From Diadema setosum (lineage: Eukaryota > Echinodermata > Echinoidea > Diadematoida > Diadematidae): DNA of 64,000 bases. Within the stretch, counting starts at the first letter, position 1. Every line of letters begins with the position of its first letter. The translations under genes were made by a program, and so were the position numbers. The notes under the pieces are model-generated. The model made no database searches. It saw nothing but the letters and a program-made list of their open reading frames with translations, and had not been told where the DNA came from. The DNA is taken from NCBI RefSeq assembly GCF_964275005.1, contig NC_092696.1, positions 30,837,006 to 30,901,005 of the forward strand. The letters run 5' to 3'. Below, piece by piece: positions 1-64,000 of this stretch.

Positions 1-889
1 CCCGGGGGGGGGGGGGATGGGGGGATATATCCCCCCTGAAATGGAGGAGGGGGGGGGGGATGGCCTGTACAATCATCCCCCCCCCCCTGAATTTTGAAGA
101 AAAAAAATGGAGGAAGCAGAAATGTGATTGTATCAATTTTGGCATATTGCATGACGTTTGTACGCCGGCCTTCAGACAGGTAACAGAGCTGAACAGTATT
201 CTATCTTGTAGGAAATCGAATGCATAATTTTCTCAAGCGCTCGCTCGCTTCGCTCGCTCGCGGACATGGACATACACTGTAAGGTATGGCTCAGACGTTG
301 ACAACGTCAAATAGTGTAGGCCTACATGTAAACATGCTAAGACGAGAGTAACTTGGGACCATCTGCAAAATATGTACGAAAACAAACAAACAATCAATAA
401 CAAAACTATATTGCCATAATTGAACCCCCTCCATTTCCTGAATCATTCATGAGGAACGACAGTGACTGATAATTCAGTCAAGATACATCTATGGGTATAC
501 ACAGGGAAGATCAGGGGCGTCGAAAATATCTCGGGGGGGGGGGGGGGGGCAAAGGGCATTTGCCCCGCCCCTACAAAAGTGTTTAGGCAGGCAAATCATT
601 TATCCCCCAAGCAATTTCCGAGATGAGGACAAATGTCGAACTTTCTTAATGGAATTATTGTCGAAATACCGCCAGAACTATGCACCAAATCGTTGAATTG
701 CAATCATAAACATGCAAAAGCTCCGCTATACTGGATCCCTTTCGATAAGTACACTGTTGAGATTGACGTATATTTCCCTAATTTGTCAAAGAGTGTGCAG
801 CATATCTTTCACTTAACAAAAGCTCCCTCATATGCAGAGGCGTCGATGGGGGGGGGGGGGGATGGTTCCCCCATAAAAGTGGGACAAAC
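1..889. other. Repeat-rich flank without a supported gene
   Basis: Long G and C homopolymer runs (1-90, 530-550, 847-860) alternate with unique-looking AT-rich DNA. A copy of the CpG palindrome that marks the downstream satellite sits alone near 236-263. The G-run segments at 530-560 and 837-870 resemble each other and look like ends of degenerate repeats. A 92-codon open frame at 633-911 runs into the second G-run and has no recognisable domain, so I do not call it a gene. Confidence 0.5.
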
Positions 890-3455
890 CAAATCGCAAA
901 AATATAGCTAAAAACGGCAGTTTTGGGGGTGTAAAATGTCAAAAGTTTAAAGCTCGCTCGCTCCGCTCGCTCGCATTTAAGCGCTAAGCCATTCCCCTGA
1001 TGTTGCTACCAGTGATTGACAGCAGTTGCGCCCGGTGCGCCCCCCCCCCCCTAATCTCCAAAGCGAAAAATATAGCTACAAATTGCAGTTTGGGGGACTG
1101 TAAGATGTCAAAATTTTTCAAGCTCGCTCGCTTCGCACACTCGCATTTAATCATTATGCCATTCTCATGATGTTGCTGCCATAAATGCCAGCAGTTTTCG
1201 CCCGGTGCTTCCCCTTAATTTCCAAAGCTAAAAATAAAGCTACAAACGGCAGTTTTGGGACTGTAATAAGTCGAAATTTTGAAGCTCGCTCGCTCCGCTC
1301 GCTCGGATTTAATCATTATGCCATTCTCCTGATGTTGCTGCCAGTAATTGCCAGCAGTTTTCGCCCGGTGTGCCTCCCCTTAATTTCCAAAGCGAAAAAG
1401 TACAGCTACAAACGACATTTTCTGGGATTGCAAAATGTCAAAATTTTAAGGCTCGCTTGCTCCGCTCGCTCGCATTTAATCGCTATGGCATTCTCCTGAT
1501 GTTGCTGCCAGTGATTGACAGCAGTGTTGTGCCCGGTGCGTCCACTTTAATTTCCAAAGCGAAAAATATAGCTACAAATAGCAGTTTTGGGGACTGTAAG
1601 ATGTCAACATTTTCAAGCTCGCTCGCTTCGCACACTCGCATTTAATCGTTATGCCATTCTCATGATGTTGCTGCCAGTAATTGCCAGCAGTTTTCGCCCG
1701 GTGCTCACCCCTTAATCTCCACAGCGAAAAACATAGCTACAAACGGCAGTTTTGGGACTGTAAGATGTCAAAATTTTGAAGCTCGCTTCACTCACTCGCA
1801 TTTAATCATTATGCCATTCTCCTGATGTTGCTGCCAGTTATTGCGAGCAGTTTTCGCCCGGTGCTCCCCCCCCCCTTAATTTCCAAAGCGAAAAATATAG
1901 CTACAAACGGCAGTTTTGGGACTGTAAAATGTCAAATTTTTCAATAAGTCAAAGTTTTGAAGCTCGCTCGCTTCGCTCGCTCGCATTTAATCATTATGCC
2001 ATTCTCCTGAAGTTGCTGCCAGTTATTGCCAGCAGTTTTCGCCCGGTGCTCCCCCTTAATTTCCAAAGCGAAAAATATAGCTACAAACGGCAGTTTTGGG
2101 ACTGTAATAAGTCCAAATTTTGAAGCTCGCTCGCTTCGCTCGCTCGCATTTAATCATTATGCCATTCTCCTGATGTTGCTGCCAGTAATTGCCAGCAGTT
2201 TTCGCCCGGTGCTCCCCCTTAATTTCCAAAGCGAAAAAATGCAGCAACAAACGACAGTTTGGGGGACTGTAAAATGTCAACATTTTCAAGCTCACTCACT
2301 TCGCTCGCTCGCATTTAATCGTTATGCCATTCTCCTGATGTTGCTGCCAGTACGAACTGCCAGCAGTTGCGCCCTGTACGCCCCCTTAATTTCCAAAGCG
2401 AAAAAATACAGCAAAAAAAACCGGCAGTTTTTTTTTACTGTAAAAAGCCAAAATTTTCAAGCTCGCTCGCTTCGCTCGCTCGCATTTTATTGTTATGCCA
2501 TTCTCTTGATGTTGCTGTCAGTAATTGCCAGCAGTTTCACCCGGTGCCCCCCTTAATTTCCAAAGCTAAAAATAAAGCTACAAACGGCAGTTTTGGGACT
2601 GTAATAAGTCAAAATTTTGAAGCTCGCTCGCTCCGCTCACTCGCTCAATCATTATGCCATTCTCCTGATGTTGCTGCCAGTAATTGCCAGCAGTTTTCGC
2701 CCGGTGTGCCTCCCCTTAATTTCCAAAGCGAAAAAATGCAGCTACAAACGACATTTTCTGGGATTGCAAAATGTCAAAATTTTAAGGCTCGCTTGCTCCG
2801 CTCGCTCGCATTTAATCGCTATGGCATTCTCCTGATGTTGCTGCCAGTTATTGACAGCAGTTGGGCCCGGTGCGTCCCCTTTAATTTCCAAAGCGAAAAA
2901 TATAACTACAAATGGCAGTTTTGGGGACTGTAAGATGTCAAAATTTTCAAGCTCGCTCGCTTCGCACACTCGCATTTAATCATTATGCCATTCTCATGAT
3001 GTTGCTGCCAGTAATTGCCACCAGTTTTCGCCCGGTGCTCCCCCTTAATTTCCAAAGCTAAAAATAAAGCTACAAACGACAGTTTTGGGACTGTAAAATG
3101 TCAAGGTTTTCAAGCTCACTCGCTTCGCTCGCTCGCATTAATCGTTATGCCATTCTCCTGATGTTGCTGCCAGTACGTGCCAGCAGTTGCGCTCTGTGCG
3201 CCCCCCTTAATTTCCAAAGCGAAAAAATACAGCCCAAAATGGCAGCTTTTTTACTGTAAAATGTCAAAATTTTCAAGCTCGCTCGCTTCGCTCGCTCGCA
3301 TTTAATTGTTATGCCATTCTTTTGATGTTGCTGTCAGTAATTGCCGGCAGTTTCACCCGGTGCCCCCCCCCTTAATTTCCAAAGCGGACAAAATACAGTC
3401 ACAAACTGCAGTTTTGGGACTGTAAAATGTTAAATTTTTCAAGCTCGCTTGTAAC
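890..3455. repeat. Tandem satellite, about 163-bp unit, about 16 copies
   Basis: The phrase AATTTCCAAAGCGAAAAA recurs at about 1216, 1381, 1549, 1890, 2058, 2221, 2388, 2556, 2719, 2882, 3048, 3208 and 3373, giving a period of about 163-168 bp. Each unit also contains a GCTCGCTCGC-TTCG-type palindrome, the block ATTATGCCATTCTCCTGATG, and a C-run of variable length. Units differ by scattered substitutions and some form higher-order pairs (the unit at about 1216 resembles that at about 2556). Open frames through the array are by-products of the repeat and not genes. Confidence 0.92.
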
Positions 3456-3819
3456 AGTTTGTCAGAAATATATCACTCTCCTCCCACTTTATATTTCATG
3501 CAAAAGAGTGAGACATCCGATCCCTGTAAAGTGTGTGTGTGTGTGTGTGGGGGGGGGGAGGGGGGGGGGGGTTACCAAGCTTCTCTCACCCCCCGTCCCC
3601 CTCAAGGCTGCGCCGGTTCGGTTATGGGCTTGTAATCGTGGTGATGGTGACTCTCGCCGATCATCCCCCCCACTCCTCAGTATGGATTTACGCATCAGTA
3701 TAAGATCAGGCAATTAATATGATGGCTCCATTTCAGGGAAAAAGGTTTTCTCTGTTGGAGTATACACTGTTTCGATTCCTTGCCATGCCATACCAGGTAG
3801 TGGCAGTATGGATGTTGCG

Positions 3820-4162
3820 ACACAAATTGTCGTCTCAGCACAAATAAACAGACCACTGTTACCCCCTGAAACAGGCGACAAACTATACAGTGCATGGAGC
3901 TGACGGCACTAATTGCCGTCCCATCACAAATTGTCGGCCGGTGACAATTTGTGCTGAGGGCTGACTGCACAAATTGTCGCTTGCCCTTGAAGCACAATTT
4001 TGGGGGTAATATTATTCTTAACATATTCATCGAAATACCAACACATAACTGACAAGCCTCCATGTAAACAAGCCATGTACTATGAGTAAAAAGTCACGGT
4101 GAGGTTTCAAGGAAGTGTGTATATGGCATGTACGCTCGCACATGATAATTGAGTGTCCGTAT

Positions 4163-4203
<41 letters not shown>

Positions 4204-4625
4204 GGTGTGTGTGTGTATGTGTTATTGCATAATTATGATAAAATGCTCACTTATACACACAAACAAACCACTACCACTATACAACCACCACACATGCACA
4301 CAGTGTTTCCACATATTGTATTATCAAACTCCACACACACACACACACACACACATACACACACGCAAGTCACATAATACGCACCTCCAAATCATACACA
4401 ACACATATCATGCAGCCCCCACCCCACGCGAGCATAACACCCCCGTCCGGAGCAACCACCCCAACCACACAATTCATAGTGCATGGCCGACGATAATTTG
4501 TGCAGCTACGTTTCATTTTGCCCGCACGAATTGTCGCTATAGATGTCAACAATTGGGAACTGCACAAGCAGCATATTTTTTCGCCAGACGACAAAATTAT
4601 GCAGGGGTGACAATTTGTGCCGCCA
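3820..4625. repeat. Inverted-repeat element built of CACAAATTGTCG motifs
   Basis: The 12-mer CACAAATTGTCG appears near 3822, 3926 and 3970, and its reverse complement or near matches near 3940, 4490 and 4609. The left edge (GCGACACAAATTGTC) and right edge (GACAATTTGTGCCGCC) are inverted relative to each other, as in a non-autonomous DNA transposon. The middle holds (GT)n at 4160-4220 and (CA)n at 4333-4365. No coding sequence is seen. Exact ends are uncertain. Confidence 0.5.
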
Positions 4626-4639
4626 ACTCCTGTACGGAC

Positions 4640-6334
4640 TGTATCTGCTTTAAAAACAATAACTGCTACAGAACCAAAATTTTGGAAGGATTTTTTGATA
4701 GAGAAGTCATCCAATCTCAGTCTTTTAATTCATTTAAGAATAAACTTAAACTATTTTTTTCTTTTCTGCATTCATATTAATAGCGTTTCTTCAATTCTCC
4801 TCGACATTCTCTGTCCATACTTTGTATTACTGTCATTATCGATTATGTAACATGTGCCTCGCTCGCGAGTTCTTATTATCTCCAAGACCTTCTCTGTACA
4901 TATTTTGTATTTCTGCTTTTGTACGCTGTATTTGACTTGTACCTTGCTCTGGTGATCACACAACTCTCAAGAAGTCTTATGCCGCGGACATTGTTTTCTT
5001 TTCCTTTTCTTTTCTTTTTAATTCTTCGACGTTTATATTTCCCCCCCCCCCCATTCACAGATTGTCATTCCTTTCAATTGTGAATATCAAGTAAGAATTA
5101 ATCTCACATCCGCGCCTGGAAATCTACACCCTACCAGCAATGCTTCTATGTAGATTCCTCATATTTCACATGTTAAATTGGCCTAAATAGACAAACTAAA
5201 GCAAGCCATACCAATTTTGATTTCTGACAATGATATTTTCTTTAAGATTGTAGCAGCGCGAAATCTGCGTTGGAACTGCACCAAAAAAAAAAAAAAAAAA
5301 AAAAGGAAGGGGATTGCATTTGATTAAAGTATGTAAAAGAAAAAAATGCAGGCATGGATGTTCTATATCACACAAGTACTAAAAGAAAAATAAAGATACT
5401 ACAAATACGTTGATTTTATCTTTCCTCCTGGGAACATACTGATGTAGCCGTGTCAGCAGGATATTTTGTACTTTCCACGGTTGACTGTTGGATTATCCCA
5501 GGTTATACAGGCATTTGATGCCAATGGGACAACATGCACATCCATTGATACAAAGGAATAGGTCTTTGATATGTCATGGCAACGCTAATGTGACGCCGCA
5601 CTTGAATTCCATTATGAAAATTGCTCTTACAGGGGCTGAGGCTTTAGTGAAGATGAGTTGGAAAGTACGTAAATTGCTTAAAGTACGTGAAAAGAAAATA
5701 GTGGAGGGGGAAGAAGAAGGAGGAGGAGAAGAAGAAGAAAATGAAAAAAAAAAGATGGAGGAGGAGGAGGAGAAGAAGAAGACGAAAAAAAAAAATAGCA
5801 GAATTCCGCTCGGCTGACGATATTCAAATCGGTACCAACACTATGGTTACATCATGAACCACTGACGAAGATATTTGGACACACAACACCGAGTGATTTC
5901 AAGTTCAGGATTTTTGCTGCCGCCAGGGTTGATAATTATGACACTAATACATAGCACTGGCACCGAAATTTTAATCAGCAAATAACAACGATGTTAAAAA
6001 AAAGTGTTCTGATAAGTTTTGTTTAGAAGATAATGTGCGTTCTCACAAAGGCTGTGAAAGAGGGGACTTTGAACAGTGTGCCTGCAATAAATTAACTAGT
6101 TTAAATCATTTTGACGATTATGTTATAAAAATGAAAGCATGACATAATTGAAAACCTGCAAGTGATATCATTACTCGAGGTCTCATAAAATGTAATATCA
6201 TGATCCCTGTAATACGGTGTTACGACGTTGATTGTCTTAGATTCATTTGGTTTATTTTTTTTTTACTGAAATCATACGAGGAAAAGAAAAAATGCGCAGA
6301 CACAGAATTTATTATCATATGAACGCTCATGATT

Positions 6335-6370
<36 letters not shown>

Positions 6371-6620
6371 TGTTGTATGTTTTCACGCAAGCCCGAAGAT
6401 CATTATTCAATTAAGTGTTTATCATTTGTGTGTAAAGGTATGCTAAAAGAAAAACGTATCCAGAAGTATATGTAACTCACTTCTGAAATAATGTTGATCT
6501 GGAATCAAATAATTATGATGAAAACATGTTTGCAGCTAAATCTGCCTAGATAGGCAATACGCTCTGACTTTATCTATAAAAAATATGTCGTGTAAGTATA
6601 CAGTGTAGAGGTGTCCAAGC
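4640..6620. other. No gene recognised
   Basis: AT-rich DNA with a poly-A run at 5283-5304, a GAA/GGA purine tract at 5700-5800 and (TG)n at 6337-6368. A 109-codon frame at 5488-5817 ends in the purine tract and shows no domain. I see no splice-bounded coding exon. Confidence 0.5.
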
Positions 6621-6627
6621 AATTGAT

Positions 6628-8937
6628 AGGAAAGAATACACAGGGGCGGTGTTTGTCGATTTAAAAAAAGCCTTTGATACCGTAGACTGGGATATTCTTC
6701 TTGAAAAGTTTAGAAACATTGGGATTAGCGGTAAAGCATTGCTATGGATGGAAAGCTATTTAACGGGTAGAGTCTGTAGAACACTTGTCAACTCTGAACT
6801 TTCTAACGAATCGAGTATTACGTGCGGAGTCCCGCAAGGCTCACTACTAGGGCCTTTGTTTTTTTATCATCTATATAAATGATTTAGTAGACTGTGTTAA
6901 ATCATGCCAGGTCCAGTTGTACGCCGATGACACTGTACTTTATTTTTCACACTCATCGACCAAAAAGATTGAGGCTGCTCTTAATTCAGATCTTGAGAAT
7001 GTAAACAACTGGATGAACAGAAACAAACTAACTGTCAATTGTAAGAAAACAGAGTGCATGCTGATTGGGAGCAAACACATGCTAGATAAACAAAATGTTT
7101 TAAATGTAGCCTTAAATGAATCCCCATTAAACCAAATACGGAAATTTAAGTACTTAGGTTTGATTTGTGATGAAACTCTGAGCTGGAATCACCACATTGA
7201 AACTCTACTTCAGAAAGCTGGTAAAATGGTAGGATTTCTTGGACGATTGAGACGTTCGTTGAATGAGTCGCTGGTGAACTCAGTATATAAAGCCCTTATT
7301 TTACCATATTTTGACTATGGCGACATAATTTATGGCTCAGCCTATAATAAATATGTTGACAAACTTCAAAAATTACAAAATAGAGCGGCCCGTATTATAC
7401 TCAGAGTAAAGCCTGAAACATCTGTATCTACTGCCGAAATGCATAATGCACTGGGCTGGAAATTCCTCGAAAAGAGAAGACAACATCATACTGTTATATT
7501 CATGTACAAGGTTATGCACGGACTAACTCCCTCGTATTTACGTAGTGAATTCGACTTTGCTCCCCAACACTACTCTTCCCGACTAGGTGAAAAACTGCTT
7601 TTACCAAAACCAAGAACAGAATCCCTAAAGAAGTCTTTCAAATATCGAGGTGCGAAGGCGTACAACGCCTTACCTTCTAATATAAAATCTTCTACTACAA
7701 TTGATGTTTTCAAATCCAAAATAACATTAAATCTGTAAGAGTTGAATTTAAATTTGTTCATATGTTTGTTTGTTTGTTTGTTTGTTATTATCCTTTCAGC
7801 CCAAGAGGTAAAATGTTCAAACTATTCAAATACGGTGCAAATCTTCACCTTAACCACTTCATATTTCCTATTAGCTAATAATTATTGTAATACAACCCTC
7901 GCATTTGATTTTCTAATTGCGTTTTTTTTTTCAGATTTATGTTATACTTGTTATTCAAGTTTCAGTCAACTGTTTTCTTGAAGTTATCTTTAGATTTCGA
8001 TGTGTTCTACTGTTGTTATATATATTTCTTACTTTTTATTCAAATCTTACTCAATTGTCTTTCATTAAGTATATATATATGATATAATCTGTTTTGGTGT
8101 TATATTATCTGAACTTGTTTCTTTTCATCGTAATGTTGCGATTGCATGCCCAGTATTAATTTTCAATTGTTTTATCTATTCTTGGATTTGCTTTTGAAAT
8201 GTTGTCATTTACCTATATGATTTTAACCTCATGTGAATAAGTATATACATTGTATGCAATCCGTATCAGATAATAATATCTTATTATTTTCGTTTTTTTC
8301 TAACAACTCATGACATATGAAATTTTGAATCAGCTTTTCAACTTATTCCATATTTCAAAATATTTCTTAAAACTTTTTACAAATTGTATTTGTTTTTATC
8401 AATTGAATTATTATTCTTTGATTTTGATACAATCATTATATACCTCACCTTTAGTTTTCCGTAATTGACATATCACTTGCCACGAATTTTACTCTTCTTA
8501 AATTGTCATAGATTCATCTAAGTATTTAACACAAGTCCCAAGTTATTTTTTTTTGTTTCGTTACTACGTATTTTTTATCTAAATTTATCATAATAAATAT
8601 TCTACAACAATTTTTTTTTCTTTCACTGCATAGATATGTTTGAGGATTTTATTTTCAAACACTCCATTTTATATCTAAACATATTCTGATTTGGTCATTG
8701 TTATATCTAATTCCCTTTAAGATTTTTCTGTTATCGGTTGTTCTTTTTTCTCTCTCCCATTTTACTGTATGTGTTTCCACCTGCATGTCTGTATAATTTG
8801 TTTTGTACGTGTTCATAATATTGTACTCATTGTATGTGGACCCCATGGAAGAACAGCGTTGCCATGTTGGCAACGCTGAATATGGGCAATCCACCCGTTT
8901 TTATTTTTATACGGAAATAAATACCATACCATACCAC
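6628..8937 (+). mobile_element. 5'-truncated LINE (CR1/L2-like), RT plus 3' UTR
   Basis: Remnant of a non-LTR retrotransposon reverse transcriptase, the enzyme that copies the element RNA into a nicked target. The frame at 6649-6882 has the RT palm motif VDLKKAFDTVDWDILLEKF and the segment CGVPQGSLLGPLFF. The frame at 6917-7738 starts next to the catalytic YADDT and runs to the element's C-terminus, with the fingerprint LQKLQNRAARIIL typical of CR1/L2-group LINEs. The two frames are offset by one base within a T-run near 6860-6870, so this copy is dead. About 1.2 kb of AT-rich 3' UTR follows, ending in a hairpin (GTTGCCATGTTGGCAAC, near 8855) and a short ATACC repeat at 8920-8937. The endonuclease and 5' part are missing, the usual result of incomplete reverse transcription. 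Clade assignment is tentative. Confidence 0.85.
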
Positions 8938-8939
8938 AA

Positions 8940-9450
8940 GCAGAAACTGTCTGAATTGATACTAAACTAACGTTCATGATTTGGCGTTTGCATTAATATA
9001 GCATAATGTTAACATATATGATAATATGTATAATCATGTGTAATGATATGTATCATAAGCAGCATGGACTTTGTACACGACTAAGTGTTTGAAGAGAATC
9101 ACACATCATAAACTTTGTTCTGTCAAATTTGAACATTTGAAAATGTGAAATTTGACCTTTTACATAAAATGATAATGTCCACCCAATAGAACAGAGGATG
9201 CTCTAAAAAGACACATGAATGATGTATAAGACGTAATATAGAATTCACAGCTTTGTTCTTGTTTTCATGAAGCACTAATGTCAGTCCTAACTGCCTTAGG
9301 AAATATAATGATGATAATGAAATTATGTGATCAGGCAAATATGTTAGGGGAAAAAATCCTAACTTCTATTTGATTTCTTGCCATGCCATATCAGGTTACT
9401 GGCCGATATGATTATCGAAATATTTGTATGATATTATCCTTGTGTGCTTT

Positions 9451-9489
<39 letters not shown>

Positions 9490-11585
9490 CGTGCAGCTCA
9501 GTCAAATTTTGATTATTCATTTAATTCTTTGTCTACATCCTGCCAGGACAGGAGGGGATTCGGACCTCCTACATAACTTCGAATTAGTTTGTTATCATCA
9601 TTATTTTCGGACTTGAATGATCAATACAGCAGCATTCTCGATTCGTATGATAATAAATTTCGTCATTACAAAGCTACCCATTCTTAACAACACTATACAA
9701 TTAAAAAGAAGCCTGGCTTTCTTCTCTCTCTCTCTCTCTCTTGTGATGAGAATGAACAGTTAAACGAAACGAACAAACACTCACACACAGATATTAAGAA
9801 AGTATGAGAGGTATAATTACATTAAGTTATTGATGCACCCAACATTGCCTTTCATGGGATAGTATACAGTCCTGTACCTGGCCAAGAGGTGCATACAGTA
9901 GTAAGGGCAAACGAATTTTCTGTTGTGCATTGACACATGACTCTTTTGAATGAAAAAAAAAAAAACAGCACACAAGTTGTGTTGTTTGTTTGGTTTATTC
10001 CTGGGTTTTTTTTTTTTCGTGATTAAAAAAGAAGACACAATAGAAAATAGAAATCATCGTTTTCAATGTATCTCTTTTTTGTTTTTTGCGTACCGTAATC
10101 CAAGCAAACAGTGTTAATGCTAGCTTTATGTTCAAAAGACTTAATTTGTGTTTATTTTCATATCTCTTGGGTATGTATGTCTGTGTATGTGTGTGTGTGT
10201 GCGTGTGTGTGTGTTGATGTCTGAATGCGAAACACGAATTACTGGATAGAGAGAGGTAAAGATCAACGCTTTACCCTTTTAAGGACAATGTTGTGCATTT
10301 TTATCACATCATCTATCTTGCATTTTGTTTGTTTTATTAATTTGCAATCTGTACATGATGGTAGGATAGCCCATTTATCTGCATTATAATTTGAGTATGA
10401 TAATGTTCTTTTATACAGTCTGGTTGAGTACTTGGGGTGGATCACTTCACCAGTGTATGCACTCTGCTCTTTGCAATGTATTGAAGCTGGATCTTTTACG
10501 TGCATGCATGACGTGTGATTGTCTCAAATACAAGACCTCCATTTTATTTCCTATCAGAGGGACGGAGATTTCTTCTTACTAAGAAGGACATGAAACACAC
10601 GTCATTACTCAGAAAGACTCAAAGGGAGTTAAGCGCGAGCTCCACGAGTTCTTTGATTGGAAGCTGTAGAGAGATACACTATGACTACTTACTGAGCCAC
10701 CTTGCCTTATTACTGATTTGGCGCATAATGATTGGTTAGAAGGATTTGAATACGACCAACAAGAACAAAGGTTCTCAGCAGCCTCTTGGGGCATTGGGTT
10801 TGATATAGATACAAATTAAGTTAATTGACATGTGCCGTTTCTCCACTTTTTCCTATGATAGTTATACTATGATATAATCAATACGCCATACGATGCATTC
10901 TCTATTCTGATTGTTCATGTGTGGTCACTAATTTTCCCCCACTTCCTTCAGTAAGGATAATACAGCTTTCCCCGACTGAATTCTGCTCAGGCTTCACCAG
11001 ACTCACGGCTGGCATTGATTCGCCGAAGATGGGGTATTACCAGCCTTACATATTGGCATAATAGTCTTGGCATAGTTGAAAAACCACCTCTGTGGAAAAA
11101 ATTGTATCATACCCACTGTTATTTTAACCATATTGTCTCGAATCTGCCGATATCAATTTCTTTACAACATTACGGCATCAATTTTACTAATTTTTAAACA
11201 TCCATGCATGTGATACGAGTTCTGTAAGATTCAATTTCATTCAGTGGAAACTTATTCAAATTTTTCGACAAAACCAAAATTTATATCATAAGCGGCAAAT
11301 TAATAAAGAAACTTTGTAAAACAATGGCGCGAAATAATGATACATCATTGACATAACAAAACATTGTAATAAATCACCCAGGAGAACCGATACGTACACC
11401 TGTCTGAAAAATGGATGGACCTACTGAACAGACAGCCCTTGCCATAATGCTAGCCCTTCTGAATAAGTAAGTCAATATTAAATATACTTTGGTTTCGGAA
11501 GCCCAATTCAGAGAAAAAAATGTATGTAAACATAAAAAAAAAAATGTAAATAGGACTATAAGAGACAACATTGGCATACAAAGGC

Positions 11586-11622
<37 letters not shown>

Positions 11623-14600
11623 GGAGTTAACTACTGTACATGGAGACAGTGACCTGCAAAATGTTCATCGGGAAGCACAGCTGTAGCTTTGCAGTGTGTG
11701 TTTGAATGTGCAGAAGAAAAAAGAAAATGAAGGAATTTCGGACATATATTGAAGAGAGACAACGATACATTCGGGAATGCGATTGTAGCAACAAAATAAC
11801 ACACACTGTAAATTTCGCATGTGATAAGAGTCCCATACAGGGTCTCTCGATTACATGAAATTATGAAATAACAAGCATACACACGCATATGAAAACATTT
11901 ACACCTATATTCATTCCCTCTACATTTTTGACCAATCAAAGCACTACTAACAGCAACGCTAAATTCCATAGACATCGACCTCCCAGTCATTTGACACAAG
12001 TTATCCAAAGCTTAATTCAACAACGCATAATGACTCTGCATGTATTACATTTTTTTCATACGAGTTGTGTACCGAAACTGCAATACTGAAATATCACTGA
12101 TATTGCGTATTTTATTTTTCATGATTGAACGGGTTCCAGAAAAAAAAAAAATGACGAGAAGAATATTATCCACATATTTAATGAAGAAAGTGGGCGAGTC
12201 GGATGTGACTCGAATTGAAATGGAACATAGGTTCACTGATTAGAATGAGTATAAAAGGAAGCCTACTACCCAGGCACATTGCCAACCTAATCTGACTTCC
12301 CGTCGAGCAAGGTGCAATCCAAAATGCACTGCTCAAGCAGAGACTAAATCAAATTTTACTTGTCGAGCAAGGCTCAAACCCAACTTCACTTCTCGAGCAG
12401 AATGCAAACCTAATCCCACTGCACAAGCAGACTGCACGATGCATGGATGATATTACTGTACTATGGGAGTGTACAGTTCCGTGAATCATGTAGATTTGAT
12501 TGGGTTCATTCAATTTGAGTCAAATTCACTGTCTCATAGGAGTGTTCATCAAGTCACAAAATAACGAGTCTAATCCCGATGGAGCAGGACTGGAAGCTCA
12601 TCCTAAATAAGCAATATCTATGGCATTTCAAAACGCAATGAGTCTCCATGAAAATAATACATAACGAGGAAGAAGACAAAAGGCGATAACATCCTATGAG
12701 CTATAGAATGATAATGAAGAGTCCCACTACAAGACACCTTGTATGCAATTTCCAAGAACTACGAACGAATGCCCTTACAATGAACATTCTTTAGTATATG
12801 CTGTACACACAGTATCCGTATTCTATAAACAACAACACTTTTTTTTTCTATATACACTGTACATGTACATGCATTATAGGCAGCTTAATTACAAATGCAT
12901 CAGCATGTCAAACCGTCTAGACACGAAATGTATCATAATCGAATTACTAATCATTATTTACATGTCAATCAATTTGATTATGAGACTGACAATTGTGACA
13001 AACAAATTTCGGAATCTACCAGGACGCATTAATGTTGATTGGACACGAACATTATTCTGAACTGCATGGTCCACCGGAGTGGGATATGACTGGAGTAGTA
13101 TAATGATTTTATATTCCTATTCTTATGTGCCAAACGATTTTTTTTTTCTTTTGCGGAAGCTCCTGTGTGAAATGTAATGAATTGTATAATCATTTGTGTG
13201 TATGTGTGTGAGTTTGTTTGTGTGTGTGTGTGTGTCTTTAATGTTGTTGTTGTTGTGTTTTAAGTATACTTATAGCCATGGAGCTACTAGCTCAAACTCT
13301 TACTTACTCCTCGAAAACCGATAAATTGTCATTGTGCATGACAAAAATACAAAGTTCTTGAAAACAGAATAATTATTGTTCTTAACACGAAAACTTATTA
13401 AAACAACACTAAGTAAAGAAAACATATGAAACACAAATGTATCTACAAGACTCGTGAACAAGGTAAATCATTCATTCATTAAAGAGCATCTGCCCAGTTA
13501 CTGTCACAATGCTGGAGCAGTGACTCGAGATGGTATGTAAGTTTGTGAGCGTTTTCTAAATGTTTGTTTGTTTGTTGTTGTTGTTTTACTTCGTCACTAC
13601 ACTGGTATATGCCTCTAATAAATCAATAGAGCTCTCCATTGTTACTGCAATGAACGCCCGTTAGAAACAAACACTGTTATAAGAAACTCCAGTTACAACG
13701 TAATACAAAATTCAGGCCCCGACATTATCCGCTCATTTTCATTTATTTATTTTTTGTTTTGTTTTTAGTATTGTTGATTTGTCCGGTTATAAGGAATTTT
13801 CGATATAACAGAGAAAAAACAAGGACTTCGTTATAACGGGGGTCGACTTTATTTCAGCTCAGCTCACTGAGGCTCTCTGAATCTTGGTTGTGGCGTCGTC
13901 CTGCACGTGGATTCCTCACTAGAATGATTTTCCCCCCAATGTTTCACTACACTGTGCTATACGTCCCGTCCTTCCTTCGTGCTGATTCTTGTCCCTTCTT
14001 GCTTTTTCTTTCCCGATTCGAATGTTACTTCAATGTCTTTCTGCTAGCGTCCTTTCGTTCTGGTTCATGTTCTCATCCTCTTCCTTCCCTCACTTCCTTT
14101 CTTCTCTTCTTTGTCCCACACATCCCTCCCCTTTCGGTTCTTGTCTTTCAAGGTCTACGAACTTTATGAATCTTCGTTATAACTATTAGCCGTGTTTGGT
14201 ACATCTCTCTAGGATTGACTGGTCTTGTTTCTCTGGGTTTGTTCTCTTCTTTCTCTTGCATGAGTCCTTCGTTTTTCTGGTCCTCTCAAGAAACCAACTC
14301 CGCGAATAGTAAGATGCTTCCTTAGCTGTTTGTTTCAGATTCATCCCGAGAGTGCACGTCTTCTTGCCAAGAACCCTGGTCAGTTTCGCGGCTGCTGTCG
14401 TCTTCTGAGCCGTTTCCGTCACTGAGTGTCTATTGGAGAGTGAGAGGAGATTGAATAGAATGACGAAGTTTTGTCAGATAGTTACAGACGACTTTGTATT
14501 TTTTTTTTGTCTGATCCAAGTAAAATACCTCGTTTACGTGACCTCTTATCGTCAGCGTTGCTAGTGTTAATTCGCGACTCTTATTTGATGTCATCTTTGA

Positions 14601-16000
14601 AGTTCAGCCAATTTTTCGCCTTTGGAACTTGGCAGTGCACATTTTACGAAAAAAGAAAATGCGGTGTTGCATGTCGTCACTCAAAATAACTTACCCTTCA
14701 CTATTTACACTACCTTTAAAATCTGAAACTAAAGTTAGCAACCTACTTTTGCGCAAATTTGAAAGCACCAAAATAAGAAAGATAGTTCCATTTACATTTT
14801 GCGAAGGTAGCAGCGCACGTCGCGAAGATCTCGAAAAGTGAATGTTTTCTGCAACGACATGCGAGTTGACGTCGATATCATCGCATTTGGGTAATCCACG
14901 TAATTTCCGAAATTAGACATTGTTCGACATGAATTTTTCTAAACCATCATGACACACAACTAATTGAATTTTTTTTTATTTCTGCCCCTTCTATATTGTT
15001 AATACATCTCTTCCAATTCATGCTAAGAATTTACTTCCTGGTACTCGGTATTTTTGGAATGGAACAATATTCTTTAACTAAAGTGTATTATGTCCTTATG
15101 TTAACTTTTGCTTCTTCTTCTGAAGCTACTGACATTGCGTCGTTAAAAGAATATGTAGGCCTATGTAACATAGTAGACTTTTTAATGAGACGGATAATGT
15201 AAAAGTATAAAACGCAACGTTGATGTATTTTTACGTCTTTTTCTCCATGTTTTTCTCACCTTTACTTTCTCTTGTTTCACTTCACTGATCACAATTACGT
15301 TATTGATATAATTTATATCAAAGAAATAATCAATTGTACTTGGTTAGCATTGCAAATCGAAATGGGATTTCTGAAATTATCATGACAAAAATGGAAAGTA
15401 CCTGTGTGAATCGATTGTAAAACATATTACTAGTATGGAATTAAATATTAACTATTCTTTTTCGGCCGACCATCTCTTCAGCACGTGTTCGGTAGCGATT
15501 TGCAAAATTTCACTTTTAAAGTCGCCCGTATTTCCTCTTGTCATGTTCGTACCAACTGTGACTTAAAGTTGAAACATTTTCGAAGTTGCCTCTACAGTAT
15601 AGCAAGATGTACCCTTACATTAAAATCTCAAAGGTGCATAAAAAGCCACGGGCCAAATTTTGATACTGTCTTCGTGCAATCTGGCAGACAAATAATGAAA
15701 AAAAAATCAAGTACTTAATAAAAATTGGCGGACCGCATATATGGTCGACAAAAATGCAATATAGATCAATTTATTGAACCTGATCTTCAAGACGTATACT
15801 AGTGCCAAACATGATATATCATCACAGCATGACACAGCACAAAGTTTTTACAGAGAAAAAAAAAATGGCGATCAAAAATAAGATGCACAAAAAATGTCTC
15901 ATATAGACGTTGCTATAGATGAAAAAATGGTTTCAATTAATATGTGCAGTTTTTAACAGAGCATTTGATTATATTTTTTTTTCTGTTTGTCCAGCTAGGC
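8940..16000. other. Long stretch with no supported gene
   Basis: Seven kilobases of AT-rich DNA with microsatellites: (GT)n at 9452-9487 and 10187-10215, CT at 9722-9743, (GA)n at 11590-11622, and TTG/TG stretches near 13200-13260. Several 60-105-codon frames exist, but none shows a domain, a signal peptide or good splice borders. A purine-rich minus-strand frame at 14186-14422 (Lys/Arg/Thr-rich) is the longest that is not simple sequence, and I do not recognise it. Undetected 3' exons of the minus-strand NLR gene could still lie here. Confidence 0.45.
12285..12440. repeat. Short degenerate tandem repeat
   Basis: A unit of about 60 bp containing the words CGAGCAAGG or CGAGCAGA, then CAAACC, then an ACTTCACT-like stretch recurs about two and a half times. 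Units are diverged and of unequal length. No coding role is apparent. Confidence 0.4.
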
Positions 16001-16015
16001 AATGCTAATTCATCA

Positions 16016-16123
16016 TTAATAAGGAATAATAATTGATGACATAAAAACACATACCTCTGTGCCTCCTTGATAGTGATTCAGCAACTTGTTCAAAGGCTTG
16101 TAATTGATGGTAATGCACTCCAC
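16016..16123 (-). CDS. NLR gene exon 10: last LRR piece and possible C-terminus
   Basis: The acceptor CATGCTACAG ends just before 16123 and the exon reads VECITINYKPLNKLLNHYQG in phase 0. Its start fits the rule seen at each LRR junction of this gene: the upstream exon ends S-x-C-x and the next begins [V/I]-E-x-[L/I]-x-[L/I]. A donor (GAG then GTATGT) at 16055/16054 would make a 69-base exon leading to undetected exons. If it is not used, the frame stops 12 codons later at 16016. The overlapping frame read from 16005 to 16223 is out of phase and rejected. The exon is short compared with the others (162-186 bases), so this is the weakest exon of the model. Confidence 0.55.
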   Translation of the reverse strand: MECITINYKPLNKLLNHYQGGTEVCVFMSSIIIPY

Positions 16124-16213
16124 CTGTAGCATGATGGAAAAAATGAAAAAAAGGCTCATATTTTATACCAACATATAACTTATATACATATATACAATTT
16201 ATATTTAATACAT

Positions 16214-16308
<95 letters not shown>

Positions 16309-17215
16309 AACGAAAGTCGGGGGATAATTCCTCTGCATCTGGCCGGCGTGAATGCAGATAATTAACCCTGAACGTTCGTTATTTGTTAAGTGTCTACATG
16401 TACTGCAAAGTTTGGCACACACATACACAGCATTCAGTTTAGTAGACATTCAGTTGAGAGCTAAACAGGCAGTATGAAGTAAAACGGACACGATATCTTC
16501 CGGGCATGACATGACAGCAAGTTTATTGTCGAAGTCCAATCTCGCAGTGTCACAAACCAGAATCTCATCTCGCAATGTTACAATTCAAAACAGAAGTGAA
16601 TCCCAAATCGCAGTTTATACTCTAGACTGGCGGACACATAGTCTGTCTGCTCTGCTCTCTTCTAATCATCCCGATTTAGTGATACCAGCGGTATTTATAA
16701 CGGTGGGTTGACCTTGATAAGGTCGGCGGCTAAATCCACTCGGCCCTGGTCTTACGTAACTCAGGGTCGCACATTACAGCAACGACCCTGAGTCGCACGC
16801 TGCCAGACCATGCCAGAAGGCTGAGAGTGAAGCCACAATAAACACTTCAAGGCCGCGAAACACGTGTTTCATTTCCGAGCTCGCTAGGACAGGAAGGACA
16901 GACAGATGTGCAGACGTTGCAATGTAAGGAGATATGCAAGGGCGGAGCGAGGGCGGAAGAAAGGATAGAGACGCAAGGTCGAAAGCAAGGCCACCGGAAG
17001 AAAGGACAGAGACGCAAGGTCGAAGCAAATAGAGCGAGGACGGAGCAAGGCCGTAAGTCGGTGAAGGATGAAGCGAGGACAGAAGCAAGGACAGGAGGAA
17101 AGTTACGTAACATAAGCAAGGCAAGGACGAGTTGCAAGAGAGAGGAGAGCGCAGCAATTTCGCTAAGGCAGCAGTTCTGAAAGCGAAGAGAGCACAGCAG
17201 TTTACATTCGTAACA

Positions 17216-17299
<84 letters not shown>

Positions 17300-18940
17300 G
17301 ACCCTGTACTTCAAAACAAACAAAAAGTCGCCAGACATGAACTTTCAGTTGAGACCATATTCTGAAAGAGCAGACTTTAAGCTTTAAAATGATGTATAAC
17401 TCAAATCAAATGGACTCCCCTAACCTATCTAAATATTGGAAAGAAAGCACAAACTCAGGAAAAGTGCGAACTGAGAAAAGAGGCTGTGAAGTACAGCGTC
17501 TATTCAAGCGCGTAATCTTTACCAAACCGTTCTGGCTGTGCGATGAATGGGACAAAAAACAGGAACTAAACCACCAGAGTAACAACAATGAAGGGATTAT
17601 CAGATTAAATTAAGATTAGGCATGCCTCATTAACACATTCTGTCCATAATTAATACCAACTTTCAAAGCATTAGCACAATCCTTTCAAAAGTTATTAGAG
17701 TTGAAAGTGAAGAGTGTGGACAAAGTTTTTCAGAAATGAAAAAGGGATTCTAAAGACACACCTAATCACACTATTCTACCAAAGATGTTCGAGATAAACT
17801 ACTGAAAAAAAAAAACACTTTCCTGCCCGTTTTATGATACCAAATCTTAGCATAATGTAAAAGAAGACCCGCTCTTTCAGAAAATATGAAAAAGTCAAGT
17901 TTGGCTAGGTTGACCCATTTCACTTATTTTCAGTCCTCAAGTAAAATGTGTGTGCGACTTTAGACTTTGTGTTCATTTTGAGGTGCACGGTCACATACAT
18001 ATAATACCGGGTGTCCCCAAAAAAGTGGAACGGTGGAATTTCAGTACCTTGCGTTCTAAAATTGATATATTTTTTGACATCATGAGAAAGAGCACCTTCC
18101 GCAGAAGACAATGATACCAAAATACCAATTAAATTTGGTTCTGTACTTTTTATTCTACTCCAATTTCTGAAAATGCAGTCATTTTCAAATTTCGCCGGAT
18201 TTTTGCGACTAATGAGATAATAACTTGAGTGCGACACGCGATCCATACCGTGAATATTGTGTAAGCTCGTTGATTCATGTCAACAAAAGATCACAGCTTT
18301 CACATTGAGCGCGGGCCTGGAAAAAAAAGAAAAAAAAAAACCAGTGTGTGTGTGTGTGTCTGTGTGTGTGTGTGCGCGCCCTATATGAAAGCGTTATCTT
18401 TTGTTGACATGGATCAACGAGCTTTCACAATTCACCGTATGGAACGCGTGTCGCACCCAAATTATTATCTCATAAGTCGCAAAAAAATTGAAAATGATTG
18501 CATTTACAGAATTTGGCGTAGAATCAAAAGTATTGAACCTAATTTAATGATTTTGTTATCATTGTATTCTGCGGAAGATGCTCTTTCTAATGATGTCAAC
18601 AAATATATCACTTTTAGAACGCAAGGTGCTGAAAATCCATCGTTCCGCTTTTTTTTGGGGGGACACCCGGTATATTTACATATGAAGTGTTCGTTTGCAA
18701 AATCCGATAAGTCCATATTTGCCAAATGGAGATATTTGCGATTAAAGGTCAAGAAAAAAAAGAGAATAATAAGACAATTTTTGCTTCTTTTGACCATAAC
18801 TTAAAAAATATACCTTTATATGTAGTGACCAATATATCATTTAAAAGGTATTATTTTGTACTTTATGACAGAGATCGTACTTTAAAATCTTAAAAAATGG
18901 ACTTATCGGTTTTTGCTAACAAACCCTTCATATATATACA

Positions 18941-18992
<52 letters not shown>

Positions 18993-21900
18993 ACAGAGAG
19001 AGAGAGAAAAAAAAAGAGAGAGGGAGGGAGAGAGAGAGGGGGGAGGGAGGGAGATAGGGGGAGAGCTTGCTTCCCAAAGGATCTAAATCCGTCATTTTTC
19101 AATGGATTTAGCACCTTTTTGAAACAAGCTCTTCATATACCAGATTTTGATATTCCAGGGGCGGATCCAGGGAGGACTGGCGCACGCCCCCCCCCCTTTA
19201 TTTTTTGTTGAAACAAAAGAAATAAAAAGAAAAAAAATGGGGGAGGGGTGCGTACGCCCCCCCCCCCTTTAATTTTGCAAACACGCCCCCTCTTTACGGA
19301 ATTCCTGGATCCGCTCCTGTATTCTCTAAAGGAAATCGTTTCATGGCAGCATACTGAATATTAATTGAATCACGTGTTCTTACCAATATGGAATGACAAA
19401 TCCTTCTTCTTTTCAAAAAGAAGTCTTCATTTCGATACATATTTTTCTTTTATAGGTATAAAACTTTCATTGATTATCGAGCGTCGGTACGGATTGAGAT
19501 TACACATGATTAAAATACCACTGCTTGGGAAGTTTCCTTTTTTTTTAACTTTACAACATCTTCCATTGGAATTAGAAAAGTATGCGATTATATTTCATCG
19601 ATGGGATTGGCGAATTTCATAAATCAATGCCACCGAAAAGACATAACTGCATAGTGAAATAAATCGAAATATCGCTCTCAAGGTAATTGACGCCCCCACC
19701 CTCCCATTTTGACGGTGTTGAACAGATGACAATAGGCGTTTTCACATCAGCCCGATGTTTTGAAATAGAGCTGATGTGAAAACGCCTAATGACTGACTCT
19801 TACTCTACAGCGTGAAGCCTGGGAGGCAATTGTCGTGAAGAATGTCCTTGGCAGGTTTAGATCATAGAGCTCGGCAAGTGTAAGATGGGGCAGACGACAC
19901 AGAAATTCAGCCAAGTTTGCTGCTGCTGACTCTGAGGCGAAGTCCCCCACTGACATGGTAGATATGCTAAATATGTAAAGTTCGATGATCTGTATCAGAA
20001 AGAGGAAAAAAAAATATCAGCCACAAATCGTTTACTCTACCGACCCATTTTCCTTCGTCCGTTTCTGATTCTCCCTCCCCCTCTCTCTCTCTCTCTCTCT
20101 TTCTTTCGAAATATTCTGAGCATTCGTAACGTATCGTACACGTTACTGGGTTACAAAATTAATTAGTTATTGCTCTTTGGAAGCAGACAATGAAATGCAA
20201 TCCACTAAGTTGGGTCTTTGTTACGATCTTCGCGGTGGATCACGTCGCAATAATGTTTATCAGTTTATAACATTAACTTACGATAAAAACAAACAAACAA
20301 ACCAAAATCGCAATGTTTAGTACTGAGATACATTATTAAGCAATTTTTATGCGACATGAAATTCTTGTAGCAAGGTAACATTCCCTATGACTATTCGTCA
20401 ATGGCTGCGTTTATCAACTTTCCCCAGTTTAAACGACTTTCGAAAGCCCTTTCGATAGCCCTTTCCATAGCCCTTTTGAAAGCCCTTTCCATAGCCCTTT
20501 CGAAAGCCCTGTCCACTCCCTGTACTATTAATGTGCCGCTTGTTTTCGTCGGCTGCGTTTATCAACTTTCGATAGCCCTTTCGATAGCCCTTTCCATAGC
20601 CCTTTCGAGAGCCCTTCCAAAGCCCTGACTGCCTGTACTATTAATGTGCCGCTTGTTAAGAAGGGACGGCGAAAATCAATTACCATCATAAAGACATATC
20701 TTCCTTTGAGAGTGACGAGTCATGATACAATGGCACATGAATCAATTGTCTTCCTATCTGTGAGGCAGCTCTCGTTTAGCACATACTTCAAATATTTCTG
20801 AGTGGCGGCATGAGACAAGGGATCAAAGGGAATGAGACTGTTGTTACTCTATTTCTCAAACCTTGTTGGTGAAAGAAACACCTCCTTGTTCGAAGCATAT
20901 GCGTGCATTACACACAGCTGTATGTATACACCTGTGTACACGTACTCGTGTGCACTATACGTGGCGCGCGTCTTTTCAGAAACTGGAAACGCATGGTTGC
21001 GTAACCGCAGTAGGGCGACGTAAAGGGCTTTCAAAACAGCTTTGCGTTTATCAACTTCGAAAGGCTTTTACAAACAGGTTTCTGATAACCTGTTTAGGAA
21101 ACCTGTTTGGATCGTCACAAATTTCGGGCTTTCGAAAAGGCTTTCCTAGAGGGCTTTCAAAACAGCTTTGCGTTTATCAACTCGTGAAAATTCCTTGAAA
21201 GCTGTTTGGATAACCTGTTTCTGCCGAGAAAGGAGAGTTGATAAACGCACCCTTTCGTAAAAGGCTTTGCTAAAGGGATTTCAAATCAGCTTTGCGTTTA
21301 TCAACTCGTAAAAGTTCCTTGAAAGCTGTTTGGATAGCCTGTTTCAGCCGAGAAAAGGAGTTGATAAACACAGCCATAGACACATGAGTAGTCTTCACGT
21401 TACAATTGTTTCCGTCTACATTCAAATAATGAGTTGTGACTTGCGAATGCAAATTACTGCACCACCGCCTTGCTTTTTGCGGTCTTTGCCAGCAAGGAAG
21501 TGATCACAAATACCTATCACATTTTCGCACACAGAGTCGTCCAGTGTCATTCTCGGTTAGAATATCTTTTAGTATCTTTACTCTATTCAATTCTATCGTA
21601 AATGAAGGATTCATTGTGCCGCATTACAAACTGCAGCATTGTGAAGTCGCCCACGTAGCGTGCAGTGTTTGGGATTCCAAGAATTTAAAGGGGCCCTGAA
21701 ATCCAAATGCATGTTGATCTGCGTTGATTTATGATACCTTCAACATCACTTTAGCGGTGAAATGAATATCTAGAAACATTCCATATATTTTTAATGATTT
21801 TTTTTCTGTTATTTTTCTTCAGATTACTTGGGAACACACACAAAAAATCCTTCCAAACCAATCAATATTCATATTCTTGAGATGACATCATCTGTCAATC

Positions 21901-23517
21901 ATTGCTAAAGTGCTGAAATGTTTAACAAAAGACATTGGAATGTACCTTCCCCTCGACTCAGCATAACTTGCATGTTTCTGTCATATTAATGTGACTAACA
22001 AAAGACATGGATAGGGAACATGCAAGTTATGCTGAGTTGAGAGGAAGGTGCATTCCAATGTCTTTTGTTAAACATTTCAGCACTTTAGCAATAATTGACA
22101 GATGATGTCATCTCAAGAATATGAATATTGGTTGGTTTGAAAAGATTTTTTTTTGTGGGCGTTCCCAAGTAATCTCAAGAAAAATAAAAGAAAAAAAAAT
22201 CATTAAAAATATATGGAATGTTTCTAGATATTCGTTTCACCGCAAAAGTGATGTTGAAGGTATTATAAATCAACACCGAGACAAATCAACATGCATTTGG
22301 ATTTCAGGGCCCCTTTAGTAATGTACTGTACAAGAAACAAAACTCATGATCCCGAACATCTTAATAAAAAGAGTTTTATCGGTCTTGATCAGTATTTAGG
22401 CCTTATACGTTTCCTTATGGATTCAAACAATGCGTTGTGACTTACGAATCGCAAAACAAAAAAAAAAAATACATTTGTTTATTCAAGCTAAAATTAACAT
22501 ATGTGACCGTGCACCTCAAAACGAACATAAAGTCGCACACACTGATTTTGCGTGAGGACTGAAAATTAGTGAAATGGGTCAACCTAGCCGAACTTGACTT
22601 TTTCATATTTTCTGAAAGAGCGGGTCTTCTTTTACATTATTCTAAAATTTGGTATCATAAAACGGGCAGGAAAGTGTGTTTTTAGGCAGTTTATCTCGGA
22701 ACATTTATGGTAGAATAGTGTGATTAGGTGTGTCTTTAAAATCCCTTTTTCATTTCTGAAAAACCTTGTCCACACTCTTCACTTTCAACTCTAATAACTT
22801 TTGAAATGATACTGCTACTGCTTTGAAAGTTGGCATTAATTATGGACAGAATGTGTTAATGAGGCATGCTTAATTTTAGTTTAATCTGATAATCCCTTCA
22901 TTGTTGTTACTCTGGTGGTTTGCTTCCTGCTTTTGTCCCATTCATCGCACAGCCAGCACGGTTTGGAAAAGATTAAACGCTTGAATAGACACTGTACTTC
23001 AGAGCCTCTTTTCTCAGTTCACACTTTTCCTGAGTTTGTGCTTTCTTTACAATATTTTGGATAGGTTAGGAGAGTCCATTTGATTTGAGTTATACATCAT
23101 TTTAAAGCTTGAAGTCTGCTCTTTCAGAATATTGTCTTAACTAAAAATTCATGTCTGGCGACTTTTTGTTTGTTTTGAGGTGCAGGGTCAAATATAATCA
23201 TTAGTTTTGTGTAGTTCTTTCTTTTATTATGGATGAATTGAATTGAATTGAATTGAATTTGCCAAAGTCTTTGTTTGTTAACCCGACACATGTATGTGTG
23301 TCTGCGTGTCTGTGTTTCAGTAACGATCCTTTGCCTTATCCCTTCCTATCAAAACGAAATAAAATATTGTGTACAATGTTTACTTCCTGGGAATAGTACA
23401 GCGCCATTCACCTGCACAACGTTACCGCATTTAAGGATCCCCACTGAACTCTCTTTCAATCACTCCCTCTCTCCCTCTCTCTCTCTCTCTCTCTCTTTAT
23501 CTCTCTCTCTATCTCTT

Positions 23518-23600
<83 letters not shown>

Positions 23601-26600
23601 CATCCCTCTCTTTCTCTCCCTTTTTATCTTTCTCTCTCCCTCTCTCTCTCTCTCTCTCCAACTTCCCTCACTCCTCTCTGCCTGCTCGTGCAATGTTTTG
23701 TTGTTTTTTTTTGTTTTTTTTTAATGGCAAAAATTTAATAATCACACTTATCGGAGAGAAACATGGTATCGTCAGTAAAGAAAATACTTTATGTGTAAAG
23801 CCCAACCGGATAACGGAAGAGACGCATTGCACTCGATTTCCATACATTTGTCAGTGCATGAAAAGTGTTCACACCTATGCTTTCGTTCATCTATTGAATG
23901 TCATAATGCTGAGGAGGATTGAAGTTACAAATAATGTTATGTCAATATCAAATAGAATAGGATTGATTTGCTAAAGGAGTCATTGCATAAACCTATAATA
24001 CACATCAGGCTCTTTATCTTTTCTCGAAAATACAAATACAGTCCTCTCCCAACAATAAATCACTAATTTCAATAAAAGTCAAAGACAACATAGGCTATAC
24101 CTGGCACGATGATTCTAAGGTGGCGGCTGTTGAGATGAAACTATCGGGCAAGTAGGGGCACCACAGACTGAACTTCGAAAGACGTGGCATAGCACACACC
24201 CATTGGGCCAAGTCTTCTCCAACCGAGGACTGACTTAGAAAATCATCGCCGCTGCTAAAATATAAATTCAGATCTTCAATCTAAAGAAAATAACGGGAAA
24301 GACATGTGAAACTGAAATTTAGAGATTAATGAAATGATGTGAACTTTGGAAGCAGGAATAATTGAACAAAAAGAAGAGAGATCATTGTAGAGGAGGATCG
24401 TAGACTACCAACTGGACCCCATGGAAGACCAGATTAACGTAGCTGAATATGGGCTATCCAGCCATCTTCTCAGATGGAAAAAAAAAGAAGAAGAATAAAA
24501 CAAACAAACAAAAATCATACCTAATGATGTAATGTGCGGATATTTTAAAGCTATAGACGTAAGATCAAGCAACATTTTTTTTTTTTTTTTACTTAATCGA
24601 CACACTGATATGATTATGTAGCGACAACAATAATAACGACGTTATTGGAAGCAGTATAATGGACTCTCCTTTCATACATAGGAATGTACAGACCCAACAA
24701 GCTGAGTCAGTGGATAAAAGATGGCTTCGTCATTCCCTACAGTCCGTGATCCTCATACTTAATGGCAATTAATACCACTTGCTTTTTTACCGTTCATGGT
24801 CAGGTGCGGACCAATGAATTTGTTGTCAGTCATAACGATCCACATGTACACTGAATAAATCAAAGTAAGAAATGATGTCATAAAACATAATGAATAATGG
24901 ATGAAATAATTGTTAAAAGAATAAGATGACCCCTATGTACTAAAAAAAGGCGGGACAAAACTGGACGAAATAGTAGCAAAGTCTCCTTGTACACTAACAG
25001 GACATGCAAGAGGATTAAAGTCGCGCGATGTTTTATGAAGGCATTCTCCAAAGTAAAGAACACAGATTATCGTTGCCTAATCTAGAGTAATATGTTTTTA
25101 AGTGGGGAATTTAACATTGTAAAGTAGCTATGAAGTGCAAGCAGGGTATACAACGTATATCTGATATATTTCATATCGTTATTCGAAGTATTATGTACCG
25201 AATTAACCAGGCTCCCCGACTGAATTGAAAATACGTATGGTTTATTAAATGCAATAGAAAATAGAATTTCAAGAAAAAAAATCTTTTCAAACAAATAACA
25301 AGCGCTGTAAAGGAAAAAAAAACAACAACAACAACAACGAAGCAACACTTATAATGTCCTTCCTTCTACTCCACATGAAGTAACTCCCACATAATAGCGC
25401 CCTCACGCTGTACATTGATCACTTCTGTCTGTCTGTGAATGCAGTCGAACTTGTACATTGCGCTGCTCCCTGGCAAGCTTAGATCTGAGTCCCTGATATA
25501 TAAATCCAATAAACTCTAATCGCTTTTCAAGCAGTTCAAAGGATCATCATGCCAGGTCAACTTCTCAAAAGATAATACCGATATATAGCTGTTTGAAGTA
25601 TCTTGCTATGTAAAGTCGACTTCCCCAAACTCATGCTGTCATTGTGACATACAAAATAATCCTCTTCAGAGTCTGCTTCCTGAAAAAAGAATAATTGTCA
25701 TGGTGACATACACTATCTTGCTATTCAAACTTCGTTTCCAAATGCGTCCACAGGTGTATATCTACAGATGCACTTACACTATTTTCAAGAAGTACAACAT
25801 GTGAATGTCATCGTATAGGAACATGAATCATAGCAGTCAACTCGACTTCACGAGATATTACATGTCGTTATGGCGACATAAATTATCTTGCTGAGTACAA
25901 GTACAGCCAAACCTGTCTATATCGGCCACCCAAGGGAAACAACAAAAGTGGCCGCCATAGACAGGTGGCCGCCAAAGACAGGTCAGTGGCCATTTTGAAT
26001 TGCAACACCTGCATTGTATAACAGCATGAAATACCGCACATTATTCCGCACGTTATTCTAAAGAGAAAAAAACAACTACAAATAAACAAGCAAATAAATT
26101 TACATGTGCAGGTATTTCTGTATGTTTTTTTTTTGCCTCATTTTATTTGTGTTTTTTTTTTCCCTATTTCTGTTCTTTTGATCTTTAAAACAGCATTTCG
26201 GGCCTGAGGATCTGTACTGGTTCGTACGGGTTTACATGAATGGGTTCACAAATGAGTTTGTGCGAAGTTGACGTAAGCAACAAACAATACCCAGACAAGT
26301 ACCCCATTGCTCTTATTCAATGGCAGTTAATCTTTGTCAAATTCTGCGCCGTTATTTCATTTTAGGAGCTGTCTGTGCCTTTGTAACCTTTATTTAGAGC
26401 GACATCACTAGAGCATAGATCTAGCCAAGTTTAGCGAAAAGACGGCTTTTCATGGCAAAGAGCTGCATTAATTTTGTCAATCATGTCTGTGTGGTTGTGA
26501 CTGAGATAGGAGTCGGTATAATTCACGCAATGAAGTAGAAAGCTAACGTATACTAATGGTTCTAAATATTTGTTGCCGTTATATGCAGGTTCACCTCAGG

Positions 26601-29600
26601 ACACAAAATGAGTGGCCGCTGGCTGCGTTATGCAGAGGTGAACGCTATATAAAGGGTCTGACACAGAAATTTTGTGCGAGGGATTTTTCATTGGCCGCTA
26701 TAAGCAGGTGGTCGCTATAGACCGGTGGCCGCGAAGACAGGTTTGACTGTAGTTAGATACAACTTAAAAAAAAAAAAACATTCTACTTGATGGCGAGATG
26801 GCGAGATACTTGACCTGAAAATGACTTTATTATATCGAAATACGAGGTTAGAAAATAATATTACGAATAAAAATGACATTTTTCACATGGACATCCCAAA
26901 AGCATCAATTTTACCAAATAATTATGATTTTGCAGTCCGAGAATTCGTTGAACATATACGTTGTTGGTTTTTTTTCCTGATATTACACGTTCTTATGATG
27001 ACGATAATGCTACCATGGAAGCGCACAAGCTATCGTTCCTAAAGCATTAGAGAAGAACGTACAATAGATTTATTGTATTTTTTTTCAAACACTTCACATC
27101 TTACACAATGCATCGCTGCACTTTGTCCCCTCATCTTCTCTTTCATTCTCTTTATCGCCACTGGATGACTTGTAATTTATATGTTATATTCTTTAAATGT
27201 TGTTTCCTACATAGACAATAATTTCTGATGCTATTGTCCTCGTCAAGCGTTTGCTTATAATAATAGTATCCTGAATTTCTTTACATCGATAATTGCATAA
27301 TTTGTCTTTGAGCAATACATATACTATAACGTGTATTTGGATAAATGTATGCACAAAATAGTTTGTTGAATTCCATTTTGCATTGTGTCAGGGGAAAAAA
27401 GTAAAATATTTGAATTAGTCATTTATTGTTTTAACTGTAAGATTCAAATTATACTGTGGTCCATTAGTTTGTTCAATTGAATTTGTATTTCATTTATATA
27501 TGACAAAGGAATTCAGAGATAAAATCAATCAATCAATTAATCAATCAAATAATAAAAGTTGATTACTTTTGAAGGTTTCGCAGATATTTTCTTTTTTTTT
27601 AATTGTGATCAAAGTCCCCCATAAGAAAGTCATTTTTATTACTCTTTGCCAAATGACTTAATTCCCAAACGGACACTTTGTGCATAATATGTCTTATCCC
27701 TGGATTGCCTTCTTAACGCCCATCAGTTTAATATTGACTATATCGTTCGCCATTAACGTCAGGCTTTGAACTCTGCCTTTCATGTCGGTTAAGTGGGGGG
27801 GGGGGGTTATTTTTCACTCATTCACTTCTACACGTTCGTTTTGTTCTTGTTTTTTATTGTGTGCACATGTAAGGTCACTTGAATGTAATGTATATCAACG
27901 CAGGGCTTCCTTGTAAAGCAGGCCTTTGTGGCACTGAATGGGATTACCTTGCTTTTAAAGAAGACTTAAAAAATACACAAATAAATAAAAATACATGGAC
28001 ACAGTGGGGAGGCTAGGATTTGGTTTCCATTTCGACAAGAGGTATTTACCCATGCATGATTGCCCCAAGAAATACTCATTGCACGTCATAATCCATTCGG
28101 TTTCTGATATAACTTCCCATTGTAGTAGGAGCATCCAGTGTCCTAATCATGATAGTAAACAATCGCCTTTATACAACACCTCAGAATGATGTCGAATTGT
28201 GATTGGCCAAGAACATGTCACATGACATTCAATAGAAAATACCTATCAAACTCATTGAGAGTGACAGCCATACAATAGGCCCCTGGCATGGGCCTATTGC
28301 ACGGCTCGAAGGTACTATAGCACGGCTTCGCGGGGGGCTACTAATGCATGGCCGCTCACAGAGTTCTGTGGCTCACAGCAGCAAAGCGCCAGCAAACTAC
28401 ATTGTACGTGCAGCTGGCCGGCTGCGCTGCGCTGCCGGTTAAGTCTCACAGACCAGGCGCGGCGGAGTACACGTTAACGTGTATAATGTACGCGCAGTTG
28501 TCTCAGCGCTACTTTACCTAGCTAGTTGCATGTATTGCGGCCTTTTACTGCTGTGTTTTTACTTTTGACTCTGATCTGCTACGTGGACCACTGGTGATCC
28601 CAAAATCAAGACTTCATTTCAAGTTGAGAAACCGTAATTTGATTATTTTTCTGTGTTTTTATGCAAAATCATTTTCGGAAATAATAGACAAAGTCTAGAC
28701 CTACTACTAGATCTACCGACATCTTAGATCGGCCTAACAGTCAGGCCTAACTCGATCTAACGTTAGCGTAGAATGGGTATAGACCCTGCGGAGTTTGTGA
28801 TTCCTGTGACTGTGTGGTCGAATCATGACGAGTGTTTGAAAGCAGTACACAGGGTGGTTTACAATTCTCGGCCTAATTGTTACATTTATTTTTGGGCCTT
28901 CCTGAGTTGGGGGTCACTAATTTAGTACTGTGATTGTGGACAAGGTGTTGTATAAAACGAATAATTTATGATTTTGTTCGTGCATTTGGGCACGTAATAC
29001 CGCACTCGGCGCGAGATTCGCCACTGGTCTATTCAACGCGGCGCTACGCGCCTTGTTGAATAGACCAGTGGCTTATCTCGCGCCTCGTGCGATATTCGTG
29101 CCCTATGCACTCACAACTCATAAATTATTCATATAATAATCTATGTGCATAATCATCATGGGGGTTCATTCGTCGCTATGTGATGTTATGCCTGAAGTAT
29201 ATATGCTTTGAGGCGGAATATATGTCAGGCGTTTCGAATGTAATTGTCAACTTTGTGTGGCACTCTCAGATTGAGAGGTACCTTCGCCTACATGTCCCCG
29301 GACGCCGATCTCATAGAAGCCTTCCTTCCTCCCCATCTTTGAAGCAGCTTTATGCCGTACTGAGTGAAAACCCCTGTAAAGCTTCCTCTAGAACCCTGCA
29401 TATAATGACCTGGTTTGCATTGACTCTGCGGACTGATTGTCATTCGTTACACAAATGATTAGAGTAGATCAAATCCTAGTGTCCATTTCGTGTATGTCTT
29501 GGCAAGGGTATTCAGCAAACTTAGCAAGGACAAAAAATGTTGAGGGCTTATTGCTGTTGGTCACAAAGAAGATGGGGAAAATATATTATTCAATTAGTTC

Positions 29601-32600
29601 TAATAACAAGCTTAGTTGACGATAACGATGATGGCGTTGAAAAGGATGCCAGGTGCGCCTTTTTATTGATCATAATCTATTATTGAAGCCTTGTTTCTGT
29701 GTTGCCTTTTGCGTCTACAGAAAATGACTACATAGTAGTTTACCGCAATGCTTTGAGCGAATTTGTCTTTTCTTTTTTCTTTTTTTTTATTGAAGGGGGG
29801 GGGGAGGGAGAGTTGAAGAGCTGCAGCCAAAAATGGGGATAATCCTTCACCTTAAAGGGCCCCTGAAATCCAAATGCATGTCGATTTGTGTTGACTTATG
29901 ATACCCTCAACATCACTTTTGCGGTGAAATGTATATCTAGAAACATTCCATATATATTTTTAACGATGTTTTTATTCTATACAAGTTGACCTTGATTTCA
30001 CTCAAACTTGCATATTATAATTTAGATCACATTATGTTCTTCGTGACTGGTTAAGGATCTTCCCTCTTAATCAAGGTGATGATGGTCACATATATATATA
30101 TATATTTTTTTTTTTTTTAACACTTACTATAACATGATCTTTATATATTTTCAGATGTAACTTGGATTCTTTGTTTGAGAATTTTTTTTTTCTGCAAGGA
30201 AACATTGTTTGCACCTAAGATTGTTTCCTTTACATTTCCTATTATCATCCATTTAATGTAGTTCCTCTTTTATATCTTTAACACTTCATCTGTAGTCTGT
30301 ACATAAAGACATGTGTTGTAGATCATGATAATACCTGAACTTTCTTACCAGACACTTTGAAGCCTCTGCCCGGAGGATCTTGTAGAATTCCACGTGAAAT
30401 TTTGAGTACGATAGCGATACCTTACGGAATAAACTGCTGGAGCACATGCCCTCCGCCAAGTCACGTGACACAGTTCTTCCGCACGTCATTCCGTACATCT
30501 CTAGCGATTGCTGATAGAACGAACATGAATTGACAGTAGAGGAAATAAATTATTCTCAGAAGAATAAGGTTGATAAAGTACCCGCAGTTGACTGGAGGTT
30601 TGAAACTCACAGAGAGAAAAAAAAAAAAAAGGATCATTCTATACAGGTTCTATTCATATCGTCATTTCACTAATAGTCCGGCAGCCGAGGGGGCTAAGTA
30701 CTTTTTCTCTGATATAGATTTTTTTCTTTGTTGATTATTCATCTTTGGGGTCTCTACAATGATATTCAGGTGGGTGTGGAGCTCTCACCCTTGGGCAATT
30801 TTAATTATTCAAAATGGCGTCCAAAATGGTTGCCATGAAGCAGAAAAATGTCACTAAAACACTAGTATTTCAATTAGAACACTTATCTAAAAGACCAGTA
30901 ATATTAGTATAATGTCTTTAGTTGAGCAGAATCTTGTTGCCATGGTAACCATCAAATAATTGGAACATTCTTAAAAAAGTTAGAAAATATACACAAAATG
31001 CTTGTTATTTGTGCGACGTGCACAAAATATCAATTACCTGCATACCCCTTACAAAGAAAGTCTTAATGAAGTAACCATTAGTCTAGCCCTTATTTATATT
31101 ACTAGTTGCCATAGCAACCTAGACTTGAATTTAATTGTGAATAAGTGCCGAAGGATTGAACTGCAGTAAAGCAATGAAGTGAAAATGTGACATATTATCA
31201 TATTTCAGGTCTTTATTCCACATATGCCTATATTGGTTACACATACCGGTACCATTCTCTGTTATATGAAGTTGATATGTCCAGGTTGGCATGTTAACTG
31301 CTCAATGTCACTTTCAAGGACAGTCCCATAACATGCCTACATAAACATTGCAACAAAATTGTTTCACACTATTAAAGTTAGATGGCAAGAGACTAACATC
31401 TTTGTGTAATACTTATTGGCGGATAAACCGACTGTTAGCTGGGATGTGCATGGTTTCATTTGTTTCCAAGTTGTAATATTAATAAAATCATACAATGTGA
31501 AATAATTTCATGGTTTTGTCAAATTATTGGAATATACATTGCAATATTACAACCTGCATATAATGTCCTCAAAATCGTTCATTAAGGGTTTAAAAATATG
31601 TGAAAACAACATTTCAAAATGAGACTTCCTATGTGGTACAAGGTGATGGCTATAATGAAATAACTTTCACATTCATGACATTGACATTGATACATACATC
31701 GTTCGTAATAAACTACAATCCTTGAGAATGAAATAATCCAGTTTGTTTCATGATTTTTGTTAATTATCTTACTGTACTTGCCTGTAGTTTTTATTCATAT
31801 GTCATGCATATCAATTTAGCCGAACTTGATATTATACAAGTGTAGAAGGCAAAAACACTCTGAAAAACTATTTGTTTGTTATAATTTTGTTATAAAAATA
31901 ACATATTATGACTTACTTTTCTTGTTTCATTTCTGTAGTACATGTAGGTTTCTAAATTAGGTCATGTTAGTTTTTAAGTTTCATGTTCCAGTTCTGATGA
32001 GTAGCTTATTTTTACTTTGCTTCATTATGCGAGGGATTATAATATCTATGACATATTATTATTATAGGGAGGGGATGAGCAAACTTAAAGAATCTTACAT
32101 ATCTTACTTGATTCTCACTCTATTCTTCCTTACCACTCTCTCTGTTCCCTTCTCTACCGTCTCCACTAGTACAACTTCAACTTCCGACCCATTACTATCC
32201 CCCGCTCTTCACTTTTGCCCTCCTTACTATCCTCGTGCATATGTCGCTTCCCTCTTCACTTCTCCTCTTTCTAGTCTCTTCCTCCAAGCAACGACGCGGT
32301 TAAGGACTACATACACATGGTGTCACCGCAAATCTTTCTCCCTCAAACTTGAAGAAGTTCCATTGCAAAATGTCATTACGCAAAACTTTACTTTTCACTG
32401 CAATACACCGAGCCGACGCAAACAAGGGGTGAGGGCTCGCCTCAACTTTTTTTTTTTTTTTTTTTTTGGGGGGGGGGGGGTAGGCATAATACATAGGAAT
32501 ATATAGGGTCTTACCACGAGGATCCCCACACTTTTTTATACTTAAGAGGCACAAGAAAAGTGGGATAGGCACCCCTCTCCCTTTTTTATTTTCTGGTCAG

Positions 32601-35600
32601 CAGATACAGCCTATTAACCCCGGAAGTAGCATCAGAAAATAATAGTTAAGCCCTCTTCCCCCCCCCACCTCCTTTTTTTTCCCTTTTTTTTATCAGTAAA
32701 ACTCAGGAGTGGCACTAGAAATATAAACTGGGCCGCCTCACTTTTAAAGCATAGCGCCAGCCCCGATATGAGTGGTTCTTATTAGGGAATTATTAAGAAT
32801 AAAGTGCATTATGAGTGTTTGAACTTCTTAGATTTCCATATCTTTCTATGCTTGAATTTAGGATAAAACCGATTTTGTTTGCTGAGATTTATTTCTGGCT
32901 ACTTGTGAGCCGATTTTTTAATCTAATCTTTATGGTTTGACATCGTGGTTTAGCTCTCAAACAAGTAGCACATGTCTTCTAAAGGTGGCCCAACTCTCCT
33001 CAAGACATGGCTCAACTCTCCTTACACTGCAGAGTGTTGACATTTATTTTTCTAAAGAAAGTTTTTTTTTTTTATATATATTAGGCAGTGACCTAGAACA
33101 TTAGAAGACATTTTCATAGCTACAATACAGGTTTACAGTTGTACTTTAATTTGGTAACAGACACTTGTTGTGAGCAAGGATTGATTAGGAGAAATAGAAA
33201 AAATGGCTCAACTCTCCTGCATCTCCTCTACTTGATATCATAGGATTTCCTTTAATGTATAGAATTTTATGATGTTTGAAGACATTGTAGGCAATTGTCT
33301 TCAGATGATACTCTCATGGTAACATGTACAACACCAAGAAAAAGGCAAGTTCCCAAGGCAACGATGTAGTCAGTTTCTTTTACAGATTAATAAGCTTCCT
33401 ATATACACAGGTTACTCATATACATTATGCGACATCCCAGGACTATACATTAGTATGTTAAATATCATGTCTGCAACCAGCCAAAGACCAAGTATCCATG
33501 GCAACCATCTACTCAGGTCCTTTAAGTAAAATAGTTTCTACGATTTTCTGCCAAACATTCAGGTCAACATGTCCCTCATCACACACGCAAACCCGATTCC
33601 ATATCATTTTGTATTTACACTGTATATTGTGCATTTTAGGAATTTTAAGCTAATTATTCAATGTTTACCATAGCAACTGTCTTGCAACAAATGTCAAAAA
33701 TATCTTATTCAATGAACCTTTGGACAAATGCTCCAACCAAACATTGGTATAGTAGCACTTAAAACACAGGATTACATACATTTTCCTAGTTTGAGGGGTG
33801 TGTGGCGGCCATGTTGGACGCCATTTTTAATAATTAAGATTGCCCAAGGGTGAGAGCTCCACACCCACCTGAATATCATTGAAGAGACCCCAAAGATGAA
33901 TAATCAACAGAGAAAAAAACTATATCAGAGAAAAAGTACTTCAGCCAAAAAATGGCTTTTGGCTGCGGCCGGACTATAATCACAACTCGGAAAGGAAAGA
34001 ACGCATTTTCAGTTTGATGATAAAGGTAGAGGGGCGATGAATATGACTGCACTACATCAATACTCGTGTTAGGTGCCCTAAGTAGTTGTATATTCAAAAC
34101 ACTATACACGATACTAAGTTTGACATCTCCCTTTAATATACACGGCGTCTTTATTATAGGCAAGGTTGGATGATTACTACAAAGGGCAGTTTGACAACTG
34201 CAACTCTCGCAAAGGGTCTCATTTCAGTAGACGTTGAAACTCCGTGGAGTCCAACTATTTTGCAATAAGAACATTTTGCTTGACTCCTCACAACATTTTT
34301 TTTTCTAAAAGCCACGACGAAAAACGTTTCATACAATTTAGCACCAAACGTTCTAATTGATAACAAGACATGAAATAAGTGCCATGGCAATTCATAATAA
34401 ACTTACACATTAAGTCATCATAATGTATCATGCGAGGAGGGCAATTATTTTACCTAACAATAATACTTAAAACGGTTATACAATTGCACAAAATATTATA
34501 TAAAAACGATTTCCCTAAATAATAGGGCCTGTTCCAGGTCTGAAAAGAATGTTAATAAAGCTGTTGAGGCTGTAGATTATGCTCTCAAATTCACACAGGG
34601 GAAACACACACACAAACACACACCCCACCCACAAGAATGTTATTTTCGTTTGACATTATATTTTCTGACATATTTCAAATCAATATTCAAGTTGTGTCAC
34701 TCACCACTTGGTTGTAGCACACCATGAACACCACTCCTGACACTGTGTGTTTTGATGAATTGTCTAGTTTGTATTCATCCCATCCTTCTCCCACTGCCCT
34801 TGCTGCCTCCTCAGTGTGACATTCAAACGCAATGTCAACGCAGAAATCACGTTTATCATTCTCTTTGTAACGGAAGGAATTAGATGTAAACTTATGGGTG
34901 GGACAGTTTATCAAGCCTTTGATGATATCAAGGCCGAGTTCATTCCCTGAAGCTGACGTGAAGTAGAGTACGTAGCGGAACTCCTCAGGTCGACTAAGAA
35001 GTTTGTTTTTCACCTTGTCGTACTTAGCACGGTCATTGGCGAATAAGTACTGAATATATACCCCTGCAATGTATTCTTGAAACAGTTTGTGGGGAAAAGA
35101 AACAGTTGATGTAACCAAGGATGAAACATTCACAACGCGCCGACGTTCCCTTGTGATGACATATCTTTCTACGGTCAAAACACCCACTCTGCAGCATGTG
35201 ACCATGGCATCGTGACACTCTCTGAATTGTTCTTCAGGAAATGAGAGATATCTGTCAAATAAACCCTGTAACGCTATCTCACTTATTTCTTGAATTGCCC
35301 TACCAGCTTCGTTTAAATGTGCAACAGTCTCCTGACTCTGTAGGTTTACACAAACCTTTGATGCGTAGTGTTCTTTCAAAAAAGAAATCATTTCTCTAAA
35401 AATTTTCGAGAAAGTGTGCAATTTTTGCATTTCCTTCCGTCTTTCCTCACAAAAGTCGTTCCACATCAGGCAAAGCATTGCGCAATAGATAGGAAACGGG
35501 GCCATGTTTGACCGAATGATATAATTTTCTTCCATAAAACGAATCAAGTTTTCTGCCAGGCTGTCTTTCTCCTTTATTCGAAAGTACCTCCTTATATAAG

Positions 35601-36471
35601 CTGATAAATTCTCCTCGTTAAATCCTTCGACGCTAAGAAATGTGTAAGCTTCGGCAACATTCTTGTACATCGTGAATTCATCTGTTCTCCACGGTCGTGT
35701 GGTCACAATTACTTTACATGAGTTATATTCCTGTATTCTCAGAATACGAATGACTTCACTGCTGCTTTTTTCACTTAATTCCTCATTAAACTCGTCGAAC
35801 CCATCAAATATAATGAGAACTTTATTCTGGTTTGCTGAAATGTAATTATCTATCTGACTCGCTGATGTATTCGAATAAGATAGATAATATTTTACAATGC
35901 CACCAATACTTGTTTCAGTTGTGATATCTCGAAGAGGAATTACGATCACCATGTCTATATCCTTAAAAATCCGTCCCTGGCACCAGTCCCAGGCAATCTT
36001 TGCGCAAAGTGTTGTTTTCCCAGCACCTCCCTCACCCTGGAACAGAAGTCGATTTGAAAGATCTCCATTTTCAACCTTGGTCAAAAGATCGTTGTATTCC
36101 ATTGGTATCTTGCGTCTACTCTTTCGCTCTATTATACTTAGATTGGTATAAATGTCATCCAATTCAACAAGCTCCATAAATTCGAATGGATCCACTCTGA
36201 CCTTACGTCGTGTCATACGGTAATACGCCTTTAGCTCTTCTTTACATCGCTGCACTTGTTCGTTTGTAAGCGACGACGATCCTTAAAAGAGAAGCCCAAA
36301 CAGATAAAGAGAATTAATCCCTACTTGTGTGAATGTTATTAATACTTATGTTAACTTTACATACATTTTACAATACATGATAGGGAGTGAGAGCGAGAGG
36401 GACAGAGAAAGAGAGAGAGAGAGAGAGCGAAAAAGAGAGGTGGGACAGGATGAAAGTAAAGAAATATATAT

Positions 36472-36514
<43 letters not shown>

Positions 36515-36764
36515 TAGTTTGTTCGCAAAAACCGATGAGTACATTTTTGAAGATTTTGAAGTGCGGTCTCTGTCATAAAGTACAAAATAATACCTTTTAA
36601 ATGAGATATTGGGCACTACATAAAGGTACATTTATGAAGTTATGGTAAAAAGAAGCAAAAAATTCTTATTATTCTCTTTATTTTTCTTGACCTTCAATCG
36701 CAAATATCTCCATTTGGCAAATATGGACTTATCGGTTTTTGCAAACAAACTCTTCATATATATA

Positions 36765-36809
<45 letters not shown>

Positions 36810-39800
36810 CACAATGATAATAATTGCAAAGGCTAATCAAAGATGGCCTCCAAGGTCATAGATCATGTACTCATGGAAATAATGTTAACATGTTGTTGAT
36901 TTATTCCAAAAATATCTATTTCCTGGACTGTCCTTGTACTGTCAAGAAATTAAAGGCATTATTTATCATTTGCAAACAAAAACTCAGCTGTAGTTCTATA
37001 ATGCAAGTATGGAATAGAAACAACCAATGTAAAAATGTTAATCAGTATAATCAATGTTATGTATTATTACATATACAAAATGCGAACAATAATTATAATA
37101 CAATTCAAAATATATTAAGGCTATTGAGACAAAGAGTAATATCTCCTCATATTTTAGGCTTTACAGGATTTTTTCATATGGTAGGATGTTTTCTGATACA
37201 GCTGAGCTACACGTAATGCGTTACATGTGATAGCTCGTATATTTTTAAAATCACTGCATCCAATGGTTAATAATATCTTTAAATCTAATTTTAGTTCAGT
37301 TCGTACAATGTACGATTCAGGGGCGGATCCAGGGACGACCGCAACCGGCGCACGCCCCCTTATTTTTTTTTTTTTTGTTGAAAAAAAAGAAATAAAAAGA
37401 GAAAAATGGGGGGAGGGGTGCGTGCGCCCCACCCCCTTTAATTTTGTAAACGCGCCCCCTCTTTATGGAATTCCTGGATCCGCCCCTGCGATTGCATTTA
37501 CTATCTGCTTTGAACAGCTCATTACACAATAGTCATTATTGTATAGTCGTATTTGAATGAATCGTAAATAATTGAAACCCAGAACTTTTAAATAGAAAGA
37601 CTACATATCAGATTATAACAGATGGCTTTCTTACTCGTGCTCAATTCTTCTTCCTCATAAGATAGCTCCAGGGTGTCTAGTATGTTTGGTCTTCGCCAGC
37701 AAGGGTTCCAGACACATGCTGAAAATATTATAAGTAACCGCAACATTAGTACTTTAAAGGTTTTTTTTTTTTTTTGGAATACAAATAAATAAATAAATAC
37801 ATGAAGAGTTTGTTTGCAAAAACCGATAAGTCCATATTTGCCAAATGGAGATATTTGCGATTAGAGGTCGAGAAAAATAAAGAGAATAATAAGAAAATGT
37901 TTTCTTCTTTTGACAATAACCTGAAAAATGTACCTTTATATAATGTGAACAATATATCATTTAAAAGGTATTATTTTATACTTTGACAGAGACCATACTT
38001 CAAAATCTGCAAAAATGGACTTATGTGTTTTTGCGAACAAACTCTTCATATGGAGAGTTCGGTTTCAAAAGGTACTACATGTACAACCATAATTTCACGT
38101 TCTGCGAAAAACGCGATTTTTTTACTTATCATATTTAGCAAGCTCAGAAAGGAATGATATTTCCCCCTATCATACTGCTAGATGATACAACACTAAAACC
38201 ACTCTCTAAGAAAATCCAGGTCCATTTATTTATTTTTTTTATCAATTTTTTATGTTTTTTTTTTTTGTTTTTTGTTTTTTTTTTTTTTTGGGGGGGGGGG
38301 TGTAGTACCTTTTGCAACCGAAAGTGGATGTAGTACCTTTTGAAACCGAAATTTCACATGCCAGAGATATATTTAGTGTGATGTTATGACATGTTTCGCG
38401 GATTTATTTTTTCAGCAATGGTGCTGATGGGGATGGGATACGAGGTCAAGGGGGCCTAGGTAATTGACAATGCCCTGCCCTATTTAGCATCAAGAATAAC
38501 AAACCAATGTGCATCGCTAATGCCCTTCTTCTCCCTTGCTGACTAACATTTTGAATGAATGACTGTCATTGGTCATAAGCATGGGGGGATCCATTATGCG
38601 TGAACGGTTATAGATGGGGAGGGGTCACAATATCTCACCAGGTGATTTCTCTCTTCCGTTTTCTTCTTTTGTCTTTCTCTCACGAGCTTTATCTCAAGAT
38701 TTCTTATCTTTTTCCTCTTTGTATTAAATTTTTGGCTATTTTTCTCTCTGTGAATTCTCCCTTCACGTGTCTCAAGAATACTGTATTCATTATCTTTTCT
38801 TCATTTTTTTTTTCAATGTAACTTCTAAGGGAAAAGATGGAAAAGCAGCATCTGAATGTGCTGTATTTTCTAAATTGTGTAATTAAGTTCATTACATGAG
38901 TTTTATTCTTATTTTTTTTTTTTAATCAGGTAAGATAAATCTGATAATCTAATACATCATTCATGATCCGGACGACCTCTTCAAGCGTCTAGGATGGAGT
39001 GAGGACAAGCTGAAAAGTCGGGTCTCTTCCTCGTCATTTCGACCTAGGAATTACCCGGCCCTCTTTCATCTACAGATTTAACCCAGATCTCATTAACAAG
39101 TTTGATTGTTAATGGTTTGCAGAGTAAACTAGATATTGGAATTTAGGACTTACATTTGCAAGCATATGATGTAATCTGTCTTTTAGAGAGAAAAACAGAC
39201 ACACCAGATCTGTCTCAATGTCATATTTGCGGTTTTCAGTGTTATAGTATGCCAAAATATTCCAATAAACAAAAGTTTGGTGGTTTTCACGGTATGTGTA
39301 TTCTGGTGAAGAATCATATTTTCAATTGTTCGGAAAGAATTCATGCAACAGTTTCTGAATCAATTTTATGGGTCAAGGTAAATAGTAAAATTTTAGGTTT
39401 TGAGGTTATTGTTGGTGTAGTGTAGTTGTCATGTGAGGGATCAATTCACCATTCTAATGAAGTTTTTGACAACTTGATGCAGGATATCATTGATATCAAA
39501 AGTAGATATGATGCTCCCTTTTGTTTGCTGGGTGATTTCAATGTCAGGACGGGTTTGCTTGATGATTTTTGAGATGTAGAGGATGTGTTGACAGATCAGA
39601 CTGGATTAGGCTTTTGTAATGATGTCTCTGATATGCATGTAACTACTGATGGCCTAGATATTCCAACTACTCGTTATAATACTGATGTCCATGTAAATAT
39701 CAATGGAAAGTCTGTTATTGATGTGTGCCAAAGTTTTGATTTTAAGGATTGTTAATGGAAGAATAGGGGAAGATCAGTCTGTCGGAAAATACACATGTTT

Positions 39801-42800
39801 CAACAACAATGGTGGTTGTAGCACTATTGATTATGTTATTGTATCTCGCAAGTTATTTTCCAGCATTACATATTACAGTATTGATGTATTTGATAAATCT
39901 TTGTCAGATGTTCATTGTCCTGTCAGTGTGACCTTGCAATCGCAAAATTCTAAATCTGCTGTGAATGTCGACACTGTTTTTAACAATTCTCAAAACGCTG
40001 CAGTAGACAACGCCGATTTACATTCACAGCCTTATGAAAGTCAACGTTATTTATCATTCCAGTGGAACAGTGACAGCGCTGCAATATTTAAACAGAAAAT
40101 CAAGGATTCGGCTGAGCTAATGTGTGAAAATGTGGAATGTTTAGATGGGAATACAAATCAACATATTTTTGATTTTTGATACTCACAATTATGCAATATG
40201 TTCGTCAGTGTTGCACAAGATGTTGGCATTTGTAAGTGGAGACAATCTCGACATAATGTAAACACAAATGAGACTGTCAATACGGATAAAAACAACCATC
40301 AGCCTTGATTTGATGCAGAATGCAGAGCTGCCCGTCAGGAGTGTTTGAATGTTAAAAATCGATTAAAGAGGAAGCTTCAATTTCAGGGCGGGTCAGGGGC
40401 TACTTGTCTATTGAATCATTATGAGTCTATAGGAAAGTTTTATACGAATTTATTAAGACATAAAAGAAGGACATTTCACAGAGATTTGAATGAATCTCTC
40501 TGTTTATTACAGGCATCCAATCCGAAAGAATATTGGCAATTACTCGACAGTAATAATCAACGCAAAGTAAAGAAAGCAGGAAATGTTTCATTAGGGGATT
40601 TTGTTAATCATTTTAGTCGTTTATGTAATAGCCAAGATGACCAGCCCACAGCCCTGGAAGATAGTACCGATACTTCAGAAATTGTTGAGGCAGATGGTCC
40701 CTTGGATGCCCCAGTCACTTTGGAAGAAGTGGCACTAATGATTAAGAAACTTAAACATTCAAAAGCTTGTGGAAAGATTTCAAAAGAAATGAATTTCTTA
40801 AGAATTGTCCCGTAGAGATGCTTCATGCGTTGGTAAAGTTCTTCAATGTGGTACTGGACAGTGGTATTGTTCAAACTGAATGGTGCACAGGGATTATCAT
40901 TCCTATTTTTAAGGGTACAGACACCAATCCTGATAATTATAGAGGAATAACTCTTCTCAGTTGTCTAGGAAATCTTTTTACTTCCATTTTGAATTATCGA
41001 ATCTCAGAGTTTTTCGAAACTGCTAATATGTTAGGTGAAGAACAGGCTGGCTTTCGTTCTAATTATTCTACAATTGATAATATTTTTGTTTTCAAGACTG
41101 TAATTGATGTTTATCTGCAAAATAAAAAATGCTTATACTGTGCATTTATTGATTACAAGAAAGCATTTGATCTAATTAATAGATCATCTTTATGGTATAA
41201 AATGTTGAAGATGGGACTTAGGGGCAAACTGTTTACTGTCATTAAGAATATTTATGGAAGTTCTAAATCATGTGTGGCGGTAAGGGGGGAGATGTCAGAG
41301 TTTTTTTTTACTTGTAACACTGGTGTATGATAGGGTGAAAACCTTTCCCCGCTTTTAATTGCCATTTATCTGAATGATTTTCAAGAATACATTGGAAATT
41401 CATATGGTGGACTTAAATATTTGGAAAGTGAGATTTCTTACCACCTGAATTCTGATAATGCCAAAAAGCTTTAAATCTGTCTTGTTTACTTTATGCAGAT
41501 GACACAATAATTTTAGCAGAAACTCCGGAGGAGTTGCAAAAAGCTCTTGATGCTGTAGATGGTTATTGTCAGACATGGCGCTTGACTGTAAATGCAAGCA
41601 AGACTAAAATTGTTATTTTCTCCCGTGGGAAGGTTAGAAGAATTCCTGAATTCGTTTATGCTGGTGATCCACTTGAGGTTGTAGATGACTTTGTGTACCT
41701 TGGAGTTAAATGCAATTATAATGGTAGTTTTAAAAAGGCAATTTCTAAACAAGTCACACAAGCTAGAAAAGCACTTTATAGCATGTTGGTCAAGGCTATT
41801 AAGAAGTTACAGCTCTCTGTGGACACACAGTGCCACCTATTTGATCATCTTGTTTTACCTGGTTTACTCTATTGTTGTGAAGTCTGGGGTTATGAGTGCA
41901 TAAACCAAATTGAAATTTTCCATAGGAAATTCTTAAGAAAAATTTTGCTTGTGAACAAATGTACTCCTGATTGTATGGTTTATCGTGAAACTGGACGTGG
42001 AGTAATTTTGAACCATATTAAATGTCGAATGATTGGATTCTGGTTGAGATTAGTCAAGGGAAAAGAAACCAAACACTCATGTACAATTTTCAAATTTCTG
42101 CTGCATTTGCAAGGAGACATGCACTCCCCTTCAAAATCACAATGGTTATTATTTATCGCAAATATGTTTTTTTTTTCTTATTTTGCAGGGCTAGGGAATG
42201 TGTGGGTAGCACAAGGGGGTGGATTTAGTGCTGCACGGATTTCACACACCTCAAAAGTTAGATTTTTTGATATGTTTATTCAAGAGTGGAGAGCAGCAAC
42301 ATGGTCAAATAGAATCTGTACAAATTATAGAATGTTTAAGGATAACTTGATGTTAGAGCAGTATTTACAGGTCTTGTGTAAGAAAGATTATATTACGTTA
42401 AGTAAATTCAGATGTAGATCTAATGGATTGCCCGTTAATAAGGGCAAGTTTGATGCAAGCTTGGCAGATGAATTTCATTGTACTATCTGTTCATCCGACG
42501 ATATAGGGGATGAATTTCATTATATTTTTGTTTGTCCCTTTTTCAACAAAGAGAGATTATTGTATTTACCAAGTAGCTTGACGGCCAGTAGACCAAGTGC
42601 ATTACATATTGCCAAATTATTCAATTCAACTTATGCTTGCCATTTAAAAAAAAAAAATAGCCAAATTTGTCAGAATTATGTTTCAGTTCTCTTCAATACC
42701 AAAGAAGAAAGACAGTAGCTTTGTAGAAAGTAAAGTAGATGTGAACATTTGTACACGTAGTGGTAGAGAAGTTACGCCTTGTTTTGTCAACATATTTATT

Positions 42801-45800
42801 CATATCTGTTATTTTCACACGTACATGTACATTATCATGTATATGTGTGTATTCATATATTGTAAATATGTTTGTATTCTCATACCACGAGAGGGGGTCG
42901 ATAGAGTCAATAAAATCTTACAAATCTTACAAATCTTGTAGGTGATAGAAATCAAAACCGTCGATGAGTAATATGACCACCTATACTAAACGCACATTTG
43001 GTATAACCTTTGTGACACTGAATAAGTAAAAGGTGTCATTTACAAGAATGAATAAATCTAGTGTTCAAAGCTGTTTTCCGCTATATACTTTCAAGCCTTT
43101 GGGCCTGGTACCTGACATTATGCACGTATAGAATAGCACAACATACCTTCAGGTAAAGCACTGTTGGTAGGGATGTCAGAATTTCATGCCATTTTATACA
43201 TCTAGCAAAGTAACTTTGCTTTCAGACTAGATGTCAAACACTTATTAACTGTTAAGCTATTTATGTAAGAAATAAACAATACCTATAAAGTGTCTGTACT
43301 TTATTCTGGGAACAATTTTTGGGTCAAACTCAACACCCTAGCAGTAACGCACGGTACCGATAACTAACAGTAGATGCAGTACGTGGGACTACATGAGAGT
43401 CGCGTAATTTCTCCAGTTTCTCCTTTGGCTTTGCTCTTGTCGACTGCTTTTAATCCACGATACTTCTCCTGGGATGGTTTGTTTTGTCAATGAGTTCTCC
43501 TTCATTTTCTTACATTGCTTGATAGAAATGTGATGAGTTTTTCAAGATATTGGTCAGATTTGCGTGGTGATTTTAACAGAAAGCCAAAAAGCCAACAGCC
43601 AACTGCTTTTGTTTACGGATTATTAAAAGTCAGTAGGCAATGGTAGAGGGCCAAGCCAGTGCTGCTCTCTAATTGGTCAATTTCCCGATGATGTCATTGG
43701 AGTGGATGTAGTGCCTTTTGCAACCCAACTAAAATGGATGAAGTACCTTTTGCAACCGAACTGATTTTTAAATGGATATTTCAACACTTTCTGGTTGGAA
43801 ATTCAGCTTTTCGTTAGTATAGGTGTAAAGATTTCCTAAAAATGAGTACATCAAGACCAAAAAGTGGATTTTGATGGAAAATGGATGTAGTCCTTTTACA
43901 ACTGAGCCCTTCATATATAAATATATGTGTGTGTATATATAAGAAGAGTTTGCTCGCAAAACCGATAAGTAAATTTTATAAGATTTTGAAGTACGGTCTC
44001 TATCATATAGTACTAAATAATACCTTTAAAATGATATATTGGTCACTACATGTAAAGGTACATTTTTGAAGTTATGGTCAAATAAAGCGAAACATTTACT
44101 ATTATTCTTTATTTCTCTTGACCTTTAATCGCAAATATCTCCATTTGACAAATATGGACTTATCGGGTTTTGCAAACAAACTCTTCATGTGTGTGTGTGT
44201 GCTTGTGTGTGCATGTGTTGGTGCGGGTGTGTGTGTTATATGTGAATAATATTGTTCTTGGATTTTTTTTTTTTTTTGGATATGGTTTAATTTGTCGATG
44301 TAATTTATGTGATATGTGTTCATCTAGCACTATGTGAATGCAAGTATCGTATCTTCGTCGGTGCCATTGCTGGCATATTTTATCTATATACTGAATCCTC
44401 TTATGTCGCAAAAGCTATTAAAAAGACATGTTAAATCGACTATAATTATTACTTGCACTGATTACGTGCACATCGACAGTCATGGTTATTTTTACTACCA
44501 CTTGTGATACACACACCAACAAACGCGTATAAGAAAATGACTAGATGTACAAAAAAAAAAAAGAAGAAGAAGAAGAAGAAGAAGAAGATCGACACCTTTT
44601 CGCGGTAGGTATTCCGGGTGTTTACTACTCAGATACTTTCCAACAAGGATGAGAAGGGCGAGAGGCACACCAATAGTAAGTCCGATGATGAGACCCGAAT
44701 TAACATGTTTATCTGAAATTTTATACAGACACAGATATAACAAGTCTTTAGTTTCTACTGGATTTTGAAGACATAAACATTGAATGTAAATACCTCGCAA
44801 TATGTACAACATTCTCGTGTGTGTTGTGTGTGTGTGTTTTATTGCACCTGGTGTTAGTGACGATGAAAAGAGTCAAAGTGCCCAAGTGTCAGCACTTGAT
44901 TATAAAGAACTATGAAACTTTCGAACAAAAAATAACCAAACCTCCATTTTAGAGGACAGAAGGAATATATAGCGTAAGAATTATTTTTTTCTTCTCCTTC
45001 TTTTTTTATGTTTTATTCATCAAAACTGATGAAACACGTTTCTAGAATGTTTCTGCTTAATTCATAGTAAAATTAATATATACAGATTATACTTCTCCGT
45101 GTCAAATCTGAATTAACTAGCATTTGTTATAGATAAACACTGCTTGTCTACAGACACTATGAATCAGTCAGAATCACAACACTGAAAGCATTTAACGAAA
45201 CCTGATATTGGCAGAACGGTGATTTCTCTGGTCGACGTTCCATTCAGCGAGTCACCGGTAGCCACGCACACTAAGGTTTGCTCTCTTTCATGTTCAGCTG
45301 AAACAGTGATTGTCTCGAACCTCTCGTTTGTGCCGTCAGAAAGTGTGTTCTGTTGTGAAACCACGGAATACAGTCTATTTCGGGACTCCTCGGTCCATAG
45401 CATGGAAATGTTTGGTTTGAATCCACTCACGACACAGGTAAGATTTAAAGAAGGGGTGTTGGAGGGAGATTGATATGTACACCTGCTTTGACGAGATTGA
45501 CTTCTTTCAGCGCATTCCTCAATCGTATGTCCTGATGCCATTGCTAGGAAGATAAGAAAATCATTTTGAAATGACTTATATGTTATATATGGATCCTAAT
45601 CTTTACTCGAAAATAACCGACATGACATGATATCACCTGATACTTTCCATAGATGCAGCGAAGAGTTGTTTTCGCTTTTGTTTTGTTTTGTGTGTTTATT
45701 TTTCAATAGGATTTGCTATTTTACAAATAAGACTACAACCTTGACAATGATCAGATGGAGAAACATAATTATGACAACTGGATGATAATACAAAATAAAC

Positions 45801-48800
45801 AAAAATCACCTGTTTACATTGAAATTCTACATTTAGGATGACTACATCTATATAGCTTTATGACTTGATACAAAAATCACTGTTAATATACCTCAAAATT
45901 CATAAGTAATAATTATGACAAACGCAAAAAGGAACAGCGTAACAAAATGAAACAGAAAGAAAATGAAGTTATAAAGCTAGTAAAAGATAAACATGTTTCC
46001 AATTATGCGAAATGCAAATGTGAGACAACTGTTTGAACCTGAGTATGTCTTCTACACAATTGAACATTTATATAGAAAATTCGGTCATCGAAAGTCTGAC
46101 TTTGTTTCAAACTTGGTGATTGCTTTGGTAACGTCTTTGTAGTAACTGCTGTTTAAGAAAAAAGGAGACCTTTATATAAATTTTATCAAAACATTATTCA
46201 TGACTGATTTAAACAGAAAGTTCACAAACTATCTGTCCGCAGTCAACATCTATTTTGTTTTAAGGCATAAACGGTAACGTCAAATAGGACAATATTGCTC
46301 TAACATCTAAATGTGGAAAAGTGCCCTCCTCAAAAAGAAAAAAAAACACACACACACACACAAACAAGAAGAAGACATGGTTCACTTTCTAAAAATAGTT
46401 TGAAATGTAAATCTTTCTCTCTGACAAAGTTGTCTCTACTATCTTGATTTCTCTGTTTGCTGTGAAACTTGTGATATGAAAACAGTCTTCAAAATGTCAT
46501 CGTAGCAAATCTAATAGATAATGTAATGCTTTATCAAAAGGAAACTAAACGGAAGGGTAAGTGTGCTTGTGGGAAAATGAACAATACGTAAACATGCCCA
46601 GAATAGTAACTTTAATAAGTATACTCTTTGTGGTACGTTGTATTTCTTTCAAGCAAAAAGTTTGATTGCAGTTAGTCTCAGTTATTCATCACCACGATTA
46701 CTCTTGAAATTGGCTTAACTTCTAGCATTATTTTAAATGTCAATATTGCCTTAAAATGTTGTGCCGGACTATTACTGACATGTCGTTTTTTCGTCTCCTT
46801 CTTTTCAGTTAGCTTGAGTGTCTAAAGTTTCTTCTTCTTTTTTTCTATATTTTACCGGTAATCTAATTCATAACAATCTTTTTCCCTGTCACTATTTATG
46901 ACATGAATAGAGACAGATGTTACTTACAGCTTATCGTCATGATTGTGGAATTCTCGAAACTTTGGGAATTCTTCAGCAGCACCTGACAATAGTAACGACC
47001 CTCATCTGCCACCTCCAAGCTGCTGATGACGAGGCTGAAATTCTTGTCGATATCAAACCGTTCCTCCAAGCTCTTCAAATGTCCATCGAAATATTCAGCC
47101 TTACGCGTCTTCTGTTCGGGATTTAAGAAGTCCTCCTTTTCCCAGTACACATCTAGAGGCTCCTCCTTGATGTCACACCGCAACAGCATGTCTTCTCCTT
47201 TCCATCCTTGAACGTTGGGGACAGTGCCTACCACCGACGCTAGACGGCAGAAATTTGAGTGCGCGTGATTGTATCCATGCAATGAACTTCATTCATATGG
47301 CTCTCTACTCATGTCTTGTATACATGCTTAACATGCTATATATGCATAAATGTCTTGTATATTCATGCTCCTCCCCCCTCCCCGAAAATGGGGAGGTGTA
47401 GCAAAGAGATCAGAGTAATCTATTATTATGATTATGATGATGAAGATTATTATTATTATTATTAGTAGTAGTAGTAGTAGTAGTATTACTATTATTATTA
47501 GTAGTATTACTAGCTCTTTATGTGCCATGGTGGAAACTCCCTGTGTGCCACATTATTCCGAGACACGAAGGTAGTCATGCTTTGAGAAAGAATTATGTTT
47601 TTCTAATGTGTATAACCTCAACAAATTTCTGTTAAGATGGGCATAATAGTAGGCAAAGTTACAGAGGAATGCCAAACTTTGTTTCGATATAGATTTTATG
47701 ACGAATCTATTTGCAATTTCTCTTTCGAATGACCTGTTGCTACATTACTGTAAAGGCATGAGTTTTGCACATAAAACTGTGACAGAAACTTAGAAAGTAC
47801 GAGCAAATCTAGTTTGGAACATCGCTTGATAGTCAATTACCACATAGACTGCAAGCCGTATATGAGAGGAACAAAAGCACGAAAAACGCTTTCATTGTGC
47901 CGCGGGATTAGCAGTGATTAGCGATTTATCGATCGGTTTTGGCGGCTTTGTTTAATTGTTGAGCAGAATATGCGAAGTTGGCACGCCGTCGACTGAGCCG
48001 GACGTGCGAACGTGGCACATAAAGAACTATTATTATCATTATTATTAATATTAAAGGCCGTGTCACACTAGCCTTGCGTGCGACTTACAAAGAACAATAA
48101 TTTTGACTACCCGGAGGTCCCCGTAGATGATCCGCACATGACAGTACCTAGCATGTATCTCAAAAGTAGTCGCCCGGAGGTGCGCACGCATATTTTTTTT
48201 TTTACCCGCAACCGTGTTTAGGCCCTGTCACACCTTTCCGGGCAAGCTACTCGGGCTTGTTACGTGTAGGGATTTTCTAGCATACCGGACATTCCTGAGG
48301 GCGGAAAAGGATTTGTGCGAGTCAGCGCATGTGACTTACTTGCTGGACGCGTTATACTTGCGAGTATACTGTGTGACCTTTGTACCAGTCGCGTGGGGGC
48401 TGACAACTTAGTGAAGGAATTCCTCTAATGGAATGGCTGAAATCTCACAGAATTTCATTATCTTGGCTGCATACGGGACTGCGAAGTACCTGCGTGGGAA
48501 TTGCCTGGGAAGTACTGCCGCTAAGGGTCTCCTACTAGCGTTCTGCGTGGACCTCTACGGGCATTCCCGCGACTCACCCGGAAAAAAAAAAAAGTTTTGG
48601 TCATGCTCAAAACTTGGCTGTGGTTAAGTAGGACTTGCGTAAGCACCTCCGGGCAACCACGCGCTAGCTACTGTCAGGTGCGGACGAACTGCAGAGAGCT
48701 CCGGGGAGTAAATCTGTTTCCCCGCAAGTCAAGCCGCAGAAGTTCCCCTGTACGGGATGACAAGGCATGAATGAAAATTGCAAACATTCTTGTTCGCCCG

Positions 48801-51229
48801 CTGAAAATCTTCTACGATCCAGCTGGAAACTACCTCCTCGCCACAAGCCCGCGTAGCTTGCCCGGAACGGTGTGACACGGCCTTTATATTGATATTATTA
48901 TCATTATCATTATTATTATCATTACTATTATCATTATCATTATTATTATTGATACTTTTATTTTGATACCCCAGTTTGTCTGGTATAACTAGCGAAAAAT
49001 TGTTCAGTCAATATCCTTCTTACGCTTTCGATCATTTAAAAATAAAGACTATACAGATGAGAAATTTCTTTCCAATACGTAACTTAAGGTTTAAAACTTT
49101 GGATGAGTTGAGTCTTAATTTTAAGGTGAAGTTAAACCATTGTTGTCGGAAAGAATGGTCAATATTAGGTTATCCAAACCTGAATCAGCATAATCGATGT
49201 TTTCCTAATGAACATATGTAAAACTTGTTTTCTTTTCTCCATTTAATTAAGCTGATCGTAAAGATAAGATATAAGAAAAGTACGACACAAATGACATCAT
49301 ATACACACAGTCTTGTTACCATTCTGCTCTTGCACGTTTTGAGATCAACCAACACTGTCCTGAATAAAAAAAAAGTCAAAATATTGTCCGAAAAAAGTTA
49401 GATTGTAAAGTAATGGAAATGGTAACAGATAAATCCTAATTAGAGTCAATAGTATTATTATTCTCCGTTGAAACGCCACGAATATTTACTTGAAAATCAT
49501 TAAATAACAAACAAACAGCCACACATTCCTACGCGAATAAACGTTAAATGACACTGGGATGACGACAATAATAGAAAAACACTAAAAGACAAGACAGAAT
49601 GAGAACATAACAAGAAGACAAAACAATGGACAGAAAGGCAAAACAGAGCCAGCGACCCTCTACAGAACTACAATTTATTGAAAAAAAAAATGATGCGATG
49701 CGTGAAAAGGATACGAAAATTATAATTATAGAGAAACGGAGAGTAGTAAAGAAGTAGCATAATTAAAATCAAATCTACTCTGCAAGCGTTTAGTGTATGA
49801 GGACAACAGGGACGAGAAAAATACGTGACAGATATTTGTCACCCAAGTTCTTTGATAAGCACAAGTTTTTAATGCAGTGAAGTTTACATTATGTGGTGAC
49901 TATATTACTGGACTAATGATTCAGACGTTTGCACAGCTTGCATGCATTTTTCTGATTGTGATAACTTATACGAATGGTTCTGTGAGACTTTATTTTTTCA
50001 GACACACTTCGATTCTGCGGAATAAAAATGGAGGCACCCACTGAAAAAGATGGTGCTGGGAGAGGGAAGGAGAAATGAGTGGCTCGTGACGGGCTTGCAA
50101 CTAAAAAGAGCGCAGGAAAATGGGGGAAAGAGGGTATCAAAAAATAGAAAGAAAAAGGATTTCGACAAAAGAGAAAAGAAGAAAACGAAAATATGGAAGA
50201 AAGAGACAAAAGTTCAAAATAGCCTAGATTAATCCAGGAATTAGATTGGTCAAAGCCCACAAGACGATTATAATAGCCATATCAGGACAGTATATCGTAT
50301 ATAACAGCTGCAAAGTTGGCATACTGAACTGCTGGCAGCGGAGTTGGCTACAATGTATCTGTATCTGTGAAAGCAGGTATATAGAGTAGGAAGTGAAATG
50401 AAGATGGAAGGCGATATGGGATGTATTATAAAAGCGAAGCCAGCCTGGGAAGAAACAGACATGGCGTGATTACTAAACGCATGATAAGAGACTAAACAAA
50501 ATGTATTTCTTTCTATTGCATCATTTTATCAAAACAAACAATTTCGATCTGGTTTAAAACGAATTCAATGAAGGTGCATATATGATGTCTATACAAAGGA
50601 CGTTTCAGAAACTTGGACCTTTGTAGATAGAATGATGTCTGTTAAACTAGCACGATTCTTAGCAAAATGATATTTCAGTCTCTTAGTTGGATGCTTGTGA
50701 TGTGTCAGGTTATGATGACACATGGAGTTTAAAGAAAAAGGCATCAGGCAGTATGAGATCATAACTATACACACAAAAAAAAATATCATATCCCCATTTT
50801 AACCTTATTTAAAGGCATGGGGCTTTTGAAACAATGGACGAAAAGTGATAACAAAATAGACTACATCTCACAATCTTTGACCTGCTTAATTAGATAATTA
50901 TGTACTCTCTTGTAATATACCTGCATTTCGCAAATGAACTTTCCTGATAGGTTATAACTCAATACACAAATTGTAGTGCAGACTTGTTTTTATCAAGATT
51001 CAACGTCGGTGAGCACAACGACATTAAAGTAGGAAAATTATATTATTGTACTACTACAGAAATAGGACATGGTGCAAGGACTGCTAAACGAGCGATTAGT
51101 GTCTATAATTACACAGTCGTAGCAGTCTGTATTATATAGTAGGTCCAAGCGCTTACCTTCGCCATAGTGGCCACAGAACACATTAGTAGTCAATGTTAAC
51201 AGGAGAACGAGGTAGAATCTTCTATCCAT
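16016..51229 (-). CDS. Ig-Ig-TM-NACHT-LRR membrane receptor (10-exon gene model)
   Basis: This entry is the whole gene; its exons are listed separately. The reconstructed product is about 1046 residues: signal peptide 1-19, Ig V-like 25-128, second Ig 129-242, TM helix 249-267, juxtamembrane 268-330, NACHT with Walker A at 392-399 and Walker B at 466-473, winged-helix region, then LRRs from about residue 836. Junctions 1-5 are all phase 1 and junctions 6-9 all phase 0, and every exon is open in the required frame. The extracellular Ig part should bind a ligand. The NACHT part is an NTPase oligomerisation switch known from cytosolic NLRs. Joining both across a membrane is what I see in the exons; function is inference. 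Introns hold transposons: a 4-kb LINE in intron 4, a 3.3-kb inverted-repeat element in intron 6, and a solo LTR in intron 9. No death, CARD or TIR domain was found. An alternative is two neighbouring genes, but the shared phase across the juxtamembrane exon argues against this. Confidence 0.78.
16221..16305. repeat. (TA)n microsatellite
   Basis: About 40 TA units with one interruption. It abuts the left end of the LTR-like element. A second TA array (17217-17268) abuts its right end, so the element appears to have inserted within a TA array. Confidence 0.95.
16306..17215. mobile_element. Probable solo LTR, about 910 bp
   Basis: The segment begins TGTAACGAA and ends TTCGTAACA, i.e. TG...CA ends with a short inverted repeat, as in LTRs, and is bounded by TA repeat on both sides. 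A TATTTATAA box lies near 16694-16703. The right third is purine-rich with degenerate subrepeats such as GGACGGAGCAAGG. No internal retroelement genes lie next to it, which suggests that recombination between two LTRs removed the body. A BEL/Pao- or Gypsy-like origin is a guess from the end sequence. It lies in intron 9 of the NLR gene. Confidence 0.45.
17297..17995 (+). mobile_element. Non-autonomous TIR transposon, 699 bp, copy 1
   Basis: Starts TGTGACCCTGTACTTCAAAA and ends with its imperfect inverse, TTTTGAGGTGCACGGTCACA. The TIR is about 35 bp. It has no coding capacity. A second copy of the full element lies in opposite orientation at 22502-23192. Flanked by (TG)n on the left and TACATATA on the right, consistent with insertion at TA. 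Confidence 0.85.
18007..18670. mobile_element. Foldback mariner-type MITE, 664 bp
   Basis: Ends are CCGGGTGTCCCC and its inverse, each flanked by TA (18005-18006 and 18671-18672), the target duplication of Tc1/mariner elements. The two arms (about 18007-18320 and 18380-18670) are near-complete inverse copies around a (TG)n core at 18343-18374, so the whole element can form a hairpin. It has no transposase. Confidence 0.85.
18682..18933 (+). mobile_element. Roughly 250-bp MITE (GAAGAGTTTGTTTGC family), copy 1
   Basis: One of five copies in this window. It has inverted ends of about 37 bp, consensus GAAGAGTTTGTTTGCAAAAA, followed by CCGATAAGTCCAT. The core includes the block AAATGGAGATATTTGCGATT. 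No coding capacity. A (TA)n array starts right after its 3' end. Confidence 0.88.
19156..19319. mobile_element. GGCGGATCC foldback element, copy 1
   Basis: Begins CAGGGGCGGATCCAGG and ends with its inverse CCTGGATCCGCTCCTG. The inside is C/G-run flanked (CGCACGCCCC and GTACGCCCC) around an A-rich core, so it folds back on itself. Four copies lie in this window. Confidence 0.85.
19733..19788. repeat. Short perfect palindrome
   Basis: The 18-mer TAGGCGTTTTCACATCAG is followed after a 20-base loop by its exact inverse. It lies in the intron just downstream (on the minus strand) of LRR exon 9. Probably a miniature transposon. Confidence 0.7.
19804..19989 (-). CDS. NLR gene exon 9: LRR exon, 62 codons
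   Basis: Acceptor TTTCTGATACAG before 19989 and donor AGA|GTAAGAG after 19804; phase 0 at both ends and fully open. The translation starts IIELYIFSIST and contains SAAANLAEFLCRLPHLTLAEL, then ends SQASRCR. This is the NLR-type LRR pattern of alternating beta-strand (LxLxxx) and helix (xxLAExL). The end S-R-C-R and the next exon's V-E-C-I follow the same junction rule as the other LRR exons. The exon probably encodes two repeats and would form part of the curved ligand-sensing solenoid. Confidence 0.8.
20401..21377. mobile_element. TIR element of 977 bp with CCTTTCGA subrepeats
   Basis: Begins ATGGCTGCGTTTATCAAC and ends GTTGATAAACACAGCCAT, an 18-bp inverted repeat with one mismatch. Close to the left end, CCCTTTCGAAAGC/CCATAGC units repeat many times (20440-20630), with a second internal copy of the terminal motif near 20551. 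The right half carries two repeats of AGCTTTGCGTTTATCAACTC followed by GTTTGGATAACCTG-like DNA. About 200 bp at 20690-20900 look unrelated. The open frames here come from the subrepeats. Confidence 0.7.
21686..22317. mobile_element. Full-length palindromic element, 632 bp
   Basis: Starts TAAAGGGGCCCTGAAATCC and ends with the exact inverse. The two arms (about 315 bp each) are inverse copies over nearly their whole length, meeting near 22000 around a small loop. Matches include AACAAAAGACATTGGAATGT against its inverse on the right arm. No coding sequence. A single arm of the same family lies at 29853-29985. Confidence 0.9.
22502..23192 (-). mobile_element. Non-autonomous TIR transposon, 691 bp, copy 2 (inverted)
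   Basis: Inverse copy of the element at 17297-17995, with the same ends (TGTGACCGTGCACCTCAAAA on the left, TTGAGGTGCAGGGTCA on the right) and the same internal blocks, such as ATTATGGACAGAATGTGTTA. It is followed by an AATTG pentamer repeat at 23232-23260. Confidence 0.85.
23464..23660. repeat. Compound (CT)n-(TA)n-(CT)n microsatellite
   Basis: A CT array at 23464-23528, a TA array at 23528-23597, then another CT-rich array up to 23660. A 149-codon frame across it is low-complexity Leu/Ser/Tyr/Ile and not a gene. Confidence 0.95.
24101..24280 (-). CDS. NLR gene exon 8: LRR exon, 60 codons
   Basis: A strong acceptor (CCCGTTATTTTCTTTAG) precedes 24280 and the donor CAG|GTATAG follows 24101. 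Phase 0 on both sides and open throughout. The translation starts IEDLNLYFSSGDDFL, continues VGEDLAQWVCAMPRLSKFSL and ends LESSCQ. This fits two NLR-type leucine-rich repeats. The junctions KCL/IEDL and SCQ/IIEL repeat the same motif at successive exon borders, which supports both the phase and the gene's continuity. It is flanked by transposon-filled introns. Confidence 0.85.
24413..24505 (+). mobile_element. LINE 3' tail fragment
   Basis: TGGACCCCATGGAAGACCAG, then GCTGAATATGGGC and ATCCAGCC, matches the terminal hairpin region of the LINE at 8840-8900. It ends in an A-rich tail. Only the last 90 bp are present, as expected for a very short LINE copy or a SINE that borrows the LINE tail. 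Confidence 0.7.
25560..25897. repeat. Degenerate tandem repeat
   Basis: The phrase GTCATNGTGACATACA followed by TATCTTGCTAT recurs three to four times at intervals of about 120 bp, with many substitutions. It abuts the next transposon. No gene is seen. Confidence 0.45.
25902..26751. mobile_element. TIR element of 850 bp (CAGTCAAACCTGTCTATA ends)
   Basis: Left end TACAGCCAAACCTGTCTAT, right end GACAGGTTTGACTGTA. Further GGTGGCCGC-AGACAGG motifs lie just inside both ends. TA at each border fits a TA target duplication. No transposase frame is visible. Ends of this kind occur in MITEs of many marine invertebrates, from memory. Confidence 0.75.
26760..28170. other. No gene recognised (intron 7 of NLR gene)
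   Basis: AT-rich DNA with an A-run at 26767 and a G-run at 27797. Short frames at 26821-27042 and 27995-28189 have no domain or splice support. Confidence 0.5.
28180..28958. other. CpG-richer segment, nature unknown
   Basis: Compared with its surroundings, this stretch is GC- and CpG-rich (for example GCTGCGCTGCGCTGCCGG near 28430) and contains small inverse repeats such as CAATAGGCCC/GGGCCTATTG around 28280. It runs into the palindrome at 28959. I read it as part of a large inverted-repeat element, but cannot fix its ends. Confidence 0.35.
28959..29132. repeat. Large palindrome, about 87-bp arms
   Basis: Left arm GAATAATTTATGA...GCGCGAGATTCGCCACTGG and right arm CCAGTGGCTTATCTCGCGC...TCATAAATTATTC are inverse copies with roughly 85% identity, meeting at GCGGCGCTACGCGCC near 29040. 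It would extrude as a cruciform. Probably the core of a foldback transposon. Confidence 0.8.
29133..29850. other. No gene recognised
   Basis: A plus-strand frame of 92 codons at 29180-29458 is not low-complexity but shows no domain and no splice signals I trust. A G-run lies near 29797. It lies within intron 7 of the minus-strand gene. Confidence 0.4.
29853..29985 (+). mobile_element. Single arm of the 632-bp palindromic element
   Basis: Starts TAAAGGGCCCCTGAAATCC and follows the left arm of the element at 21686 through GAAACATTCCATATAT, then departs. The second arm is missing. Confidence 0.8.
30349..30510 (-). CDS. NLR gene exon 7: first LRR exon, 54 codons
   Basis: Acceptor TTCGTTCTATCAG before 30510 and donor CTG|GTAAGAAA after 30349; phase 0 in and out. 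Translation begins QSLEMYGMTCGRTVSRDLAE, continues GMCSSSLFRKVSLSYSKFHV and ends RAEASKCL. After the NACHT exon's final residues CYNQV this gives NQV-QSLEMYGM, the usual move from NACHT helical region into the first LRR strand. The helix part SRDLAEGMCSSS and strand part FRKVSLSYSKF match NLR-type repeats. I read two repeats in the exon. The frame continues past the donor for only a few codons before a stop, as expected for an intron. Confidence 0.85.
30674..33976. mobile_element. 3.3-kb element with about 165-bp terminal inverted repeats
   Basis: The left arm (30674-30838) starts TAGTCCGGCAGCCGAGG and the right arm (33812-33976) ends GCGGCCGGACTA. Between them the arms share long inverse blocks such as GGTGGGTGTGGAGCTCTCAC. 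The interior is AT-rich with poly-T/poly-G runs (32443-32480) and no transposase-like frame; the 180-codon frame at 31964-32506 is low-complexity. It is a large non-autonomous DNA transposon in intron 6 of the NLR gene. Family unknown. Confidence 0.8.
33977..34690. other. Intron 6 remainder, no gene seen
   Basis: DNA between the 3.3-kb element and the NACHT exon donor. Small frames at 33876-34390 lack domains. A CA-rich patch lies at 34605-34630. Confidence 0.5.
34705..36281 (-). CDS. NLR gene exon 6: NACHT NTPase exon (525 codons)
   Basis: This large exon encodes the NACHT NTPase, the switch that binds ATP/dATP and drives oligomerisation in NLR proteins. The acceptor CTTCTCTTTTAAG precedes 36281 (phase 1) and the donor GTG|GTGAGT follows 34705 (phase 0). 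Using the donor removes a five-codon run to a stop at 34687. Motifs, numbered in the whole protein: linker TNEQVQRCKEELKAYYR from 315, DPFEFMELVELDDIY at 340-354, Walker A GEGGAGKTTL at 392, Walker B IIFDGFDE at 466-473, sensor TTRPW at 503-507, and winged-helix marker FPHKLFQEYIAG in the C-terminal third. All catalytic motifs are intact and there is no internal stop. Such a single large NACHT exon is usual in echinoderm and fish NLRs. There is no start-codon context here: the reading continues into upstream exons, ultimately the TM exon. Confidence 0.95.
36510..36758 (-). mobile_element. Roughly 250-bp MITE, copy 2
   Basis: Same family as 18682-18933, in inverse orientation, with the core block AATCGCAAATATCTCCATTT. 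A (TA)n array touches each end (36476-36510 and 36757-36806), so it inserted into a TA repeat. It lies in intron 5 of the NLR gene. Confidence 0.88.
37318..37488. mobile_element. GGCGGATCC foldback element, copy 2
   Basis: Begins CAGGGGCGGATCCAGG and ends CCTGGATCCGCCCCTG. Same layout as copy 1 at 19156, with an A-rich core and GCGCCCC flanks. Confidence 0.85.
37635..37718 (-). CDS. NLR gene exon 5: juxtamembrane linker
   Basis: Acceptor AATATTTTCAG before 37718 and donor CGA|GTAAGA after 37635, phase 1 on both sides, 84 bases. It encodes ACVWNPCWRRPNILDTLELS then YEEEELST (residues 282-309). Split codons give Ala at the join with the TM exon and Arg at the join with the NACHT exon. It has two Cys and two Trp close to the membrane side and an acidic YEEEE patch. 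No domain is recognised; I read it as a linker between membrane and NACHT. The exon is too short for automatic gene finders to favour. It is the piece that puts the Ig-TM part in frame with the NLR part, though direct TM-to-NACHT splicing would also be in frame. Confidence 0.72.
37801..38050 (+). mobile_element. Roughly 250-bp MITE, copy 3
   Basis: Starts ATGAAGAGTTTGTTTGC and ends AACAAACTCTTCAT. Same family as 18682-18933, same orientation. An AAATA repeat precedes it. Confidence 0.9.
38055..38360. mobile_element. Inverted-repeat element with GGTACTACAT ends
   Basis: Left GTTCGGTTTCAAAAGGTACT, right AGTACCTTTTGAAACCGAA, an inverse pair around poly-T and poly-G runs. A related AGTACCTTTTGCAACCGAAC block recurs at 43690-43915, again next to a copy of the 250-bp MITE. 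Confidence 0.6.
39080..42941 (+). mobile_element. LINE with endonuclease and reverse transcriptase, decayed
   Basis: Non-LTR retrotransposon inserted in NLR intron 4, antisense to the gene. The 5' part (39150-40180) encodes an APE-type endonuclease (AYDVICLLERKTD; LLGDFNVRTG near 39530). The RT follows, with DNYRGITLLSCLGNLF near 40935, AGFRSNYSTIDNIF near 41045, YCAFIDYKKAFDLINRSSLW near 41140 and YADDTIILAETPEELQKALD near 41493. The C-terminal domain has a zinc-knuckle-like C-x2-C-x11-H-x4-C (CTIC...HYIFVC, near 42480-42530). Several stops and frame changes split it into five or six open pieces (39156-39425, 39703-40179, 40345-40815, 40767-41330, 41534-42718), so it is inactive. The 3' end has repeated CTTACAAAT units (42915-42941). 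The RT does not look like CR1; I leave the clade open. Confidence 0.9.
43690..43915. repeat. AGTACCTTTTGCAACCGAAC repeat fragment
   Basis: Two tandem copies of GGATG-AGTACCTTTTGCAACC-like DNA (43701 and 43733) and a third, diverged copy at 43882. Related to the element at 38055-38360 and, as there, directly beside a 250-bp MITE. Confidence 0.55.
43943..44188 (-). mobile_element. Roughly 250-bp MITE, copy 4
   Basis: Starts GAAGAGTTTGCTCGCAAAA and ends TTGCAAACAAACTCTTCAT. Flanked on the left by TA-rich and on the right by TG-rich simple repeat. In NLR intron 4. Confidence 0.88.
44596..44712 (-). CDS. NLR gene exon 4: transmembrane exon
   Basis: Acceptor AAAATTTCAG before 44712 and donor AAAAG|GTGTCG after 44596; phase 1-1, 117 bases. 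It encodes DKHVN, a hydrophobic helix GLIIGLTIGVPLALLILVG (residues 249-267), then the basic stop-transfer stretch KYLSSKHPEYLPRKG. The positive residues after the helix, together with the N-terminal signal peptide, predict a type I protein with Ig domains outside and the following exons in the cytosol. A GAA/CTT trinucleotide repeat lies immediately downstream in the intron. No charged residue lies in the helix, so pairing with an adaptor through the membrane is not indicated. Confidence 0.85.
45202..45543 (-). CDS. NLR gene exon 3: second Ig domain (C1-like)
   Basis: Acceptor TATCTTCCTAG before 45543; donor CAG|GTTTCG after 45202 is weak but in the required phase 1. It encodes residues 129-242. 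The core is SLNLTCVVSGFKPNISMLW (Cys165, Trp178), then NERFETITVS and QTLVCVATGD (Cys221). The signature T-C-V-V-S-G-F-x-P-x-I-x-x-x-W is that of constant-type (C1) Ig domains, including antibody and MHC domains, though the same shape occurs by convergence. Two extra Cys (139, 150) precede the domain, and N-x-S/T sites occur at NIS and NGT. It is a single symmetric phase 1-1 exon, typical of Ig exons that shuffle. Confidence 0.85.
45600..46900. other. NLR intron 2, no further exon accepted
   Basis: AT-rich DNA, with a CA repeat at 46346-46362. One possible phase-1 linker exon, with acceptor near 46149 and reading SVTTKTLPKQSPS, lacks a convincing donor. Confidence 0.45.
46928..47239 (-). CDS. 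NLR gene exon 2: Ig V-like domain
   Basis: Acceptor CTGCCGTCTAG before 47239 and strong donor GCT|GTAAGT after 46928; phase 1-1, 104 codons (residues 25-128). The fold marks are GEDMLLRCDI (Cys46), DVYWEKED (Trp57) and VADEGRYYCQVLL, the D-x-G-x-Y-x-C motif with Cys109. The spacing of 62 residues between the cysteines, with an inserted C'-C'' region, suits a V-set domain. One N-x-S/T site (NST) lies near the end. It is the membrane-distal domain of the receptor and the most likely binding face. The reading frame upstream of the acceptor is open but lacks a signal peptide, which is supplied by exon 1. Confidence 0.88.
47440..48052. other. Intron 1, ATT-repeat rich
   Basis: ATT/AGT trinucleotide repeats at 47445-47515 and again at 48030-48052. 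The rest shows no exon. Confidence 0.6.
48053..48885. mobile_element. TIR element of 833 bp (AAAGGCCGTGTCACAC ends)
   Basis: Ends AAAGGCCGTGTCACAC and GTGTGACACGGCCTTT are exact inverses, and ATATT flanks both sides. It is GC-richer than its surroundings and has an internal variant GGCCCTGTCACACCTTTCCG near 48222. It sits in an ATTATT repeat. No transposase. Confidence 0.88.
48886..51150. other. Intron 1 remainder, no gene seen
   Basis: Begins with an ATT/ATC repeat (48890-48952), then AT-rich DNA. Frames at 48976-49221 and 49913-50260 lack domains or splice support. Confidence 0.5.
51157..51229 (-). CDS. NLR gene exon 1: start codon and signal peptide
   Basis: The ATG at 51229-51227 opens MDRRFYLVLLLTLTTNVFCG then HYGE, a classic signal peptide: basic n-region, Leu-rich core, and small/polar cleavage zone near residue 19. 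The donor GAAG|GTAAGC after 51157 leaves phase 1, matching exon 2. An upstream in-frame GTG exists but the ATG is preferred. The exon is only 73 bases. The next acceptable acceptor in phase on this strand is that of the Ig exon 3.9 kb away. A TTTTATATTA stretch about 95-105 bases upstream could be a TATA box, but this is weak. Confidence 0.78.
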
Positions 51230-51239
51230 CACAGGTAGT

Positions 51240-53470
51240 CAAATAATGAGATAATTAATCGAGAATTAATTGAATACACGTTATGATCGTACTGTCTCAG
51301 CAGACTGTCGAGTAATCACACTTATACTAATATAAAATGGCGATGGTTGCACACACCCAAATAAGTGCACCCTTCCGAGACAGACAGAACTCTTTTGTTG
51401 AAGTGTGCGTGGAAGTTAGTGCAATGCTCCTTCCCTCGACGCAGCCGTTTGCTAGCTGACATGTTTGTGAATTCTTTATATGTCTCGCATATTATGTCCT
51501 TTACAGCTGATACTTTTGGCACAATTGAGTTCGTAGGAGACATGACTGTTTGCTCATATCATGCATGAATGACATCGTACAATATACACATTCTTTTCCC
51601 AAATCCAAAGGCAGGCCTCCAATCTGAATATACAGAAGTTGTTATCTATACAGTTGCATTGCTTTGAGCATTGAATTTAGCGCAGGTCACTTCAGCATCC
51701 ATATTATCATAATTAATGATGAATAAAGTGGTAGAGGTTCAGTGGCTTACGACGAAAATATCATACATACACAGCTACTTATCTTCTTCTGAACCAGATA
51801 TACACAAACAAAACACTGGCATAACCATGACTCATCTGATAGCAAATCATATTTACATGTTACGTGTATACGACAGTAACTTTAAGACACACTTCATCAT
51901 TCATACAAATGATTGAACCTAAACTTTTCAAAGAAGTAGAAATCATGCTTAGGCCGTCATGATGTTATTGAAACAAATCAAATGGCTTCAATTTGTCACT
52001 TGATATGATATTGCTAGGGGCATTAGAAACACACTTCACAATATTTAATGTTACCTTACATAACACGTGTATTAGCCCATTGAGGACGGTTTGATTTTGC
52101 TACAACACGCATGTTTCCCACAGACGCTTGGCCGAGTATATTCGGGACTCGTCCTCAACGGGTTAGGATTACTAGTAGTTCTCGGAGAAGACCTTAACGA
52201 AATCGAAAAAATATGCCATGTCATGAAACAAGGGATCTGGTACACTTGTATGCCATTTGGTTTGTTGTCGTTGTTGTTGTTGTTGTAGTTGTTGTAGTTG
52301 TTGTTGCTGTTGTTGTTGTTTTGTCCACAAGTGATATGAATACTCCTGAATCTCCACAGGTATAATGACTCATCGCTCGTGCCATTTCCAGTATCATTAT
52401 CATTAATATGCAGATTTTGCGATTAGTGTCTGTCGGGGAAAACTTTCACTCGTCTCCTTTGTTGTTTTCCTCACACACTCGAGAGGGGGATGATCAGTGA
52501 AGAAATGGACGAGATCTTAAAAACGGGAAATGGATAAAAACTCAATGGTTACTTCAAACTTCCTTCTGGTACTGGCATTGACATAAGACAATTATTATAA
52601 AACGTTGTTTGCATCAATTTTGAGCATGCGTGGGTAGGCAACACCAACTACCTGTTTGTATATAAATGTCCCGTATCTATATAATGCAGAAGAGTCCAAG
52701 CAGTAACCTTTGTGTAACATGGTAATACAGTAAATTTGAATTTCCGTTTGCATTAAATGGCACAATGAGAGAGAATACAACGATGTACAGTACTCTCCGC
52801 GTAATCGGGTATCGCTTAAACGGGTACTCAGGTGTTTAATTGGGTATCAATGTCAAAATCAGTTCCAGTGCACACTAAAATTACTAGATAATCAGGTAGC
52901 CTCTCCGCGTAAATGGGTAAATAATTTTCTTCTAATCTAATTTCTACCCACATTTTATCGCAGATAAAACACTTTAAGAAATCACGAATGTCATATTTGC
53001 CTCGGCTAATCGCATTCTCTGCTTAATTTGCAAAGAAGACTTATCATTGGTGGAGTGATTAAACATAAACACATGTACCAGTGCCGACTTGCCACATTTA
53101 AACGATCATTACACATGAAACTTGCACTCACGATTGCATAGGCAGACAGGAGTTGAACACACTTGCGCTCCTCCCTTGCTCCGCAACAACATTCACTATA
53201 CGAGAAGTTTACAACGAAAACCAGGCCATGCACCAGCTCCATAATTTTGCTTTTCCCAGTCACTTCTGGAAATGTAACCCGACGTCCTATGTGACTGGTG
53301 CACTCAAAGAGACGTGTTCATTTAAAAAAAAAAAAACGCCTGTGTGTAAGCGAGGAGTCTATAGTCAAACGACGAAATTTTCTAAAGACGTATTTGTCCA
53401 TAAAAAGAGTGTAAATTATTGCTCGTGACTGAGCAAATGAAGGTAGGCCTACACGTGTACAAGAATACAA
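51240..53470. other. Intergenic spacer between divergent receptor genes
   Basis: About 2.2 kb separates the NLR receptor start from the first duplicated Ig unit on the other strand. It contains a TTG/GTT repeat (52262-52321) and a degenerate GGGTA-type repeat near 52800-52920 (GCGTAATCGGGTATCG and GCGTAAATGGGTAA). The promoters of both gene types should lie here or in the unit's own upstream part. No domain-bearing frame was found. Confidence 0.5.
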
Positions 53471-53907
53471 AGTTGCATAAACGATTTGTACAATAAGGTA
53501 ACATGTCATGAAACATACGAATGTAAACAATACTATTGCAAAATTATACAACTGCACCTACAAGCACACAGAATTACACGTGATGTACATAATTTAATCA
53601 TCATGAATTGACTATGAATTGATATAGCCGTCCTAGTAAGAATTATATGGAATATGGAGGGAACTTGCAAAAGGAGAGGAGGTTTGAAGGAAAATAATAC
53701 GTGATAAGTGCCATGGTGTTGATTAATTAACAAGCTGTATCTAGTTTGGTGTTTTGAGTAATAAGTAATTAATAGTGAAAACTTTCGGGCAAAGTTTATA
53801 CAATTACTTAATTTGAAACTGAAAGTAGGCCTACTTGAGGCTGGCATCCAGGGCAAATTATCCTGTTTAAAACCGTTGTCATCTCGGATGGAAAGTAGAA
53901 AAGTGTC

Positions 53908-54035
53908 CAGGCGCGGATCCAGGAATTCTGTAAAGGGGGCGCATTCTCTCCCTTCATTTTTTTATGTTTTTGTTTCTTTTGTTTTAACAAAAAAATAAAG
54001 GGGCGCGCACCCGGTGCTTCCCCTCAGGATCCGCC
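53908..54035. mobile_element. GGCGGATCC foldback element, copy 3
   Basis: CAGGCGCGGATCCAGG at the left and CAGGATCCGCC at the right, around an A/T-rich core with GGGGCGCGCACCC. Same site relative to the gene as copy 4 at 61961. Confidence 0.8.
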
Positions 54036-54779
54036 AATCTCACTTGTTTTTTTTTTTTTTTTTTCGTAAAAACTGTTTAATTTTGGCATCCTTCCAACAT
54101 CATAAGTGGAGCAATCTGAATGGTCAAGAAGAGTTGTTTAGAAATAAAAGTGACATGTAGTACGGAAGGAGCATACGGAAGGAGCATATCAAAACCAACT
54201 ATCATCTCCGCTTAAGTAAACTCTGGTAAGGACTCATGTTTATGAATGCTCCACATGGGGAAGTTTTTCTTTTCCTTTCCTTTTCAGCCTCCTTTCGACC
54301 AATGAAATATACAACTGATATTTCTATTGGACATGAAACTAGGGCTTTGCTTGACATTTGCAATTGCTTTTTGTTTCGAGCATGTTGAAAGTGACCGATA
54401 ATCGTACAGAATGGAGATTTGAAAGATACAATACTTGCAGCCTTCGTCGCACAGCAGACGCGTGGAATGGCGCTTCCCTTTCCTTCTCTGGAGACAAATA
54501 TTTCACAAGTTGCAACATTCCGCAAAGGACATGCCAGCTGATTTTTTTAATACGTTTCTTCGAACCTGTGCTTACATTGGAACGGAGAGAAAATGCTTTG
54601 AATTGCTTTCTCGTACTCTGAATAGTGACATTGTGATGAATGTTGTTCATCCTACAGCTCTCTTCATTCATTTGACGAGGCTGTTGTAGAGTGGGCTAAT
54701 GTCTCCTAAATATACGTCAGAAACATCGCGACCTGACTGAACATTGTTGATCCGGTTTAATCGTAATGAGCAGAACGTC

Positions 54780-56057
54780 ATGATGGAGTCCCGTAATGTC
54801 ACTTGCAATTTGCATTTGGTCATTTGTCTACTTGTATTTTCGTTGGTGTTCTCTGAGTTCTGCATGATTTGCAAAGGAGAGGACGTTGTTAATTTATCTG
54901 TCAACGCAGGCGACAACTTGACGCTGGAGTGCAATGGCTATGAAGAAACAGACAAGTTTGGTTTTCCTCCAAGAATGGAGACCAAACTAGGTATTCAAAG
55001 AACAACAACAACTTCAACTTCTTCGCATTTTACTCAACATTACGGAAAAATGTTCCAAAACGTGAAATCATAAATGACCACACCATCAGCGCATATGTAG
55101 AAGATGTGAACGGAACTGGTTCCCTGCACCTGTCTTTCACTAAAATCTCCTATGGTGACTCCAGTAACTACACGTGTTTAATAGCAGCGAATAGCAAGGG
55201 ATATGTACAGACGAAAACGTTTTATGTTCGGGTGTTTGGGTGCAGTTGTTCGGATTCACGCCCATCAGGCCACCAACACCCGAAAGTCAACACCGTAAAT
55301 TGTAACATTACTGGGCTACGAAGTGAAGAATATGACTGGACAGGTAGACTGCATCAGGAAGTAAACATGAATTTATCTGCTGGGTCATTTATGGTTTCAA
55401 TGAAACAAGAGTTCTTGATATATCGTTCATTAGAAATTACACTTGAACCCTTTTCGAACGTCACTCCAATCTCGTGTGATATACTTTCATTACCATCACC
55501 ACCATCGCCATTTCCATCTACTACCCGAAATCCGGGTACTTCGTCATTTCCCGCTAATTCGAAATGTCTGGGTACTTCGCCTTTTTCCGGGTACTTCGCC
55601 ATTTCCCGCTACCTCAACAGGTTTCATCATTAGCAGCGTGATATTCCTCCTAGTGGTCCGTGTTTGCGTGATGATCAGACATGAGAACATGAAATACGCG
55701 TGCCCAGTCAAAGGTGGTAGGAATCAGCGGGATCAAGAGGGCGATGGAGGCGCGGCGAGTGGATCACTTCAGCAAAGTGGCGTCTACGAAACGATCCCTG
55801 AGTATTTGCCGCGAGCAGCACTCTGGGATGACGCAGGAAAGGGTTCATCTCTTCAGTATCCCCACGACGTCTACGAAACAATTCCAGATCGATCAACTGG
55901 AACGACAGTTTTGGATGAGGCCAGAAAACCAGATGACGTCGATCTTCACCTTTACGATCACGACTTTTTCGCCGAGGACGACAAAGTGGTCGTCAACGCC
56001 CTCTATGAATTCAGCGGTGTAACAAACCATAAATGTGATCCCAACAAGGAATATTAA
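54780..56057 (+). pseudogene. Ig receptor B1: two Ig domains, TM, Tyr-motif tail, two frame offsets
   Basis: Host cell-surface receptor, apparently in one exon. The start MMESRNVTCNLHLVICLLVF is a signal peptide. The first Ig domain has GDNLTLECNG and later SNYTCLIAANSKGY. A second Cys-bearing domain (GLRSEEYDW) and a Ser/Thr/Pro stalk follow, then a TM helix near 55620-55675 (GFIISSVIFLLVVRVCVMI) with one Arg. The tail has GVYETIPEYLP, DVYETIPDRS, HLYDHDFF and ALYEFSG. Compared with unit 3, there are two extra bases near 54955-54975 (TTTTCCTCCAAG against TTTTCCAAG plus nearby change) and one extra T near 55583. The signal peptide and tail are thus in one frame, and the middle (55106-55633) in another. 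The offsets sum to three, so the gene may be a pseudogene, an allele with an altered ectodomain, or carry assembly errors. The tail stays intact. Confidence 0.8.
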
Positions 56058-56270
56058 TCTATAGTGTAACATTGAAAGGAAGTATAACACAAAGTAAGCA
56101 ACCCGCGAGAATAGATATTGAGCGGAGGAATGATTTTCCGTAGTCTATAACATTGTTCGGTTGTAGCAAAGCATGGTTGTAGATTTTTCACGGAGAGCTT
56201 TCACCCTGACATCTTGCAAATTTAACTCTAAAAGTTAGAAACGAAGGAATATGACACTCTGCTGAAAGGG

Positions 56271-57420
56271 CATCTTATTACTCACTATAATGATGATAAT
56301 AATATTGATAATAATAACAATGATAATAATAATAATAATAATAATAACAATAATAGTAGTGTAGTAGCTGTAATAATGACAAGAATGATATGAATTGTTT
56401 TTTTTTTTCATTTAACACATTTCAGACTTGTTAAAGGGATAGATAGAGTTGGTTGAGCAGGAGATTCAGATTGTAACTTTTTGTGAGATGATTAGAAATT
56501 ACTTATGAAATGTTTAAAAGCATGCGATTCTATGATTAATTCAAAGTTCGGTTTCGGCTGTGAAATGATTTACCTTTCTATAATTTGTCATCTTTGTGGT
56601 CGAGATTGAAAGCCACGTACGAGTTATTAATGAACAATTATTGCTGCTAAAACTTCGCTGTCTTGATGTAAAAATAGTTTTCTTCGAATCGAAGAACAAA
56701 CTTCTTAATGCACTCCTCTCCCGTCGCTAAGGTGATTACATTGGAATTAGCGATGCTAATATTGATTCATAATGATATCTCAAAAGATACGTTCATGATA
56801 AGATTTCATCCAAGCAGCTAAATAGGCCACATCACATCAGAAAGACGTGTTGATCTTTTTCTGCGAAACTATCTGATTGTTAATAATTTTATGTATTATT
56901 ATTTTTAGTTCCTTGTCTCCTTGAATTACATCAAAGTGTATATAACCAACTAATTAATTGTATAGTTACACGTTGCAGAATAATTATGTATGTACGTGCA
57001 TGTGTGTATGTGAATCTATTATGATCCACGTTGTCCACGTCTCCCTCTCTCTCTCTCTCTCTCCCTCTCTCTCTCCCTCTCTCATGTATTCATATCTTAA
57101 GGAACTTTCCAATCACCATCCAACACGTTGTAAATGATATCAAATTTCATGTCTGTATTTTCTTAACTGATCCTGTTTGCAACATATCGCATTTACAATC
57201 CGTAACCTGTTATGTATGAAACTCGCGCGTGCTCATTTTCCATCACGTGATATATTTGACAAGAGGGATTGTTTGAAAAAAAAAATCCAAGGGCATTTTT
57301 TTTTTCATTTGACATCGCTGTACCACATTAGTAGATATTTGATGTCATGATCATATTAACTCATGCGGAACTAATAATAGTCATTTATTACCTCTTGACA
57401 TGAAGGTGAAAGATATTTGG
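56271..57420. other. Spacer between units 1 and 2, no gene
   Basis: AT-rich, with an AAT repeat at 56290-56365, a T-run at 56400 and a CT array at 57044-57083. No supported frame. Confidence 0.6.
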
Positions 57421-58104
57421 CTGTAATAGAGGAGAAGAGTGAAGGAAAATGATCCGTTGTATGATTGCCATGATGTCAATTAGTACACAACCTGTTTGGT
57501 TTCACGGGAATTTTTGAATGAAAAAAAAAAAAAATGTACGCCTTAGGATTCAGCTTACACAATGTTGATTTGACAGTGACGGGTCCTGCGACTTTCATCC
57601 ATAGAAGATTATTTAGATAATTTTGAAACCACTGATATGTTAAGCTCGGGTCGAAGTAAGAACAGCTGTCTCACTACTTTATTTTAAAAATGTTAAATTT
57701 CGGTGTCCTTCGACTTTCTCCCGAAGCAATCAAGGAGTTGCATAGACATGAATGTAACATTAGTTAATAGCATTTGATAGAAGTCATTCGTATTATTCCA
57801 CTGTTGAAAAATATTTAAAAGAATGAGCCTCACTACCGATATGCTACACCTGAAACTTTTAAAGAATAACATGACAGATTTTTCCCACTGGAATGTGTTC
57901 TGTTTAACTGACGATAAGTACACTGATTACAGCAAAAAACGCTGGGAAGTCACTTTAACACTCTTTAGTGGGAAATGCCTTTTGTGTGTTTTAATCTTTA
58001 GATGAAATTGTATATCAAATACTTATATTCCATTCAAAGAGCTTATGAAATGATTATGTTCTGAAAGGAATACAAAATGCAGTGACTAGTAATGAAGGGC
58101 CATT

Positions 58105-58160
<56 letters not shown>

Positions 58161-58215
58161 CAAAGAAGCGTAAACTGACCAGAAACAAATGAAAAATAGT
58201 GACAATTTTGAGCAA

Positions 58216-58290
58216 AGAAACGGGATTCGAACCCGAGACCTCCAGATTGCTAGATCGGTGCTCTACCGACTGAGCTACAGAAAGCCCTAG
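58216..58290 (-). repeat. tRNA-derived sequence (SINE head-like)
   Basis: On the minus strand it has a pol III A box (TAGCTCAGTCGG) and B box (GGTTCGAATCC) at tRNA spacing, with an anticodon loop CTAGCAA that would read Ala (AGC). The acceptor stem does not pair and the anticodon stem has mismatches, so I do not call a functional tRNA. It resembles the head of a tRNA-derived SINE. A TA array lies 60 bp away. Confidence 0.6.
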
Positions 58291-58884
58291 TTCGGTGGTC
58301 GTCCAATAACCCTTGATTCTCTTATGTTGCTATGTTGTCATTTGTTTGTCACTATACTTGTTAATGAATTATGATATCTTTAACATTTTTTAAATCACTT
58401 TTCTCCAAAGGTAAGGACCTTTAATGTTCGATTTAAAGAGGCTACTCTCTGAAAGGAATACTGAGTACAATCACCGGGAATGACGGAGCATCGATACCAA
58501 AACCAGCTGTTGTCTCCGCAAATGCTTATAAGTAAGCACTCATGTTCATAAATACTCGACCTGGCAAATATTTTATGCGTTTCTTTTCGGTCACTTCTTT
58601 ATCCTAGGAGTATAACCTAGTTCGCTGCCATGGCAATGGGGCATTAATCCAGGGGAAGGACATCATTTCATAATGTGCAAATTGATTGACAGAACATATA
58701 CGATGAAGACAATAGATTAAAAAAAGTACATTGCTCTTTTTTTTTCGCACAAGAGTAACGTGGTATGCTGCTTCCTCTCTCCCTGTCTGCAAACAAGTTA
58801 TTTACAAGTTACATCAGGGAGCGAAGAAGTTCTGACTTGAAGCGCAATTAAGACTGGCTGCGGTATCCTGTGACTTCCTTTCAG

Positions 58885-59288
58885 TGGGCGGTGGAGCGAC
58901 GGGTGGATCTCTTCAGCAAGGTCACCTCTACGAAACGGTCGCCGGTCATTCCGTGGAAGCAGCACTCCGGGATGACGAAGGGAAGGGGACATCTCTTCAA
59001 TATGCTCACGACGTCTACCAAACGATCCCTGCTCATTCACCTGGAGCAGCTGCACTCCCAGATGTTGCAGTAAATGGTACATCTCAGCAGCACCCTCAGG
59101 TCTACGAAACAATCCCAGATCGATCAAAGCAAACATCATTCGGTGATAAGGATAAAAAGCTGGATGACATCAATCTTCACCTTTACGATGACGACTTCTT
59201 TGCCGAAGACGACAAAGTGGTGGTCAACGCACTCTACGAATTCAGCGATATAATAAACACACAACGTGATTCGAACAAGGAATATTAA
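58885..59288 (+). CDS. Ig receptor B2: cytoplasmic tail exon only
   Basis: An open frame that starts exactly where homology with the B1 tail starts, directly after a good acceptor (TGTGACTTCCTTTCAG, ending at 58884). It encodes GGGATGGSLQQGHLYETV, DVYQTIPAH, QVYETIPDRS, LHLYDDDFFAEDDK and NALYEFSD, ending DSNKEY like B1. It has three Y-x-T-[I/V] modules where B1 has two. No signal peptide, Ig or TM part lies in the preceding 450 bp, although the upstream DNA still matches the other units' 5' region. It could be a truncated copy or a 3' exon spliced to an ectodomain elsewhere. In the last 26 codons compared with B1 I count six synonymous and three amino-acid changes, which suggests past selection on the tail. 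Confidence 0.7.
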
Positions 59289-59601
59289 TCGAATAAGAAG
59301 CACCGGTCATTCGTAGTTTAGCACAAACTAATGTAATCCGCTAGAATAGATATTGAAATGGATATATTTTCACTGTAAATAATGCCTTGTTGTAGCTAAA
59401 CACGACTGTCTGCTTCTCATGAAAACCTTTACCTCAAAACTCTCAAATTTCTGTTTCACAGATGACAACGATGGAATGACGACACACTGCTGAAATTAAA
59501 TCATATTACTGATTTCCTTTTATTCATTACTGATTAAACAAACTGAATATGAAGCCTTTTAATACAAAATGCACCTTTTATTGAAATAAAGTAGTCAAAA
59601 T

Positions 59602-59854
59602 ATGAAGGGTTTGTTTGCAAAAACCGATAAGTCCATTTTTGAAGATTTTGAAGTACGATCTCTGTCATAAAGTACAAAATAATACCTTTTAAATGATATA
59701 TTGGTCACTACATATAAAGGCATATTTTTGAAGTTATGGTCAAAAGAAGCAAAATTTTTCTTATTATTCTCTTTATTTTTCTTGACCTTTAATCGCAAAT
59801 ATCTCCATTTGGCAAATATGGACTTATCGGTTTTTTGCAAACAAACTCTTCATA
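59602..59854 (-). mobile_element. Roughly 250-bp MITE, copy 5
   Basis: Starts ATGAAGGGTTTGTTTGC and ends AACAAACTCTTCATATA. Same orientation as copies 2 and 4. It follows unit 2 directly and is absent from the 3' flank of unit 1. Confidence 0.9.
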
Positions 59855-61145
59855 TATTATGGAACTTGGCAATATCATCTTCCTTCTAAGCCAACACACG
59901 CATCAAAACTATCCATGCATGGACTATGAAGCCTTTCTATCGATCAGGAGGTCGTGGGTTAGAGCTCCATCCGGGTATATGTGCAGATGAAAGCAGACAT
60001 ATTCATTGCCTTAAAAATGTGTAGTGTTTTTGCCGATAAGTAAATGATGTAATGTTAACACTATGGTATAACTTGTCAAAGTACCAGTTGCATTTAATAG
60101 TTATCTTCAACCAATTAAAGTAAATTTCTCTATAACTCATTTGCATAACGATACAATGTAGAAAACGGGGAGATATCCCTTGTTCTGGCTATTCTTAATC
60201 ATTTGATTTGTATAATTTTCACTATTTTTATGAAAAAATCTCTCTGGGAACATTTTGATATGTTGTGCATTGAATGTTGTTTTATTAAAGCAAATAATGT
60301 CTGTTAGCCTTGGAAGGACATTTGGCTTATATCCTCACATTTATTTTGTTATGGTGATGAGATGAAACCAGAGACAATGATTTTTTTTAGTATGACAATG
60401 TAAGATATCAAACCGATGCCTTTATAGTGCCATCCCACATCTGTCATTTTACTAGCATTGGCATGAAAATGAAAACAAAAAAGGGGTAGGCTTACTCATA
60501 ATATTGCAGACATTTGTATGCCACATGATTATAGCGTCCCTGTTACTATAAACTGATAAACACGGAATAATCGGTGTTCACTTACGTCGATAAAGAGAAA
60601 GGTATCAATCAATTGCAATAAAAACAAATCAACGCAAGATTTATTACTCTGAAAATTTGTGAACTGTTTGAACGCATGCTGGATGTGTCGTCCTCCATAA
60701 TGTTACGAAACAATTATTGTTTTATGGAAATGAAAAGATATCAGATGATTATGCGAAATGTTACTTAGTAGTACGACACAATCTTCTCCATTTTTACGCT
60801 ATACATTAATATGTATGGTTTTGATTGTCTGATTTTGCAGGGTCTAGCTTTTCAATGATCTAAAACATGTCCTATACTTTAGGTGGAAGACTTACTTTTA
60901 AAAGTGACGGTCAGATCCAAGACGACCAATAGAGGGCAAAGAAGTTGGAGGCATATCAACATAAAATGGCCCCGTGAGCATTTAAAGTAGCAACAGTATT
61001 TCGTGAATTAAAGCACGCCTATGAAAGTGTCATAAACATGAATTAAGCGCACCTTTTCTCTAATCCTGTGCTTTCGAATATCATTAAAAGATTGCGGTGA
61101 ATATGCTCAATTTATACTATAGTGATTAAATAAAAGGAATCAGAT
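59855..61145. other. Spacer between units 2 and 3, no gene
   Basis: AT-rich DNA. A fragment near 59940-59990 (GGAGGTCGTGGGTTAGAGCT) resembles a tRNA T-arm, perhaps another SINE remnant. No frame of note. Confidence 0.5.
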
Positions 61146-61960
61146 TGCAAAGGTGTATAAACGATTTGCACAATAAGGTAAACCGTCATGAAGCATACAC
61201 AAATGCAAACAATACTATTGCAATCGTACACACCTACACAATGCTACAAGCACATACTCACAGATACACGTAATGTACATAATTTAATCATCATGCATTC
61301 ACTATGAGTTGATATCGCCCTCTGCGTCCTATTAAGAAATATGGGGGAATGTGGGGGGAACTTGCAAAAGGAGAGGAGAGGAAAATGATAGGTGATGAGT
61401 GCCACGGAGTTGATTAGTACACTACCTCTATTTAGTTTGGTGTTGTGAGTAATAAATAATCAATAGTGTAAACTTTCGGGCCAAGTTTATACAATGATTT
61501 AAAGTTCCTGTTTGCCTTTGGGAATAGTAATTTTAAAAATGTCAAGATATGACATTTAATGCATGTGTGTAGGTCTGTTTTATCACAAAACATCGTACTG
61601 TATAAAATTTTCGCAACAAAGCCTAAAATATGAGGAGATATCAGTGTTTTTCTCAATAAACCATAACTGTAGACGGTTTAGTCTGGAAACATTTTCATTA
61701 TAAATATTATTCACATTTTGTGCATTTAACAACACCTAACATTGATTATAGGGATTAAAATTTTTACAGTGGTTGTTTCTATCCCTCACTCACATTTTAA
61801 AACTAGGTTCAAGCACGACTGCTGGGTTTTTGTTTCATCTGCAAATGGTAAATAAGACTTTAATTTGATATTGAAAGTAGGCCTACTTGAGGCTGGCATC
61901 CAGGGCAAATTATCCTTTTTGAAACCGTCGTCATCTCGGATGGAAAGTAGAAGAGGTGTC

Positions 61961-62094
61961 CAGGGGCGGATCCAGGATTGTGTAAATGCAGGGGCGCATG
62001 CTCTCCGATCCCTCTTTTTTTAATTTTTATTCTTTTGTTTTAACAAAAAATAAAGGGGCGCGCACCCGGTGCTTCCCCTCTGGATCCGCCACTG
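61961..62094. mobile_element. GGCGGATCC foldback element, copy 4
   Basis: CAGGGGCGGATCCAGG at the left, TGGATCCGCCACTG at the right. Same site in unit 3 as copy 3 in unit 1. Confidence 0.85.
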
Positions 62095-63182
62095 GTGTCT
62101 CACTTCTTTGTGGTAAAAATTGTTTAATTTTGGCATCCTTCCAACATCATAAGTGGAGCAATCTGAATGGTCAAGAAGAGTTGTTTAGAAATAAAAGTGA
62201 CATGTAGAATTAGACTGGATTGACACTATGTTATCATTAGCGTTTTTCCTTATTGAAACATGGATATGACAATTTGTCCACACTACTAACGTGCTACATC
62301 ATCTGGTACTATTTTTGAAGAATCATAATTCATATGACTTTTTTTTTTTCTGTGGAATTTATTCTATTTAATTGACAACAAAATATACTTATTAATGCAA
62401 TAACCCCGGAAACGAATTAGTGAAACAAACTCTGATGGGGAAAACCTTGCTGCGTATTGTATCTCTATCTAATAGTAATAATTATCTTGTATTTCATTTT
62501 CACGTTCGAGTGAAGAGGTTAAATTCTGAAAAGAATGCATAGTACGAACAGTGACCAGTACGGAAGGAGCATAATAATCAAAACCAACTATCATCTCCGC
62601 TAAAGTTAACTCTGGTAAGGACTCATGTTTATGAATGCTCCACATGGGGAAGTTTTTCTTTTCCTTTCCTTTTCAGCCTCCTGTCGACCAATGACATATA
62701 CAACTGATATTTCTATTGGACATGAAACTAGGGCTTTGCTTGACATCTGCAATAACTTTTTTGTTTCGAGCATGCTGAAAGTGACCGATAGTCGCATAGA
62801 ATGGAGATTTAAAACATGCAATACTTGCAGCCTTCGTCGCACAACAGAAGCGTGGAATGCCGCTTCCCTTTCCTTCTCTGGAGACAAATATTTCACAAGT
62901 TGCAGCAGTGCGCAAAGAACATGCCAGGTGATTTTTTTAATACGTTTCTTCGAACCTGTGCTTACATTGGAACGGAGAGAAAATGATTTGAATTGCTTTT
63001 TCGTATACTCGGAATAGTGACATTGTGATGAATATTGTTCATCCTACAGCTCTCTTCATTCATTTGACGAGGCTGATATAGAGTGAGCTAACGTCTCCTA
63101 AATATACGTCAGAAACATCGCGACCTGACTGAACACTGTTGATCCGGACTGGATCCGGTTTAATTGAAATGAGCAGAACGTC

Positions 63183-64000
63183 ATGATGCAGTCCCGTAAT
63201 GTCATTTGCAGTTTGCATTTGATCATTTGTCTACTTGTATTTTCGCTAGTGTTCTCTAAATTCTGCATGATTTGCAAAGGAGAGGACTTTGTCAATTTAT
63301 CTGTCAACGCAGGCGACAACTTGACGCTGGAGTGCAATGGCAATGAAGAAACAGACAACCTTCGGTTTTCCAAGAATGGAGACCAAACTAGAGATTCAAA
63401 GAACAACAACAACAACTACAACCTCTTCGCATTTTACTCCAAATTACAGAAAAACGTTTCAAAACGTGAAATCATAAATGACCATACCATCAGCACATAT
63501 GTAGAAGATGTGAACGGAACTGGTTCCCTGCACCTGTCTTTCACTAATATCTCCTACAGTGACTCCAGCAACTACACTTGTTTAATAGCAGCGAATAGCA
63601 AGGGATATGCAAAGACGAAAACGTTTCATGTTCGGGTGTTTGGATGCAGTTGTGTATGTGATTCACGCCCATCAGGCCACCAACACCTGAAAGTCAACAC
63701 CGTTAATTGTTACATTACTGGACTACGAAGTGAAGAATATGACTGGACAGTTAGACTGCATCAGGAGGTTAACATGAATTTGTCTGGTGGATCATTCACG
63801 GTTTCAATGAAACATGAGTTTTCGACATATCATTCATTAGAAATTACACTTGAACAATTCTCGAACGTCACTTCAATCTGGTGTGATTTACTTCCATTAC
63901 CATCACCACTATCGCCATTTATATCTACTTTTCCAAATCCGGGTACTTCGTCATTTCCCGCTAATTCGCAATTTCTGGGTACTTCGCCATTTCCGGGTAC
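63183..64000 (+). CDS. Ig receptor B3, intact ectodomain, 3' end outside window
   Basis: The ATG at 63183 opens MMQSRNVICSLHLIICLLVF, a signal peptide, and the frame is open for all 272 codons to the window end. Domain 1: GDNLTLEC (Cys51) and SDSSNYTCLIAANSKG (Cys133), with no Trp at the usual core position (LRFSK instead) and an Asn run at 74-78. Domain 2: VNCYITGLRSEEYDW to SIWCDLL, a second Ig-like unit. Then a stalk with short repeats of GTS-PFP type (NPGTSSFPANS, LGTSPFPGT). By analogy with B1, a TM helix and Tyr-motif tail should follow within about 450 bases. Several N-x-S/T sites suggest heavy glycosylation. The whole ectodomain lies in one exon, unlike the NLR receptor, where each domain has its own exon. 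A ligand cannot be inferred. Confidence 0.85.
   Translation, partial: MMQSRNVICSLHLIICLLVFSLVFSKFCMICKGEDFVNLSVNAGDNLTLECNGNEETDNLRFSKNGDQTRDSKNNNNNYNLFAFYSKLQKNVSKREIINDHTISTYVEDVNGTGSLHLSFTNISYSDSSNYTCLIAANSKGYAKTKTFHVRVFGCSCVCDSRPSGHQHLKVNTVNCYITGLRSEEYDWTVRLHQEVNMNLSGGSFTVSMKHEFSTYHSLEITLEQFSNVTSIWCDLLPLPSPLSPFISTFPNPGTSSFPANSQFLGTSPFPG

Follow-up and report, generated by a model that had tools for sequence, protein, structure and literature searches.

The window analysed here, the whole of a 64,000-nucleotide stretch of the Diadema setosum genome (C12:30837006-30901005), carries on its minus strand 11 exons which, when spliced in silico, form one open frame of 3210 nt or 1069 codons. The order along the spliced product is signal peptide, V-set Ig domain (V), C-type Ig domain (C), TM helix, a short juxtamembrane exon (J), NACHT, LRR exons and tail. 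All 10 introns are GT-AG and the sole stop is the final codon; phase 1 holds at every junction from the signal peptide through V, C, TM and J to NACHT, and the LRR exons are joined in phase 0. The exons and one candidate alternative first exon are listed below.

51157..51229, minus strand: exon 1, signal-peptide-like N-terminus with the start codon (MDRRFYLVLLLTLTTNVFCGHYGE), phase 1 at its end
47841..47895, minus strand: candidate alternative first exon (MKAFFVLLFLSYTACSLC), phase 1, adjoins the V exon
46928..47239, minus strand: exon 2, V-set Ig domain (PF07686, E 5.2e-11), phase 1-1
45202..45543, minus strand: exon 3, second Ig domain, C-type (C1-set and C2-set just under cut-off), phase 1-1
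44596..44712, minus strand: exon 4, TM helix followed by basic residues (Kyte-Doolittle peak 2.48), phase 1-1
37635..37718, minus strand: exon 5 (J), 84-nt juxtamembrane cassette of 28 residues with a CxWNPCWRR motif, phase 1-1
34705..36281, minus strand: exon 6, pre-NACHT linker, NACHT and winged-helix/helical region (Pfam and motifs)
30349..30510, minus strand: exon 7, first LRR exon, 54 aa, phase 0-0
24101..24280, minus strand: exon 8, LRR exon, 60 aa, phase 0-0
19804..19989, minus strand: exon 9, LRR exon, 62 aa, phase 0-0
16055..16123, minus strand: exon 10, final LRR exon or cap; a stop at 16016 is reached if its donor is read through
14322..14429, minus strand: exon 11, C-terminal tail and stop codon, matching the tail of paralog P0008

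Symmetrical phase 1 is customary for shuffled extracellular modules, and all exons from V to J are of this kind. An initial annotation had joined two Ig domains, a TM helix, J, NACHT and LRRs in one gene from directly visible exons, splice signals and phases; the join stood up as a single open frame, and the borders proposed for the signal-peptide start (51229), the TM end (44596), J (37718-37635) and the NACHT start (36281) all hold. The gene end that it placed at 16016 had to be abandoned, being the stop met on reading through the exon at 16123; the further exon 14429-14322 follows and the gene probably ends at 14322. The signal-peptide-like character of exon 1 was judged by eye and its N-terminus is the same as that of the NCBI model P0001. 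The core of the candidate alternative first exon was found in none of 192 collected proteins, which leaves that exon unsupported.

NCBI's own model of the gene fuses most of the same parts. The NACHT exon is 100% identical to P0001, a Diadema setosum model that carries the name 'NLR family CARD domain-containing protein 4-like', and this 864-aa model also fuses the signal-peptide, V, C and TM exons to NACHT and the first LRR exon. It leaves out J, which at 84 nt is frame-neutral, and has none of the LRR exons after the first. P0001 also has two additional residues (VS) ahead of the TM exon, at 44712, which no canonical splice site scanned explains. A microexon was considered as their source and discarded, since the intron held no candidate flanked by AG and by GT or GC; the six bases directly before the TM acceptor could encode VS, but the acceptor would then not be AG.

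At the domain level NACHT was significant in the window (PF05729, E 9.4e-24) with Walker A and B motifs present; exon 6 contains GEGGAGKT, DGFDE and TTRPW in the NACHT and PHKLFQEY in the winged-helix/helical region. The V-set match was likewise significant, and the V-set disulfide cysteines C46 and C109 were invariant in 50 aligned members, gaps not being counted. The second Ig domain fell below the Pfam cut-offs in the window (C1-set, 19.4 bits against 21) and passed in paralog P0122, with 41.5 bits over two copies. The only strong hydrophobic peak of the spliced protein lies at residues 249-267, with values elsewhere of at most 1.31. Pfam LRR families gave no match in five paralogs, at least three of which contain LRR exons, and structure prediction was therefore used for the LRR question. 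The predicted structure of paralog P0137 has a strand-helix repeat about every 28 residues from 817 to 1027, aligns with NLRC4 to its last residue, LRR range included, and matches NLRC4, NLRP3 and NOD2 through the LRRs. Its V domain matches JAML and CD2, and pLDDT was below 50 in most residues of the second Ig domain and the TM-J stretch. The protein thus has the NACHT-winged helix-helical fold and C-terminal LRRs of an NLR, the fold being that predicted for the paralog. Death-fold domains were found by Pfam neither in the window exons tested nor in the five paralogs; in the holothuroid Chiridota heheva 22 of 53 NLRs are reported as NACHT-only (PMC8913654), so an N-terminal death-fold domain is not required in echinoderms.

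The family was examined among annotated proteins in a collection of 192, drawn from a NACHT search (120 of 248 matches listed) and an Ig-module search, with domains called by simple profile and hydropathy rules. NACHT was present in at least 168 of the 192, and in at least 78 models, belonging to D. setosum or D. antillarum, Ig lay N-terminal to NACHT. Among the matches listed, a hydrophobic helix lay between Ig and NACHT in 70 of the 78, of which 44 come from D. setosum and 26 from D. antillarum; 60 of these 70 had both V and C, giving the order V, C, TM, NACHT, 53 also had LRR segments, and J was present in 52 of the 70. A helix-like peak after the start of NACHT was seen in 2 of the 70. Not all models were complete in this sense: again among the matches listed, 23 of the 192 had Ig and TM with no NACHT segment, though other parts of an NLR are present in P0165 and P0186, and 90 had NACHT with no Ig (37 Diadema and 53 non-Diadema). 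Many NACHT-only Diadema models begin within the NACHT exon and may be cut models; the Ig-TM-only and NACHT-only models may in general be separate or alternative products or cut ones. Ig was absent from all 53 non-Diadema rows, 120 of the 248 NACHT matches being listed, and a loose CxWNPCWRR pattern occurred in 60 of the 192 proteins and in 0 of the 53 non-Diadema rows among the matches listed.

Two further features of these models were recorded. There were 21 multi-Ig models (V-C-V-C, V-V-C or similar, most with three or more Ig domains and many with 3-6) with a TM helix and no NLR part (P0121-P0134, P0141-P0166 and others), which may form a separate, sister class of surface receptor. Tandem 16-residue repeats rich in Glu and Cys come after the J motif in P0147 and P0140 of D. 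antillarum; juxtamembrane repeat expansion like RGPNIPEQCHEESECL is found in P0147 (~290-510, 13 units), P0140, P0009 and P0026 of that species.

Raw genome DNA was also searched so that gene-model bias was avoided. The 912.7 Mb Diadema setosum assembly gave at least 102 NACHT matches (102 of 240 candidates scored), of which 10 were sampled at near-regular intervals along the list; the 20 kb around and upstream of each was searched in six frames with exon profiles. C, TM, J and NACHT were ordered on a single strand in seven of the ten loci, with V as well in six and a duplicated C in one, and the six-frame profile search found no such exon on the opposite strand of these seven. The remaining three loci had only a NACHT, which reached 114-140 bits where the NACHTs of the seven scored 254-287. 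Across the seven Ig-bearing loci and the window every exon was open, had phase 1 and lay between AG and GT, with the caveat that the script took the better-looking site where several fitted and that the NACHT exon was checked for its acceptor only. The recurrence of the same exon order and phase in seven of ten sampled loci puts the arrangement in the window beyond chance. Mean pairwise dN/dS among eight genes (seven for V) was 0.34 for V, 0.28 for C, 0.49 for TM; the first part of the NACHT exon gave 0.29. These values indicate purifying selection on these extracellular, membrane and intracellular exons. Synonymous divergence across the eight sampled loci was 0.33 in the C exons against 0.70 in the V exons, and gene conversion of C might account for the halving.

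Phylogenetic analysis with FastTree used 155 of the 168 NACHT-bearing rows (the full NACHT and the region after it) and was rooted on the 52 non-Diadema rows from S. purpuratus, Lytechinus and ENA records. All 66 rows with Ig and TM fell inside one 98-row Diadema clade with a support of 99, read with the warning that the long outgroup branches join at the Diadema clade; two Diadema Death-NACHT proteins (P0055 and P0060) and three others lay outside it. A mixture-model tree agreed, with an SH-aLRT of 98 for 36 Ig-clade rows, from 56 of the 155 rows picked by hand, some with no detected Ig, and rooted again on non-Diadema rows. Protein searches with the Ig module returned 98 matches, all from Diadema, and 106 matches, all from Diadema except a Galleria peroxidasin. 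The search needs shared 5-residue words, so absence outside Diadema is weak evidence, and the collection searched, which gave no holothuroid among the Ig-module matches, may not include holothuroid proteins. The simplest reading of the trees is that an Ig-Ig-TM module was captured once before the two Diadema species split and that expansion followed.

The initial annotation had known no described family with this layout, and here it was wrong: AjNLRC4 of the sea cucumber Apostichopus japonicus, as reported in PMC8699970, is already a published Ig-Ig-TM-NACHT protein. With the window protein it shares two N-terminal Ig domains, followed by a TM helix and a NACHT, which is described as lying inside the cell. 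It differs in being reported without LRRs, for which the window protein has exons, and in a predicted second TM helix after NACHT (776-795), where the window protein has nothing above 1.31 on the Kyte-Doolittle scale. The same report places AjNLRC4 at the coelomocyte membrane, with bacterial binding via the Ig domains, phagocytosis, dimerisation attributed by its authors to the Ig domains, and an intracellular part that binds beta-actin through NACHT and is needed for Vibrio uptake (PMC8699970). The design is thus already known, and what the Diadema family adds to it is expansion and LRRs; as no holothuroid was among the Ig-module matches, the likeness to AjNLRC4 is one of layout and not established descent.

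Other systems share parts of the layout. A later AjNLRC4 paper reported caspase-1 binding and activation through the Ig domains (PMC11932488), for which these would have to sit in the cytosol. AjNLR-new of A. japonicus shares Ig, TM and NACHT in one protein, with two TM helices flanking Ig and NACHT reported outside, the opposite of the topology proposed for Diadema (PMC13133943). The A. japonicus topologies as published are mutually hard to reconcile, and Diadema, as judged from its predicted topology, is the cleaner case. NLRs of C. heheva also combine V-set Ig with NACHT; of 53 NLRs, 6 are listed 'with other domains', V-set being named among these, and V-set NLRs are stated not to have been found in sea urchins (PMC8913654). 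Putative membrane-bound animal NLRs are also described from actiniarians and sponges; these have TM helices, 3-5 of them N-terminal in the actiniarians, and Ig ectodomains go unmentioned in the excerpts of these reports (PMC5094078, PMC12909245). Echinoid NLRs of S. purpuratus and Lytechinus were among the closest non-Diadema NACHTs among the matches listed (38-44% identity), and their N-terminal domain, where given, was Death (PF00531). Among the open-access matches listed, no paper title on Ig-NACHT receptors in Diadema was found.

The gene structure, the paralogs in two species' annotations, the annotation-independent exon order and the evidence of purifying selection in the V, C, TM and NACHT exons together make a membrane-anchored, single-gene Ig-Ig-TM-NACHT-LRR receptor the likely product of the locus, and on these grounds the layout proposed by the initial annotation stands and its family novelty does not. 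Counted against this reading are the eight of 78 models, among the matches listed, in which no helix separates Ig and NACHT, the 6.9 kb TM-J intron with its reverse-transcriptase remnants, and the omission of J and the later LRRs from P0001. Directly supported are the gene structure, the existence of a family, the fold predicted for a paralog, intact NTPase motifs, purifying selection and the places where the V domain varies; surface location, topology, ligand binding, oligomerisation and output are what we infer from sequence. The product would be an NLR-class immune receptor with type I membrane topology, in which the V-set/C-type Ig ectodomain recognises something extracellular, while the TM helix and the short Cys-containing J exon hold a complete NACHT-WHD-LRR at the inner membrane face. 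A ligand would cluster the ectodomains, the NACHT modules would meet and ATP-dependent assembly would be favoured under the membrane; that extracellular recognition drives NLR-type oligomerisation in this way is plausible. With no Death, CARD or TIR domain found in the tail the output must go via partners, and would most likely consist in recruiting cytoskeletal or phagocytic machinery, as in AjNLRC4, or Death-domain NLR paralogs via NACHT-NACHT contacts, any single output being somewhat less than an even bet at best. NLRs are treated as cytosolic sensors, and a large, expanded family forming a single clade, with an entire NACHT-LRR module beneath an Ig ectodomain, would open the control of NLR assembly from outside the cell to experiment; the membrane-NLR design of a sea cucumber gene would moreover be a major receptor strategy in a second echinoderm class. 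Diadematoid urchins are reported to have suffered mass mortality from a scuticociliate (PMC12865139), which makes their surface receptor repertoire of practical interest.

Other explanations concern either the gene or its output. Two adjacent genes might have been mis-joined, an upstream Ig-TM receptor and a downstream cytosolic NLR sharing a strand through tandem duplication. The introns are long, methionines lie 22 and 35 residues into the NACHT exon, and the matches listed include the 23 Ig-TM models with no NACHT segment and the 37 Diadema NACHT models with no Ig. Such a mis-join is nevertheless very improbable, given that the symmetrical J exon with its conserved peptide stands between TM and NACHT in all seven Ig-bearing sampled loci and the window, with an open frame and phase 1 at either border, that it has no obvious role in either gene alone, and that it recurs in the Ig-TM-NACHT models (52 of 70 among the matches listed). 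Rather better placed, though on balance doubtful, is one locus with two products, alternative splicing or termination giving a short Ig-TM form that ends after TM or J and acts as a decoy or co-receptor, beside the full Ig-TM-NLR. V-C-V-C-TM and V-V-C-TM-J models with no NACHT exist, some D. antillarum members are named isoforms, read-through past the window's TM exon meets a stop after a short tail, and the frame-neutral J is present in some models and absent from P0001; cut models or separate multi-Ig receptor genes account equally well for the short ones.

Output by phagocytosis, with NACHT engaging actin and driving uptake rather than inflammasome-like signalling, may be entertained by analogy with AjNLRC4 at a little under even chances. 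The beta-actin binding and requirement for Vibrio uptake reported for that protein (PMC8699970) favour it, as does the lack of death-fold domains in the window exons and five paralogs; AjNLRC4 as published, however, has no LRRs and a second TM helix, its likeness is one of layout, and caspase-1 binding through its Ig domains has been reported instead (PMC11932488). An unlikely alternative, again by analogy, has the membrane NLR as a sensor that would do for cytosolic Death-domain NLR paralogs what NAIP does for NLRC4, seeding their hetero-oligomers. The Death-NACHT relatives P0055 and P0060 branch outside the Ig clade and the fold of the module is similar to that of NLRC4, but the case is purely one of analogy. 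The same idea extends to a speculative scenario, itself improbable as a whole, in which diadematids captured Ig-Ig-TM onto a Death-NLR-like NACHT-LRR gene once and independently of sea cucumbers, the family then expanding with variable V-set faces and a tunable juxtamembrane spacer (skippable and repeat-expanded) into surface sensors that seed cytosolic Death-NLR assemblies; if true this would be a surface-to-inflammasome receptor class.

For the membrane-anchored receptor the recognising part can be sought in sequence variability, which was studied in the 50 rows that each had a single V, a single C and a single NACHT. In 98 close pairs among these members (NACHT and following region more than 85% identical) residue identity was 75% in V, 86% in C and 89% in NACHT; at 79% in the pre-NACHT linker and 72% in the second LRR exon (29 pairs), variation there was about as great as in V. 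Inside V, variability was concentrated on the C, C' and C'' strands and the FG loop (1.42 vs 0.81 bits, p 2.6e-4, for a partition made post hoc), and most of the top single-column entropies lay outside V. These strands and the FG loop form the face that V domains often use to bind partners. A variable face is in line with recognition and supports that role for V, as far as sequence goes. Positive selection on V was considered and rejected: dN/dS was 0.52 on the variable face against 0.23 for the rest (7 genes, the face having been defined after the entropies were seen), and as the average is below 1 even on this face a tendency to vary is the only claim.

The surrounding sequence of the window holds further features. 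Upstream on the opposite strand lie apparent tandem copies of Ig-type membrane receptors at 54741-56057, 58836-59288 and 63168-63998 (+), two of which have tails with repeated VYETIP tyrosine motifs and NALYEF, and of the frames tested Ig was significant only in the third, 63168-63998 (PF00047, E 1.2e-5). On the minus strand 55623-55878 and 58855-59094 match the C-terminus of the NCBI model P0048 antisense to the receptor tails, so the end of P0048 is probably misannotated. The reverse-transcriptase remnants (RVT_1) in the TM-J intron lie on the opposite strand at 40755-42718 (+), and more are found at 6851-7738 (+).
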